From assembly GCA_902785905.1 (NCBI GenBank), contig CADAAM010000036.1:1-53983 (forward strand): a stretch of 53,983 nucleotides of DNA, written 5' to 3'. How positions within the stretch are numbered: the first letter of the stretch is position 1; every line of letters starts with the position of its first letter. Under the pieces are notes generated by a model. That model was not told where the DNA came from and did not search any database. It saw nothing but the letters and a program-made list of their open reading frames with translations. This stretch comes from Oscillospiraceae bacterium. Its GTDB lineage: Bacteria > Bacillota > Clostridia > Oscillospirales > Oscillospiraceae. The translations under genes were made by a program, and so were the position numbers. Positions 1 through 53,983 of the stretch are shown here, in pieces.

Positions 1-58
1 GGCCCACCAGGATTTTCGTCTTGCCGGACCCCTTCAGACCCATGATAATTTTAAGCAT
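1..58 (-). CDS. P-loop ATPase, N-terminal fragment (runs off the left edge)
   Basis: Only the first 19 codons are visible, starting at the ATG complementary to 56-58 and reading leftwards out of the window. Residues 7-14 read GLKGSGKT, a Walker A nucleotide-binding loop placed directly after the first beta strand, so this is a P-loop ATPase or GTPase. An AAAGGAG ribosome binding site lies 11 bases upstream. The family cannot be named from so little sequence. Confidence 0.6.
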   Translation of the reverse strand, partial: MLKIIMGLKGSGKTKILVG

Positions 59-189
59 AATGACAAGCACTCCTTTGTAATTGATGATAGTTGATAATTT
101 GGGGATGATAAATCTTATATATAGCTTATCATCTTTCGTCCCCCGGCGCAAGAGGGGAGTTGTAAAGTCGACGTAAACTTTAGGCGGGC

Positions 190-233
190 ATGAAAAAGCG
201 GCGTCCGGAGCATGTGTCCGATACGCCGTTATT
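190..233 (-). terminator. Intrinsic terminator downstream of spoIVB
   Basis: Read on the minus strand just after the spoIVB stop, a GGCGTATCGG arm pairs with CCGGACGCC across a loop of about 10 bases and is followed by CTTTTTC. The position directly after the stop codon and the T run fit a Rho-independent terminator. Confidence 0.6.
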
Positions 234-234
234 T

Positions 235-1251
235 TTATGCCGCTTTGTCCGTGGCGATCCCGGCGGCGCGGAGCATGTCCTGGATGCTGACCGCGTAGCC
301 GCGCGTCGAATCTGAAATAAAAACGTGGGTAACTGCGCCGACGAGCCTGCCGTTTTGCAGAATGGGGCTGCCGCTCATCCCCTGGACGATGCCGCCGGTG
401 CGCCCCAGCAGGGCTGGGTCGGTGACGCTGAACATGGCGTGGGTGCCGTTCGCGTCACGGTAGACCCGGTTGACCTCCACGGCGTATTCGCGCGCGTCAC
501 GTCCCTCGACGGTGGCGAGGATGGAGGCCGGGCCCGCCGTGATCATGCCGATCTCCGCCGGGCGGGTGCCGAGCCTCGCCTCGGCGCGGCCGAAGATGCC
601 CACCTCGGTGTTGCGCTCTACGCTGCCCAGGACCCGCGTGAGGTCAGAGACCCCGTTGAGCTCGCCGGGTGCGCCCGCCGCGCCGGGATGGACGGAGACA
701 ATCTGCGCCTCGGTGACGCTGCCCTCCCGCAGGGGGATGGCAAGACCGGTGTCGGCGTCGCTGACGCTGTGGCCCAGCGCGCCGAAAACCCCGCTGTCGA
801 GCGCGCCGAAAACCCCGCTGTCGGGGTCGCAGAAGGTGAGCGTGCCGATGCCGTTGAGCCCGTCACGCAGCAGGATGCCCAGCATGGGCCGCCCCTCCTC
901 GCCATAGGCCGGGGCGACGGGGACGCTCAGCTCCTCCGAGCCCCGGCGAACCGTCAGCTCGATCTCGTCCCCGGCGCCCTCCAGGGCCTCAATGAGCGCC
1001 GCGGCGTCCGGCACCTCGCGCCCGTCCGCCCCGCAGATCAGATCGCCCCGGCGAAGGCCCGCCGCCTCCGCGGGCGTGACCTCGCCCGTCTCCGTCTCCA
1101 CCGGGCAGAAGCCCGCCACAAAGACGCCGTCGGTGCTGATCTGGATGCCCACGGCCTGGCCGCCCACCATGAGCTCCTGGGCGCAGGCCGCGCCTGTCAG
1201 ATCCGACAGCAAAAGCAGGGCCCACAGCCCCACAAATAAGAATTTTTTCAT
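235..1251 (-). CDS. spoIVB: SpoIVB serine peptidase (S55 family) with PDZ domain
   Basis: In Bacillus, SpoIVB is made in the forespore and secreted into the intermembrane space, where it cleaves SpoIVFA and triggers pro-sigma-K processing. Here the 338-residue protein has an N-terminal signal or anchor (MKKFLFVGLWALLLL), a PDZ region at about residues 40-110, a GALGH stretch supplying the likely catalytic His, and GMSGSP near the C terminus supplying the catalytic Ser. I chose the ATG at 1251 because GGGAGG stands 8 bases upstream and the signal peptide begins there; an in-frame upstream Met at 1329 would bury the signal. Oddity: eight residues, DSGVFGAL, occur twice in tandem just before the catalytic His (see 777-824). 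Family assignment is secure; activity with the duplication is uncertain. Confidence 0.9.
   Translation of the reverse strand: MKKFLFVGLWALLLLSDLTGAACAQELMVGGQAVGIQISTDGVFVAGFCPVETETGEVTPAEAAGLRRGDLICGADGREVPDAAALIEALEGAGDEIELTVRRGSEELSVPVAPAYGEEGRPMLGILLRDGLNGIGTLTFCDPDSGVFGALDSGVFGALGHSVSDADTGLAIPLREGSVTEAQIVSVHPGAAGAPGELNGVSDLTRVLGSVERNTEVGIFGRAEARLGTRPAEIGMITAGPASILATVEGRDAREYAVEVNRVYRDANGTHAMFSVTDPALLGRTGGIVQGMSGSPILQNGRLVGAVTHVFISDSTRGYAVSIQDMLRAAGIATDKAA
777..824. repeat. 24-bp tandem duplication inside spoIVB
   Basis: Units 777-800 and 801-824 are identical except for the last base (A800 versus G824). The length is a multiple of three, so the frame is kept and the protein gains a second DSGVFGAL immediately before the GALGH motif. 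Confidence 0.9.
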
Positions 1252-1303
1252 CAAGGATCCCTCCCGCGCATTTTTACAAAAATCATTATGTGCGCGGCGG
1301 GGC

Positions 1304-1363
1304 AAAATAAAGGCGGAACTGTCTGACAATCGCCAAAGCGCAGCGATGACAGGCAGTTCCGCC
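1304..1363 (-). terminator. Intrinsic terminator downstream of the mscS remnant
   Basis: GGCGGAACTG at 1312-1321 pairs with CAGTTCCGCC at 1354-1363, with further TGTC/GACA pairing inside. On the minus strand the stem is followed by TTTATTTTG. It lies between the mscS stop at 1381 and the spoIVB start. Confidence 0.6.
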
Positions 1364-1380
1364 GTTTGTTAATTATTGGT

Positions 1381-2173
1381 TTACTTGTCAAGCATATGTA
1401 CGTTGATATGTTCGTAGCTCATTTCGACGCCGTTGGCCGCAAAGGTATCGCGCACATGCTCGTTGAGATCAAAGTACACGTCCCAGTAGTCGGCGTTGTT
1501 GACCCAGACACGCGTCACATATTTGATGGAGCTTGCATCGTAGGAGAGCAGACGGACAAAGGGTGCGGGGTTGGGGAGAATGCGGGAGTCCATGCCGATC
1601 GCCTCGAGGATGGCCTTTTTGACCGTCTCGGTCGGGGCGTCATAGGAGGCGGAGAAGGTGAGGTCGACGCGGCGTCTCGGCTCACGGCTGTAGTTTTTGA
1701 CGGCGGCCGCGGTCAGATCGCCGTTTGGGATGGAAATGGAGACGTTGTCCAGTGTGGTGAGGGTGGTGTTGAAAAAGCCGATGTTCTTGACTGTGCCGAT
1801 CTTGTCGCCAAGCTCCACAAAGTCGCTCTCTTTACAGAGCAAGACCGGCTACACTGAGCACCGCGACAAGCGAGGTGGCGTTGATGCCGAAGGCCCCGGC
1901 CACGATGATGATGGTCAGCGCCCAGAGCAGGGTGGTGACGAGCTTTGCGATGAGGTTTTTGACGGGGGCGTCCAGCTTGGTTGCGCGGGCGAGCATTTTG
2001 GTCATGACCGCCTTGATGATGCGGATGGCGATGTAGCAGACCAGGAAGGTGATGATGCCGGAGACAATGGTGTCAAGCGCGAGGTTGCCCGTAAGTGAGC
2101 TCAGATTGGCACGGGCCTGGTTTACGGTTTGCTGTACAGTCTGTTCCACATCCATTGCGTCGAGTACGTCCAT
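1381..2173 (-). pseudogene. Small-conductance mechanosensitive channel (MscS family), internal deletion plus frameshift
   Basis: MscS channels open on membrane tension to release solutes in hypoosmotic shock. The 5' part (2173 to 1832) encodes about 113 residues: an amphipathic start, two membrane segments and the start of the pore helix, ending AGLAL then a TAA stop. The 3' part, in another frame (about 1840 to 1381), resumes at DFVELGDKIGTVKNIGF, the beta domain, and continues to a normal C terminus. In the family, roughly 25-30 residues (end of the pore helix plus a segment resembling NFAxGxxIL..PF..G) normally lie between these points and are missing here. I infer a deletion of about 80-90 bases that also shifts the frame. 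The start has a GAAGGGAG site. As written no functional channel is made; an assembly error is possible. Confidence 0.8.
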
Positions 2174-2199
2174 TTTGAATTCTCCCTTCTATATTATAT

Positions 2200-2348
2200 T
2201 CGCTTGCGAAACACAGTTTCGCAAGCGAGACACTCGCGCTTATCGCACGCGGCTTACGGGGGACAAGCCGCGTTTGGTCGGTGCGAGGCCTCGCATTGCT
2301 CGGCTTAAAGTGTTTTTGAGGCGGCAAAGCTGCCTCAAAAACGAATTG
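2200..2348 (-). repeat. Structured repeat family B, copy 1
   Basis: Read on the minus strand this copy starts with a hairpin (GTTTTTGAGGC arm pairing with GCCTCAAAAAC), continues through the family core (GCGAGG, CGACCAAACG, GATAAGCGCGAG) and ends with a perfect hairpin built on TCGCTTGCGAA. The same order of elements occurs at 21325-21470 and 34428-34574. It fills the gap between the ruvX remnant and mscS. Confidence 0.75.
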
Positions 2349-2365
2349 GATTTCTGCGGCCCCGC

Positions 2366-2782
2366 TCATCTTCCGCTGCCCAAATACCCTTCCAAAATCA
2401 GGCTGGCGGCAACCGCGTCCACGGTTTTGCGGTGCTGCTTCTCCTTCTTTCCGGCGCTGTGGAGAATGGCGTGTGCCTCAATGCTGCTGCGCCGCTCGTC
2501 CCAGAGGATGACGGGCAGGCCGCTCTCGCGGATCAGAAGCTCCCGAAAGGTGCGGCTCTTCTCTGCGCGGGGGCCCTCCGTGCCGTCCATGTTCTTCGGC
2601 AGGCCCAGCACCAGGGTGCCGACCTCGCGCGCCTTTGCCTCTTCGGCGATGCGTCTGGCCGCGCGTTCCGTCTGTGAGAGTGAAGAGTTGAGAGTGGAGT
2701 TATGGAGCGCCTGCGGCGCGATGAAAAAAGCTGCGAAGCGATACCTTAGCTCCACGCTCCACTCTTCAAACGCCTCACTCAT
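2366..2782 (-). pseudogene. ruvX: RuvX/YqgF family nuclease whose 5' end is replaced by repeat A
   Basis: RuvX (YqgF) is an RNase H-fold nuclease implicated in 16S rRNA 5' maturation. From about residue 39 the translation is typical of the family: ERAARRIAEEAKAREV, LVLGLPKNMDG, the WDERRSS motif and a final DAVAASLILEGYL. The first ~38 residues do not match: they are encoded by a family A repeat (2675-2768), and the expected N-terminal strand with its catalytic Asp (DxGxxR region) is absent. The open frame begins at an ATG overlapping the stop of the glycosyltransferase gene (ATGA), so a chimeric protein could be translated, but without the catalytic Asp it should be inactive. Another intact copy elsewhere in the genome cannot be excluded. 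Confidence 0.8.
2675..2768. repeat. Structured repeat family A, copy 1 (inside the ruvX reading frame)
   Basis: A left arm rich in GAGAGTGAAGAGTTGAGAGTG and ending GGAGTTATGG, two inner hairpins (GCGCCTGCGGCGC and a GC-rich one) and a right arm ACCTTAGCTCCACGCTCCACTC form a nested inverted repeat. This is the same architecture as the copies at 15285, 19992, 24386, 37921 and 44994. Confidence 0.75.
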
Positions 2783-3822
2783 TTCCTGTGTTTCAGCTTC
2801 GTAAACAGCGCCGGGGCGATCGTGCCTGCGCGGGCGACGGCGTGGAACGCCACGTAGTTGAGCGGGACATTTTTTGTGCGGATCACCGCGCAGAGGGCCT
2901 GCACCGCCATTCCGCCGAAGACGTCCCGGCTGCGCGCCTGCACTCGCTCATTTTCCACGGCACGGCGAATCTCCGCCCGCTTCTGCGCCGCTGTCAGCGT
3001 GCACTTGGGGGAAAACAGCGTGGTCAGGCAGGAAAAAACGCTTTTCATAAACATGTAGCGGAAGTCCCGCTCGTCAGTCACATGAAAGCGGCGGCAGAGG
3101 ATTTCCATGCGGCTGTCGGCAAGGCAGCAGACCTCCAGCTTTTTTTCGTAGTAGCGGGTAATCAGGCTCTCGCCGGGGTACATGATGTACTGATACTTGC
3201 ACTCAGGCAGCACCGCCACCGTCCCGGCGTGCTCGAGGCAGTCGTAGATGAAAAGCCGATCCTCGCCCCAGCGGTAGTCCTGGAAGCGGATATTGTTTCC
3301 CAGCACCAGTCCGGCGCGGAACAGCTTGCCCCAGACCTGGTTCAAGAGGTTGGCTTTGTACATCCGTCCCAGGTGCGCCCCGATGGTCTCGGGCGTATAG
3401 CGGGCGGCGGGTTCAAAGTACCTGGCTTCGCTGCCGTCCGGGTTCAGGATCGAAAAGCCCATGAGCACGAGATCGGCGTCCCCGGCGTTTTCGATGGCAT
3501 ACGCAAGCGTGTCGGGGGAAAGCAGATCGTCCGCGTCTGAAAAGAGGATGTATTCCGTCCCCTGCGGGACATGCTCAAGGCCGATGTTGCGCGCCCGCGC
3601 CGGGCCGCCGTTCGGGACGCTCACGGGCAGGACGCGGCTGTCCTCCTCCCGCAGGCGGGCGAGGATCGCGGCGGTTTCGTCGTTCGAGCCGTCGTCCACC
3701 GCGATGAGCAGCAGGTCGTCCATGGTCTGGGCGAGGACGCTTCTCACGGTGAGTTCAATTGTCGAAGCCGCGTTGTAGGCGGGCATGATAACCGCCGCGC
3801 GCGGGGCAGGGACGCCTTGCAT
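2779..3822 (-). CDS. Glycosyltransferase family 2 (GT-A fold)
   Basis: Likely transfers a sugar from a nucleotide-sugar to a cell-surface glycan acceptor at the cytoplasmic membrane face. The 347-residue protein opens with the GT2 strand VIMPAYNA (about residues 11-18), has VDDGSNDET (about 41-49) and the metal-binding DADD (about 95-98), with a GEDRLF segment further on, as in acceptor-handling GT2 enzymes. No clear membrane helices, so it is probably soluble or peripheral. GGAGG lies 7 bases before the ATG at 3822. It stands between the DUF2461 and ruvX remnants, with no other polysaccharide genes nearby, so the acceptor cannot be deduced. Confidence 0.85.
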   Translation of the reverse strand: MQGVPAPRAAVIMPAYNAASTIELTVRSVLAQTMDDLLLIAVDDGSNDETAAILARLREEDSRVLPVSVPNGGPARARNIGLEHVPQGTEYILFSDADDLLSPDTLAYAIENAGDADLVLMGFSILNPDGSEARYFEPAARYTPETIGAHLGRMYKANLLNQVWGKLFRAGLVLGNNIRFQDYRWGEDRLFIYDCLEHAGTVAVLPECKYQYIMYPGESLITRYYEKKLEVCCLADSRMEILCRRFHVTDERDFRYMFMKSVFSCLTTLFSPKCTLTAAQKRAEIRRAVENERVQARSRDVFGGMAVQALCAVIRTKNVPLNYVAFHAVARAGTIAPALFTKLKHRK

Positions 3823-3842
3823 GGGCAGACCTCCGAATCGTT

Positions 3843-4452
3843 TCAGTGCTTTCCCGCTTCAGTGGGACAGGCGCGGTAGACTTCCAAAAGGTAAAGATAC
3901 AGGGGCATGAGCTCGGCCCAGGCGTCAATCAGGATGTGTGTCAGCTCCTCGCTGTAGGCCGGGGCGCCCCAGTCGAAGCTCTTCTCCGCCCCCACCCAGC
4001 GGCGGTTGTACCAGTCGTCGAGCAAGGGATCATCGTGCAGGGCCTTGGGGCGCTTGTAGGGCTCCCCGCCCGGTGTCCAGCCCTTGCGCGCAAGCCCCTG
4101 GGCGAGACGGCGAAAGCGGCTGGGATTGGCGTCGATGCCCGAACGGAAGGCCGCCATCTGCGCGGGCGTCACGGTGTAAAAGCCCATACCGATGGCGTAC
4201 GCGATGGTCCTTGTACGGCCCGCGCCCGAAGAGCCGCCGCGCGTCGCGGTAGATGCGGGACAGATGCACGGCCCCCTCAAAATCGGGGAATCGCTCGTTC
4301 ATCAGCGCGATGGAATCCGCCGCCAGAGCCTTGAAGGGCGTGTTGACGCAGTCCTCGAATTCCTGCTTGTGGGCGAGGAACCAGGGCCGCTCATTATGGA
4401 AGGCGAGCTCCCAGAGGAACGCGCCGGTTTTTTCGGTGAAGCCTGTGAACAT
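3843..4452 (-). pseudogene. DUF2461 (TIGR02453) family protein, internal deletion plus frameshift
   Basis: The function of the family is not established. The 5' part from the ATG at 4452 (MFTGFTEKTGAFLWEL) matches the family N terminus and reaches SRIYRDAR and GPYKDH. At about 4203 the frame changes and the sequence continues as AYAIGMGFYTVTPAQM to a normal C terminus at 3843. In relatives roughly 20-25 residues (typically an aromatic stretch leading into a beta strand) separate PYKDH from YGMGFY; these are missing. I infer a deletion of about 60-75 bases that is not a multiple of three. An earlier in-frame Met at 4506 lies against a repeat element (4492-4603), so I prefer 4452. As written the product is truncated. 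Confidence 0.75.
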
Positions 4453-4491
4453 GGAAAATCCGTCTTTCAATAGATAGAATGTATATTTAAT

Positions 4492-4603
4492 GTAGGGACG
4501 ATTCACGAATAGCCCGGCGGCGCAGGGATTTTCTCAGCTCTTCGCCGCGGCGAATCCGCATAACGCACGTCGTACCGCACGGGCCGTTCGTGAACGTCCC
4601 CTA
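4492..4603. repeat. Structured repeat family E, copy 1
   Basis: Outer arms GTAGGGACGATTCACGAA and TTCGTGAACGTCCCCTAC are nearly perfect inverted repeats. Inside are GC-rich inverted segments (GCCCGG, CGGGCC and CGCCGCGGCG). It occupies the gap between dnaI and the DUF2461 gene. A related element occurs at 40044-40110. Confidence 0.65.
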
Positions 4604-4622
4604 CGCTGTGAACCTGCATCTG

Positions 4623-5621
4623 TCACACGCCGCGTTTCATTCTGCGGATGTCCCTGCCCACGAAGGGCAGGCACTGGAACTCCCCGAGGATGCGGGAGGC
4701 AATCTGCGGGGTGTAGCGGCGCGAGAGCTCGTCGTTTGAGAGGTTGGTGCTGACGATGGTCTTCTTCCCGTTCACCAGGCGGTTGTTGACAAGGGTGTAC
4801 AGGGCGCTCTGAGCCATGGGTGCGGCCATCTCGGTGCCCAGGTCGTCGAGGATCATAAGGTCGCAGCTCTCCATACGCCTGATGCGCAGTGCGGCGGCCT
4901 CACCTTCCTCAGTGTCGCGCTGGAACTTGGCCAGCTCGTAGTTCTCCAACGCCGAGGCGGCGGTATCATAGCAGACCGAGAAGCCTCGGGAGGCGACCAC
5001 GCGGGCGATGCAGGCCGAGAGGTAGGTCTTGCCGAGGCCCGTGCCGCCCTGAAAAAGAAGGTTCGGCGAGCTCCCGGAGAAATTGTCGGCATAGCGGCGG
5101 CAGGCCTCCGAGACCTTTTTCATCACTTCGCGCGGAACCAAACCGGAGGCCGGGTCGGGCTCGGCGGGATAGAGCGTGAGGTCGAACCTTTCAAAGCTCT
5201 CGTCTCCCCGGCGCATGAGCGTGCCGAGCTCCTTCGTCAGCTCCCGGTTATAGAGGCGATCGAGGCATTGACAAACCCCGTTTTGATAGAGGCCGGTGTC
5301 GCGGCAGAGGGGACAGGAGACGATCTCGTCGAGATAGTGCTCGCCGAAGCCCGCCGCGGTCAGCAGCTCCGCCCGGCGCATCTGGAGGTCGAGGTTTTCC
5401 TCCTTAATTGCGTCGATCTTCTCCTTGAGGTCGGGCGCGCGCGAAATGGTCAGCTTCACAAGCTGGGCCATGTGGGCGTGCAGTTTTGCGTCGATGCCGC
5501 GCAGCTCCGGCACACGGACACAGACCTCGGTATAGCGGCGCGCCATCTCATCCCGGTTGCGCGCGCGGATCTTTTCAAGCTCGCCCCTCGCCCGCGCGAG
5601 GAGCTTTCCGTCGTAGGTCAT
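4623..5621 (-). CDS. DnaI/DnaC-type replicative helicase loader (AAA+ ATPase)
   Basis: Loads the replicative helicase onto single-stranded DNA at oriC and at restart sites. The 332-residue protein has an N-terminal helical region, a zinc-ribbon-like CPLC...CQC (about residues 103-119), Walker A GGTGLGKT (192-199), Walker B DLMILDDLG (254-262), a sensor 1 segment TIVSTNLS and a C-terminal SRILGEF with arginine. This layout (N-terminal Zn module plus AAA+) is that of DnaI/DnaC rather than transposon IstB. It follows a DnaD-domain gene on the same strand, as in many Clostridia where the two primosome proteins are linked; a family C repeat (5642-5798) lies between them. Confidence 0.88.
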   Translation of the reverse strand: MTYDGKLLARARGELEKIRARNRDEMARRYTEVCVRVPELRGIDAKLHAHMAQLVKLTISRAPDLKEKIDAIKEENLDLQMRRAELLTAAGFGEHYLDEIVSCPLCRDTGLYQNGVCQCLDRLYNRELTKELGTLMRRGDESFERFDLTLYPAEPDPASGLVPREVMKKVSEACRRYADNFSGSSPNLLFQGGTGLGKTYLSACIARVVASRGFSVCYDTAASALENYELAKFQRDTEEGEAAALRIRRMESCDLMILDDLGTEMAAPMAQSALYTLVNNRLVNGKKTIVSTNLSNDELSRRYTPQIASRILGEFQCLPFVGRDIRRMKRGV

Positions 5622-5641
5622 TCAAATCACCAATCCTTATT

Positions 5642-5798
5642 GGCTCCCCTGAAAGGGGAGCATAGCGACGCGCGAGAAACGTGCGATGATCAAAGCTCTG
5701 CTGTCATGGCCAATCTCTCGTGAGGCCATGACTGAGGGGTCTGTCCGTACCGCGGTAAACCCCTCCGCCCTTCGGGCACCTCCCCTTTCAGGGGAGGC
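5642..5798. repeat. Structured repeat family C, copy 1 (long form)
   Basis: Bounded by GGCTCCCCTGAAAGGGGAGC and CCTCCCCTTTCAGGGGAGG hairpins, with the family marks ACTGAGGGGT and ACCCCTCCGCCC inside. It shares a further ~85-base interior (CATAGCGACGCGCGAGAAAC, ATCAAAGCTCTGCTGTCA, AGGCCATGACTGAGGGG) with the copy at 8927-9094, which is inverted relative to it. The two copies bracket dnaD and the U32 gene. Confidence 0.85.
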
Positions 5799-5799
5799 A

Positions 5800-6693
5800 T
5801 TATATATTGTCCAGCGCTTTGATCAGTTTTCCCAAATCGCGCGTTTCCGTTTTCCCGGCGCTCTTTACGCCGGTGCGGCGGCTGTCCTTGTCGCGCACGT
5901 CGGCGGGCGTGTGGATGCCCTTCTCGTGCCAGCTCTTGAGGATGCCGTTCATGTAACCCAACTTGACGCCGCCGGTGTTGGCGACGGTCTTCTCACAGGC
6001 AAGCTCGATCAGCTCCTCGTCGAAGCCCATGTCGAGCCACGCCGTCAGAAACTTGGTCTCGGGCCCGCTCAAGGCCCGGCCCGTGATCCCGAGCAGACGC
6101 GCCATGCGGCTGAGCTCGTCCCGCCTGCGGGAGCTCGCGGCGATGTACTCTTCCGCCTGCTCGATCGTCAGGATCTCACGGTTTGCCCAGACGTAGCCCT
6201 CCTTTTCGATCTGACGCATGGAGGGGGGATTGCCGGCGGGGTAGAGGCTGACGCAGTAATTGAGCAGCATCATCAGCACCTCCGGCGGCAGGGCGAGGTA
6301 GTCGTAGAGGCCGAAGAGCTTTTTGAGGTCCCCGGTGGAGAGCAGGCGTCCCAATACGCGCTGGGCCTCCGTGATGATGGCGGCGAAGCGCGGGTCCTCC
6401 CTGCTCCTTGCGGCGATGTCTTTTGCCGTGTACTCCGGCGACTCATCCGCCGGGGCGGGGGGAGGCGGCTCAGGCTTCGGCGGGACGATCACCGGCGCGT
6501 CCGAAAGCTCGAGCCGGGAGAGCTTTTCGGAGGCGGCCTCGATCTCCCGGAGCGTGCGGCAGAGGGCGCGGGCTGCGTCCTCGGGGTCGCCGTCAGGATT
6601 TTTAAGGCGGTAGAGCCACAGCAGGGCCACGTCGCCGTCGTGCGCCGCGATCAGTCGGTCGAGCGCGGCGGGGGAGATCAAATTGTCCTGCAT
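5800..6693 (-). CDS. DnaD-domain primosome protein
   Basis: DnaD-type proteins remodel DNA and help deliver helicase during initiation and restart. The protein is 297 residues from the ATG at 6693, chosen because GAGGAGGTGA sits 5 bases before it; the Met eight codons upstream lacks such a site. A Pro-rich linker (PPKPEPPPPAP) joins an N-terminal domain to a tandem DnaD-like C-terminal region. That region ends with YMNGILKSWHEKG, the YxxxIxxxW motif that binds single-stranded DNA in Bacillus DnaD and phage relatives. The helicase loader follows. Expression probably starts from the promoter at 6740-6768, divergent from the U32 gene. Confidence 0.85.
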   Translation of the reverse strand: MQDNLISPAALDRLIAAHDGDVALLWLYRLKNPDGDPEDAARALCRTLREIEAASEKLSRLELSDAPVIVPPKPEPPPPAPADESPEYTAKDIAARSREDPRFAAIITEAQRVLGRLLSTGDLKKLFGLYDYLALPPEVLMMLLNYCVSLYPAGNPPSMRQIEKEGYVWANREILTIEQAEEYIAASSRRRDELSRMARLLGITGRALSGPETKFLTAWLDMGFDEELIELACEKTVANTGGVKLGYMNGILKSWHEKGIHTPADVRDKDSRRTGVKSAGKTETRDLGKLIKALDNI

Positions 6694-6739
6694 GTGGGTC
6701 ACCTCCTCATAATTCACGCATTGTTCACGTTAGAGCCTT

Positions 6740-6768
6740 ATTATATCACGACTTCCCCCTTGCCGCAA
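6740..6768 (-). promoter_or_regulatory. Sigma-A-type promoter for dnaD
   Basis: On the minus strand, TTGCGG and TATAAT are 17 bases apart, about 45 bases before the dnaD start. Its -35 overlaps the -35 of the divergent U32 promoter, so the two may compete for RNA polymerase. Confidence 0.6.
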
Positions 6769-6789
6769 GACTTGACAATGTGCTATAAT
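6760..6789 (+). promoter_or_regulatory. Sigma-A-type promoter (extended -10) for the U32 gene
   Basis: TTGCCG (6760-6765), an 18-base spacer and TGCTATAAT, an extended -10 whose core is at 6784-6789. It lies about 50 bases before the U32 start. Confidence 0.6.
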
Positions 6790-6838
6790 TACTCTGTATT
6801 TTTATGTTCAATGTTTACAGAGGAGCATCAAGAGAGAC

Positions 6839-8920
6839 ATGTTGGAATTATTATCGCCCGCCGGTTCTCCCGAGGCTGTGATCGCCGCGGTGCAGAACGG
6901 CGCGGACGCTGTCTATATGGGTCTTGGCAACTTCAACGCGCGGCGCGGCGCCAAGAATTTCACCGATGAGGAGTTTGAGCGCGCGGTGCGCTATTGCCGC
7001 ATCCGCGGCTGCAAGGTCTACGTCACGCTCAACACCCTGGTCAATGACCGCGAGGTCGAAGCCGCGCTTCAGACAGCCCGGCTCGTCTCCGAGGTCGGGG
7101 CCGACGGCATCATCATCCAGGATCTGGGCCTCATCTCGGCCATCCGCCAGTATCTGCCTGACATTCCCCTGCACGCGAGCACCCAGATGTCGATACACAA
7201 TCTCGCGGGCGTGGAGGCGGCGGCGGAGCTCGGCCTGACGCGGGCGGTGCTGGCACGTGAGCTGAATCTCGACCAGATCCGCTATATCACACAGAACGCC
7301 CCTATCGAGACGGAGATTTTTGTACACGGAGCGCTGTGCTTCTGCCACTCGGGCCAGTGCTATATGTCGGCCCTGATCGGCCAGCGCAGCGGCAACCGGG
7401 GCATGTGCGCCCAGCCCTGCCGCCTGCAGTACTCTCTCGGCGGACGCATGGACGACCACCCGCTCTCTCTCAAGGACAATTGCCTGATCGACAGGCTGGA
7501 GGAGATCGAGGACGCGGGCGTGTCCTGCATCAAGATCGAAGGACGCATGAAACGGCCCGAGTACACGGCCATCGTCACCCGCATCTACGCCAACGCCCTC
7601 AAGGAGCACCGCCAGCCCACACCCGAGGAGATGCAGGATCTGGAGCGGGCCTTCTCCCGCCAGGGCTTTACACAGGGTTACTTCAACGGCGATCAGGAGG
7701 ACATGTTCGGCGTGCGCGGCGAGAGCGATCCCGACGTCGGGCAGCTCTTCGCCCAGGCCCGCAAGGGCTATTCCGACGGTGAGCGTCGGCGCGTGCCCGT
7801 CCACTTCTACACCGTGGCAGAGAGCAAGCAGCCCATACGCGCCATCGCCTTTGACGACGAGGGCCACAAGGCCGCGGCCTCCGGGCGCGTGCCGGAGAAG
7901 GCGCGCGGCCAGGGCTTGAGCGCCGGCTACCTCACCGAACAGATGTTCAAGACCGGCGGCACGCCCTACAACGTGGTGGAAAACCGCGCCCAGACCGATC
8001 CGGGCCTCTTCCTGCCCGCCGCCGCGATCAACGAACTGCGCCGCAGTCTCATTGCCGAGCTCAGCGAGCAGCGCGCCCGGCCGCCGAAGCGCCGCGTGGG
8101 GACGATCCCCTCCAAACCGAAGGGCACGCAGCCGAGCGATCCCGCGCTGATCTTCCAGGTTCTGAACGGCGAGCAGCTCACGCCCGAGCTTGCGGCTCTC
8201 AAGCCAAAATATCTCTACGTGCCCATGACGGTGATGAGCGAATATTTTGACTTGCTTGAACCCTTTGAGGAGCGCGGGACGATCCCGGTGGTCGTGCTGC
8301 CGCGCGTCATCACCGACGACGAAGAGAACATCGTGCGGGAGACGTTGGAAAAGCTCTTTGATTACGGCATCAACGAGGCGCTGGTCGGAAACCTCGGCCA
8401 CGCGATGCTGGCCAAGTCCGTCGGCATGCAGGTGCGCGGCGACTTTGGCCTCAATGTCTTTAATTCCCTCACGATGGAGATGATCAGGCAGGCGGGCTTT
8501 CTCTCCGCCACGGCGTCCTTTGAGCTGCGCATCGCGCAGATCAGGGATCTGTCCAAAACCATCGACACGGAGATGATCGTCTACGGCCGCCTCCCGCTCA
8601 TGGTGTCCGATCAGTGTGTGATCCGCCACTCCTCCGGCCGCTGCACCTGCTCCACCCCGGCCCAGATGGCCGACCGCATGGGCGCGGTGTTCCCGGTGGT
8701 CAAGGAGTTCGGCTGCCGCAACGTGATCTACAACGCCCACAAGCTCTACCTCGCCGACAAGTCCGAGGATCTGAACGGCGTGGGACTCTGGGGCCTGCGT
8801 ATGCTCTTCACCACCGAGACTCCCCGCGAGGCCGTCGAGGTCGCGCGCGTCTACCTCGGACAGTCCGATTACCAGCCGAACGTGCTGACGCGCGGGCTGT
8901 ACTACAGAGGGGTTGAGTGA
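6839..8920 (+). CDS. U32 family peptidase / RlhA-like protein with C-terminal DUF3656 region
   Basis: U32 proteins include bacterial collagenase-like proteins and the RNA hydroxylation proteins RlhA, TrhP and UbiU/V, several of which carry an iron-sulfur cluster. The 693-residue protein has a TIM-barrel N-terminal half (LLSPAGSPEA, GADAVYMG, HASTQMSIHN) and the U32 signature around residues 160-190, with cysteines in GALCFCHSGQCYMS and GMCAQPCR. The long C-terminal part has further cysteines (SDQCVIR, GRCTCST, FGCRNV). The length and cysteine pattern resemble E. coli RlhA (23S rRNA C2501 hydroxylation), so an RNA-modification role is at least as likely as proteolysis. It is followed by a family C repeat and maf. 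Confidence 0.85.
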   Translation: MLELLSPAGSPEAVIAAVQNGADAVYMGLGNFNARRGAKNFTDEEFERAVRYCRIRGCKVYVTLNTLVNDREVEAALQTARLVSEVGADGIIIQDLGLISAIRQYLPDIPLHASTQMSIHNLAGVEAAAELGLTRAVLARELNLDQIRYITQNAPIETEIFVHGALCFCHSGQCYMSALIGQRSGNRGMCAQPCRLQYSLGGRMDDHPLSLKDNCLIDRLEEIEDAGVSCIKIEGRMKRPEYTAIVTRIYANALKEHRQPTPEEMQDLERAFSRQGFTQGYFNGDQEDMFGVRGESDPDVGQLFAQARKGYSDGERRRVPVHFYTVAESKQPIRAIAFDDEGHKAAASGRVPEKARGQGLSAGYLTEQMFKTGGTPYNVVENRAQTDPGLFLPAAAINELRRSLIAELSEQRARPPKRRVGTIPSKPKGTQPSDPALIFQVLNGEQLTPELAALKPKYLYVPMTVMSEYFDLLEPFEERGTIPVVVLPRVITDDEENIVRETLEKLFDYGINEALVGNLGHAMLAKSVGMQVRGDFGLNVFNSLTMEMIRQAGFLSATASFELRIAQIRDLSKTIDTEMIVYGRLPLMVSDQCVIRHSSGRCTCSTPAQMADRMGAVFPVVKEFGCRNVIYNAHKLYLADKSEDLNGVGLWGLRMLFTTETPREAVEVARVYLGQSDYQPNVLTRGLYYRGVE

Positions 8921-8926
8921 GGCTAT

Positions 8927-9094
8927 GCCTCCCCTGAAAGGGGGAGGTGCCCCAGTTCGCAGACTGGGGCGGAGGGGTTTCCCCATGACGGACAGACCCC
9001 TCAGTCATGGCCTCACGGGAGATCGGCCCTGACAGCAGAGCTTTGATCGCCGCACGTTTCTCGCGCGTCGCTATGTCCCCTTTCAGGGGAGCCA
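8927..9094. repeat. Structured repeat family C, copy 2 (long form, inverted)
   Basis: Reverse-complement counterpart of the element at 5642-5798, with the same terminal hairpins and the same ~85-base interior with few differences. Its third hairpin differs (CCCCAGTTCGCAGACTGGGG here, GCCCTTCGGGC there) but is self-complementary in both. Confidence 0.85.
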
Positions 9095-9115
9095 TAATGG
9101 AATGGAGATTTTGCC

Positions 9116-9688
9116 ATGTCTATCATACTTGCCTCCGCCTCGCCGAGACGGAAGGAGCTTTTAAATATGCTCGGCGTACAGGATCTGAAAATTGTCCCCG
9201 CCGTCGGAGAGGAGAAGGCCGCTGAGGGACTTGCGCCCGACGCGCTGGTGATCACGCTCGCCTCCCGCAAGGCGCGGGAGGTTGCCGCCCAATCTGCGCC
9301 CGGAGACGTCGTGATCGCCGCCGACACCATCGTGTGGCACCGGGGCAGGGTCTTCGGCAAACCCCACAGCGAGGACGAGGCCGCCCGTATGCTGCGGGAG
9401 CTCTCCGGGGACCGGCACGAGGTCTACACCGGTGTCGCCGTCATCAAAGACGGACGGGAGCTTTTGGAGGCGGAGCACAGCTTTGTCCGCTTCCGCATGC
9501 TGAGTGACGCGGAGATCGCGGCCTATATCGCCACCGGCGAGCCCATGGACAAGGCCGGGGCCTACGGCATCCAGGGCCGGGCCTCCCTGTTCGTTGAAGG
9601 GATCGACGGCGACTTCTTTAATGTGATGGGTCTGCCGCTGTGCAGACTCGGACTCATGCTGAAAGAGCTGGGGGTTGAGCTTCTTTGA
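9116..9688 (+). CDS. maf: Maf family nucleotide pyrophosphatase
   Basis: Maf proteins hydrolyse non-canonical or modified nucleoside triphosphates (dTTP/UTP or m7GTP classes) and were first linked to septum formation in Bacillus. The 190-residue protein begins ILASASPRRKELL, the family signature loop, and has AADTIVWHRGRVFGKP (catalytic Asp region), SGDRHEVYTG and DKAGAYGIQG near the C terminus. Length is standard. The TGA stop overlaps the TTG start of mreC by four bases (TTGA), so maf, mreC and mreD are likely cotranscribed, as in many Firmicutes. Confidence 0.92.
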   Translation: MSIILASASPRRKELLNMLGVQDLKIVPAVGEEKAAEGLAPDALVITLASRKAREVAAQSAPGDVVIAADTIVWHRGRVFGKPHSEDEAARMLRELSGDRHEVYTGVAVIKDGRELLEAEHSFVRFRMLSDAEIAAYIATGEPMDKAGAYGIQGRASLFVEGIDGDFFNVMGLPLCRLGLMLKELGVELL

Positions 9689-10297
9689 AGGAATATCTGC
9701 GGAAAAACGGCATACGGGTCGGCATGAACGTGTCCGGTATTCTCAAGGCCCCGATCCAGAAGGTGCTGAGCTCCGCCGTCAACTGGTTTGACAGTATGTA
9801 CGGCTACTTATATGAATATGACTCACTGATGGCGGAGAACGAATCTCTGCGCTCACAGCTGGCCGACGCACAGAAATCCGCCCGCGACGGCATCGAGGCC
9901 AGCGAGGAGAACAACCGCCTGCGCAAGCTCCTGGATCTGCGCGAGAAGCACACCGACTATGTGATGGAGTCCTGCAAGGTGGTGCTCTGGTCCAGCTCCA
10001 ACTGGTCCAGCGCCTTCACGATCTCCAAGGGCTCCACCAGCGGGATCGAGCTGGGCGACGCCGTCATCACGGAATACGGCGCGGTCGTCGGTCAGATCAC
10101 GGAGCTGGGCAGCACCTGGGCCACGGTCTCGACCGTCATCGACGTGGACATGTCCGTCGGCGCTTTCGTCGGCGCGACGGGCCGCCGTGCAGACCGAGGC
10201 CGGCGGCCAGATCGAATACGGCATTGTAGAGCCGCAGGCCAACCTCGATTCGCTGGTGCAGGTCTTCGTTATAAAGAGCTTTACTGTTGTGGAGTGA
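9685..10297 (+). pseudogene. mreC: Rod-shape protein MreC, frameshifted by an internal deletion
   Basis: MreC is a membrane-anchored periplasmic scaffold of the elongation machinery. The reading frame starts at TTG (9685) and shows the coiled coil (AENESLRSQLADAQ to NNRLRKLLDL) and the first beta domain (ISKGSTSGIELGDAVITEYGAVVG, SVGAFVG). At about 10184 the frame is lost. In another frame the expected C terminus follows (TEAGGQIEYGIVEP, LVQVFVIKSF) and stops at 10297, just before mreD. About 40-50 family residues are missing between the two parts. The N-terminal membrane helix that should follow KNGIRV is also absent, suggesting a second, in-frame deletion near 9720. Without repair the readable product has a nonsense tail ending at 10317. 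Confidence 0.8.
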
Positions 10298-10300
10298 GCC

Positions 10301-10798
10301 GTGGGAGAATTTTTTGAAAAAATCGACCTGAACAAGGTTCTGCGCTATCTTGTGTTCATGTTTCTGTGTCTGATGGCGCAGAACATGGTGTTCGGCCACA
10401 TACGCCCATTCGGCGTCCGGCCCATGCTGCTGCCCGCGGTGGCGGCGGCGGTCGGCATGTTTGAGGGGGCAACCTGGGGGCCGCTGTTCAGCCTGCTGAT
10501 GGGCTACTTTGCGGACATGAGCTTTGTGGAGCACCGGGTGTTCTTCCTCCTCCTCCTGCCCGCGCTGAGCCTGTTCTCGGCCTTCATGTCCCAGTTTTTC
10601 ATCAACCGCCGTTTCTTTGCCTTCATGGGCGTGGCGTTTTTAGCGGAGCTGATTACGGCGCTCATGCAGATGCTCAAGACCCTTGCGGGAGACGCGTGGA
10701 GCACCGACATGCTGGTCGTCGTCGCGCTCCAGACCGCGCTCTCCATGCCCCCCGCCGCGCTGGCATACTTTTTGCCGGAACGCTGGAGCAGGGAATAA
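10301..10798 (+). CDS. mreD: Rod-shape-determining membrane protein MreD
   Basis: Partner of MreC in the elongasome. The 165-residue protein is almost entirely hydrophobic, with about five predicted membrane segments (for example YLVFMFLCLMAQNMVF and LLLLPALSLFSAF), the usual size and layout for MreD. It starts with GTG four bases after the proper mreC stop, and GGAG from the mreC tail serves as ribosome binding site, so translation is probably coupled. PBP2 follows after a repeat. Confidence 0.88.
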   Translation: MGEFFEKIDLNKVLRYLVFMFLCLMAQNMVFGHIRPFGVRPMLLPAVAAAVGMFEGATWGPLFSLLMGYFADMSFVEHRVFFLLLLPALSLFSAFMSQFFINRRFFAFMGVAFLAELITALMQMLKTLAGDAWSTDMLVVVALQTALSMPPAALAYFLPERWSRE

Positions 10799-10808
10799 GT
10801 CTCCGCCG

Positions 10809-10976
10809 CTTGCCTCCCCCGGCCGCTTGCGGCGATTGGGGGAGGGGGACCGCTTCAGCGGTGGAAGGGGGTTCCCCCGCTCTCTTTGGGCGCTCAAAAC
10901 AATGAGCCTTGACTCCCTCAGTCACGACGCTCGCGTGGGATCGCGCCGCGACAGCTCCCTCAGAGAGGGAGCCTTA
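10809..10976. repeat. Structured repeat family C, divergent copy 3
   Basis: Begins GCCTCCCCCGGCCGCTTGCG and ends CTCCCTCAGAGAGGGAGCC. The inner marks are variants of the family (GACTCCCTCAGTCACGACGC, ACCGCTTCAGCGGT). It separates mreD from PBP2 and ends about 10 bases before the PBP2 ribosome binding site. Confidence 0.65.
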
Positions 10977-10993
10977 TTAAGAAAGGATATCCT

Positions 10994-13108
10994 ATGAACA
11001 GCAGACTCATCGACCCGAGGCGGGTGGCGGCGCTGGCGGCACTGGCGGCGCTGCTGCTGAGCGTGTATCTGTACTTTCTCTATCAGCTCCAGATCGTGGA
11101 GGGCGACAAGTACTACAACCGCGCAAACGAGCTGACCAAGACCACGCGCACCGTCACCGCGGCGAGGGGCAACATCCTCGACCGCTACGGCCGCGTGCTG
11201 GTCTCGAACGCCGAGTGCTACAACCTCAAAATCGATACCGACAAGCTCTTCGCAAACGACGACCCCAACGCCGTCATTCTGGAGCTCGTGTCCATGGTGC
11301 GCTCCTACGGCGACGAATACACGGACGATCTGCCCATCACCATGGAACCGCCCTTTGAGTACGACCCGAACATGACCGCCATCCAGCGCACCATGCTGGA
11401 GGCGTACTATGTGCGCCAGGGCCTTGACCCCAAGTGCACGGCGGTGGAGCTCATGAGCTACATGCGCACGCGCTATAACATCGACAACAGCTACTCCGCC
11501 GCCGAGATGCGCCTGATCGCGGGCGTGCGCTACTCCATCAACGTCCGCTATGCCATCAACACCGCCGACTATGTCTTCGTCGAGGACGCGAGCATGAACC
11601 TCATCTCCTCCATCATGGAGAACAAGCTGGTCGGCATTGAGGTCAAGCGCGCCTATATCCGCCAGTACTCCACCGACTACGCCGCCCACATTCTCGGCTA
11701 TGTCGGCCTCATGACCCAGGAGGAGTTTGAGAAATACTCTCTGCTGGACTACTCCACCGACGCCATGGTCGGCAAGGACGGCATCGAGTACGCCTTTGAA
11801 AACTATCTCCACGGTCAGGACGGTGAGGTGGAGGAGACGCGAAACGCCCAGGGCACCATCCTCGCCACGGTCTACACCAAAGACCCCGTGCCCGGCAACC
11901 ATATCTATCTCACCATCGACAGCGTCTTGCAGGAGCAGACCGAGCGCATTTTGGGCAACGGCGTGGAAATTTTGAAAAAGAACATCGCCCAGAAGCGCGC
12001 AGAGGGCACTGCGCGCGGCGACTACAATGTCGACCTCAAGGACAACATCACCGGAGCCTCCGCCGTGGTGGTGAACGTGAAGGACGGCTCGCCCCTCGCC
12101 CTCGCGAGCTGGCCGACCTACAACGTCGCCCGCATCATCGAGGACTATCAGGATCTGCTGGTCGCGGAAAACGCCCCGCTCTTTAACCGCGCCCTGCTCG
12201 GCACCTACGCCCCCGGCTCCACCTTCAAGCCCTGCACCGCGATCGCGGGTCTGACCAAGGGCATCATCAACACCGAGAAGAAGGTCAAGTGCCAGGGCGT
12301 GTACACAAGGTACGCAGCCGAAGGCTACGCCCCTGAGTGCTGGATTTGGAACGCCAACAAGAAAGAGCATCTGACCCACCCGGAGGAAAATGTCACCACC
12401 GCGATCCGCGACTCGTGCAACTACTTCTTCTACACCGTCGGCAATGACCTCGGCGTCGACGACATGGGCGAGTTTGCCGCGGCCTTCGGGCTCGGGCAAT
12501 TTTCGGGCATTGAGCTGGTGGAGGCCAAGGGCAACATGTCCAACCGTGCCAACCACCAGGACTACGCGGGCTCCGAGTGGCGTATCGGCGACACGCTGCA
12601 GGCCGCCATCGGGCAGTCCGACTCCGTGTTTACGCCCATCCAGATGGCCGAGTACTGCGCCACGGTCGCCAACGGCGGCACGCGCCACTCCGCCTCCATC
12701 ATCAAGACCATCCGCAACTTCGACTACAGTGAAAAGCTCTACGAGCGCGAGGGCAAGATCATGTCCACCGTTGAGACCGCGCAGTATAACTGGGACGCCG
12801 TGCACGAGGGGATGTGGCTGGTGCTTAACGACTACACCAACGAGACCAACGCCAACATCTGGGTTCCCTGCGCCTGGCGCTGCGCCGGCAAGACCGGAAC
12901 CGCCCAGAAGGGCGAGGGCATTCAGAACGACGGCATCTTCATGTGCTACGGCCCGTACAAAGACCCCGAGGTCGCCATCTTCGTCGTGGTCGAGCGCGGC
13001 GGCGCCGGTGCGGATGTGCAGTTTATCGCCCGCCAGATTATGGACGCCTACATCACGATCCGCGGCTACAGCGATACCTCCGAACCGGAGATGACGCTGC
13101 TGAAATGA
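10994..13108 (+). CDS. mrdA: Penicillin-binding protein 2 (elongasome class B transpeptidase)
   Basis: Crosslinks peptidoglycan during side-wall growth in the MreBCD-RodA complex. The 704-residue protein has one N-terminal membrane anchor (AALLLSVYLYFLYQL), the dimerization region starting RGNILDRYGRVL, and the transpeptidase domain with all three active-site motifs: STFK (about residue 409), SCN in RDSCNYFF, and KTGTAQ near residue 636. AAAGGAT precedes the ATG. It is intact, unlike mreC upstream. No mreB or rodA lies beside it in this window. Confidence 0.92.
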   Translation: MNSRLIDPRRVAALAALAALLLSVYLYFLYQLQIVEGDKYYNRANELTKTTRTVTAARGNILDRYGRVLVSNAECYNLKIDTDKLFANDDPNAVILELVSMVRSYGDEYTDDLPITMEPPFEYDPNMTAIQRTMLEAYYVRQGLDPKCTAVELMSYMRTRYNIDNSYSAAEMRLIAGVRYSINVRYAINTADYVFVEDASMNLISSIMENKLVGIEVKRAYIRQYSTDYAAHILGYVGLMTQEEFEKYSLLDYSTDAMVGKDGIEYAFENYLHGQDGEVEETRNAQGTILATVYTKDPVPGNHIYLTIDSVLQEQTERILGNGVEILKKNIAQKRAEGTARGDYNVDLKDNITGASAVVVNVKDGSPLALASWPTYNVARIIEDYQDLLVAENAPLFNRALLGTYAPGSTFKPCTAIAGLTKGIINTEKKVKCQGVYTRYAAEGYAPECWIWNANKKEHLTHPEENVTTAIRDSCNYFFYTVGNDLGVDDMGEFAAAFGLGQFSGIELVEAKGNMSNRANHQDYAGSEWRIGDTLQAAIGQSDSVFTPIQMAEYCATVANGGTRHSASIIKTIRNFDYSEKLYEREGKIMSTVETAQYNWDAVHEGMWLVLNDYTNETNANIWVPCAWRCAGKTGTAQKGEGIQNDGIFMCYGPYKDPEVAIFVVVERGGAGADVQFIARQIMDAYITIRGYSDTSEPEMTLLK

Positions 13109-13244
13109 GTTTGGCGCGTGAAGAGCGGCGCTGCGGCGTCCCTTTCGCGGGCAATGAAATACGGCCACGAAGCGGCACTCTGAATTCAAACTCCAAACCG
13201 CCGAAAATCTCTCACAAAATTTTCTCAGTATTTCAAAATTTCTA

Positions 13245-13273
13245 TTGCACTTTTCACAAAAGGCGTTTATAAT
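13245..13273 (+). promoter_or_regulatory. Sigma-A-type promoter for mgsA
   Basis: TTGCAC (13245-13250), a 17-base spacer and TATAAT (13268-13273), in a locally AT-rich stretch after PBP2. A start point near 13280 leaves a short leader and argues for the ATG at 13312 rather than 13288. Confidence 0.75.
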
Positions 13274-13311
13274 AAAGCGATTTTAGAGTGTATGAGAAAT
13301 GGAGTATACGG

Positions 13312-13716
13312 ATGAACATTGCTTTGATGGCACACGACAGAAAAAAAGAGCTGATGGTGCAGTTCTGCATCGCCTACTGCGGCATCCTGGCGGAGCATTC
13401 CCTCTGCGCGACCCACGTCACGGGAAAGCTCGTTGCCGAGGCCACGGGGCTCCCCATCACGCTCTACCTTCACGCCGACCAGGGCGGGTCCCAGCAGATT
13501 GGGGCGCGTATTTCCTTCAATGAGATCGACCTGGTTCTTTTCTTCTGCGACCCCTCGAACCCCAAGGGTTTTGACGACATCAACAAGATCGAGCGCCTGT
13601 GCGACCAGTATCAGATCCCCTTCGCCACCAACGCCGCCACGGCTGAGGTACTGGTGCAGGGTCTGCGCCGCGGCGATCTCGACTGGCGCAACATCGTCAA
13701 CCCCCAGAAGAGGTAA
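13312..13716 (+). CDS. mgsA: Methylglyoxal synthase
   Basis: Converts dihydroxyacetone phosphate to methylglyoxal and phosphate, an overflow bypass of lower glycolysis. The 134-residue protein starts MNIALMAHDRKKE (family N-terminal strand with HD), has TGTT-region equivalents in CATHVTGKL, the SQQIGARI segment, the DLVLFFCDP strand and PFATNAATAEVLV near the end. I chose 13312 by homology and because the promoter lies only 39 bases upstream. It has its own promoter and terminator and so is probably monocistronic. Confidence 0.92.
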   Translation: MNIALMAHDRKKELMVQFCIAYCGILAEHSLCATHVTGKLVAEATGLPITLYLHADQGGSQQIGARISFNEIDLVLFFCDPSNPKGFDDINKIERLCDQYQIPFATNAATAEVLVQGLRRGDLDWRNIVNPQKR

Positions 13717-13734
13717 GGGGTTTTATACAGGAAC

Positions 13735-13797
13735 AACAGTGAATAACGGACGGCTGCGCCGCACCGGCACAGTCGCTGTTATTCACGTTCATTTTTT
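13735..13797 (+). terminator. Terminator downstream of mgsA
   Basis: GTGAATAAC (13739-13747) pairs with GTTATTCAC (13778-13786) around inner GC-rich pairing, followed within a few bases by ATTTTTTC. Confidence 0.6.
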
Positions 13798-13802
13798 CAT
13801 AA

Positions 13803-13913
13803 GCCTCCCCTGAAAGGAGGAGGCACCCGAAGGGCGGAGGGGTTTCCGCGAGACGAACAGGCCCCTCAGTCACCGGTGTGCACACCGGTGGCTGCTCCCC
13901 TTACATGGGAGCC
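13803..13913. repeat. Structured repeat family C, copy 4
   Basis: GCCTCCCCTGAAAGGAGGAGGC end hairpin, GGGCGGAGGGGT and GCCCCTCAGT marks, a perfect TCACCGGTGTGCACACCGGTGA inner hairpin, and CTCCCCTTACATGGGAGCC at the far end. It lies just before the hisS ribosome binding site. Confidence 0.8.
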
Positions 13914-13934
13914 GATAAGGAAAGGATTGTAATT

Positions 13935-15284
<1,350 letters not shown>

Positions 15285-15290
<6 letters not shown>

Positions 15291-15372
15291 AGAGTGGAGA
15301 GTGAAGTTAAGGTGTCGCTTCGCGACAATTTAAAATCATCCGTAAAGCGGATACCACAACTCCACACTCCGC
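15285..15372. repeat. Structured repeat family A, copy 2
   Basis: GAGTGAAGAGTGGAGAGTG plus AAGTTAAGGTG, hairpin GTCGCTTCGCGAC, hairpin ATCCGTAAAGCGGAT, then ACCACAACTCCACACTCC. The outer arms are complementary. It begins within the hisS stop region and lies between hisS and aspS. Confidence 0.85.
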
Positions 15373-15418
15373 ACTTATGCTGTAAAACGTCAAATCATAT
15401 AGAAGAAGGTTGGTATAC

Positions 15419-17203
15419 ATGACACAGTCCCGCACCCATACCTGCAACGAGCTGCGCATTGAGAACGTCGGCCAGAAGGTCAAGATCGTCGGCTGGATGG
15501 AGAACGTCCGCGAGGTCGGCCAGAACTTTGCCTTCGTCGTCGTGCGCGATTTCTACGGCACGACTCAGGTCGTCATCGAAAACGAAGAGATGATGCGCGT
15601 CGTCAAGGGCATCAATAAGGAATCCACCATCTCCGTCGAGGGTGTCGTGCGCGAGCGCGACAGCAAAAACCCCAAGCTGCCCACCGGCGACATTGAGGTT
15701 GTGCCCGAGAAGATCGAAATTCTCGGCCGCTGCCGCTATAACGAGCTGCCCTTTGAGATCAACCGCAGCCGCGACGCCGACGAGACGCAGCGCCTCAAGT
15801 ACCGCTATCTCGATTTGAGAAACCCCGCGGTCAAGAAGAACATCATCCTGCGCTGCAATGTCATCGCGGCCCTGCGCCAGGCCATGCTGGAGCACGGCTT
15901 TCTGGAGATCACCACACCCATCCTCACAGCCTCCAGCCCCGAGGGCGCGCGCGACTATCTGGTTCCTGCCCGCAAGCACCCCGGCAAGTTCTACGCCCTG
16001 CCCCAGGCTCCGCAGCAGTTCAAGCAGCTGCTGATGACCTCCGGCTTCGACCGCTACTTTCAGATCGCCCCCTGCTTCCGTGACGAGGACGCGCGCGGCG
16101 ACCGCTCCCCCGGCGAGTTCTACCAGCTCGACATGGAGATGGCCTTCGCCTCCCAGGACGACGTGTTTGCCGTGCTCGAGGACGTGCTGCCTCCGATCTT
16201 TGCCAAATTCGGCACCTACGACATCGCCTCCGCCGCCCCCTTCAAGCGCATCCCCTACCTCGAGTCCATGGAGACCTACGGCTCCGACAAGCCCGACCTC
16301 CGTATTGACCTTGTGCTGCAGGATATGACCGCGCTTGTCAAGGGCAGCGAGTTTGCCCCCTTTGCCGAGGGCAACACCGTCAAGGCCATCGTCGTCTCCG
16401 GCTGCGATCTGACGAGAAAGCAGATCGACAAGCTCTGCGCCGACGTGGAAGTTCAGGCGGGCGCGAAGCCCTACTGGTTCCGCCTCGATGAGAAGGGCGA
16501 GCTGGTCGGCGGCGTGTCCAAGTTCCTGGCCGACCGCAAGGATGCGGTGGTTGAGGCCCTGGGCATCACCCCGGGCTGCCTTGTCGGCGTCGCCGCGGGC
16601 AAGCACGACCAGGCCCTCAAGACCGCGGGCGTCATGCGCAAGATGCTGGGCGCGGCGGTCCCCGGCCACATGGACAAAGAGCGCTACGAGTTCTGCTGGA
16701 TCGTCGACTTCCCGATGTACGAGATCGGTGAGGAGTCCGGCGAGCTGGAATTCTGCCACAACCCGTTCTCCATGCCCGCGGGCGGCCTCGATATTCTGCT
16801 CAAGGCCGAGCGCGGCGAGGTCGACCCCCTCACCATCACCGCCGACCAGTACGACCTGGTCTGCAACGGCGTGGAGCTGAGCTCCGGCGCGGTGAGAAAC
16901 CACGACCCCGAAATCATGATCAAGGCCTTCGAGATGGTGAGACTCGGCGAGGAGGACGTCAAGAAGAAGTTCCCCGCCATGTACAACGCCTTCTGCTACG
17001 GCGCGCCCCCGCACGCCGGCATCGCCCCGGGCGTGGACCGCATGGTCATGCTCCTGGCCGGCGAAGACTCCATCCGCGAGGTCATCCCCTTCCCGATGAA
17101 CAAGAACGCCCAGGATATCCTGATGGGCGCGCCCAGCGAGGTCACGCAGAAGCAGCTTGATGAGCTGCATATCGCCGTGGTGGGCGAGGTCGAGGAAGAG
17201 TAA
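15419..17203 (+). CDS. aspS: Aspartyl-tRNA synthetase, bacterial type
   Basis: Charges tRNA-Asp. The 594-residue protein has the N-terminal OB-fold (RIENVGQKVKIVGWMENVRE), class II motif 2 (FRDEDARGDR followed by EFYQLDMEMAF), the bacterial GAD insertion domain (about residues 300-410) and motif 3 (GIAPGVDRMVMLLAG), ending FPMNKNAQD. The GAD insertion and full length mark the bacterial rather than the archaeal form. Whether it also charges tRNA-Asn cannot be judged here. I chose the ATG at 15419, with AAGAAGG upstream, over an ATG three codons earlier. Confidence 0.94.
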   Translation: MTQSRTHTCNELRIENVGQKVKIVGWMENVREVGQNFAFVVVRDFYGTTQVVIENEEMMRVVKGINKESTISVEGVVRERDSKNPKLPTGDIEVVPEKIEILGRCRYNELPFEINRSRDADETQRLKYRYLDLRNPAVKKNIILRCNVIAALRQAMLEHGFLEITTPILTASSPEGARDYLVPARKHPGKFYALPQAPQQFKQLLMTSGFDRYFQIAPCFRDEDARGDRSPGEFYQLDMEMAFASQDDVFAVLEDVLPPIFAKFGTYDIASAAPFKRIPYLESMETYGSDKPDLRIDLVLQDMTALVKGSEFAPFAEGNTVKAIVVSGCDLTRKQIDKLCADVEVQAGAKPYWFRLDEKGELVGGVSKFLADRKDAVVEALGITPGCLVGVAAGKHDQALKTAGVMRKMLGAAVPGHMDKERYEFCWIVDFPMYEIGEESGELEFCHNPFSMPAGGLDILLKAERGEVDPLTITADQYDLVCNGVELSSGAVRNHDPEIMIKAFEMVRLGEEDVKKKFPAMYNAFCYGAPPHAGIAPGVDRMVMLLAGEDSIREVIPFPMNKNAQDILMGAPSEVTQKQLDELHIAVVGEVEEE

Positions 17204-17209
17204 ATTCTT

Positions 17210-17336
17210 GGCTCCCCCTTTGGGGGAGCTGTCATCGCCGCTTGCGGCGATGACTGAGAGGGTGTACGTTGACGCACAACCCTCTCCGCCCCAGTGTGCG
17301 CACTGAGGCACCTCCCCCAGAGGGGGGGGAGGCAAG
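17210..17336. repeat. Structured repeat family C, copy 5
   Basis: GGCTCCCCCTTTGGGGGAGC, inner hairpin GTCATCGCCGCTTGCGGCGATGAC, the variant marks ACTGAGAGGGT and ACCCTCTCCGCCCC, hairpin CAGTGTGCGCACTG and CACCTCCCCC...GGGGGAGGC. It follows the aspS stop. Confidence 0.85.
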
Positions 17337-17362
17337 CGCTGCCATCCCCATAACGAAAATAC

Positions 17363-17407
17363 GTGCGGCGAATCCGTTGGTTTTTCCAAATTCGCCGCAC
17401 ATTTTAT
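17363..17407 (+). terminator. Hairpin between aspS and yifB, probable terminator
   Basis: GTGCGGCGAAT (17363-17373) pairs with ATTCGCCGCAC (17390-17400), with TTGG/CCAA pairing in the loop, then ATTTTAT. The T run is short, so termination is probable rather than certain. Confidence 0.5.
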
Positions 17408-17471
17408 AGGAATTTGCTGCTTTTCCCGTCTCGCCGAGGAGAGTAGCCTGTCTCTGCGAAAAAATACAATC

Positions 17472-17523
17472 GTCGCGAAGCGACATCGTAACTCCACACT
17501 TTGCTCTTCACACTCCACACTCT
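17472..17523. repeat. Structured repeat family A, half copy 3
   Basis: Hairpin GTCGCGAAGCGAC followed by GTAACTCCACACTTTGC and CTCTTCACACTCCACACTC, the right half of a family A element. The left arm is reduced to a weak AGGAGAGTAG remnant. It ends just before the AAAGGAGG site of yifB. Confidence 0.65.
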
Positions 17524-17540
17524 CAAAGGAGGGTTCCCCC

Positions 17541-19052
17541 ATGTTTTCATCCGTCATCAGTCTCGGCGTGAGCGGGATCGGCGGTTATCTCGTGTCGGTG
17601 GAGGTCAACATCTCCAACGGAATGCCGCATTTTGACATCGTCGGTCTGCCGGACACAGCGGTCAAGGAGGCCCGGGAGCGGGTCTATGCCGCCGTGAAGA
17701 ACAACGGCTTCCGCTTCACCGCGAGCAGGCTCACGGTGAACCTCGCCCCGGCAGACAAGAAGAAGACCGGCACGGTCTACGATCTGCCGATTCTGGTAGG
17801 CATTCTCGCCGCCTCCGGGGACCTCCAAAAGCCCAAGCCCGACACGGCCTTCATCGGCGAGCTCAGCCTGACCGGCGAGCTGCGGCCGGTAAGAGGCGCG
17901 CTGCCCATGGCTCTCGCCGCCGAAAGAGAGGGTTTACGTCGTCTCTTCGTTCCGGCCGAGAACGCCGCCGAGGCCTCTTTCGCCGAGGGCCTGGAGGTCT
18001 ACGGCGTGAAGGACGTGCGCCAGCTTGTGCGTCATCTGCGCGGCGAGGAAACGATAACACCGACACCCGCGCCAAATCTTAAGACAGACGCCCCGGCTCT
18101 GCTGGACTTTGCCGATGTGAAGGGCCAGGAGAACGTCAAGCGCGCCTTTGAGATCGCGGCGGCGGGCGGCCATAATATATTAATCGTAGGCCCTCCGGGC
18201 GCGGGCAAATCCATGCTCGCAAAAAGACTCCCCGGTATTCTGCCCGACATGAGCCGGGAGGAGATCATCGAAGCCACCGAAATCTGGTCGGTCGCGGGGC
18301 TTACGAGTGACGAGCACCCCATTGTCGCGGCGCGGCCCTTCCGCTCCCCGCACCATACGGTGTCGGCGGCGGGCCTTGCGGGCGGCGGCGCGGTGCCGAG
18401 ACCGGGGGAGATCAGCCTTGCCCACAACGGCGTGCTGTTTCTGGACGAGCTGCCGGAGTTTCGCTCCGACGCGCTGGAAGTTCTGCGCCAGCCCCTGGAG
18501 GACGGGATCGTGACGGTCTCGCGCGTGGCGGGATCGGTGAGCTTTCCGAGCCGTTTCATGCTGGTGTGCGCGATGAACCCCTGCAAGTGCGGCTGGTACG
18601 GCCACCCCTCCGGGCGCTGCAAGTGCTCCGAGCAGGAGGTGCACCGCTATCACGCGCGCATCTCCGGACCGCTGCTGGACCGCATTGACCTGATCGTGGA
18701 GGTTCCGGCGCTGGACTATGAGGAGCTGCGGCGCAGGGCCCCGGCAGAGAGCTCGGCACTTGTGCGCGAGCGGGTCAACACCGCGAGAGAGCGCCAACGC
18801 GAGCGCTTTTCCGACCGTGCCATGTGCAACGCCCGCATGCAGGCGAAGGAGCTGCGCGCCTGCTGCGCCCTGGACGCCGAGTGCGACGCGCTGATGAAGG
18901 CGGCCTTTGAGACGATGAACCTCTCGGCGAGAAGCTATGACCGCATTCTCCGCGTGGCGCGCAGCATTGCCGACCTTGAGGGCGCCGAGACGATCCGCCC
19001 GGAGCACCTCGCCGAGGCGATACAATACAGAACTTACGAGCTGAGAAGATAA
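17541..19052 (+). CDS. comM: YifB/ComM-type Mg-chelatase-like AAA+ ATPase
   Basis: ComM homologues are helicases promoting branch migration in natural transformation and recombination; in Firmicutes the role is less well tested. The 503-residue protein has an N-terminal Lon/ChlI-like domain (VEVNISNGMPHFDIVGLPD), an AAA+ core with Walker A GPPGAGKSMLAKRLP (about 215-229) and Walker B VLFLDELPEF, zinc-like cysteines CNPCKCGWYG and GRCKCS after the core, and a C-terminal chelatase domain ending SARSYDRILRVARSIADLEG. GGAGG precedes the ATG. Intact. Confidence 0.9.
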   Translation: MFSSVISLGVSGIGGYLVSVEVNISNGMPHFDIVGLPDTAVKEARERVYAAVKNNGFRFTASRLTVNLAPADKKKTGTVYDLPILVGILAASGDLQKPKPDTAFIGELSLTGELRPVRGALPMALAAEREGLRRLFVPAENAAEASFAEGLEVYGVKDVRQLVRHLRGEETITPTPAPNLKTDAPALLDFADVKGQENVKRAFEIAAAGGHNILIVGPPGAGKSMLAKRLPGILPDMSREEIIEATEIWSVAGLTSDEHPIVAARPFRSPHHTVSAAGLAGGGAVPRPGEISLAHNGVLFLDELPEFRSDALEVLRQPLEDGIVTVSRVAGSVSFPSRFMLVCAMNPCKCGWYGHPSGRCKCSEQEVHRYHARISGPLLDRIDLIVEVPALDYEELRRRAPAESSALVRERVNTARERQRERFSDRAMCNARMQAKELRACCALDAECDALMKAAFETMNLSARSYDRILRVARSIADLEGAETIRPEHLAEAIQYRTYELRR

Positions 19053-19117
19053 CCCCTCTCAATCACCGGTGTGCGCACCGGTGACTGCTCCCCCCCAAAG
19101 AAGGGGGCCAAGTCTTG
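19053..19117. repeat. Structured repeat family C, half copy 6
   Basis: AACCCCTCTCAATCACCGGTGTGCGCACCGGTGA (split here by its marks ACCCCTCTCA and TCACCGGTG) and then CTCCCCCC...GGGGGCC: one half of a family C element, truncated at the yifB stop. Confidence 0.65.
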
Positions 19118-19158
19118 CCTTGCGAAAAGAGAGCCATATTGGGAACAGGAGAACCACC

Positions 19159-19986
19159 ATGTCAATCAAACTCATCGCCTTCGACCTCGACGGGACTTTT
19201 CTCGACGATAAAAAGAACATACCTCCCGAAAATCTGCGCGCGCTGGAAGCGGCCGCCGCGAAGGGCGTTTACATTGTCCCCGCCACAGGGCGGATTTACA
19301 AGGGCATCCCCGAAGCCATCCGGGGGCTTCCCTTCATGCGCTGGTACATTACGGTCAACGGCTCGTATGTCTATGACGCCGTGGAGGACCGCGCCGCCGC
19401 AAGGGCTGAGATACCCCTTGAACGGGCCATCGAGTTCTACGAATACTGCGACACCCTGGGGCTTCTCTACGACTGCTATCAGGACAACTGGGGCTTTATG
19501 GGCAAGGAAATGCTGGCTGAGGCCTCCCGCGTGATCCCCGATCCCGGCATCCGAAAGCTGATCGTGACTCTGCGCACGCCCGTGCCGGAGCTCAAACAGT
19601 ACCTGCGCGAAAAAGGGGAGAACCTGCAGAAACTGCAGCTCTACTTCACCGACATGGAGCTGCGCGCGCGTATGCTCCGTGAGCTGCCGGCGCGCTTTCC
19701 GGACATGAGCGTCTCGAGCTCGGTCCCCTTCAACATTGAGATCAACGCCAAGACCGCCACGAAAGGCCACGCGCTGGAAACCCTGTGCGGCCTGCTGGGC
19801 CTCGACCGCAGCGAGTCCATGGCCCTCGGCGACGGAACCAACGACCTCGACATGCTCGTCCGGGCCAGCGTGGGCGTCGCGATGGCAAATGCCGACCCCA
19901 AGCTGCTGGACGCGGCGGACTATGTGACCGGCAGCAACAACGACGCGGGCTTTGCGAAAGCGATCGAAAAGTTTGTGCTGGAGTGA
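19159..19986 (+). CDS. Cof-type HAD-superfamily phosphatase
   Basis: A HAD subfamily IIB hydrolase, probably dephosphorylating sugar phosphates, flavin nucleotides or similar small molecules. The 275-residue protein has motif I DLDGTFLDD (about residues 8-16) with two Asp, motif II TVNGS, motif III Lys in KGHAL and motif IV GDGTNDLDML; a C2B cap lies between motifs II and III. The ATG at 19159 has AGGAG at proper spacing. The substrate cannot be predicted from sequence, and neighbours give no hint. Confidence 0.88.
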   Translation: MSIKLIAFDLDGTFLDDKKNIPPENLRALEAAAAKGVYIVPATGRIYKGIPEAIRGLPFMRWYITVNGSYVYDAVEDRAAARAEIPLERAIEFYEYCDTLGLLYDCYQDNWGFMGKEMLAEASRVIPDPGIRKLIVTLRTPVPELKQYLREKGENLQKLQLYFTDMELRARMLRELPARFPDMSVSSSVPFNIEINAKTATKGHALETLCGLLGLDRSESMALGDGTNDLDMLVRASVGVAMANADPKLLDAADYVTGSNNDAGFAKAIEKFVLE

Positions 19987-19991
19987 AGCGT

Positions 19992-20110
19992 AAGAGTGCG
20001 AAGAGTGAAGAGTGGAGAGTAAAGTTATGGTATCCCCGTCGGGGATAATTAAAAATACAGTCGCGCAGCGACACCTTGATTCTACTCTCCACTCTCCTAA
20101 CTCCACACTC
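19992..20110. repeat. Structured repeat family A, copy 4
   Basis: Left arm GAGTGAAGAGTGGAGAGTA and AAGTTATGGT, hairpins ATCCCCGTCGGGGAT and GTCGCGCAGCGAC, right arm ACACCTTGATTCTACTCTCC plus CACTCTCC. The two inner hairpins are in the opposite order to copy 2. Confidence 0.8.
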
Positions 20111-20162
20111 AAAATTTTAACTTCATCAAAGCAAAAAACATGAAAAACTGATAAAATAATGC

Positions 20163-20191
20163 TTGACCTCTCTTCACGGCTATGGTATAGT
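20163..20191 (+). promoter_or_regulatory. Sigma-A-type promoter for the rpmG-secE-nusG-rplK-rplA operon
   Basis: TTGACC (20163-20168), a 17-base spacer and TATAGT (20186-20191). It gives a leader of about 135 bases before rpmG. Confidence 0.8.
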
Positions 20192-20197
20192 ATGTGT

Positions 20198-20330
20198 TAC
20201 CTGTCGGACGAGAGGTTTTCTTTTTGCGCGCCTTTTTTTACGGACGCCTAAAGGAGCGCCGTCCGTCCAAACACAGGGAGGCAATGCCCGCCCTTCGCTG
20301 GGCCGGGTAAATAAAATAGGAGGTGCCGAA
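20198..20330 (+). promoter_or_regulatory. Structured 5' leader of the rpmG operon
   Basis: The leader holds a hairpin, ACGGACG (20240-20246) with CGTCCGT (20260-20266), preceded by a T run, and a second GC-rich stem near 20288-20310. I do not recognise a known ribosomal-protein leader in it; an autoregulatory site is possible but unproven. Confidence 0.35.
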
Positions 20331-20333
20331 AGA

Positions 20334-20495
20334 ATGGCTGCAGGCGCAAGAGTTAAAATTACACTCAGATGCGATGAATGCAAGCAGAGGAACTACAACA
20401 CGGTCAAGAACAAGAAGAATACTTCCGACCGTTTGGAGCGCAGCAAGTATTGCCCCTTCTGCAGAAAGCACACCAAGCATGTCGAGACCAAGTGA
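20334..20495 (+). CDS. rpmG: 50S ribosomal protein L33
   Basis: A 53-residue large-subunit protein at the E site. [21 protein letters not shown] and [15 protein letters not shown] carry both CxxC pairs, so this is the zinc-binding (C+) form of L33. AGGAGGTG precedes the ATG. It is the first gene of the rpmG-secE-nusG-rplK-rplA operon, and its end overlaps the secE start by 17 bases. Confidence 0.95.
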
Positions 20496-20757
20496 AGAAA
20501 AGAAAACGAACGCCGCTCCCGCGAAGGCCGTCACCGCCGTTAAGAAAGACGAGACCGAGCTGGGCTTCTTCCAGAAAGTCGGCAAGTGGTTCCGCGAGAT
20601 GAAGAGCGAGCTGAAGAAGGTCGTGTGGCCCACGCCCAAGGCCCTTCGCAACAACACGCTCGTCTCCCTCGGTATGATGGTCGCTTCCGCGATTGTGATC
20701 TGGGGCTTTGATGAATTCTCCCAGATGGTAGTCAGGCTCATCTTCCGTTTGGCTTGA
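20479..20757 (+). CDS. secE: Preprotein translocase subunit SecE
   Basis: Clamps SecY in the SecYEG channel. The 92-residue protein has a charged N terminus, the conserved amphipathic [20 protein letters not shown] and a single C-terminal membrane helix ([15 protein letters not shown]), typical of the short one-helix SecE of Gram-positive bacteria. The ATG is inside the rpmG coding end and has no clear ribosome binding site. This is unusual and may reflect translational coupling, or a small deletion that removed the original start region; the conserved part begins only at about residue 25. Confidence 0.9.
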
Positions 20758-20762
20758 TAGAG

Positions 20763-21290
20763 ATGGCTGAAGAGGCGAAATGGTACGTTGTTCATACCTA
20801 TTCCGGGTATGAAAACGCAGTTGCCGCCGCGGTGATGAAGGCGGCGGAGAACCGCAGGATGACGGATCTGATCCATGAGGTCAACATCCCCATGGAGACC
20901 GTGACTGAAATCACGGAGTCCGGCGAGCAGAAAACCGTTGAGCGCAAGGTCTTCCCCGGCTATGTGCTGGTGAAGATGATCCTCACGGACGACAGCTGGC
21001 ATCTGATCCACAATGTCCGCGGTGCAACAGGCTTCGTCGGGTCTGACGGCAAGGCCGTCCCCCTTACGGAGCAGGAGATTTACGATCTGGGCGTCGAGCG
21101 CAAGGAGATCGTCGTCGGCTACGCGGTCGGCGATGAGGTCAAGGTCACAGACGGACCGCTGGCCGGCTTCTTTGGTATTGTCGACGAGCTGGAGCCCGAA
21201 AAGGATCGGGTCCGCGTCGTGGTCTCCATGTTCGGCCGCGAGACTCCGGTTGATCTGGAGCTCGATCAGGTCGAAGTTGTCAAAGAGTAA
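20763..21290 (+). CDS. nusG: Transcription termination/antitermination protein NusG
   Basis: Binds RNA polymerase and modulates pausing, termination and ribosome coupling. The 175-residue protein has the NGN domain (KWYVVHTYSGYENAV, FPGYVLVKM, HNVRGATGFVG) and a C-terminal KOW domain (VGDEVKVTDGPLAGFFGIV). I chose the ATG at 20763; a TTG three codons earlier, overlapping the secE stop, is also open, and neither has a strong ribosome binding site. A family B repeat lies between nusG and rplK, inside the operon. Confidence 0.94.
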   Translation: MAEEAKWYVVHTYSGYENAVAAAVMKAAENRRMTDLIHEVNIPMETVTEITESGEQKTVERKVFPGYVLVKMILTDDSWHLIHNVRGATGFVGSDGKAVPLTEQEIYDLGVERKEIVVGYAVGDEVKVTDGPLAGFFGIVDELEPEKDRVRVVVSMFGRETPVDLELDQVEVVKE

Positions 21291-21324
21291 AAAATACTTG
21301 CAACGCTTTTGGCCGCACACATGC

Positions 21325-21470
21325 AAATCCGTTTTTGGGGCAGCTTTGCCGCCGCAAAAACACCCTGAGGCGAGCTGTGCGAGCCCTCGCGCCGACCAAC
21401 CGCAGCGTCTCACGCAAGCGGAGGGCGATAAGCGCGAGCAACATCGATTCAAAATCGAATTTTGAATCGA
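21325..21470 (+). repeat. Structured repeat family B, copy 2
   Basis: Hairpin GTTTTTGGGGC...GCCGCAAAAAC, core CCTGAGGCGAGCTGTGCGAG and CTCGCGCCGACCAA, then GATAAGCGCGAG, and a terminal hairpin TCGATTCAAAA/TTTTGAATCGA. It sits within the nusG-rplK gap; the rplK ribosome binding site follows it by about 10 bases. Confidence 0.75.
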
Positions 21471-21497
21471 AATTATGAAGAAAGAGGTGCTTTCCAA

Positions 21498-21890
21498 GTG
21501 GCACAGAAAGTAGTTGGATACGTAAGATTCCAGGTTCCTGCCGGCAAAGCGACTCCGGCACCCCCCGTCGGCCCCGCCCTGGGCCAGTACGGCGTCAACA
21601 TCGGTCAGTTCACCAAGGACTTTAATGAGCGCACCAAGGGCGACATGGGTCTGATGATCCCCGTCGTCATCACCGTGTACTCCGACCGCAGCTTCACCTT
21701 CGTCTGCAAGACCCCTCCTGCCGCCCTTCTCATTAAGAAGGCCTGCGGCATCGACACCGCCTCCGGCGTGCCCCAGAGAGACAAGGTCGCGACCATCAGC
21801 AAGGAAGACGTCCGCAAGATCGCCGAGCAGAAAATGCCCGACCTCAACTGCACGGACATCGACTCCGCCATCAGCATGATCGCAGCATGA
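21498..21890 (+). CDS. rplK: 50S ribosomal protein L11, C-terminally truncated by an 11-bp duplication
   Basis: L11 forms the GTPase-associated centre with 23S rRNA and is needed for RelA-type stringent signalling. A GTG start at 21498 (AGAGGTG upstream) gives [29 protein letters not shown] and so on, typical to residue 130. At 21873-21894 an 11-base duplication shifts the frame, ending the protein as SMIAA at 21890. Without the duplication the frame continues AGTCRSMGVIVGE to a stop at 21934, a normal L11 end. The lost 12-13 residues close the rRNA-binding C-terminal domain. I annotate the readable frame; a sequence error is possible. Confidence 0.88.
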
Positions 21891-21894
21891 TCGC
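21873..21894. repeat. 11-bp tandem duplication causing the rplK frameshift
   Basis: AGCATGATCGC is present at 21873-21883 and again at 21884-21894. Removing one unit restores the L11 reading frame exactly to its expected end. Confidence 0.92.
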
Positions 21895-22016
21895 AGGCAC
21901 CTGCCGTTCCATGGGCGTCATCGTCGGCGAGTGATCGAATACGTGGGAGGATAACCGCTTCCTCGGAAGCAGTAAGAAAAAATCCGACTCAACCACATTT
22001 TTAGGAGGAAAACAAA

Positions 22017-22709
22017 TTGTTTAGAGGTAAAAATTATAAAGAGAGCGCAAAGCTCATTGATAAGCAGAATCTGTATGACCCCATGGACGCGCTGAACCTG
22101 GTCTGCCAGGCCAGCAAGGCCAAGTTCGACGAGACCGTCGAGCTGCACCTCAAGCTCGGTGTTGACGGCCGTCACGCCGACCAGCAGGTCCGCGGCGCCA
22201 TCGTCCTGCCCAACGGCACCGGCAAGACCGTGCGCGTGCTGGTCTTCTGCCCGCCCGAGCAGGTGGAAGAGGCCCTTGCAGCCGGCGCCGACTATGCCGG
22301 CGGCATGGAGTACGTCGAGAAGATCCAGAAGGAGAACTGGTTCGAGTTCGATACCGTTATCGCCAACCCCAAGATGATGGGCACCGTCGGCCGTCTCGGT
22401 AAGATCCTCGGCCCGAAGGGTCTCATGCCTTCCCCCAAGGCCGGCACCGTCACCCCGAATGTCGCCCAGGCCGTCAAGGAAGCCAAGGCCGGTAAGGTTG
22501 AGTACCGTCTGGACAAGACCAACATCATCCACTGCCCCATCGGCAAGGTCAGCTTTGGCGCTGAGAAGCTGTACGAGAACTACGCTGCGCTGGTTGCAGC
22601 CGTCATCAAGGCCAAGCCCGCCGCTGCGAAGGGCCAGTACATCCGCTCCTGCGTCACCGCCTCCACCATGGGCCCCGGCGTCAAGATCAACGCTCAGAAG
22701 CAGCTGTAA
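22017..22709 (+). CDS. rplA: 50S ribosomal protein L1
   Basis: Binds 23S rRNA at the L1 stalk and moves E-site tRNA; in many bacteria it represses its own operon. The 230-residue protein has the family hallmarks [53 protein letters not shown] (split across 22355-22450) and [17 protein letters not shown]. It starts with TTG, with AGGAGG at good spacing. rplJ and rplL do not follow; a strong terminator ends the operon here. Confidence 0.95.
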
Positions 22710-22721
22710 TTGAACAGAAGC

Positions 22722-22764
22722 AAAAATCGCCCCGGATCGTTGCGATCCGGGGCGATTTTTTCTT
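22722..22764 (+). terminator. Strong intrinsic terminator after rplA
   Basis: A perfect 15-bp stem (AAATCGCCCCGGATC with its complement) around a GTTGC loop, followed by TTTTTTC. Confidence 0.92.
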
Positions 22765-22789
22765 TCCCGCCCCCCTGGGGGTAACGGGA

Positions 22790-22970
22790 GTCAACACCGC
22801 CACCGCCGATTACGGCGGCGACGGTGTTGGTTTTCATACTGGTCTCCCATAAAACGGCTTAAAGCCGTTTTATAGCGCCAAAGGCGCGTCGGAGACCTAT
22901 GAGACGTGTTTTGTGCCCAAGGGCACAATTTTCGTTAAAACGAGCCGTTTTAACGAAAAACAGTATCAAT
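22790..22970. repeat. Cluster of nested hairpins downstream of uraA
   Basis: The 180 bases contain AACACCGCCACCGCCG against CGGCGGCGACGGTGTT, the perfect palindrome AAAACGGCTTAAAGCCGTTTT, GCGCCAAAGGCGC, TGTGCCCAAGGGCACA and CGTTAAAACG/CGTTTTAACG. GGTCTCC and GGAGACC close around two of them. No coding frame is evident. It lies between the converging rplA and uraA genes. Confidence 0.6.
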
Positions 22971-22976
22971 TGCAGA

Positions 22977-24314
22977 TTACACCTTGAAATTGACAGCGGT
23001 GTCACCCTGGGCGTCGACGCCGAACTCGTAGTCCTTGCCGGGGAGGATCGCGTTGAGCAGGATACCCACGATAGAGGCCACGGCGAGGCCGGAGAGGGAG
23101 ACGATGCCGATCTGGATGGAGCCCGCATAGTTGATGCCGATGGCGAGCACCAGGATCAGGGCGGCGATGATGACGTTGCGGGTGTTGGTGAAGTCGACCT
23201 TGTTCTCCACGACGTTGCGCACGCCGACCGCAGAGATCATACCGTAGAGGATGAGGCTCACGCCGCCGATGGTCGCGCCGGGCATGGCGGAGACGAGGGC
23301 CGCAAACTTCGGGCAGAAGGAGAAGATGATCGCGAAGACAGCGGCGAGGCGGATGACACGGGGGTCATAGACCTTGCTCAGGGCCAGAACGCCGGTGTTC
23401 TCACCGTAAGTGGTGTTTGCGGGGGCGCCGAAGAGAGCCGCCAGAGAGGTGGCCAGGCCGTCTCCCAGGAGGGTGCGGTGCAGGCCGGGGTCGACAAGGT
23501 AGTTCTGCTCGCAGGTGGAGGAGATGGCGCAGACGTCGCCGATATGCTCAACCATGGTGGCGAGGGACAGGGGTACGATGGTGAGGATGGCGGAGGTCAG
23601 CAGCGCGCCGTCGATCTTGCCGGAGCCCAGCAGGCCGAAGACCGTACGGTTCCAATAGATGGGCAGGCCGAACCACTTGGCGGAGGCCACGGCGGAGGCC
23701 ACGTTCGCGCGGGCGGCGGGGTCGACGATCACAGCGAAGAGGTAGGACACCACAACGCCCAGCAGGATCGGGATGATCTTGATCATGCCTTTGCCGTACA
23801 TATTCGCGCCGATGACAACGACGATGGCGACGATGGCGATCAGCCAGTTGGAGGAGCAGTTGTTGATGGCGGAAGAACTCAGGTTCAGGCCGATAGCGAT
23901 GATGATGGGGCCGGTGACGATGGGCGGGAAGAAGCGCATGACCTTCTTGATGCCGTAGACCTTGAACAGCGCCGAGAGGACCGCGTACATGACACCGACG
24001 CAGGCCACACCGAAGCAGGCGTAGACCAGCAGCTCAGCCTCCCCGTTGGGGGCGATGGCGGCGTAGCCGGGGATGAAAGCGAAGGAGGAGCCCAGAAAGG
24101 CCGGAACCTTTTTCTTGGTCAGGAAGTGGAACAGGAGCGTGCCGAGACCCGCAAACAGAAGGGTCGTCGCGACGTCAAGGCCGGTCAGGGCAGGGACCAG
24201 CACGGTCGCGCCGAACATGGCGAACATGTGCTGCAGTCCCAGAACGATCATCCTGGAGGTACCGAGCGCCCGTGCGTCATACACGGGGCCGTCGATGGTT
24301 TTCTTGTTGTTCAT
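22977..24314 (-). CDS. uraA: Uracil permease (nucleobase:cation symporter-2 family)
   Basis: Imports uracil with protons across the cytoplasmic membrane for salvage. The 445-residue protein has about 14 membrane segments and the family regions GLQHMFAMFGATVLVP, PPIVTGPIIIAIGLNL and PANTTYGENTGVLALSKVYDPRV (Glu in the substrate site). The conserved Glu of transmembrane segment 8 is in TMVEHIGDVCAIS. Upstream, on the same strand, is pyrR, so salvage and PyrR control are linked as in Bacillus pyrR-pyrP. A family A repeat stands between the two genes, and no separate attenuator is evident before uraA. Confidence 0.92.
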   Translation of the reverse strand: MNNKKTIDGPVYDARALGTSRMIVLGLQHMFAMFGATVLVPALTGLDVATTLLFAGLGTLLFHFLTKKKVPAFLGSSFAFIPGYAAIAPNGEAELLVYACFGVACVGVMYAVLSALFKVYGIKKVMRFFPPIVTGPIIIAIGLNLSSSAINNCSSNWLIAIVAIVVVIGANMYGKGMIKIIPILLGVVVSYLFAVIVDPAARANVASAVASAKWFGLPIYWNRTVFGLLGSGKIDGALLTSAILTIVPLSLATMVEHIGDVCAISSTCEQNYLVDPGLHRTLLGDGLATSLAALFGAPANTTYGENTGVLALSKVYDPRVIRLAAVFAIIFSFCPKFAALVSAMPGATIGGVSLILYGMISAVGVRNVVENKVDFTNTRNVIIAALILVLAIGINYAGSIQIGIVSLSGLAVASIVGILLNAILPGKDYEFGVDAQGDTAVNFKV

Positions 24315-24385
24315 TCAATTTCCCTCTCTCTGTAGTTTTTTAATTGAAATCTATCGCAATCGGCGTATGCCGAAATGCAAACGTG

Positions 24386-24479
24386 AGCGGAGTGTTGAGA
24401 GTGGAGAGTGGAGTTATGATGTCGCTTTGCGGCGATTCTAATCATCCCCGAAGGGGATATATTAACTTCACTCTTCACA
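24386..24479. repeat. Structured repeat family A, copy 5
   Basis: GAGTGTTGAGAGTGGAGAGTG and GAGTTATGAT, hairpins GTCGCTTTGCGGCGAT and ATCCCCGAAGGGGAT, then TTAACTTCACTCTTCACACT. It directly abuts the pyrR stop codon at 24480. Confidence 0.8.
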
Positions 24480-25028
<549 letters not shown>

Positions 25029-25030
25029 TC

Positions 25031-25126
25031 AGGAAAAAGAAAAATCTTGCCGGTCACGGCAAGACAGCATAAGCAGGCCGCCCAAAAGCAGCCTGTGATA
25101 TGACGATCTTGCCGGTCTCTCTGTAC
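25031..25126 (-). promoter_or_regulatory. Candidate PyrR-responsive attenuator in the pyrR leader
   Basis: On the minus strand a segment GGTACAGAGAGACCGGCAAG resembles the PyrR-binding loop (GAGAG next to a pairing stem). It is followed by a terminator, TCTTGCCG/CGGCAAGA at 25045-25064, then ATTTTTCTTTTT. The ACCGGCAAGAT of the binding segment can pair with the terminator's left arm, which would form an antiterminator; binding of PyrR would free the terminator. Confidence 0.65.
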
Positions 25127-25155
25127 CACGCTTAAAAATCCTTTGTTCGCCTGTG

Positions 25156-25184
25156 AGTATAACGGGGGAGACATCAAAATGCAA
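25156..25184 (-). promoter_or_regulatory. Sigma-A-type promoter for pyrR
   Basis: On the minus strand, TTGCAT, a 17-base spacer and TATACT. The expected start of transcription is just upstream of the attenuator. Confidence 0.65.
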
Positions 25185-25200
25185 GAGGGAAACTGTTTTT

Positions 25201-25452
25201 CGGATGGACTATAGAATTTGCACAGAAGCGCAAATCCAGTTTTGTGCAGCATTTCCGTTTTTCTTGACGAAGCCTCGCTGAGGTGCTACCCTGTAGGAGT
25301 GGAACTAATGAGACTCTCTGTGCGTCATAAAGAATGGAAGACGGTGCATAATCCGGGTTTGATCTCTCAGATTCCGGTTGCGCGCACCGGCGACAGCCTC
25401 CATATTTATTTATCTCAGAAGCGGACACGATAACTCTACACTCCACACTTTT
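25201..25452. other. Non-coding stretch of degenerate repeat sequence before the lipoprotein gene
   Basis: About 250 bases without a convincing gene. TTTGCACAGAAGCGCAAA and GTTTTGTGCAGCATTTCC recall hairpin arms, and AGGTGCTACCCTGTAGG and GACTCTCTGTGCGTCATAAAG look like repeat debris. 25428-25452 is the right arm of a family A element (ACACGATAACTCTACACTCC). The lower local GC and short open frames suggest decay. Confidence 0.45.
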
Positions 25453-25467
25453 GCAAAGGAGCCCTCC

Positions 25468-26028
25468 ATGAAAAAAAGAATTGCCGCTATACTTGCGCTG
25501 TGCATAATCTTCACCCTCGCGGCCTGCGGGAAGACGGCCCCCGAACCCACATCCGCGCCGACGCCCGTGCCGACCGCTGCCCCAGCGCCTGCCCCCGCGC
25601 CCACTCCGGACCCGACACCGGTGCAGACGCCGGAGCCCCTGCCCATCCAGCCCGATCTGCCCGCCGTACACGACGAGGCGCTCAACCAGATCTTTGAGGC
25701 CGTGCTGGGCGTGTACCCCGGCTCAGCGGGCTCTTCGCTGCGGGCGGCCCGGTGCGCGGCGTGGCTGCTGGACTGGGGCGCGGAGACGAAGCTTACGGAC
25801 GACGATATTTACTCCGCCGTCGGCTGCTGGCTCGACGAGCAGAACGACGAGCGCCTGCACCTCTTCCTCGAAAGCATTTTGGCGGTTTATGACCGCTGCT
25901 ACGATCTCCGGGGCGAGTACGCTCAGGACCTTATGTCCGACGCCGGGGTCGAATCCAGCCTCTATCCCTGGAACGACCGCGCCTTCCGCGCCGTGGAGAT
26001 GGTCATCTATGGCTGCGGACTGAGATAA
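25468..26028 (+). CDS. Hypothetical small lipoprotein with Pro-rich linker
   Basis: Function unknown. The 186-residue protein starts MKKRIAAILALCIIFTLAAC: a signal peptide with the lipobox LAAC, so it should be lipid-anchored outside the membrane after cleavage before Cys20. Residues about 24-60 are a Thr/Pro/Ala repeat linker (PTPVPTAAPAPAPAP type). The remaining ~125 residues form an acidic, probably helical domain with three cysteines (RCAAW, VGCWL, DRCYDL) plus YGCGL at the end. AAAGGAG precedes the ATG; the upstream open frame is repeat sequence. It is monocistronic with a terminator. Confidence 0.75.
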   Translation: MKKRIAAILALCIIFTLAACGKTAPEPTSAPTPVPTAAPAPAPAPTPDPTPVQTPEPLPIQPDLPAVHDEALNQIFEAVLGVYPGSAGSSLRAARCAAWLLDWGAETKLTDDDIYSAVGCWLDEQNDERLHLFLESILAVYDRCYDLRGEYAQDLMSDAGVESSLYPWNDRAFRAVEMVIYGCGLR

Positions 26029-26047
26029 CAAGGATACTTTAAAACCG

Positions 26048-26080
26048 AAAGAACCGCCCGTTTCGGGCGGTTCTTTCTTT
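26048..26080. terminator. Bidirectional terminator between convergent genes
   Basis: AAAGAACCGCCCG and its perfect complement around a TTT loop, with a T-rich tail on the plus side and CGGTTTT on the minus side. It serves the lipoprotein gene and the PpiC gene. Confidence 0.85.
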
Positions 26081-26090
26081 GTATGGGGAA

Positions 26091-27314
26091 TTACTCCACG
26101 ATATACTTTGTCAGGTCCAGCTCCTCCAGCCCTTCGATATACGTCGCCGGGTGGGCCTCAAAGTAGGCGTCAAGCTGCTCGGTGATGCTCTCCTGGGCTA
26201 CGCTGCGGCGGGCTTCCAGGGGCGTGCCGGTGGCGGTGGAGAGAAGGCTGTCCGCGCTCAGCGGCAGGCGCATGATCACATGCAGGCCGTAGGAGGTCTG
26301 GACGGGCTCGGACACCTCGTAATCGCCCATTGCCTTGATGGCGCTTTCAAACTCCTGGACCATGGTGCCGGGGGTAAAGGTATAGCCGTCGGGGTAGATC
26401 TCCTTGCCGGTGTCCTCACAGTACTGCTCCTTGAGCTCGGCAAAGCGTTTGACCAGCTTCTCCGGATCCTCGATGGCACGCAGCTCCTTGACGACGGCCT
26501 CGGCCTGCTCGCGCTTTTTGGCGATGGTCTCGGCGTCCAGCTCCTTACCGGTCATGGGGTCGATGGTCATGAAGAGGATGTGGGCGGCGGAGAGATAGCC
26601 CTTGGCCTCCAGCGCGTCGATGACCTCCTCCTCCGTGAGCTTCTCGCCAGCCTCACCGTAGAGTTCCTTGAAGAGCTGGGCATAGAGCAGGATGGTCTCG
26701 CTGTAGAAGCGGTAGTTGTCCACCGTCATGTGGCTGGTCTCCTCGAGCTTCTTGGCGAGGTCTTCAACCGTCGCGCCCTCGTCACAGATGTCGACAGCTA
26801 GGTGCTCGGGCGAAATCTCCGCGAGGGTCTCCGCGTCAAGCTCCACGCCCTTCTCCTTTGCAAAGGCGCGGATGGCGAGGAAGCTCCCGATGGTGTCGTT
26901 GGTCTCACTCAGAAGGCCCTCGGCGTAGGTCATGCCGCTGCCGTCTCCCATGGAGCCTTTCCAGTCGGCGGCCACGCCGTAGTAAGCGCCCATCTGGCGG
27001 AAGTAGTCCTCGTACTGCAGGCCGTTGGTGCGAATCCATCCGGCATAGTCGCCCCAGTTCACGCTCTCGCCCTCAACGGTGACAGCAGCATCGTCGGCAG
27101 GGTGAAGGTCACGGATCGCCTCGTAGTCAAGGGTGTGAACCTCGGGCGGGGCCGGGGTCTCGGCGGGCGCGCTCTCTGCTGCGGGAGCAGAGACGGCGTC
27201 AGCGTTGGACGCCTGGGTGCTCTGCACAGGCTTGGACGCCGGCTGCTGGTTGAAGGTGATGACAGCGCCGAACAAGATCAGCACGGCCACCAGGCCGAAG
27301 ATGAGTTTTTTCAT
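26091..27314 (-). CDS. PpiC/parvulin-type peptidyl-prolyl isomerase, membrane-anchored foldase
   Basis: Probably assists folding of exported proteins on the outer face of the membrane, like PrsA or SurA. The 407-residue protein has an N-terminal hydrophobic anchor (MKKLIFGLVAVLILFGAVI) without a lipobox Cys, an Ala/Pro/Ser-rich linker to about residue 60, a helical SurA_N-like region, and a C-terminal parvulin domain. That domain runs from SAAHILFMT to PDGYTFTPGTMVQEFESAI and VQTSYGLHVIMRL (about 245-355), with the typical His and Phe positions. A terminator shared with the lipoprotein gene lies downstream. Confidence 0.85.
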   Translation of the reverse strand: MKKLIFGLVAVLILFGAVITFNQQPASKPVQSTQASNADAVSAPAAESAPAETPAPPEVHTLDYEAIRDLHPADDAAVTVEGESVNWGDYAGWIRTNGLQYEDYFRQMGAYYGVAADWKGSMGDGSGMTYAEGLLSETNDTIGSFLAIRAFAKEKGVELDAETLAEISPEHLAVDICDEGATVEDLAKKLEETSHMTVDNYRFYSETILLYAQLFKELYGEAGEKLTEEEVIDALEAKGYLSAAHILFMTIDPMTGKELDAETIAKKREQAEAVVKELRAIEDPEKLVKRFAELKEQYCEDTGKEIYPDGYTFTPGTMVQEFESAIKAMGDYEVSEPVQTSYGLHVIMRLPLSADSLLSTATGTPLEARRSVAQESITEQLDAYFEAHPATYIEGLEELDLTKYIVE

Positions 27315-27416
27315 AAGTAAATCTCCTTGGGTTTGAAAATTTCAACAGCGCTATGATAGCACCAATTTATGAACGAAACAACACTTTTTATAGAGCTCCC
27401 TACATGAAGGAGGCAA

Positions 27417-30400
27417 TTACGCGCTCCAGTCCCGTACAAAGCGCCGCGCCTCGTCGATGACGCGGGCTTTGTTCTGAATCTTTACGCTGAGACAGGGCTT
27501 GGACCCGGCCTCCACGCGGAGGCGTCCCTTGTATTCAGGCGTTGCGTAGAGGGCGGAGACCTTCTCCATATTAAAGTCTGCAACGGTGTAGCGCAGGCAG
27601 CCCGCCTTCTGGGAGATATCGGTGATCCCGGCCTTGCCCGCCTCGCCCCTGAGCAGGGCGACGTGGATGAGGGCGTTGACCCCCGGCGGGGTGTCGCCGA
27701 AGCGGTCGATGAGCTCGTCGGTCAGATCGTCCGCCTCCTCCTCGGTGCGAATGGCGGCGATGCGGCGGTAGATATCCATACGCTGTTCGGCCGAGGCGAT
27801 ATAGCGTTCGGGGATGTTGGCGGCGACGGCGAGGTCGGCGGAGCAGTCCGCGCGCTGCGGGACCTCGATGCCCCGGGCTTCGAGCACAGCCTCGCTCAGG
27901 AGCTTCATATACATGTCATAGCCCACGTCCACCATGTGGCCGGACTGCTCCGCGCCGAGCAGGCTGCCCGCGCCGCGGATCTCCAAATCGCGCATGGCGA
28001 TCTTCATGCCGGAGCCGAAGGCAGCAAAGTCGCGGATGGCGTTGAGGCGCTTTTCGGCTACCTCCGTCAGCACCTTGTCACGGCGGAAGGTGAGGTAGGC
28101 GCTGGCACGCCTGGTCGAGCGGCCGACGCGGCCGCGAATCTGGTGGAGCTGGGCAAGGCCCAGCTTGTCGGCGTCCTCAATGATGAGCGTATTGACGTTC
28201 GGAATGTCGATGCCGGTCTCGATGATGGTGGTGCAGACCAGAACCTGGGTCTGGCCCGTGACCACCGAGTCCATCACCTGGGCCAGCATGTTTTTGTCCA
28301 TCTGCCCATGGGCTACGGCGACGGTGGCGTCCTCCAGCAGATCGCGCAGCTTGATCGCCGTGCGCTCGATGTCCTCGATGCGGTTGTGCAGGTAGTAGAC
28401 CTGACCGCCGCGCTGGAGCTCGCGCCGGATCGCGTCTGCGATCACGCCCCAGTCATGCTCAAGCACGAAGGTCTGGACCGGCAGGCGGTCCTCCGGCGGC
28501 TCCTCGATGTTCGACATGTCGCGGATGCCGGACATGGCCATATTGAGTGTGCGGGGGATCGGCGTCGCGGTCAGGGTCAGCACATCCACGCCCTTGGACA
28601 GCTCCTTGATATGCTCCTTGTGCGTCACGCCGAAGCGCTGCTCCTCATCCACGACCAGCAGGCCAAGGTTTTTGAACTTTACGTCCTTGCCCAAAAGCCG
28701 GTGTGTACCGATCACAAGGTCGAGCTTGCCGGATTCGAGGTCACGCAGAGTCTTCGTTGCCTGCGCGCCCGCGCCGAGGCGGCTCAAAACCCCAATCTCC
28801 ACCGGAAAGCCGAAGAATCTTTGCAGGGCGGTCTGGTAGTGCTGCTGGGCCAGGACCGTGGTGGGCACCAGGATCGCAGCCTGCTTGCCGTCCAGCACGC
28901 ATTTCATAATGGCGCGCAGGGCGACCTCGGTCTTGCCGAAGCCCACGTCTCCGCACAGAAGGCGGTCCATGGGCACGGAGGACTCCATGTCGGCCTTGAT
29001 TTCGGCCACGCAGCGGAGCTGATCGTCCGTCTCGGTATAGCCGAAGTTTTCCTCAAACTCGCGCTGCCACTCGCTGTCAGGCGAGAAGGCATGGCCGGGC
29101 AGGCGCTGGCGCTGGGCGTAGAGCTTGATCAAGCGCTCGGCCATGTCTTTGGCGGAGGCTTTTGCGCGGCTGCGGGTCTTGGCCCAGTCCGCACCGCCCA
29201 TCTTTGAAAGGCGCACGGGCTTTTCCTCGCCCGCGCCGGTGTACTTCGTCACCATGTCGAGCTGAGTCGCCGGGACATAGAGCGTGTCGCCGCCCGCGTA
29301 GTCGAGCTTGATGTAGTCCTTGTCGAAGCCGTCCACCTGCATGCGCACGATGCCCGCGAACTTGCCGATGCCGTGGTTTTCGTGCACCACAAAATCCCCA
29401 GGTGAGAGGTCGGCGCAGGAGTTGATGCGCGCTCTGTTTGGCGGCAGCTTCTTGGAAGCTTTCGCCTGCTTGCCCCTTGCGCGCACAAGCTGCGAATCGG
29501 TCAGCACCGCGAGTTTGAGGCCCGGATACTCATAGCCCGCCGAGACCGCGCCCACGCCGATGCGGCACTGTCCGGGCCCGGGCAGCTTCTTGAGCACCGG
29601 GTCGATCAGGGCGTCGACGCCTTTGTCTTTAAAGAAGTCCTGCAGGGTCCTGGCGCGCCTCTCGTCCCCGGCGAGGACGACGACGCGGTAGCTCTGCTTG
29701 AGGTAGGCGGCCACATCCTCGCATGCCGCCTGGGCGGAGCCGCCGTAGCTCGGGAGCTGCTTGGCGGCAAGGCTCGTGAGCGTGCGCGGCGGGACGGGAG
29801 AGCGGCCCACGGTAAAGGCGTCCGCCATGTAGAGGGGGAAGTCCGGCAGGGCCTTGAACAGCTTTTCAGCCGAGAGCCGAAAGCCCTCCGCCGTCATGGC
29901 GAGCATGGCGCGCTTCTGAAGCTCCGTCACATCCTCCGCAAGCTGCTTTTCAAAGGCCTTTCCCCGCTCGGAGCAGCGCCCCGGCTGGTCGAGGAAGACC
30001 AGCGCGTTTTCGGGGATGTAATCAAAACCGCTCGCCTCCTGGTAGAGGATGGGCAGATAGCGGTCCGCGTCGGAGAGAATAACGCCGTTGCCCAGTTTCT
30101 CCGCATCGGCACGCATGTTGGACGCGAGCTGCTGGGCGTTTTCGCCGCGGCGGCGTTTGGCGTACGTGTCGGCAAAGCGCGTGATCTCCCGCGCCACCGC
30201 CCCGGCCCCGCCGGGTGCGAGACTCGGCAGCGCCTCCACTGCCGGCAGGATGCGGCAGCGGTCGAGGCTGTCCCCGCGGCGCTGGCTCTGCACATCGAAG
30301 CGAGCCATGGAGTCGATGTCATCGCCCCAGTACTCCACGCGGACAGGCTCAAGCTCGCCGGGGGAGAAGAAGTCCAGGATACCGCCGCGCCGCGCATACT

Positions 30401-30914
30401 GGCCGGGGCCCTCCACCTGATCGCAGCGGACATATCCGCAGCGGATCAGAGCGTCCTCAACCTCCTCTGGCGGGTGGTTCCCGCCGTCGGTGATCTCATA
30501 GGCCGCGCGGAGCAAAAGCTCCGGCGGGAAGGTCCGCTGCATGAGGCCGGAGACGGAGGCGACGGTGATCTCACTCTCGCCCTTTGCGAGCCTGTAGAGC
30601 GCCGCGATACGCTTCTGCTCGGCGGGGCGGGACACGGCCTCTGCGGAGTAGAAGACAAAGTCGCGCATACCGAGGACGGTGATCTCCCTGCCCAACATGG
30701 CGGCGAGGTCGCGCCCAAAGCTCTCGGCGGCGGTGTCGTCCGGGCAGATCACGAAGAGCGGGGTCTGTATCTGATTGTACAGCGCCGCTGCGAGGTTTGC
30801 CCGGTGCACCGGCGAGAGCCCGGAAATGAGTGCGGGAAGTCCTCCGCTCTCGATCAAAGAGGGGAGGGCGGCGGCTTCCTTGTGGGTGAGTATTTGATTG
30901 ATGAGTTGTTCCAT
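27417..30914 (-). CDS. mfd: Transcription-repair coupling factor Mfd
   Basis: Displaces RNA polymerase stalled at DNA damage and recruits UvrA. The 1165-residue protein is complete: a UvrB-like N-terminal module, the RNA polymerase interaction domain (SPGDFVVHENHGIGKF, YAGGDTLYVP), a RecG-like SF2 motor with Walker A GDVGFGKTEVAL, box VVDEEQRFG, TATPIPRTL and QIRGRVGRS, and the C-terminal TRCF domain (RFGDTPPGVNAL). ATG at 30914. Size and order match the family. Neighbour genes give no operon link. Confidence 0.95.
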   Translation of the reverse strand: MEQLINQILTHKEAAALPSLIESGGLPALISGLSPVHRANLAAALYNQIQTPLFVICPDDTAAESFGRDLAAMLGREITVLGMRDFVFYSAEAVSRPAEQKRIAALYRLAKGESEITVASVSGLMQRTFPPELLLRAAYEITDGGNHPPEEVEDALIRCGYVRCDQVEGPGQYARRGGILDFFSPGELEPVRVEYWGDDIDSMARFDVQSQRRGDSLDRCRILPAVEALPSLAPGGAGAVAREITRFADTYAKRRRGENAQQLASNMRADAEKLGNGVILSDADRYLPILYQEASGFDYIPENALVFLDQPGRCSERGKAFEKQLAEDVTELQKRAMLAMTAEGFRLSAEKLFKALPDFPLYMADAFTVGRSPVPPRTLTSLAAKQLPSYGGSAQAACEDVAAYLKQSYRVVVLAGDERRARTLQDFFKDKGVDALIDPVLKKLPGPGQCRIGVGAVSAGYEYPGLKLAVLTDSQLVRARGKQAKASKKLPPNRARINSCADLSPGDFVVHENHGIGKFAGIVRMQVDGFDKDYIKLDYAGGDTLYVPATQLDMVTKYTGAGEEKPVRLSKMGGADWAKTRSRAKASAKDMAERLIKLYAQRQRLPGHAFSPDSEWQREFEENFGYTETDDQLRCVAEIKADMESSVPMDRLLCGDVGFGKTEVALRAIMKCVLDGKQAAILVPTTVLAQQHYQTALQRFFGFPVEIGVLSRLGAGAQATKTLRDLESGKLDLVIGTHRLLGKDVKFKNLGLLVVDEEQRFGVTHKEHIKELSKGVDVLTLTATPIPRTLNMAMSGIRDMSNIEEPPEDRLPVQTFVLEHDWGVIADAIRRELQRGGQVYYLHNRIEDIERTAIKLRDLLEDATVAVAHGQMDKNMLAQVMDSVVTGQTQVLVCTTIIETGIDIPNVNTLIIEDADKLGLAQLHQIRGRVGRSTRRASAYLTFRRDKVLTEVAEKRLNAIRDFAAFGSGMKIAMRDLEIRGAGSLLGAEQSGHMVDVGYDMYMKLLSEAVLEARGIEVPQRADCSADLAVAANIPERYIASAEQRMDIYRRIAAIRTEEEADDLTDELIDRFGDTPPGVNALIHVALLRGEAGKAGITDISQKAGCLRYTVADFNMEKVSALYATPEYKGRLRVEAGSKPCLSVKIQNKARVIDEARRFVRDWSA

Positions 30915-30957
30915 AGTTTACCTTATGCGAATGAAGTTAGGATTATGCGGGGAATAG

Positions 30958-31142
30958 AGTGGAGTGTGGATTGCCACGCCAGTGACGCCGGTCACCGGCG
31001 TACAATGACAGACTTTAAGATTGCCGCAGCGTTGGTAAGGTTCGCGAAAATGTAGCCCTCTCGTCATTCCAATTCACCATTCTGTCAATGGAGTACGGAT
31101 TGCCACACCAGTGACGTCGGTCACTGGTTCGCAATGACATAG
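30958..31142. repeat. Repeat family D, two copies (30969-31012 and 31098-31141)
   Basis: Each 44-base copy reads GATTGCCAC, GCCAGTGACG or ACCAGTGACG, a GGTCACCGGC or GGTCACTGGT stem partner, and ends CAATGACA. Both follow GGAGT. A degenerate third copy may lie at 31018-31051. The 313-base gap between mfd and the GNAT gene holds nothing else I can identify. Confidence 0.65.
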
Positions 31143-31227
31143 AAGGTTCGTTTTTTGGTCTTAGGCTGCAAATAGTCTTAGTCTGTCATTTGAATAAGAT
31201 TTGAACATTCGTGCGGTAATCCTTCTC

Positions 31228-31809
31228 CTATGGCTCCATCTCCACTTTCTTAATCTCCATCATCCCCCAGAGGGAATTTGAGGACAGGAAGCGCGAATAG
31301 AAGTCCGGGAGAATACGGTGAGCGATAGGGGCGATGTCGGCGCGGCCCTGTATGGGCTTGACCAGGAGGTTGGCTTTGACGCCGCGGATGGTATAGTCGC
31401 TTTTGATTTCTTCGTAGCCAAAGCGATTGAAGAACTTGCGCAGCTTCCGCAGGCGGTCGGGGTCCGGGTCGGGAAATTCGGTGAGCTCCGCGATGATCCC
31501 CTGCGTGTCGGCATAGTGTTTGTTCAGCTCCCGCATGAGCTGGATGCCGAGACCGCGGCCTCGAAACCAGGGCATGACAGCCATGTACTTCAGATCGACA
31601 TAGCCGTAGAGGTTTTTTGTCAGCATAAGAGCATAGCCCGCGTCCATGAGACTGTCCGTGTCGCGCAGAACCAAAAGCTCAATGCTGCCGTTCAGCATCC
31701 CCTTGTGGATGGTGAGGCGGGACAGCAACTCTTCGCTGTCAAAATCGGTCTCCATCAGAGGATAGTAACGCTCCAGATCGCGGTGGCCGACTTTAATTAA
31801 ACTCAACAT
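31228..31809 (-). CDS. GNAT-family N-acetyltransferase domain protein
   Basis: A 193-residue protein with an acetyl-CoA-binding motif A at about residues 75-95: VDLKYMAVMPWFRGRGLGIQ contains the strand, the Arg/Gly-rich RGRGLG pyrophosphate loop and the following helix LMRELNKHY. FNRFGYEEI later is the usual GNAT beta-6/7 area. The substrate is unknown, and the C-terminal ~60 residues (ILPDFYSRFL, MMEIKKVEMEP) match nothing I can name. It precedes the ABC exporter on the same strand, but a family C repeat lies between, so a functional link is doubtful. Confidence 0.72.
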   Translation of the reverse strand: MLSLIKVGHRDLERYYPLMETDFDSEELLSRLTIHKGMLNGSIELLVLRDTDSLMDAGYALMLTKNLYGYVDLKYMAVMPWFRGRGLGIQLMRELNKHYADTQGIIAELTEFPDPDPDRLRKLRKFFNRFGYEEIKSDYTIRGVKANLLVKPIQGRADIAPIAHRILPDFYSRFLSSNSLWGMMEIKKVEMEP

Positions 31810-31828
31810 AGTGTTGCCTCCTTATCTT

Positions 31829-31958
31829 GGCTCCCCTGAAAGGGGAGCTGTCGCCGACGTTCACGGCGGCGACTGAGAGGGCTCCGATCGTTGTGCACCC
31901 TCTCCGTCATCCGTCTTGCGTGAGACGACGGATGCCACCTCCCCCAAAAGGGGAGGCA
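31829..31958. repeat. Structured repeat family C, copy 7
   Basis: GGCTCCCCTGAAAGGGGAGC, inner hairpin GTCGCCGACGTTCACGGCGGCGAC, ACTGAGAGGGC/ACCCTCTCCGTC marks, third hairpin CATCCGTC...GACGGATG, and CACCTCCCCCAAAAGGGGAGGC. Confidence 0.82.
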
Positions 31959-31965
31959 AGTTATG

Positions 31966-33708
31966 TTACAGCTTCTGCGCCGCGCAGAGCTTTGCGTATA
32001 CGCCGTCTTTTGCGATCAGCTCGTCGTGGGTGCCGTATTCGATGATATGCTCGTTTTCCACCACGGCGATGTGATCCGCGTTTCTCACGGTGGAGAGGCG
32101 GTGGGCAATGATGATGCCGGTGCGGCCCCGGCTCAGCTCGTCGAGACTCGCCTGGATGCGCTGTTCGGTCACGGTGTCGAGGGCGGAGGTGGCCTCGTCC
32201 AGAATCAGAACCCTCGGATTTTTGAGAAATACCCGCGCAATCGACAGGCGCTGCTTCTGCCCGCCGGAGAGCATGATGCCGCGCTCGCCGATGTAGGAGT
32301 CATAGCCGTCCGGCATCTGCATGATCTCGTCATGGATCTGGGCGCGGACGGCGGCCTCCACGATCTCCGCGTCGGTGGCGTCCGGGCGGCCGTAGCGGAT
32401 GTTCTCGCGGATGGTACCCGCGAACATGAAGACCTCCTGCTGGATGACGCCGATCTGACGGCGGAGACTCGCCTGCGTCACCGCACGCACATCCTCGCCG
32501 TCCACCAGCACCGCGCCGCCGGTCACATCGTAAAAGCGGGGGAGAAGACTCACCAGCGTGGTCTTGCCGCCGCCGGAGGGGCCGACCAGCGCAAGGGTCC
32601 GGCCCGGCTCGATGCGGAGATTGATGTGTTCCAGAACCGGCACACCGTTTGAATAGGCAAAGCTCACGTCCCGGTACTCCACCTCGCCGCGCACGTCTCC
32701 CAGCTCCTTCGCATCCGGCGCGTCGGTAACGGCGGGCTCGGTGTTCATCACTTCCAGAAAGCGCGTGAAGCCCGCCATGCCCTGCATGTAGATTTCACTG
32801 AACTGTGTCAGGCGGCGGATGGGATTGATGAAGACGGAGATATACAGAGAGAAGGTGATGAGATCCACATAGTCCATGCTGCCGCCCATGATGAGCAGGC
32901 CGCCGACCGCGATGACCACCACCTGCGCAATGCCGGAGGAAAACTCCATGCCGCTCATAAAGCCGGCCATGGCTCGGTAGTACTCGACCTTTGCGCCGCG
33001 GAAGAGAGCGTTGGCCGCGTCAAATTTCTCGCTCTCCTTCTCCTCGTTGGCAAAGGCCTTGGCCGTGCGGATGCCGGAGATCGACGACTCGATGGCGGCG
33101 TAGATCTCGCCGGTCTTGCGCTTGACCTCGAGGTTGGCCTTTTTCATGCGCACGCGCTGGGCGATGGTAAACCACAGCGTAAGGCCCAGCACCGCGGCCA
33201 GGGCCAGGGCGAGGCGCCAGTTGATCGTGAGCATCACGATCATGGAGCCGAAGAAGGTCAGGCCGCAGATCAGCAGGTTTTCCGGTCCGTGGTGGGCAAG
33301 CTCCGTCACGTCGAAGAGGTCGGAGGTGATGTGGCTCATCAGGACGCCGGTGCGGTGGTGATCGTAATAAGAGAAGCTCAGGCTCTGCATGTGCTCGAAA
33401 ATATCGCGCCGCATGTCGGATTCGGTCAGCACGCCGAGGCGGTGGCCGTAGACCGTGATTGTGTACATGAGCGCCGCCTTGAGCACATAGGCCGCCGCCA
33501 TCAGTGCCATGACCGAAAAGAACGCGCCGTAGAGCTTATCTGGCAGGAGGCGGTACATGGACAGGCGCGAGACATAGGGGAAGATCAGGTCGATCAAAGC
33601 GACCGCGACCGAGCAGCCCATATCCAGCGCAAAAAGCCCCCGATGCCGCGCGAGGTACCGCGCGAAAATCTTCAGGGGCGAGGCTTTGTAGTTGATGTTA
33701 TTTGTCAT
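31966..33708 (-). CDS. ABC transporter, fused permease and ATPase (exporter type)
   Basis: A half-transporter that likely works as a homodimer to export lipids, peptides or drugs. The 580-residue protein has six membrane helices with an exporter-type domain (about residues 20-310, including RRDIFEHMQSLSFSYYDHH) and an ATPase domain with Walker A GPSGGGKTT (about 365), signature LSGGQKQR, Walker B VLILDEATSALD and the switch His in IIAHRLSTV. I chose the ATG at 33708, GGGTGA upstream; a TTG four codons earlier is also in frame. The substrate is not predictable, and there is no second half-transporter beside it. Confidence 0.88.
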   Translation of the reverse strand: MTNNINYKASPLKIFARYLARHRGLFALDMGCSVAVALIDLIFPYVSRLSMYRLLPDKLYGAFFSVMALMAAAYVLKAALMYTITVYGHRLGVLTESDMRRDIFEHMQSLSFSYYDHHRTGVLMSHITSDLFDVTELAHHGPENLLICGLTFFGSMIVMLTINWRLALALAAVLGLTLWFTIAQRVRMKKANLEVKRKTGEIYAAIESSISGIRTAKAFANEEKESEKFDAANALFRGAKVEYYRAMAGFMSGMEFSSGIAQVVVIAVGGLLIMGGSMDYVDLITFSLYISVFINPIRRLTQFSEIYMQGMAGFTRFLEVMNTEPAVTDAPDAKELGDVRGEVEYRDVSFAYSNGVPVLEHINLRIEPGRTLALVGPSGGGKTTLVSLLPRFYDVTGGAVLVDGEDVRAVTQASLRRQIGVIQQEVFMFAGTIRENIRYGRPDATDAEIVEAAVRAQIHDEIMQMPDGYDSYIGERGIMLSGGQKQRLSIARVFLKNPRVLILDEATSALDTVTEQRIQASLDELSRGRTGIIIAHRLSTVRNADHIAVVENEHIIEYGTHDELIAKDGVYAKLCAAQKL

Positions 33709-33730
33709 GGGATCACCCAAATCAAAATAT

Positions 33731-33830
33731 GGCTCCCCTGAAAGGGGAGCTGTCAGCCGTCAGGCTGACTGAGGGGTTAACCCCTCCGCCCCAGTGTGCG
33801 CACTGGAGCACCTCCCCTTTCAGTGGAGGC
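33731..33830. repeat. Structured repeat family C, copy 8 (shortest complete form)
   Basis: GGCTCCCCTGAAAGGGGAGC, inner hairpin GTCAGCCGTCAGGCTGAC, TGAGGGGTTAACCCCTCCGC, hairpin CAGTGTGCGCACTG, CACCTCCCCTTTCAGTGGAGGC. It is a good type example of the family at exactly 100 bases. Confidence 0.88.
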
Positions 33831-33832
33831 GT

Positions 33833-34270
33833 TTACACAAATTTCTCCCGCTCTTCAACGGCCATGGCGTCGCAGCGGTTGTTGAACTCGTTGTCGGCGT
33901 GGCCCTTGACCCAGTGGTAACGCATCTCGTGCTGGCGCGTCAGGTCTAAAAGCGTTGCCCAGAGGTCGGGGTTGAGGGCGGGCTTTTTGTCGGACTTGAC
34001 CCAACCCTTCTTGCGCCAGCCCCAGGCCCAGCCCTTTTCCAGCGCGTCGATGACATATTTGGAATCGGAGTACAGCTCGACCGCGCAGCTCTCCTTGAGG
34101 GCCAGCAGCGCCTGAATCACGGCGGTCAGCTCCATGCGGTTGTTGGTGGTCATGGCTTCCCCGCCGGAGAGGCACTTCTCGGCGCCGTTATAACGCAGAA
34201 TCGCCCCCCAGCCTCCCGGCCCGGGGTTTCCGCTGCAAGCGCCGTCGGTGTATATTTCGACTGTTTTCAT
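33833..34270 (-). CDS. rnhA: Ribonuclease HI
   Basis: Cleaves RNA in RNA:DNA hybrids. The 145-residue protein carries the complete catalytic set: Asp in YTDGACSGNPGPGG, Glu in NNRMELTAV, Asp in LYSDSKYV, and the terminal Asp in NRCDAMAVEE, with HWVKGHADNE as the His loop. The start at 34270 follows homology. Oddity: no ribosome binding site precedes it, because the 5' end is duplicated. A second copy of its first 31 bases lies at 34382-34412, with AAGGAT upstream, separated by 111 bases of hairpin-rich sequence. The gene may thus be poorly translated. Confidence 0.92.
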   Translation of the reverse strand: MKTVEIYTDGACSGNPGPGGWGAILRYNGAEKCLSGGEAMTTNNRMELTAVIQALLALKESCAVELYSDSKYVIDALEKGWAWGWRKKGWVKSDKKPALNPDLWATLLDLTRQHEMRYHWVKGHADNEFNNRCDAMAVEEREKFV

Positions 34271-34412
34271 TGGCATCAAATTAGCTTTATATACCGACGG
34301 CGCTTGCGTTCCATGTCCGGCGGTTGCCGTGCAAGCGGCGAGCCGGACGGTTTTCAATCATCGAGGCTGCAAAGCAGCCCTCGCCGTCGGTATAGATTTC
34401 GACTGTTTTCAT
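34240..34412. repeat. Direct duplication of the rnhA 5' end around a hairpin insert, with an inverted piece
   Basis: 34240-34270 and 34382-34412 share 29 of 31 bases, the first ten rnhA codons. ACCGACGGCGCTTGC at 34293-34307 is an inverted copy of 34235-34249. The insert also has the hairpin GGCTGC/GCAGCC and a longer GTCCGGC/GCCGGAC stem. From the upstream ATG (34412) a 42-codon frame runs to a stop at 34287. Confidence 0.85.
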
Positions 34413-34427
34413 GAAAATTATCCTTAT

Positions 34428-34574
34428 CAATTTGTTTTTGCCACAGCTTTGCCGTGGCAAAAACTCCCTGAGGCGAGCTATGTGAGCCCTCGCGCCGACC
34501 AAACGAGGAGCGTCCTCCGTGCGACGAGTGCGATAAGCGCGAGAAATCTCGATTGCGAACGTGTTCGCAATCGA
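34428..34574 (+). repeat. Structured repeat family B, copy 3
   Basis: Hairpin GTTTTTGCCAC...GTGGCAAAAAC, core CCTGAGGCGAGCTATGTGAG and CTCGCGCCGACCAA, GATAAGCGCGAG, and terminal hairpin TCGATTGCGAA/TTCGCAATCGA. The first stem differs from copy 1 (GAGGC/GCCTC) by paired changes. It runs up to the stop codon of the SHOCT-like gene. Confidence 0.75.
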
Positions 34575-34575
34575 A

Positions 34576-35332
34576 TTAATGGTAGTCCTCCGGGATCTCG
34601 AGCCTGGAGTAGCGCTCCTTCATAATCTTATACTCGGCCTTGTCGATGAGACCGGCCTTGAGGTAGCTGTCAAGCTGCTGGATCGGCCTCGTCGCTGTGG
34701 CGGAGGATCGCGGAGGGCTGCTTGCCGGCCTTTGGGGTGGGGAAGGGACGGTTAAGTTCCACTGTCTGTTTCTTCGCGCCGTCTTTGTTTGCCGTTTTTT
34801 TGTTGGCCAGGGTAGTGATAATCAGGATCGCCGTGACGATTATCATGGTCGCGACCGCGGGGAAGATTACATCCTCGTCCCTGTTGTTGGCCATGGCAAA
34901 GGCCATGATGGCCGCAACAATAATCCATGTAATCGCCGCGGTACCCTTGGTGAGCGGCTGTTGGTTTTTCTTGTTGTTTCTCATCGGGACGCCTCCTTCT
35001 TTGGTGACGCTTGGCTGTGGCGGTATATTGACGGGGGTCTTCTCTTTTTCACGCGCGATGCGGAAAGTCAGTGACGGGATACCAAGCAGGCAGCTCAGGT
35101 TCAGCAAAGCCAGCCCCGCAAAAATGGCCAGCCCGATCACCTGCCCTCGGCTTCTTACCCAAAGGATTTGCAGGCCGCGCTCAAGGCCGCGCGTTTGCAA
35201 AAACGCCAGCGTATCCATCAGCAATTCCTTTGGCAACATATAGAGGAAAAACGCGGAGATCACCAGAAAAGCCCAGCAGAGGCTGCGCCGCTCGCGCAGC
35301 TTATCTGCTTTGCTTCGTGTTTTTGCGTTCAT
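34576..35332 (-). CDS. Membrane protein with SHOCT-like C-terminal tail, frameshifted
   Basis: Function unknown. The open frame from 35332 gives 220 residues with four hydrophobic segments in two pairs (about 18-34 and 66-86; 132-148 and 158-174) and stops at 34670. Just before, one extra base near 34685 appears to shift the frame. Removing it gives DEAIQQLDSYLKAGLIDKAEY ending in a stop at 34576-34578, a SHOCT-like motif often found at the end of small membrane proteins. In the middle, an AAGGAGG site precedes an in-frame ATG (residue 117, MRNNKKNQQ), so this may be two genes fused in frame, the second carrying the SHOCT tail. The 757-base span is not a multiple of three, in line with a one-base insertion. 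Confidence 0.6.
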
Positions 35333-35357
35333 GCGGCGTACCCCCTTGAATCAGTCT

Positions 35358-37871
35358 TTACTCTTCGCTCTCGTCCGTCTCGACCGGCTCGGCGTTCTCT
35401 TCCGCCGGATTCTTGTCCGTGCACTCGATGGAGATGACGCGGCTGCCCTCGATGAGGCGCATGAGGCGCACGCCCTGGGTGGCGCGGGAGAGAAGGGAGA
35501 TGTGATCCACCGCCATGCGGATGATGGTGCCGTCGTCCGTGATGACGAGCAGATCCTCATCCCCGGTGACGAGCTTCACGTCCGCAATCAGGCCGGTCTT
35601 GTCGGTGCAGTTGTAGTTCTTGATGCCGAGGCCGCCGCGGCCGTGGACCGCGTACTCGCTGAGATCGGTGCGCTTGCCGTAGCCCTTTTCGGTGACGGTC
35701 AGCACCTCGCCGCCCTGCTCGCTCGAGCCCGCGCCGATGACGAAGTCGCCGTCGCGCAGACGGATGCCGCGCACGCCTACGGCCACACGTCCCATCGCGC
35801 GCACGTCGGATTCCTCAAAGCAGACGGCCATGCCGTTCTTGGTGGCGATGAAGATATTCTCGTGTCCGTTGGTGGAGAGGACGGAGATCAGCTCGTCCCC
35901 CTCGTCGAGGGTGATGGCGCGGATGCCGTTGGAACGGATATTTCTGAGGGCGGTCTGTTCAATGCGCTTGACCGTGCCGTTGCGGGTGACGAAGAAGAGA
36001 TAGCTCTCTTCTTCCATGCCGCGGCCGCGGATCATGGCGCTGACCTTCTCCGGGTTCTCGCCGTTCTCCACGGGGATGATGTTCACGATATTGGTGCCCT
36101 TGGCGCTGCGTCCCGCCTCCGGGATGTGGTAGCCCTTCTTGATGAAGGCGCGGCCTTTGGAGGTGAAGAAGAGGATATAGTCGTGGGTCGAGGCCGTGAA
36201 GACCGTCTCCACATAGTCCTCCTCCTTGGTGGCCATGGCGCGGATGCCCTTGCCGCCGCGGCCCTGGGCGCGGTATTCCGAGACCGGTGTGCGCTTGATG
36301 TAGCCGCCGTGGGTCAGGGTGAAGACACATTCCTCTTTCTCGATGAGATCCTCAATGTCGATCTCATCGGCCACGTCCTGAATCTCGGTGAGGCGTTCGT
36401 CGCCGTACTTGTCGCGCAGGGCGATGAGCTCGTCCTTCAGCACGGCCTTGACCTTCTCGGGGTCGGCCAGCAGCTCCTGGAAATAGGCGATGCGCTCTTC
36501 CAGCTCCTTGTACTCGTTCTCCAGCTTCTCGCGGTTGAGACCCTGCAGGGCGATCAGACGCATGTCGCAGATGGCCTGGGCCTGTACGTCGTCAAGGCCG
36601 AAGCGCTGCATGAGACGCTGCTTGGCGTCGTCGTAGGAGGTGCGGATGATGTGGATGACCTCGTCAATGTTGTCCTGGGCGATGAGCAGGCCCTCCAATA
36701 GATGGGCGCGCTCCTGAGCCTTGCGGAGGTCGAACTTCGTCCGGCGGACGATGATCTCCTCCTGGAAGCTGAGGTATTCGTCCAGAATGTGGCGCAGGGA
36801 GAGGATCTTCGGCTGGCTCTGGTTGTTGACGAGGGCCAGCATGTTGATCGAAAAGCTGGTCTGCATGGCGGTCTGGGCGAAGAGGCGGTTGAGCACCACC
36901 TGAGGATTGGCGTCTCTTTTCAGTTCGATGACCATGCGCATGCCGTTGCGGTCGGTCTCGTCGCGCAGATCGGAGATACCCTCGAGGCGCTTGTCGTGGA
37001 CCTGGTCGGCGATGTTCTTGATGAGCTGGCGCTTGTTGACCTGATAGGGCAGCTCTGTGACGATGATGCGGGTGCGGTTCTGGCCGAACTCCTCAAACTC
37101 GGCGCGGGCGCGGACGATGATCTTGCCGCGGCCGGTGAGGTACGCCTGACGAATGCCGCTGCGGCCCATGATGATGCCTCTGGTGGGGAAGTCCGGGCCG
37201 GAGATGTGCTGCATCAGATCGGCGAGCGTCGCGTCGGGATTATCCAGCACACAGACGCAGGCGTTGATGACCTCGGTGAGGTTGTGGGGCGGGATGTTCG
37301 TCGCCATACCGACCGCAATGCCCGAGGAGCCGTTGACCAGCAGATTCGGGAACTTTGAGGGCAGCACGCGCGGCTCCTTGCGGGTCTCGTCGAAGTTGGG
37401 GTCCCAGTCGACAGTCTCCTTGTCGATGTCGCGCAGCATCTCGTTGGAGATTTTCGACAGCCTCGCCTCAGTATAGCGGTAGGCAGCCGGGGGGTCGCCG
37501 TCCACGGAGCCGAAGTTGCCGTGGCCGTCGATGAGCATCATGCGCATTGAAAAGCTCTGTGCCAGTCTCACCATCGCGTCGTAGACGGAGGCGTCGCCGT
37601 GGGGGTGGTAGCGGCCCAGCACGTCGCCCACGCAGGTCGCGGACTTTTTAAACGGCTTGTCGGCGGTCAGTCCGTCCTCGTAGAGCGTATAGAGAATACG
37701 CCGGTGCACGGGTTTGAGGCCGTCGCGCACGTCCGGCAGAGCTCTGCCGACGATGACCGACATGGCGTAGTCGATGTAGCTGGTCTGCATCTCGCCCACC
37801 AGCTCGGATTCGGTAATGGCCTGATTCGGGAACGCAATGTCCTCAGGCTTGTAGTCTCGTTTATGTGCCAA
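35358..37871 (-). CDS. gyrA: DNA gyrase subunit A
   Basis: Breaks and rejoins DNA in the GyrA2B2 enzyme that introduces negative supercoils. The 837-residue protein has the N-terminal winged-helix with the catalytic Tyr in [10 protein letters not shown], the DNA gate and six C-terminal blades, including the GyrA box region RGGKGIR. It starts with TTG; GGGAGG precedes. In the quinolone-determining region [10 protein letters not shown] the residue equal to E. coli Ser83 is Ala, while Asp87 is kept. gyrB lies upstream on the same strand with a family A repeat between them, the conserved origin order. Confidence 0.96.
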
Positions 37872-37920
37872 GTTCAGTTCCTCCCGTTATTGGAGTTTTA
37901 TAGGGTGGAGTTTTAATAGT

Positions 37921-38100
37921 TTGGAGTTTGGAGAGTGGAGTGTGGAGTTAAGGTGTCGCTGCGCGACGATTGATATTTGAAGGAGACGATGTCCCGATAT
38001 TCTTGCCTTTCACACAGGGAGAGTCAGAAAATATGGTGTTATCAAATCATCCGCGAAGCGGATACCATAACTCCACTCTCCAAACTCCACACTCCACACT
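37921..38100. repeat. Structured repeat family A, copy 7, with about 70 bases inserted in its centre
   Basis: Left half: GGAGAGTGGAGTGTGGAGTT and GTCGCTGCGCGAC. Right half: ATCCGCGAAGCGGAT, ACCATAACTCCACTCTCC. Between the two inner hairpins 37971-38040 is a stretch not present in other copies. Confidence 0.78.
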
Positions 38101-38102
38101 GA

Positions 38103-40034
<1,932 letters not shown>

Positions 40035-40043
40035 ATGGTGATC

Positions 40044-40110
40044 GCAGGGGTGACCTTCGCGGTCGCTCGTATTGCAGGGACGACGGGCGGCCGCAAGGGT
40101 CGCCCCTACG
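40044..40110. repeat. Structured repeat family E, copy 2
   Basis: GCAGGGGTGACCTTCGCGGTCGC and GGCGGCCGCAAGGGTCGCCC are two hairpins whose outer parts (GCAGGGGTGACC and GGTCGCCCCTAC) also pair with each other. It lies directly upstream of the gyrB start. Confidence 0.6.
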
Positions 40111-40113
40111 AAT

Positions 40114-40371
40114 TTAATTTTCCAAGCTTCGTTTTAAAAGCGTCGCGGTGTTCATCGGGCTGAGTACAAGTTTGCGCCTGCCCTGTCCTTCGCAGACGAC
40201 GAAGGACTTGGGCAACTCTTCCGCGGCAGCCGCTTCGACCTGTCCGGCCTTTTCTGCCGCAGAGAGGTATTTGCGCGTCAGGTGCGACTGGCTGGTCACA
40301 TCCAGATCAAAGACGCCTACGATCTCATCGTCGCGCACAACACAGCCCTTTCCGAGGTGCAGATAGTTCAC
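40114..40371 (-). CDS. remB: DUF370 protein RemB (YaaB)
   Basis: Homologue of Bacillus YaaB/RemB, a paralogue of the biofilm-matrix regulator RemA that sits at this same place between recF and gyrB. The 85-residue protein starts [24 protein letters not shown], the family signature. Its GTG start overlaps the recF stop, and GGGAGG inside recF serves as ribosome binding site, so it is translationally coupled to recF. A DNA-binding role is inferred from RemA only. Confidence 0.85.
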
Positions 40372-41468
40372 CGTATCCTCCCGCCTTCCACAAACAGCAC
40401 CCGGCCGCCGGTTTTTTGGGAGATACCCTCGTCCTCGCAGCAGGTGATGAGGGTCTGGCCGCCGCCGATGCGGTTGAGCACAAACTCCTGACGCCGCGCG
40501 TCGAGCTCCGACAGTACGTCATCAAGCAGAAGGATCGGATATTCTCCGGTCTCTTTCAGGAAAATCTCCCGCTCTGCGAGCTTCAGCGACAGGGCTGCCG
40601 TTCTGGTCTGGCCTTGCGAGGCGAAGGCGCGGGCATTTCTGCCGTTGACCTCGATCTCCAAATCGTCCTTGTGTGCGCCGGTAAGACACTGGGCGCTCTC
40701 GAGCTCCGCGTCGCGGTGGCGCTCCTGGTGGTCGCAGATATCATAATAGATTTCTTTGGCCGAGGCGAAGGGATCGCGTACCGTGCTGACTGTCTTATAT
40801 TGTATATCCAGCTCCTCAAGCCCGTCGGAAAAATCCCGGTGGATGGGAGCCGCCGCCTCCTTTAATCGAAGCGAGAAGGCCGCGCGGTAGCGGATAAGCT
40901 GGGCAGAGGCCCTTGCCATGCCGTCGGAGAACTCGTCCAGCGTGTCGAGCAGGGAGGGCTTGTCCCGCCAGTCCTTGAGGATGCGGGTCTTGTTCTCGTA
41001 GAGCTTGTTGAAGTCAGACAGAATCTCAGCGTAGCGGGGCCTGATCTGACTGATGGCGTTATCCATGAGCCGCCGTCTCACTGCTGCGCCTTCCTTGATG
41101 AGGTTCAGATCATCCGGACAGAAGAGAACGGTATTGACCGTGTCGGCCAGTTCCCCGGCGCTCTTCTTGACAGCGTTGACCAGAATGCGCTTGGGCTTTC
41201 CGGGAGTCAAACGCAGGTTAACCGTCTGCTCGCGTCCATGGCTTGACACGTCTGCCAGGATGTCGGCGCTGTCCGTACCGAATCCGACGAGCTCTTTGTC
41301 GAATCTGGTGCGGAAGCTGCGTCCGGTGGAGAGCATATACACAGCCTCAAGCAGATTCGTCTTGCCCTGAGCGTTGCGGCCGCAGATCACATTGGTGCCG
41401 GCGTCAAAGTCCGCTGTCTCAAAGCTATAGTTGCGAAAGCCGTTGAGGGCGATGCGCCGTACGATCAT
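40368..41468 (-). CDS. recF: DNA replication and repair protein RecF
   Basis: SMC-like ATPase that helps load RecA at gaps with RecO and RecR. The 366-residue protein has Walker [10 protein letters not shown] (about residues 30-38), the ABC-type signature in [15 protein letters not shown] and Walker [14 protein letters not shown]. The start (ATG) overlaps the yaaA stop as ATGA, and the end overlaps remB, so yaaA, recF and remB are one translationally coupled unit. Confidence 0.95.
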
Positions 41469-41677
41469 GCCTTGACGACTTCGAGCACAGCGCCCTGGAA
41501 ATCCACCCGGTCGCCGGGATAGAGCTTTTTGCCTCGCATGGTGCAGGTTTCTCCGTTGACGCCCACAAGTCCGTCGGCAATGACCTGCTTGGCTTCGCCC
41601 CCGGTTCCGACCAGGGCGGCGAATTTTAACAAAGCGTCGAGCCTGATAAATTCGGTTGTGATTACGATTTGTTCCAT
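41465..41677 (-). CDS. yaaA: YaaA-type S4-domain RNA-binding protein
   Basis: A 70-residue S4-like protein found between dnaN and recF in Firmicutes; its link to ribosome assembly is inferred from the domain. [20 protein letters not shown] leads into [18 protein letters not shown], the S4 RNA-binding loop. I chose the ATG at 41677. The only ribosome binding site is a GGAG that belongs to a family A repeat arm (41681-41698) lying just upstream, so the repeat appears to supply the translation signal. Confidence 0.88.
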
Positions 41678-41680
41678 AAA

Positions 41681-41698
41681 TACTCCACTCTCCACTCT
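41681..41698. repeat. Family A repeat arm (solo) before yaaA
   Basis: On the minus strand this is AGAGTGGAGAGTGGAGT, one arm of the family A element without its partner, filling almost the whole dnaN-yaaA gap. Confidence 0.6.
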
Positions 41699-41701
41699 GT
41701 T

Positions 41702-42811
41702 TTAAGCGTGCAGTCTGACCGGCAGCACCATATAGGTAAACCCTTCGCTGCCGTCGGCTGCTTTGATGATACAGGGAGAAGAGGCGGTATTGACGCAGAG
41801 CTTCAGCTCATCCGTTGAGGCGGCCTTGAGCGCATCCTTCATGTAGCGGTCGTTGAAGCCGATCAGCAAACCCTCACCGTTGCCCTCGCAGGTGCAGACG
41901 TCCTCGGCCCGGCCGATAGGTGTGACGCAGAGGCAGTCGATGGTGCCGTCGTTGACGGTCATGCGCACAGGACTGGAGTTTTTCTCGCTGACGATGAGCG
42001 ACACGCGGTCAATGGAGGCCATGAACTCTTCCCGGTCGACCTTGATCTCATATTTGAAGTTCTCCGGAATGGAGCGACGGTAGTTGAGAAATTCACCTTC
42101 AAGCCGTCTGGTAACCACCACGGTGTCACCGATCTCAAAGGAGATGTGCTTCTGACCGACACTTATGCTGACCGTGCCGTCCTCATCGTCCGTGCAGACC
42201 TTCTCGACGTCGCTCAGAGCGCTGCCGGGTACGACAAAGCTGCATTTGTCGAGCTTGGAATTGTCCAGCTTCTCAGTCCGCTTGGCAAGACGATAGCCAT
42301 CGACGGAGACGAGGGTCAAGCGCTTTTCCTCCACCTCGAAGAGAGTGCCCGTATAGATGGGGCGCACTTCATCGGTGGAGACAGCGAAGATGGTACGGTT
42401 AATCATATCTTTAAGGATATGCTGCGGCAGACGCACGGAATTGAGCGCGTCAAAGCTGGGAAGCTCCGGATAATCCTCCGCGCTGATGCCGAGTATGTTG
42501 AACTGGCTCTTGCCGCATTTGACGCTGATGTTGTCCCTGTCGTCACTTGAGACAGATACGACGCCGTCCGGGAGGCGGCGGATCATCTCGCCGAAGAGCC
42601 TTGCGCCGACCACGACGGTGCCGCGCTGGCTGATCTCGGCCTCGACGCCTGTGACAATGCCCTTTTTGAGATCGTAGCCCTTCACGTAGAGCTTATCTTC
42701 GCAGCTCAATTGCAGGCCCTCCAGCGCAGGGATAGGGCTCTTGGATGCGGCAGCGCGGGAGGCGATGGCGCAGGCGGCCTGGAGCTTATGTTTTTCACAG
42801 CTGAACTTCAT
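41702..42811 (-). CDS. dnaN: DNA polymerase III beta sliding clamp
   Basis: Ring-shaped processivity factor for replication. The 369-residue protein shows three repeated clamp domains (starting MKFSCEKHKLQAACAIASRA; LPQHILKDMINRTIFAVS; IDRVSLIVSEKNSSPVRM) and the C-terminal ending YMVLPVRLHA, close to the family consensus YxxMPMRL. GGAGGG precedes the ATG. The 276 bases between dnaN and dnaA hold DnaA-box-like sites. Confidence 0.95.
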   Translation of the reverse strand: MKFSCEKHKLQAACAIASRAAASKSPIPALEGLQLSCEDKLYVKGYDLKKGIVTGVEAEISQRGTVVVGARLFGEMIRRLPDGVVSVSSDDRDNISVKCGKSQFNILGISAEDYPELPSFDALNSVRLPQHILKDMINRTIFAVSTDEVRPIYTGTLFEVEEKRLTLVSVDGYRLAKRTEKLDNSKLDKCSFVVPGSALSDVEKVCTDDEDGTVSISVGQKHISFEIGDTVVVTRRLEGEFLNYRRSIPENFKYEIKVDREEFMASIDRVSLIVSEKNSSPVRMTVNDGTIDCLCVTPIGRAEDVCTCEGNGEGLLIGFNDRYMKDALKAASTDELKLCVNTASSPCIIKAADGSEGFTYMVLPVRLHA

Positions 42812-43087
42812 GATCGTTCCCTCCGATTATTAAAATTCTCTCTCGAGAGAAAGAAGGATATATTTTTAGTAAGAACAGTAGTAGGCATTTTTTTTGTGGA
42901 AAAGCACTGCAAAGCCCTGATATACGGACATTTTGAATGTTGACGCTTTTGTGGAAAAGTCTTTGATTTTAAACAGCCTCGAAAGAATAAAAAATATCAA
43001 CAAATGGCTTTCCACTTTTAAACAGTTTATTGTTGATATCCGTGCGGCGTTAGGGTGTTTTGCCAGCCTTGCTGCGTTGCTCCACTC
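42812..43087. other. Candidate origin (oriC) segment between dnaA and dnaN
   Basis: AT-rich compared with the surroundings. DnaA-box-like sites: TTTTCCACA on the minus strand at 42895-42903 and 42950-42958, each one base off TTATCCACA, and weaker ATATCAACA at 42994-43002 and 43031-43039 (inverted). In Bacillus the unwinding site lies between dnaA and dnaN, so this is the best place for it here; a second cluster upstream of dnaA is weak. Confidence 0.6.
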
Positions 43088-44337
43088 TCAGATGCTTTCC
43101 CTGTCGTTGGAGTTGATATTGGATGTAATATCCCGCACTATTGTGGCGGTCTTATGGTCGGTCTGAATGAGGTTCTCAACCTTGCGGATGGAGCTTAGGA
43201 CCGTGGCATGGTTTCTCCCCTCATATTGCTCGCCGATCGCCTGGAGAGAGAGATCTGTGAGTGTACGGATCAGATACATTGAAATCTGACGCGCCATGGC
43301 TGTATTCTTGGAACGGCTCTGGCCCCGCAGTTCTTCCTCATTGAGCTGGAAGTAGCGTGCAGTTTCGCGGATGATGATCTCCGGTGTCGGGGTGAAGATG
43401 CCCTCCTTCAGCACGTCCTTGATCGCACGCTTGACCGAGTCAATAGTAATGACCTCATTGAGTATCTCTTTATAGGCGGTCAGCTTTTTGATGACGCCCT
43501 CGAGCCTTCTGATATTGGAGGTGATGTTGTCGGCAATGTAGAAGACCGCCTCGTCTGAGAGGATGAGACCAAGCTGAGCGGCTTTATTGCGTGTGATCGC
43601 CATGCGCGTTTCAAGGTCGGGCGGCTGAATGTCCGCCATAAGGCCCCACTCAAAGCGGGTGCGCAGGCGGTCGTCAAGGGTGGCCATCTCCAGAGGCGGC
43701 CGATCAGAGGTGATGACGATTTGATTGCCGGCCTCATAGATGCTGTTGAAGGTATGAAAGAACTCGTTCTGCGTCTGCTGCTTGCCGGCAATAAACTGAA
43801 TGTCGTCGACCAGGAATAGATCCACATTGCGGTATTTATTGTGAAAGTCCTCGGTCGTTCCGTTTTTAATGGCGCGAACGAGCTGATTGGTGAACTCGTC
43901 GCCCTTGATGTAGACGATGCGCTTTTTCGGCTCCTTCTCGTGAATGGAATTTCCGATTGCAAGCAGCAGATGTGTCTTGCCCAGGCCTGAGTTTCCGTAG
44001 ATAAAGAGGGGATTATAGGTTTTTCCCGGATTGTCAGCAACGGCGACGGCGGCGGCGTGGGCAAAGCGGTTGGAATTGCCCACAATAAAGTGGTCGAAGG
44101 TGTAACCTGCCATCTCCGGGAGGGAGTTGTTGCGGTCTTTTTGGGAGGAGTGCTCGACCAATTCGTCCTCGGTGAGAACCAGAAGCTCAAAATCTGTTGC
44201 AAACAGGTCGTAAAGAGCGGCTTTAATGCGATCCCCAAAACGGCGGGTGATAGAAACCAGGTTTCCATAGCTGTGGGTGTGAGCTGCTGCGCTAAAATAT
44301 CCAGAATTTTCTGCCATATATCTTTGACGGAATTCAT
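43088..44337 (-). pseudogene. dnaA: Replication initiator DnaA, frameshifted by a deletion in domain I
   Basis: DnaA opens oriC and recruits helicase. The ATG at 44337 gives a normal start, MNSVKDIWQKILDILAQQL through METWF (44254). There the frame breaks. From 44252 in another frame the protein resumes at RRFGDRIKAALYDLF and is complete: Walker A GNSGLGKTH, Walker B FLVDDIQFI, and the DNA-binding GRNHATVLSSIRKVE. About 28 residues of domain I (the strand region contacting helicase) are missing. An internal start at 44317 would give a 409-residue protein with a nonsense N terminus (MAENSGYFSAAAH) lacking domain I. An intact dnaA is essential, so I suspect an assembly error; if real, translation would need an internal start. 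Confidence 0.85.
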
Positions 44338-44378
44338 AGTCTTAACCACACTCCCGTACTCTGTCGTCTAACTTAATC

Positions 44379-44407
44379 ATTATATCAGATTATCAACAAT
44401 CTTTCAA
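44379..44407 (-). promoter_or_regulatory. dnaA promoter with an embedded DnaA box
   Basis: On the minus strand, TTGAAA, 17 bases, TATAAT. The spacer contains TTATCAACA (plus strand 44390-44398), one mismatch from the DnaA box, in a place where DnaA binding would block the polymerase: an autoregulation signal by position. Confidence 0.8.
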
Positions 44408-44480
44408 GGTTTTAGAAGAGCTAAATATAAATAATGTAGAGAATTAGTTTTTGCAGCGGAGTCAAAATAAAGGGCGGTAT

Positions 44481-44519
44481 AAAAAAACGGATAACGCACT
44501 CTGCGTTATCCGTTTTTTT
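44481..44519. terminator. Terminator after mscL, before dnaA
   Basis: A perfect stem AAAAAACGGATAACGCA with its complement around CTC. T-rich tails exist on both strands, and it stands downstream of mscL on the minus strand. Confidence 0.88.
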
Positions 44520-44525
44520 ATGTAT

Positions 44526-44966
44526 TTACTTTTTTGCTTTGAGCTCCTCGAGGATGGCGGTGAGCAGTTCTTCCGTGGTGGGCTTGGGCGGCTCCTCGGC
44601 GGCAGCGGCGGCATCTTCCTCTTCCTTCTTCTTGGCGACCTTCTCGGCCAGTTCTTTAGCTTTGTTCATGGCCTTGATGACAGAGAAAAGTACAAGAGCA
44701 ATGACCAGGAAGTTGATAATGGTGCCGACAAAGGTACCGAGTCCGAGGACAATGGCCTCGCTCTCACCCTCGGCGGCGCGCAGCGTGATGTTGAGCGCGT
44801 CGGTATTCGGGGATTTGAACAGCACAGCCAGCAGCGGGGTGACGACATTCGTGACCAGGGAGGTGGTGATGGCGCCGAAGGCTCCGCCGACGATAACGCC
44901 GACGGCCATGTCCATCACATTGCCGCGGGAGATGAACTTTCTGAATTCCTCAAAAAACTGTTTCAT
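44526..44966 (-). CDS. mscL: Large-conductance mechanosensitive channel MscL
   Basis: Emergency valve for osmotic downshock. The 146-residue protein starts MKQFFEEFRKFISRGNVMDM and has the pore helix VGVIVGGAFGAITTSLV, a second membrane helix (LVIALVLFSVIKAM) and a charged C-terminal helix (AKKKEEEDAAAAAEE). It is complete. It may compensate for the broken mscS at 1381. It lies between serS and dnaA, separated from serS by a large family A element. Confidence 0.94.
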   Translation of the reverse strand: MKQFFEEFRKFISRGNVMDMAVGVIVGGAFGAITTSLVTNVVTPLLAVLFKSPNTDALNITLRAAEGESEAIVLGLGTFVGTIINFLVIALVLFSVIKAMNKAKELAEKVAKKKEEEDAAAAAEEPPKPTTEELLTAILEELKAKK

Positions 44967-44993
44967 ACTTGATCGACCCTTTCTTTATTTTTT

Positions 44994-45283
44994 AGAGTGG
45001 AGTTTGAAGAGTGAAGATTGAAGTTATGGAGTCGATTCGCGATACTTTAATACTCCGACTATTGAATATCTGAAAGACAAAAGACTGTACAGCCGAAACA
45101 GTAAGATTATGGAATGCCATTTTTCTCAGGGGTTTACAAGTCAAACAAAAAATATGGCAAGTATGAATGCGGCAATTCTGCTCCTTATAGTTGAAACATT
45201 ATGGTTGTTCTATTGCCGCATTTTTAAATAAGTCCCCGAATGAGACACCATAACTCCACTTTTCACTCTAAAGCTCTTCACTC
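44994..45283. repeat. Structured repeat family A, copy 9, with about 185 bases of AT-rich cargo
   Basis: Left half AGAGTGGAGTTTGAAGAGTG and GAAGTTATGG with a GATTCGCGATAC stem. Right half GAGACACCATAACTCCACTT, TTCACTC. Between them 45048-45232 is AT-rich and unlike other copies. It fills the whole mscL-serS gap. Confidence 0.72.
45166..45226 (+). ncRNA. Possible small RNA or terminator hairpin inside repeat A copy 9
   Basis: AATGCGGCAAT (45166-45176) pairs with ATTGCCGCATT (45212-45222), then TTTAAA. The 35-base loop is large, and no convincing promoter precedes it, so a transcript is only a possibility. Confidence 0.25.
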
Positions 45284-45288
45284 TGATT

Positions 45289-46608
45289 TTACTTTTTCGG
45301 CGTGAGAACCTTAATTCCGCCCATATAAGGCCAGAGAACCTCGGGGATGGTGACGCTGCCGTCGGCCTGGAGATGATTCTCCAGGAAGGCGATCAGCATA
45401 CGCGGAGGCGCAACCACGGTATTGTTGAGCGTGTGGGGCAAATAGACCCTTCCGTCCTCCCCCTTGACGCGCATGCGAAGCCTGCGGGCCTGTGCGTCGC
45501 CGAGATTCGAGCAGGAGCAGACCTCAAAATATTTCTGCTGACGCGGGCTCCAGGCTTCAATATCACAGGACTTGACCTTGAGATCGGCGAGGTCGCCGGA
45601 GCAGCACTCGAGCTGGCGGACGGGAATCTCCATGGAGCGGAAGAGCTCGACGGAGAAGCGCCACATTTTTTCGTACCAGTCCATGGAATCCTCAGGTTTG
45701 CAGACCACGATCATCTCCTGCTTTTCAAACTGGTGGATGCGGTAGACGCCACGCTCCTCAATGCCATGCGCACCCTTCTCCTTACGGAAGCAGGGGGAAT
45801 AGCTGGTCAGCGTCTGTGGCAGACTCGCTTCGGGAATCATCTGGTCGATGAACTTGCCGATCATGGAGTGTTCGCTGGTGCCAATGAGATAGAGATCTTC
45901 GCCCTCAATTTTATACATCATGGCATCCATGTCGGTCTGGCTCATGACGCCCTCAACCACGTTGCCGTGAATCATGAAGGGCGGGATGCAGTAGATAAAG
46001 CCTTTGTTAATCATAAAGTCGCGCGCATAGGCCAGAACGGCGGAGTGCAGGCGCGCAATGTCGCCCATCAGATAATAGAAGCCGTTGCCGGAGACGCGGC
46101 CGGCTGCATCCATGTCCACGCCGTTGAAACGCTCCATGATCTCGGTGTGGTAGGGAATCTCAAAATCTGGGACAACGGGCTCACCGAAGCGCTGGACCTC
46201 AACGTTCGCAGAGTCGTCCGGACCGATGGGGACGGAGGGATCAATAATGTTCGGGATGTTCAGCATAAGATGGCGGATCTTCTCAGCGTATTCTGCCTCG
46301 AGCTTCTCAAGCTCCGCGAGGCGCTCGTCGTCAGCTCTGACGGCGGCCATATTGGCGTCAATCTGAGCCTGAATGGCGGGCTTGTCCTCGTCACTGGCCT
46401 TTTTCAGCTTGCCGAAGAGGGGGCCGTTGGCCTTGGAGAGCTGGTTCTTGCGAGCGCGAAGATCGCTGGCCTCAGTGATGGCGGCACGGTTGAGGCGGTC
46501 GAGCTCAATGACCTCATCCACCATTGGCAGCTTCTGATCCTGAAATTTCTTTCTGATATTCTCTTTGACAATTTCGGGATTCTCCCGGACAAATTTAATG
46601 TCGAGCAT
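45289..46608 (-). CDS. serS: Seryl-tRNA synthetase
   Basis: Charges tRNA-Ser (and tRNA-Sec where present). The 439-residue protein has the long N-terminal coiled-coil arm (about residues 30-105: RKNQLSKANGPLFGKLKKAS and following), motif 2 around GVYRIHQFEKQEM with FRKEKGAHG, and motif 3 with an ending of the form LENHLQADGSVTIPEVLWPYMGG. GGAAGG precedes the ATG. Complete. Confidence 0.95.
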   Translation of the reverse strand: MLDIKFVRENPEIVKENIRKKFQDQKLPMVDEVIELDRLNRAAITEASDLRARKNQLSKANGPLFGKLKKASDEDKPAIQAQIDANMAAVRADDERLAELEKLEAEYAEKIRHLMLNIPNIIDPSVPIGPDDSANVEVQRFGEPVVPDFEIPYHTEIMERFNGVDMDAAGRVSGNGFYYLMGDIARLHSAVLAYARDFMINKGFIYCIPPFMIHGNVVEGVMSQTDMDAMMYKIEGEDLYLIGTSEHSMIGKFIDQMIPEASLPQTLTSYSPCFRKEKGAHGIEERGVYRIHQFEKQEMIVVCKPEDSMDWYEKMWRFSVELFRSMEIPVRQLECCSGDLADLKVKSCDIEAWSPRQQKYFEVCSCSNLGDAQARRLRMRVKGEDGRVYLPHTLNNTVVAPPRMLIAFLENHLQADGSVTIPEVLWPYMGGIKVLTPKK

Positions 46609-46662
46609 ATATGTTTCCTTCCTTATGATATTAGAATATGTATCGTAGAATCGCCTCTACAG

Positions 46663-47520
46663 TCAAGACTTTAAGCTTTCCAGCGCCTCAATCAGCGCTT
46701 CCCGGTCATCAGCACCGTAAAACTCAATCTCAATGCGGCCGATTTTTTTTCCGTCGACGAGCTTAACCTTGCGGCCGAGGCTCTGACTGAGACGGTTCGC
46801 AACCTCGGCGCAGTAATCCACGCTGATACCGCTGTCCATTTTCGGCTGTTTGGGAGGTTTGGTGAGCTTGGCGGCCAGCTGCTCGGTCTGACGAACGGAG
46901 AGTCCCTTCTCCACAACCTCATTGGCCGCTGCGGTCTGGAGCTTGTCGTCCAGAATCGGCACCAACGCCCTTGCGTGACCGGCTGATAGCTTTCCCTGTT
47001 CCACCAGTTCCAGAACCGCCGGGCAAAGACTGAGCAGGCGCATGGCGTTGGTGATCGCCGGGCGTGATTTACCGACGCTTTTGGCGGCCTCTTCCTGAGT
47101 GAGGCCGTACTCTTCAATCAGGGAACGAAAGCCTCTTGCCTGCTCAATGGGGTTGAGATCCTCACGCTGCAAATTTTCTACAAGCGCAAGCTCTGCGGTG
47201 CGGCGGTCGTCGGCCTCAATCACGCGGACGGGCACCTCCGTCAGACCGGCGAGTCTCGCCGCGCGCCAGCGGCGTTCTCCTGCTATGATCTGATAGTAAC
47301 CGCTGTCCAGCTTTCTTGCGGTGATCGGCTGAATCAGGCCGTACTGCGCGATGGACTCGGACAGCTCCTGCAAACTCTCCTCGTTGAAAATCTCGCGCGG
47401 CTGGTCAATTCTGGGTTCTACCTTAGAAATAGGCAGATACTGCAATTCGCTGTCTTCAATCTCGTCCGGTCCAAACAGGGCGTCCAGACCGATGCCGAGA
47501 CCCTTTTTATCCTTGGACAT
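46663..47520 (-). CDS. parB: Chromosome-partitioning protein ParB (Spo0J)
   Basis: Binds parS, spreads as a CTP-dependent clamp and recruits SMC and ParA. The 285-residue protein has the CTP-binding box GERRWRAARLAGL (about residues 77-89), the HTH (QEEAAKSVGKSRPAITNAMRLL, about 137-158) and a C-terminal dimer domain ending EALIEALESLKS. AAAAGGAG precedes the ATG. parA is directly upstream, and two parS sites lie within 150 bases of the parA start. Confidence 0.95.
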   Translation of the reverse strand: MSKDKKGLGIGLDALFGPDEIEDSELQYLPISKVEPRIDQPREIFNEESLQELSESIAQYGLIQPITARKLDSGYYQIIAGERRWRAARLAGLTEVPVRVIEADDRRTAELALVENLQREDLNPIEQARGFRSLIEEYGLTQEEAAKSVGKSRPAITNAMRLLSLCPAVLELVEQGKLSAGHARALVPILDDKLQTAAANEVVEKGLSVRQTEQLAAKLTKPPKQPKMDSGISVDYCAEVANRLSQSLGRKVKLVDGKKIGRIEIEFYGADDREALIEALESLKS

Positions 47521-47586
47521 GCATTTCTCCTTTTAAAATCATGTGGACTTTGTTGAACGATGCTTTATTTTACACTCAAAAATATT

Positions 47587-48345
47587 TTACCCTTCGTTAC
47601 GCTTTAGAAATTCAACGGCGAGGGCCATATACCCTTTGCTGCCGCGGTTGACGCGGTCGTAGACCACACCGGGAATACCGTGACTGGGCGCCTCGGAGAG
47701 ACGGACGCTGCGGGGAATGACGGTGGTGTAGACCTTGTCACCCAGATGTTTTCTCAGCTCATTCTCTACCTGCGTGGTGAGATTGGCACGGGAGTCGTAC
47801 ATAGTCAGCACAATGCCTTCAATTCCGAGGCGGCGATTGAGGCGGCGGGAGCACATCTTAATGCTGGTCAGAAGATCCGCTATACCCTCCAGCGCGTAGT
47901 ACTCGCACTGCATGGGGATCAGAACACTGTCCGCAGCAACCAGAGCATTTACGGTCAGCAGTTCCAGTGACGGGGGACAGTCAATGAATATGTAGTTATA
48001 CTCACTGTACAGAGCGGAGATTTTGTCTTTAAGAACAAACTCGCGACGCTCGGCATTGATCAGCTCAACGGAAGCGGCAGCCAACTCCTTGGAGGCAGGA
48101 ATCACATCGCCGTACTCAGTTTCACACACACACTCGGCTGCGGTCTTCTCACCAATAAGCATGTCATAGGTGTTGGGGCGGGTGGCCTTCGACACACCCA
48201 TGCCGGAACTGGCGTTACCCTGCGGATCACAGTCTACCAGTAATACTTTTTTCCCCATCAGACAGAGCGCAGCAGATAGATTGACGCTGGTCGTGGTTTT
48301 GCCAACGCCGCCCTTCTGATTAGCAATTGCAATAATTTTTGCCAT
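47587..48345 (-). CDS. parA: Chromosome-partitioning ATPase ParA (Soj)
   Basis: Deviant-Walker ATPase that drives segregation of ParB-parS complexes; in Bacillus, Soj also regulates DnaA. The 252-residue protein begins MAKIIAIANQKGGVGKTT (Walker A with signature Lys11), followed by LVDCDPQGNASSG and FIDCPPSLELL. No N-terminal HTH, so it is the chromosomal type. Full length. The promoter's -35 touches parS site 1, so autoregulation by ParB is likely. Confidence 0.95.
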   Translation of the reverse strand: MAKIIAIANQKGGVGKTTTSVNLSAALCLMGKKVLLVDCDPQGNASSGMGVSKATRPNTYDMLIGEKTAAECVCETEYGDVIPASKELAAASVELINAERREFVLKDKISALYSEYNYIFIDCPPSLELLTVNALVAADSVLIPMQCEYYALEGIADLLTSIKMCSRRLNRRLGIEGIVLTMYDSRANLTTQVENELRKHLGDKVYTTVIPRSVRLSEAPSHGIPGVVYDRVNRGSKGYMALAVEFLKRNEG

Positions 48346-48376
48346 AGGCTTAGCCCTTTCTTTTTAATGCGGAGAT

Positions 48377-48405
48377 ATTATAACGCTAACAATACAAGTT
48401 TGCAA
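48377..48405 (-). promoter_or_regulatory. parA promoter adjoining parS
   Basis: On the minus strand, TTGCAA, 17 bases, TATAAT. The -35 (48400-48405) is immediately next to the parS site at 48406. Confidence 0.72.
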
Positions 48406-48421
48406 TGTTTCACATGAAACA
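48406..48421. promoter_or_regulatory. parS site 1 (one mismatch)
   Basis: TGTTTCACATGAAACA: 15 of 16 bases match the Firmicute parS consensus TGTTTCACGTGAAACA. Confidence 0.88.
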
Positions 48422-48481
48422 ATTTTACATGTCTGAAGCATTGAATAATTGTATGAGAAACCGCACGGCTTGTCCCAGCAA

Positions 48482-48497
48482 TGTTTCACGTGAAACA
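48482..48497. promoter_or_regulatory. parS site 2 (perfect consensus)
   Basis: TGTTTCACGTGAAACA, a perfect ParB-binding palindrome 76 bases from site 1. Confidence 0.96.
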
Positions 48498-48502
48498 AAA
48501 CT

Positions 48503-48542
48503 GATTCTGCCACTCTGCGCTTTGCACAGAATGACAGAATCA
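48503..48542. repeat. Degenerate family D-like hairpin
   Basis: GATTCTG and CAGAATC form the outer stem, with CACTCTGCGC and a TTGCACAG partner inside. The ending GAATGACAGAATC resembles the family D end CAATGACAG. It may be a divergent copy. Confidence 0.4.
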
Positions 48543-48576
48543 AATTCGCTATGCAGCGCAAAGAAAACGCCGTTCT

Positions 48577-49410
48577 CTATCCCACCAGCGCGTCGATGTC
48601 TGCAAGGTCAATCCCTGTATGCAGGGCAAGATTCAGCGCATAGCCGATTAAACGCGCGCCTGCACGAACCAGACTGTCCACGTCACGGGGCGTGACAAAC
48701 ATGCCGTTGAGCTTGCCGCCTCCCAAAAACCCCGCGTCGATTACTGTGGGGATACCTACCGTGAGCACAGGCACGCCGAGGGTATGTCGGCTCAGCTCCT
48801 GCCTGTCATTGCCTACGCCCGAGCCTGGGGAAATCCCCGCGTCCGAGACCTGGACGCTGCGGCAAAGCTGCTCCGCCTCTGCCCCGGCCAGTGCATCGAC
48901 CACCACCACGAGCTGTGGCCGCAGTGCTTCGCAAAGTGTTGCAATCTGCCTGGCTGACTCAATGCCCGAGGTGCCCAGCACGCCGGGTCGACAGAGGGCC
49001 AGAGAACAAAAGCGCGAAAACTGTTCAGGGTCTTGCTCCTTGAGATGTCGTGTCACCAGCAGGGAAGATGCCGTAAGCGAGCCAAGAGCATCCGGTGTAA
49101 TATCGGGATTGCCGAGAGCTGCGGCCAGCACCTCGTCATGCTCCGGAGGCAGACAGCGGCAAACTAATTCAGCCAGCGCCCGAACTGCGTCTTCAAAACC
49201 CTCCGCGCCGCGGTCAAACCATCGGGGGAGGGTCAGTGTGTAATATTGTCCCTGCGGCTTGCCGAGTGCCTTTTCCCCTTTCATATTAAATACATTCACC
49301 GCAAAGACCGAGAGCCCCCGCAGTGTCTCTTCGTGACAGCGAACCCCGGGCAGTTCTCCAACGTGCCGCCGCTTGAGTTCATCGGCCATATCGGTACGGA
49401 TTGAATACAT
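48577..49410 (-). CDS. gpr: Spore germination protease GPR
   Basis: Degrades small acid-soluble spore proteins during germination. The 277-residue protein opens YSIRTDMADE (family N terminus with the cleavage-type region) and has ALGNPDITPDALG, the LVVVVDALA strand, GSGVGNDRQELS and VGIPTVIDA, and ends with FVTPRDVDSLVRAGARL. Together with spoIVB it shows that the organism sporulates or recently descends from a spore former. AGGAGGG precedes the ATG. In Clostridia gpr often neighbours rpsT, as here (divergent). Confidence 0.93.
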   Translation of the reverse strand: MYSIRTDMADELKRRHVGELPGVRCHEETLRGLSVFAVNVFNMKGEKALGKPQGQYYTLTLPRWFDRGAEGFEDAVRALAELVCRCLPPEHDEVLAAALGNPDITPDALGSLTASSLLVTRHLKEQDPEQFSRFCSLALCRPGVLGTSGIESARQIATLCEALRPQLVVVVDALAGAEAEQLCRSVQVSDAGISPGSGVGNDRQELSRHTLGVPVLTVGIPTVIDAGFLGGGKLNGMFVTPRDVDSLVRAGARLIGYALNLALHTGIDLADIDALVG

Positions 49411-49566
49411 GCAAACCCTCCTGATGATACTGAAAAATTTTTATTGGTGCGGGCGTCCCCTGTGACTGCCCCCTAAGGTAAATGCTTACTATATATAGTA
49501 TAGTATGCCCCAATTGACCACTACCCATAAGTACCGGAAAAAAGTGAAAAAAATTTTAAAAACCTC

Positions 49567-49595
49567 TTGATTTTTAGAATCTTCTTTGATATACT
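49567..49595 (+). promoter_or_regulatory. Sigma-A-type promoter for rpsT
   Basis: TTGATT (49567-49572), 17 bases, TATACT (49590-49595), about 57 bases before the rpsT ATG. The rest of the gpr-rpsT gap holds a TACTATATATAGTA palindrome near 49486. Confidence 0.75.
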
Positions 49596-49651
49596 TACAA
49601 AACGCGAGCAAAGAGCGAGCAATTTTTATAGGAGGAGGTGGCGATTGAAAC

Positions 49652-49814
49652 ATGGCCAACATTAAATCTTCTGCAAAGAGAGGATAATGCCGTCAACGCC
49701 TATAAAGTTGCTGTTAAGACAGTCGACCGTGCGGCCGCAAAGGGCCTGCTGCACAAGAACAACGCAGCCCACAAGAAGTCCGCGATGGCAACCAAGCTCA
49801 ACGAGCTGGCTTGA
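49652..49814 (+). pseudogene. rpsT: 30S ribosomal protein S20 with an internal deletion and frameshift
   Basis: S20 binds 16S rRNA and helps assemble the small subunit. After a strong GGAGGAGG site, the ATG at 49652 reads MANIKSSAKRG then a stop at 49687. In another frame directly following, DNAVNAYKVAVKTVDRAAAK and then GLLHKNNAAHKKSAMATKLN run to the stop at 49814, an exact S20 C terminus. S20 is normally about 87 residues; only 11 plus 43 remain, so roughly 33 residues of the first helices are missing. The promoter, ribosome binding site and terminator are all intact, arguing for a recent event or a sequence artefact. Confidence 0.9.
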
Positions 49815-49827
49815 TATTGGATTAATG

Positions 49828-49865
49828 AACCGGGAAGGATACCTTCCCGGTTTTGGCTTTTTATA
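49828..49865 (+). terminator. Intrinsic terminator after rpsT
   Basis: AACCGGGAAGG and its complement around ATAC, followed by TTTTGGCTTTTTAT. Confidence 0.9.
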
Positions 49866-50033
49866 TATAAGCATGGAGTTGAAAATAATGCGCATGGAGT
49901 CATCGTGTGCCTGCTCCGCTCTTTAATCTGCATACGCTGCTCTCTATTGACTCTCCGACAAAAATCCATATAATGAACTTGACAGAATTACCATTTGTAA
50001 AATGAAGTATACAATACGTTTAGAGAGGCTGTT

Positions 50034-50924
50034 ATGGACAAAAAACTGATGCTGATCGTCAACCCCATGGCGGGGCGGGGCGCATATAAGAACGGCTTTG
50101 CCGAGGCCATGCAGGTGCTGGCAAACGGTGGATACAATACAACTCTGTACTTTACTCGCGGGCGCGGTGATTCCACCCGCTTTGCCGCTGAGAATGCCAA
50201 GAATTTTGACACCGTGGCCTGTATCGGAGGCGACGGGACACTCAGCGAAGTGCTGGCCGGACTCATGCAGGTGGACAATCCGCCCCCCGTGGGTTATTTC
50301 CCGATGGGCACCGCCAACGACGTTGCGACCACACTCGGCCTGCCGAAAAACGATGTGCTCTCCGCGGCGTACCGTCTGCTCAGAGGCACTCCCCATCCCT
50401 TTGACGTCGGCGGCTTCGGCGACAGAGAGTATTTTTCCTACGTCGCGGCTTTCGGCGCGTTCACGGAGGTGAGCTACGCCACGCCGCAGGATCAGAAAAA
50501 AATGCTCGGACATCTGGCTTACGTTCTCCAGGGCATGCAGCAGCTGCCGAAGATCGAGCCCATCCATACCCGCGTCGAGTATGACGGCGGCGTCTTCGAC
50601 GGAATGCTGATTTACGGCAGCGTCACAAACTCCACTTCTGTCGCTGGCATCGTACGTCTGCCCGAGAACATGGTCAGCCTCGGCGACGGCGTGAGCGAGC
50701 TGGTTCTGGTGCGTGATCCCGGCAATGTCGCCGCTTTCGCCGAGATCGTGAGCTCGGTGCTGTCCGAGCGCTTTGACAGCGAATACCTTCTCATCCTGCA
50801 AACAAAACACGCGGCCTTCCACTTTGACAAGCCCGTAGCCTGGACCCGCGACGGTGAAGAGGGCGGTGCGTACAAGGATATCGAGATCGTCAATTACAAG
50901 TGCCCGGTGCAGCTTATTTTCTGA
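50034..50924 (+). CDS. Diacylglycerol kinase-family lipid kinase
   Basis: A YegS/DgkB-type kinase that phosphorylates diacylglycerol or a related lipid at the membrane. The 296-residue protein begins MLIVNPMAGRGAYKNGF (nucleotide-binding start) and has VACIGGDGTLSEVLAGL (GGDGT catalytic loop, about residues 60-76) and PMGTANDVATTLGLP. The C-terminal half is beta-rich and ends in a DG(E) stretch (TRDGEEGG). In Gram-positive bacteria DgkB recycles diacylglycerol from lipoteichoic acid synthesis; the true substrate here is not known. Confidence 0.88.
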   Translation: MDKKLMLIVNPMAGRGAYKNGFAEAMQVLANGGYNTTLYFTRGRGDSTRFAAENAKNFDTVACIGGDGTLSEVLAGLMQVDNPPPVGYFPMGTANDVATTLGLPKNDVLSAAYRLLRGTPHPFDVGGFGDREYFSYVAAFGAFTEVSYATPQDQKKMLGHLAYVLQGMQQLPKIEPIHTRVEYDGGVFDGMLIYGSVTNSTSVAGIVRLPENMVSLGDGVSELVLVRDPGNVAAFAEIVSSVLSERFDSEYLLILQTKHAAFHFDKPVAWTRDGEEGGAYKDIEIVNYKCPVQLIF

Positions 50925-50931
50925 AAACATG

Positions 50932-50976
50932 AGAGGCGAGGCCCCCCAAAAAAGCCGGGAGTCACGCCTCTTTTTC
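50932..50976 (+). terminator. Terminator after the lipid kinase
   Basis: AGAGGCG (50932-50938) pairs with CGCCTCT (50965-50971), followed by TTTTC. Confidence 0.6.
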
Positions 50977-51044
50977 TGTAGATACATATAAAACGAAAAG
51001 TCCGTTTTGACCATATAAATCTCCATATCTTCTCCCTCCCGCGC

Positions 51045-51073
51045 TTGACAGTCCCGGCCCGGTTTATTATAAT
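51045..51073 (+). promoter_or_regulatory. Consensus sigma-A promoter for tctCBA
   Basis: TTGACA, exactly 17 bases, TATAAT: both boxes perfect, the strongest promoter seen in the window. It implies high, perhaps constitutive, expression. Confidence 0.92.
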
Positions 51074-51115
51074 AAAGTCAGCTTCAAACAGCAAAATTTT
51101 ACAAGGAGGACCATT

Positions 51116-52096
51116 ATGAAAAAAATTCTTGCGATCACCCTGGCTCTCATGCTCGTCATGGCCGTCATGGCTCCCGCCGCCTTTGCCGCGGACTATCCCA
51201 GCAAGGGTCTGTACATGATCTGCCCCTGGAGTGCCGGCGGCGGCACGGACAGTTGCCTGCGTGCCTTCAGCGCCGCGCTTGAGAAGCAGCTCGGACAGAC
51301 CGTCACCGTTGACAACCTGACCGGTGCCAGCGGCGTTATCGGCCACGAGGCCATCGCAGATGCCGATCCCGACGGCTACACCCTCGGCATGATCACTTGG
51401 GAGATTTCTTCCTACCTGCCCCAGGATATGTCCGAGTACACCTGGGAAAGCTACACCCCGATCTGCCGTGTGAACACCGACGCCGCGGCCATCACCGTCA
51501 ACACCAAGTGGGCCAAGGACAACAACATCACCGATCTGGCTGCTTTTGTCGACTACTGCAAGGCCCATCCGGGTGAGGTCACCATGGGCGGCTCCTCCGC
51601 TGGTTCCGTATGGCATGTCGGCGGCGGCTACCTGATGAACGAGGCCGGTATTGAGATCAAGATGATCACCTACCAGGACGGCGCCGCTTCCGCCGCCAAG
51701 GCCGCTGCGCAGGGCGAGATCACCGGTGTTACCATCTCCGCCGCCGAAGCTCGCTCCTTTGTGGAGTCCGGCGACCTCACGATGCTCGCCATTATGAGCG
51801 CCGAGCGCAACTCTGCCTTCCCCAATGTCCCGACCTGCCAGGAGCAGGGCTATGACTGCGTGTGGGGCACCTGGCGCGGCATCGCGCTGCCTCTCGATGT
51901 GGACAAAGAGATCGTTGAGACCCTGGGCAAAGCCTGCGCCGCCGCTGCCGAGGATCCCGACTTTATCGAGTTCATGAAGAACGCCGGCCAGACCATCTCC
52001 TACCTCAACGCTGAAGACTTTGCCGATTTCCTGGCGAAGGAAGAGGCCAACGTTCCCGTCGCCATGGTCTCCGTCGGTCTGATCGAGGCCGAATAA
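51116..52096 (+). CDS. tctC: Tripartite tricarboxylate transporter substrate-binding protein (TctC/Bug family)
   Basis: Captures an organic anion (citrate, tartrate or another carboxylate) outside the cell and delivers it to TctAB. The 326-residue protein has a signal peptide (MKKILAITLALMLVMAVMAP, cleavage after AFA) and the Bug-family opening YPSKGLYMICPWSAGGGTD. It then has a GASGVIGHEAIADADPDGYT stretch and GGSSAGSVWHVGGGYL in the ligand-binding cleft. There is no lipobox Cys, so in a Gram-positive cell its retention at the membrane is unexplained. AAGGAGG precedes the ATG. Confidence 0.92.
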   Translation: MKKILAITLALMLVMAVMAPAAFAADYPSKGLYMICPWSAGGGTDSCLRAFSAALEKQLGQTVTVDNLTGASGVIGHEAIADADPDGYTLGMITWEISSYLPQDMSEYTWESYTPICRVNTDAAAITVNTKWAKDNNITDLAAFVDYCKAHPGEVTMGGSSAGSVWHVGGGYLMNEAGIEIKMITYQDGAASAAKAAAQGEITGVTISAAEARSFVESGDLTMLAIMSAERNSAFPNVPTCQEQGYDCVWGTWRGIALPLDVDKEIVETLGKACAAAAEDPDFIEFMKNAGQTISYLNAEDFADFLAKEEANVPVAMVSVGLIEAE

Positions 52097-52142
52097 TTAC
52101 CGGGCGCATCGGAATATCCGAACAGCATTTGAAGCAAAACCG

Positions 52143-52173
52143 AAAGGGCAGGCAGACATGCCTGCCCTTTTCA
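52143..52173 (+). terminator. Attenuating hairpin between tctC and tctB
   Basis: A perfect 12-bp stem (AAAGGGCAGGCA with its complement) around GACA, followed by TC. It probably lowers read-through or protects the tctC mRNA 3' end, giving more binding protein than membrane subunits. Confidence 0.7.
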
Positions 52174-52202
52174 AAAAAGCTGATAAAGGAAGTGCTTACA
52201 TC

Positions 52203-52736
52203 TTGGATGTGAAAAAAACGCAGACCAAGGCGTTTTCCAATCTGATCGCGTCGCTCGCCCTGATCGCCCTTGAGATTTGGGTCTGGGTCCAGTCCGGCAA
52301 GATCAAGACGGCGAAAAACGCGGCGGTCCAGCCCTCCACCTTCCCGCGCATCATGATCATCGGCATGGCGGTCTTTACCGCGATCCTGCTGATCCAGTCG
52401 ATCATCAAGCTCACCGCGATGAAGGCGGACGACCCCCTCGCCAGGAGGGCGGAAAGCCTCAATCCCGTCAAGGAGAAAGGTGTGGCTGCGGCCTTCATCG
52501 TGATTCTGCTCTGCTGCGCCTATGTCTATTTCTTCAAGAGCCTCGGCTATGTAATCATGAGCTTTCTGCTGTCCGGGATCATCATGTATATGATCGGCCT
52601 CAGAAAGCCTGCCCCGCTGCTGTTGATATCCTTTTTGGTACCGTCTGGCGTGTGGGTGCTGTTTTATAAGCTCCTCGCAGTCAACATTCCGATGGGGCCG
52701 CTGCAGTTCCTGCGGGATCTGCTTGACAAGATTTAA
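52203..52736 (+). CDS. tctB: Tripartite tricarboxylate transporter small membrane subunit (TctB)
   Basis: Small membrane subunit of the transporter. The 177-residue protein has four membrane segments (about residues 13-30, 47-66, 90-113 and 118-160, for example AAFIVILLCCAYVYFF and LLLISFLVPSGVWVLFY) and the family QPSTFPRIM start region. I chose the TTG at 52203 because AAAGGA lies 12 bases upstream; a GTG at 52209 is possible. The in-frame ATG at 52158 lies inside the hairpin after tctC and is unlikely. Confidence 0.82.
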   Translation: MDVKKTQTKAFSNLIASLALIALEIWVWVQSGKIKTAKNAAVQPSTFPRIMIIGMAVFTAILLIQSIIKLTAMKADDPLARRAESLNPVKEKGVAAAFIVILLCCAYVYFFKSLGYVIMSFLLSGIIMYMIGLRKPAPLLLISFLVPSGVWVLFYKLLAVNIPMGPLQFLRDLLDKI

Positions 52737-52748
52737 GGGGGGACGGAT

Positions 52749-53983
52749 ATGGATTGGAGTTTATTGTTTTCCAGCTATGCGGACGTGTTTCTCAGTCCCA
52801 CCGTCCTTCTCATGACCCTGCTGGGCGCGGTCGGCGGCGTGCTGCTGGGCGCGATCCCCGGCATGACGGCCACAATGGGCGTGGCGCTGCTGATCCCCTT
52901 CTCCTTCGGCATGGATCTGATCCCCTCCGTCGGTCTGCTGCTCGGCATCTACTGCGGCGGCATGTACGGCGGCTCCATCTCTGCGATACTGATCCACGCC
53001 CCCGGTACGCCCTCCGCGGCGGCGACGCTGCTGGACGGCTACCCCATGGCCCAGAAGGGCGAGGCGGGCAAGGCCCTGTCGGTGGCCATGTTCTCCTCCT
53101 TCTGCGGCGGCGTGATCGGCGCGCTCATTATGACCTTCCTGTCCCCGCTGGTGGCGAAGGTCGCCATGAAGTTCACCTCGGCGGAGATGCTGATGCTCGC
53201 GGTCTTCGGGGCCTTGACCCGACCTACTCCAAACAGCGCTTCACCTTCGGCGTCACCAGTCTCAAGGGCGGCCTGAGCTTTATCCCGGTACTGATCGGCC
53301 TGTTCGCGGTGGCGGAGGTCATCGCGGGCGTCGAGCGTATCATCGCCGGCAAGGAGAGCGCCCAGGCCAAGTCCACCGAGAAGATTACCCGCGTCCTGCC
53401 CGACGGCAGGACCATCGGTCAGATCTGGCCGAACATCCTCTCCGGCGGCGTCATCGGCACCTTTATCGGCGCCATCCCCGGCGCGGGCGGCGATATCGCG
53501 GTCTTCGTCTCCTACGCCTTCAACAAAGGCGCGAGCAAGCACCCCGAGAAGTGGGGCACCGGCATCCCGAACGGTGTGGCCGCGACGGAATCCGCAAACA
53601 ACGGCTGCTCCGGCGGCGCGATGATCCCCCTGCTCTCCCTCGGCGTCCCCGGCGACTCGGTCACGGCGATCCTGCTCGGCGCGTTCATTATGAAGGGCAT
53701 ACAGCCCGGACCCATGATGTACGTGTCGGAGCTGCCGACGGTGTACAAGGTGTTTGCGGCCCTGATGCTCGCAAACCTCGCGATGCTGCTGGTCGGCTGC
53801 GCGGGTGTGCGCATTTTCGCAAAGATCGTGTCCCTCGAAAAGCGCATGCTCTACCCAATCATCCTGGTCGTCTCGCTGCTGGGTGCGTTCTCCATCAACA
53901 AGAACGTGTTCGATATCGGCGTGTGCGTCCTCTTCGGTGTGATCGGTTGGCTCATGAACAAGTATGAGTTCCCGCTCTCCCCG
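52749..53983 (+). pseudogene. tctA: Tripartite tricarboxylate transporter large membrane subunit (TctA), frameshifted, cut by the window end
   Basis: The main pore of the transporter, usually about 500 residues with 10-12 helices. The ATG at 52749 (GGGGGG upstream) opens a typical start: AIPGMTATMGVALLIPF, GIYCGGMYGGSISAILI and APGTPSAAATLLDGYP match the family. At about 53215, after LMLAVFGA, the frame changes and roughly 30 residues are missing. Then DPTYSKQRFTFG and SFIPVLIGLFAVAEV continue in another frame, with GAIPGAGGDIAVFVSYAF and PNGVAATESANNG downstream. The second frame is open to the window end. The operon promoter and tctC/tctB are intact, so a sequence artefact is possible. Confidence 0.85.

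Follow-up and report, generated by a model that had tools for sequence, protein, structure and literature searches.

Intergenic repeats of gut Clostridia that look like mirrored halves of a small spreading DNA element

Copies in the window and their anatomy

The window, a 53,983-nucleotide stretch of the Oscillospiraceae contig CADAAM010000036.1, carries eight members of an interspersed repeat family, all recovered by R1, a covariance model built from 15 copies of the same genome. Six sites are strong matches (72–118 bits; starts 17207, 31826, 33728, 13800, 8924 and 5639), although four of these (13800, 17207, 31826 and 33728) are in the R1 training set, so that their scores are partly by construction. 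The other two match weakly, at 10809–10976 (24.9 bits, E 0.001) and 18966–19112 (24.8 bits).

5639–5801, plus strand: full copy, long variant, with about 45 extra nucleotides separating the inner hairpin from the left end hairpin (R1, 72.3 bits; sequence)
8924–9096, minus strand: full copy, long variant (R1, 75.1 bits; inverted repeat)
10809–10976, minus strand: left half (about 10913–10976) fused to a second repeat family (from 10810) (R1, 24.9 bits, weak)
13800–13916, minus strand: full copy, upstream of a likely hisS (R1, 86.1 bits)
17207–17336, plus strand: full copy, C-type (CTTGGCTCCCCC ... GGGGGAGGCAAG), directly after aspS (R1, 118 bits)
19053–19112, minus strand: lone left half, immediately behind the stop codon of a yifB-like gene (R1, 24.8 bits over 18966–19112)
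31826–31960, plus strand: full copy, L end adjoining AAGGAGG (R1, 100.8 bits)
33728–33833, plus strand: shortest of the window's full copies, flanked by an ABC transporter gene and rnhA (R1, 98.7 bits)

The first-pass annotation had listed eight complete or partial copies, and all eight are family members, with the qualification that those at 10809 and 19053 are left halves. The marks it described as shared, ACTGAGGGG and CCCCTCCGCC, are exact in four of the eight (5731 and 33768 on the plus strand, 8997 and 13862 on the minus strand); at 17210 and 31829 the sequence is GAGAGGG / CCCTCTC. The copy at 8924–9096 has a 110-nt arm with 87% complementarity to the copy at 5642, and the copy at 13800–13916 has its L end (13913), which adjoins AAGGAAAGGA, 21 nt ahead of the likely ATG of hisS (13935). 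The other repeat family at 10810 is also nested in the inner hairpin of a copy elsewhere in the genome (C23:49867). No Rfam family matches the window at its gathering score.

The end and inner hairpins described earlier are present, but the anatomy differs: a full copy consists of two homologous half-elements placed head to head, with an asymmetric mark. The half, as the basic unit, measures about 45–60 nt: its end hairpin (GSCTCCCC..GGGGAGS) is followed by TG, then by a variable hairpin and lastly by a GAG(A)GG arm. The usual full copy joins one L half to one R half with their arms paired. Because one end hairpin is the inverted repeat of the other, a copy has two possible folds, one that keeps both end hairpins and one that pairs them into a single long terminal helix. 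Folds of three copies are highly stable on both strands (z -7.7 to -11.6). The element is short, apparently non-coding and bounded by terminal inverted repeats, and each full copy looks like two mirrored, hairpin-rich halves of a small spreading DNA element.

Lone halves are missed by R1 and were collected with a regular expression that demands a perfect CTCC-type end hairpin and passes over variants. Among 534 distinct halves, 184 are isolated, and close neighbours are arranged as facing LR (89), back-to-back LR (34), tandem LL (22), facing LL (11) and facing RR (0), counts that under-represent RR pairs and R halves because most of the added loci were fetched by an L-end pattern. Fourteen hairpin cores, several of them short, are common to L and R halves. 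The single, back-to-back and tandem halves had escaped the first-pass annotation, as had a preference of the L end for Shine-Dalgarno sites.

Distribution, turnover and insertion sites

R1 returns 76 rows with 52 distinct starts in the genome of origin, and thus at least 52 places, a lower bound because 150 of 1960 candidates were scored. The end patterns occur there 35 (left) and 37 (right) times, and never with reversed control patterns. Among 60 genomes of the same genus and order, 24 (own included) have R1 matches, with 0 to 47 rows each, and occurrence is patchy inside the genus. A wider survey gave 3 of 299 genomes (own included), an underestimate since 11 candidates were scored per genome. 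The element is intergenic in gut Clostridia, in some phages and in a Bifidobacterium, with the motif TGTC..GACTGAG common to Clostridia and the Bifidobacterium. Contigs of IMG/VR carry copies, and the element occurs in phage structural operons; phage and plasmid collections gave no match to one copy used as a blastn query. Contig L346, the only one checked for phage genes, bears terminase, portal and head genes.

Comparisons with relatives point to turnover. In the syntenic relative G012 all eight window sites are empty by eye, with no R1 match in either of its loci (L129 and L130). In G022 four of the five sites that can be compared lack the element and the other has a short relative, and a copy is present at a place where the window carries another repeat family. 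At the window copies the flanks of the relatives are too diverged to give an exact empty site. On phage contig L346 a lone half is flanked by perfect 14-bp repeats of a Shine-Dalgarno region; in its relative L345 the 14-bp sequence is single and the half is missing, as expected of an empty site.

Flanks, orientation and target duplication, and some of the Shine-Dalgarno and base-pair results, are based on 92 full copies, hand-picked as best-strand rows from 182 R1 rows (86 sources), omitting duplicates and five weak places (L007:2622, L012:1376, L014:1387, L073:573 and L114:1598). These 92 show no clear target duplication (at most two repeats with k>=4), though repeats at k=3 are slightly in surplus (6 versus 1.7). 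Flanking target repeats accompany just 2–3 of the 184 isolated halves, perfect long ones in two, and when the same 184 are tested along diagonals for decayed duplications the peaks are weak and inconsistent. Looser flanking repeats of at least nine letters are found in 6 of 120 facing pairs (0.4 expected), partly in arrays and away from the ends.

The flanks of copies are CTT or AT-rich. L ends face a Shine-Dalgarno sequence plus start in 57 of 347 cases (12.7 when shuffled), inner L ends in 3 of 348, and copies are often found in tight codirectional spacers adjoining such sites. As judged with a crude gene caller, 38 of the 92 copies are antisense, 23 sense, 18 convergent, 10 divergent and three other.

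Covariation and alternative explanations

In an alignment of 56 copies made with MAFFT (A4), which we chose from the 92 and which is without most of the long or divergent ones, 26 of 40 paired positions have changed on both sides, and there are 259 double-change cells compared to a shuffled mean of 85 and no more than 43 when the alignment is slid. The proposed family with compensatory change is upheld, and neither outcome named beforehand as refuting it, a lack of further copies in the genome or of covariation in a larger alignment, came about.

Such covariation could reflect RNA selection, with the half or the whole element acting as a small RNA or as an mRNA leader or 3' element, a reading that we consider unlikely. 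It would fit the fold stabilities and the L ends adjoining Shine-Dalgarno sites, and the two-hairpin plan resembles that of Rfam whalefall-1 (RF01762; 56 nt), with a pyrimidine-rich first hairpin, a CAG/TG link, a second hairpin and a GAGG tail. The resemblance is sub-threshold, as none of the 60 genomes reaches the gathering cut-off of 37 bits and the best score, in the own genome, is 27.6 bits; the match has an E of 0.003. PMC2864571 lists whalefall-1 among the certain RNAs and places it solely in whale fall. In the frame of the half, G.U exceeds A.C by 59:34, so that selection at the RNA level may act on the half, and 285 inner hairpins, counted after 81 stemless halves were dropped, give 57:18, or 27:15 minus one position. 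In the element frame, however, there is no bias (52:46 in 81 of the 92 copies, 45:51 in 56 of the 92), compared to 4:0 in the acceptor stems of a small control of 11 tRNAs. Both gene orientations are seen, and the sites are not shared with G012, which also speaks against a structured RNA.

Passive palindromes, in which template-switching between arms keeps stems perfect and recombination or duplication spreads copies with no transposition, are improbable. Adjacent units of the tandems in L309 and L218 share near-identical spacers and differ in their inner hairpins, the right end occurs in 52-nt tandem duplications, and arrays contain many of the flanking direct repeats, all as such a process would leave them; but the arrival of copies in unlinked spacers, the motif common to Clostridia and a Bifidobacterium, and the preference for LR over LL pairing are not readily explained by it. 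Ordinary terminators or mRNA-end stabilisers repeated by chance are very improbable: the hairpins are G+C-rich and lie in spacers, but no T run of the kind that marks an intrinsic terminator follows the window copies in the sequence inspected, as had been noted earlier, tight codirectional spacers beside Shine-Dalgarno sites are frequent, and convergent spacers are a minority.

A mobile element and its mover

We favor the reading that the copies are a non-autonomous, REP/BIME-like mobile DNA element recognized by its folded structure, which is probably right; among the earlier suggestions, the non-autonomous mobile element is likewise the probable one. REP, BIME and REPIN sequences are non-autonomous intergenic palindromic units present singly, in inverted pairs or in clusters, and in many copies. 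The element shares these arrangements and its copy number, including the combination of inverted pairs and single units (89 facing LR and 11 facing LL pairs beside the isolated halves), but its unit has two hairpins and its pairs are asymmetric, L with R. Structured bacterial MITEs include bcr1, ERIC and NEMIS/Correia. These the element resembles in its length of about 100–170 bp, terminal inverted repeats, intergenic position and turnover between relatives, but its target duplication is rarely visible, its ends are themselves palindromes, and no parental insertion sequence was found (10 ORFs, 7 of 14 loci). In IS200/IS605-type elements, moved by Y1 transposases, end hairpins act as recognition signals; the element also has end hairpins, but its two ends are inverted repeats of each other and no Y1 gene tracks its copies. 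Pneumococcal BOX and RUP (PMC3049150) are further structured MITEs. By the title of PMC3733652, a GTAG or CGTC tag is a REP/RAYT mark; the element lacks such a tag beside the palindrome. Our literature searches found no description of this family.

As to mechanism, an enzyme supplied in trans would recognize the folded single strand and not its letters, so that changes which keep the hairpins would be tolerated, and would place the unit in spacers, in many cases just ahead of a ribosome-binding site. Where copies persist would then depend on selection against disrupted genes and perhaps on transfer by phages. More tentatively, the half itself may be the mobile unit, read as folded single-stranded DNA. 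On this reading its insertion would duplicate 14 bp where a Shine-Dalgarno sequence meets a stop codon, giving the downstream gene a fresh ribosome-binding site and letting it survive; its mover would be neither a Y1 tyrosine transposase nor a recognized insertion-sequence transposase, and phages would carry it between Clostridia and bifidobacteria. The family has a readable grammar and is common in gut Clostridia. If structure-recognizing movement is correct, the covariation stems from selection on DNA, a caution for RNA discovery pipelines that take compensatory change as proof of RNA, and the Shine-Dalgarno preference together with the missing enzyme makes concrete tests possible.

The suggested link to a REP-type (Y1) transposase is not supported. 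Y1_Tnp (PF01797) does not track copy number across genomes: G027 (95% complete) has 47 R1 rows and no match to it, G036, G019 and G035 (81–85% complete) have many rows and likewise none, and the own genome has one. R1 has no match in 23 of the 24 loci that surround Y1 genes, in a check repeated with R1 because the regular-expression scan had missed the copy of the exception, L127, which lies 3.7 kb from the Y1 gene. A RAYT/IS200 mover is thus unsupported. No transposase lies between inward-facing lone halves among the 10 ORFs scanned at 7 of 14 such loci; these ORFs either belong to the host (NAD synthase, glycosyl transferase, RapZ-like, GGGtGRT) or have no Pfam match, and none of the 10 looks like an autonomous parent. 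The Y1 gene of G022 is surrounded by repeats of GTAGGGGC, a different family.

Copies, anatomy and covariation of the hairpin element

The eight window sites at which the first-pass annotation placed an interspersed hairpin element (5642, 8927, 10809, 13803, 17210, 19053, 31829 and 33731) all carry it, and a covariance model of the family (R1), trained on 15 copies from the bacterium's own genome, four of them in the window, recovers eight of eight. Further copies lie beyond the window: in the own genome (2.73 Mb in 191 contigs, 85% complete, with the window as contig C36) there are 35 exact matches to the left-end pattern and 37 to the right-end pattern, with none for the reversed control patterns of both ends, and the 76 R1 rows fall on 52 distinct starts, with many places matched on both strands. 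The window has no match in Rfam at the gathering score; the family does match Rfam whalefall-1, but below threshold. Among the matches listed in a literature search there is neither a description of the family nor either of two full hairpin strings, which does not prove absence from print, and PMC3733652 makes no mention of Clostridia, Firmicutes, Bifidobacterium or like terms.

Read on the GGCTCC strand, the left (L) side consists of the end hairpin GGCTCCCC..GGGGAGC, a TGTC-variable-GAC hairpin, and either GAGGGG or GAGAGGG. Beyond a spacer lie the complementary arm, another variable hairpin and the right end hairpin CCTCCCC..GGGGAGGC. The two ends repeat each other in inverted orientation, apart from a G.G mismatch near their tips (G in 79/81 and 80/81 rows), so that the three copies folded favour a three-arm junction closed by one long terminal helix. 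There are two subtypes, one with a TGAAA loop and AT-like flanks and the other with CCCCC and CTT/AAG flanks, and a long variant of the full copy has about 45 nt extra.

Covariation was assessed in 56 copies aligned with MAFFT without use of structure. That the stems vary yet stay paired is borne out by double-sided change in 26 of the 40 pairs of a local-hairpin fold, with 259 double-change cells versus a mean of 85 in shuffled controls, which overstate significance because the aligned rows are related copies, and at most 43 in slid controls. The latter retain that relatedness, but the column pairs come from one alignment row, favouring the unslid version. For the long-helix fold the same copies give double-sided change in 30 of 41 pairs and 329 cells; covariation supports both folds alike, and the data offer no choice between them.

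Half-elements and their possible strand signal

A full copy is composed of an L and a right (R) half placed head to head. The R side read backwards is CTTG-C-CTCCCC..GGGGAG-G-TG-hairpin-CGGAGAGGG and the L half is CTTG-G-CTCCCC..GGGGAG-C-TG-hairpin-TGAGAGGG; the plan is common to both, with the basal pair of the end hairpin swapped. Fourteen hairpin cores, several only 8–12 nt long, are common to the 227 L and 123 R cores. Lone halves are frequent (250 L and 90 R in a looser count). Neighbouring halves within 120 nt face each other as LR (89), LL (11) or RR (0) pairs, stand back to back as LR (34), LL (9) or RR (1) pairs, or lie in tandem (38), with RR pairs under-sampled because most half-bearing loci were fetched with the L-end pattern. 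Database contig L313 has L halves every 66–67 nt, similar units that differ by compensatory changes. Tandem half-elements at L218 2500–2735 and L309 840–1020 differ in their inner hairpins but hardly in their spacers, as though hairpins had been swapped like cassettes.

Should the full element be transcribed, an excess of G.U over A.C wobble pairs is expected; in the element frame these number 52 and 46 in a model-fitted alignment (81 of 92 hand-picked full copies) and 45 and 51 in the MAFFT alignment (five local stems). In the half frame, with the right-hand stems turned, stems H1, H2, H4 and H5 give 59 G.U and 34 A.C (recalculated from the MAFFT-alignment counts), and 285 distinct inner hairpins give 57 and 18, or 27 and 15 once position 3 is excluded (81 halves lacking a five-pair stem being left out). 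Given this excess, the half in its own direction may have a weak strand preference, with single-stranded DNA or RNA as its source.

Site comparison, flanking repeats and candidate transposases

In syntenic stretches of one related genome, G012, all eight window sites are without the element (by eye; no R1 match in its loci L129 or L130). Another, G022, lacks it at four of five comparable sites, the fifth holding a short relative (L128:3094–3177), and has a copy in its hisS-aspS spacer (L127:13769–13915), where the window has another repeat family. R1 rows per genome range from 0 to 47 across the genus.

Database contig L346, which codes for a terminase, a portal and a major head protein, contains a lone half flanked by two perfect copies of AATTTGAAAGGAGA; the related contig L345 has that sequence once and no half. 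A second lone half, common to both contigs, is flanked by copies of the 18-letter AGCCTATAAGGAAGGTGA; AGCC in it is assignable to the element end, leaving 14. Halves in L308 and L309 are flanked by 14–16-letter repeats, with other halves nearby. No clear adjacent duplication accompanies the 92 full copies, and duplication lies beside only 2–3 of 184 isolated halves; the flanked halves may be recent cases, or the duplications may have another origin. More insertions with closely matching empty alleles come from 80 relatives of the head protein in L346, and in two of these comparisons (L376 vs L380, L372 vs L370) the duplication, if any, is imperfect. These phage-database contigs (L345, L346, L340, L305, L312 and L365–L443) have related head proteins and spacers rich in small palindromic repeats of many kinds that differ among close relatives, and form a good set for catching insertions.

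The suggested REP-type (Y1) transposase partner is not supported: an R1 match is absent from 23 of 24 loci around Y1 genes. Y1_Tnp (PF01797) is present in 31 of 60 genomes of the genus and order, including the own genome (one match), and was not found in copy-rich G027 (95% complete) nor in G036, G019 and G035 (81–85% complete). The single Y1 locus with an R1 copy, L127, has it 3.7 kb from the Y1 gene. This G022 gene (L127 9490–10245; RAYT-like, a weak PF01797 match) is surrounded and interrupted by GTAGGGGC palindromes (5 pattern matches, two overlapping; 0.02 by chance), and gene and palindromes together resemble a REP/RAYT pair with a GTAG tag. Where lone halves face inward (14 loci), ten ORFs lying between them, from 7 of the loci, include no transposase.

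Genomic position, distribution and other repeat families

The outer L end faces a Shine-Dalgarno (SD) motif and start codon in 16 of the 92 full copies (2.3 shuffled), and the R end in one (1.9 shuffled). Among distinct halves, the outer ends do so in 57/347 L (12.7 shuffled) and 13/179 R (5.2 shuffled), and the inner ends in 3/348 L (4.5) and 6/178 R (3.3); these counts include some related flanks, and CTT-type ends add their AAG to the motif. A stop-codon preference at the R end was not borne out (38/92 vs 36 shuffled). With a crude gene caller, the spacers of the 92 copies are codirectional (61), convergent (18), divergent (10) or undecided (3), and two copies are flagged within a gene.

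At least 119 stretches of a species-genome collection contain the left-end pattern; by record title, 79 of the 80 matches listed belong to Clostridia or other Bacillota, Faecalibacterium longum and Pseudoflavonifractor sp. MSJ-30 among them, and the remaining one is Bifidobacterium stellenboschense. R1 rows, both strands counted, number 3, 22 and 25 in these three, respectively. IMG/VR has 50 stretches with the pattern, and a phylum-wide draw has matches in 3 of 299 genomes, the own genome counted (shallow scoring).

Other repeat families of the window are as follows.

2677–2779, 15284–15375, 17467–17527, 20002–20109: interspersed, with purine-rich ends (GAGTGGAGAGTGGAG / CTCCACTCTCCACACT) on either side of a short variable hairpin
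24391–24481, 25407–25449, 37925–38100, 45001–45269: further copies of the same family
2233–2348, 21326–21449, 34428–34554: third repeat, about 120 nt, AATCCGTTTTTGG..CTCGCGCC..GCGATAAGCGCGAG, copies 74–86% alike
10810–10873 and onward, also own-genome contig C23:49867 (L089 1501–1680): fourth, palindromic family, CTTGCCTCCCC..CCGCTTGCGGCGATTGGGGGAGG..ACCGCTTCAGCGGT

The purine-rich family occupies, in G022, the site of the window's 33731 copy, and at C23:49867 the fourth family lies nested within an inner hairpin of the reported element.
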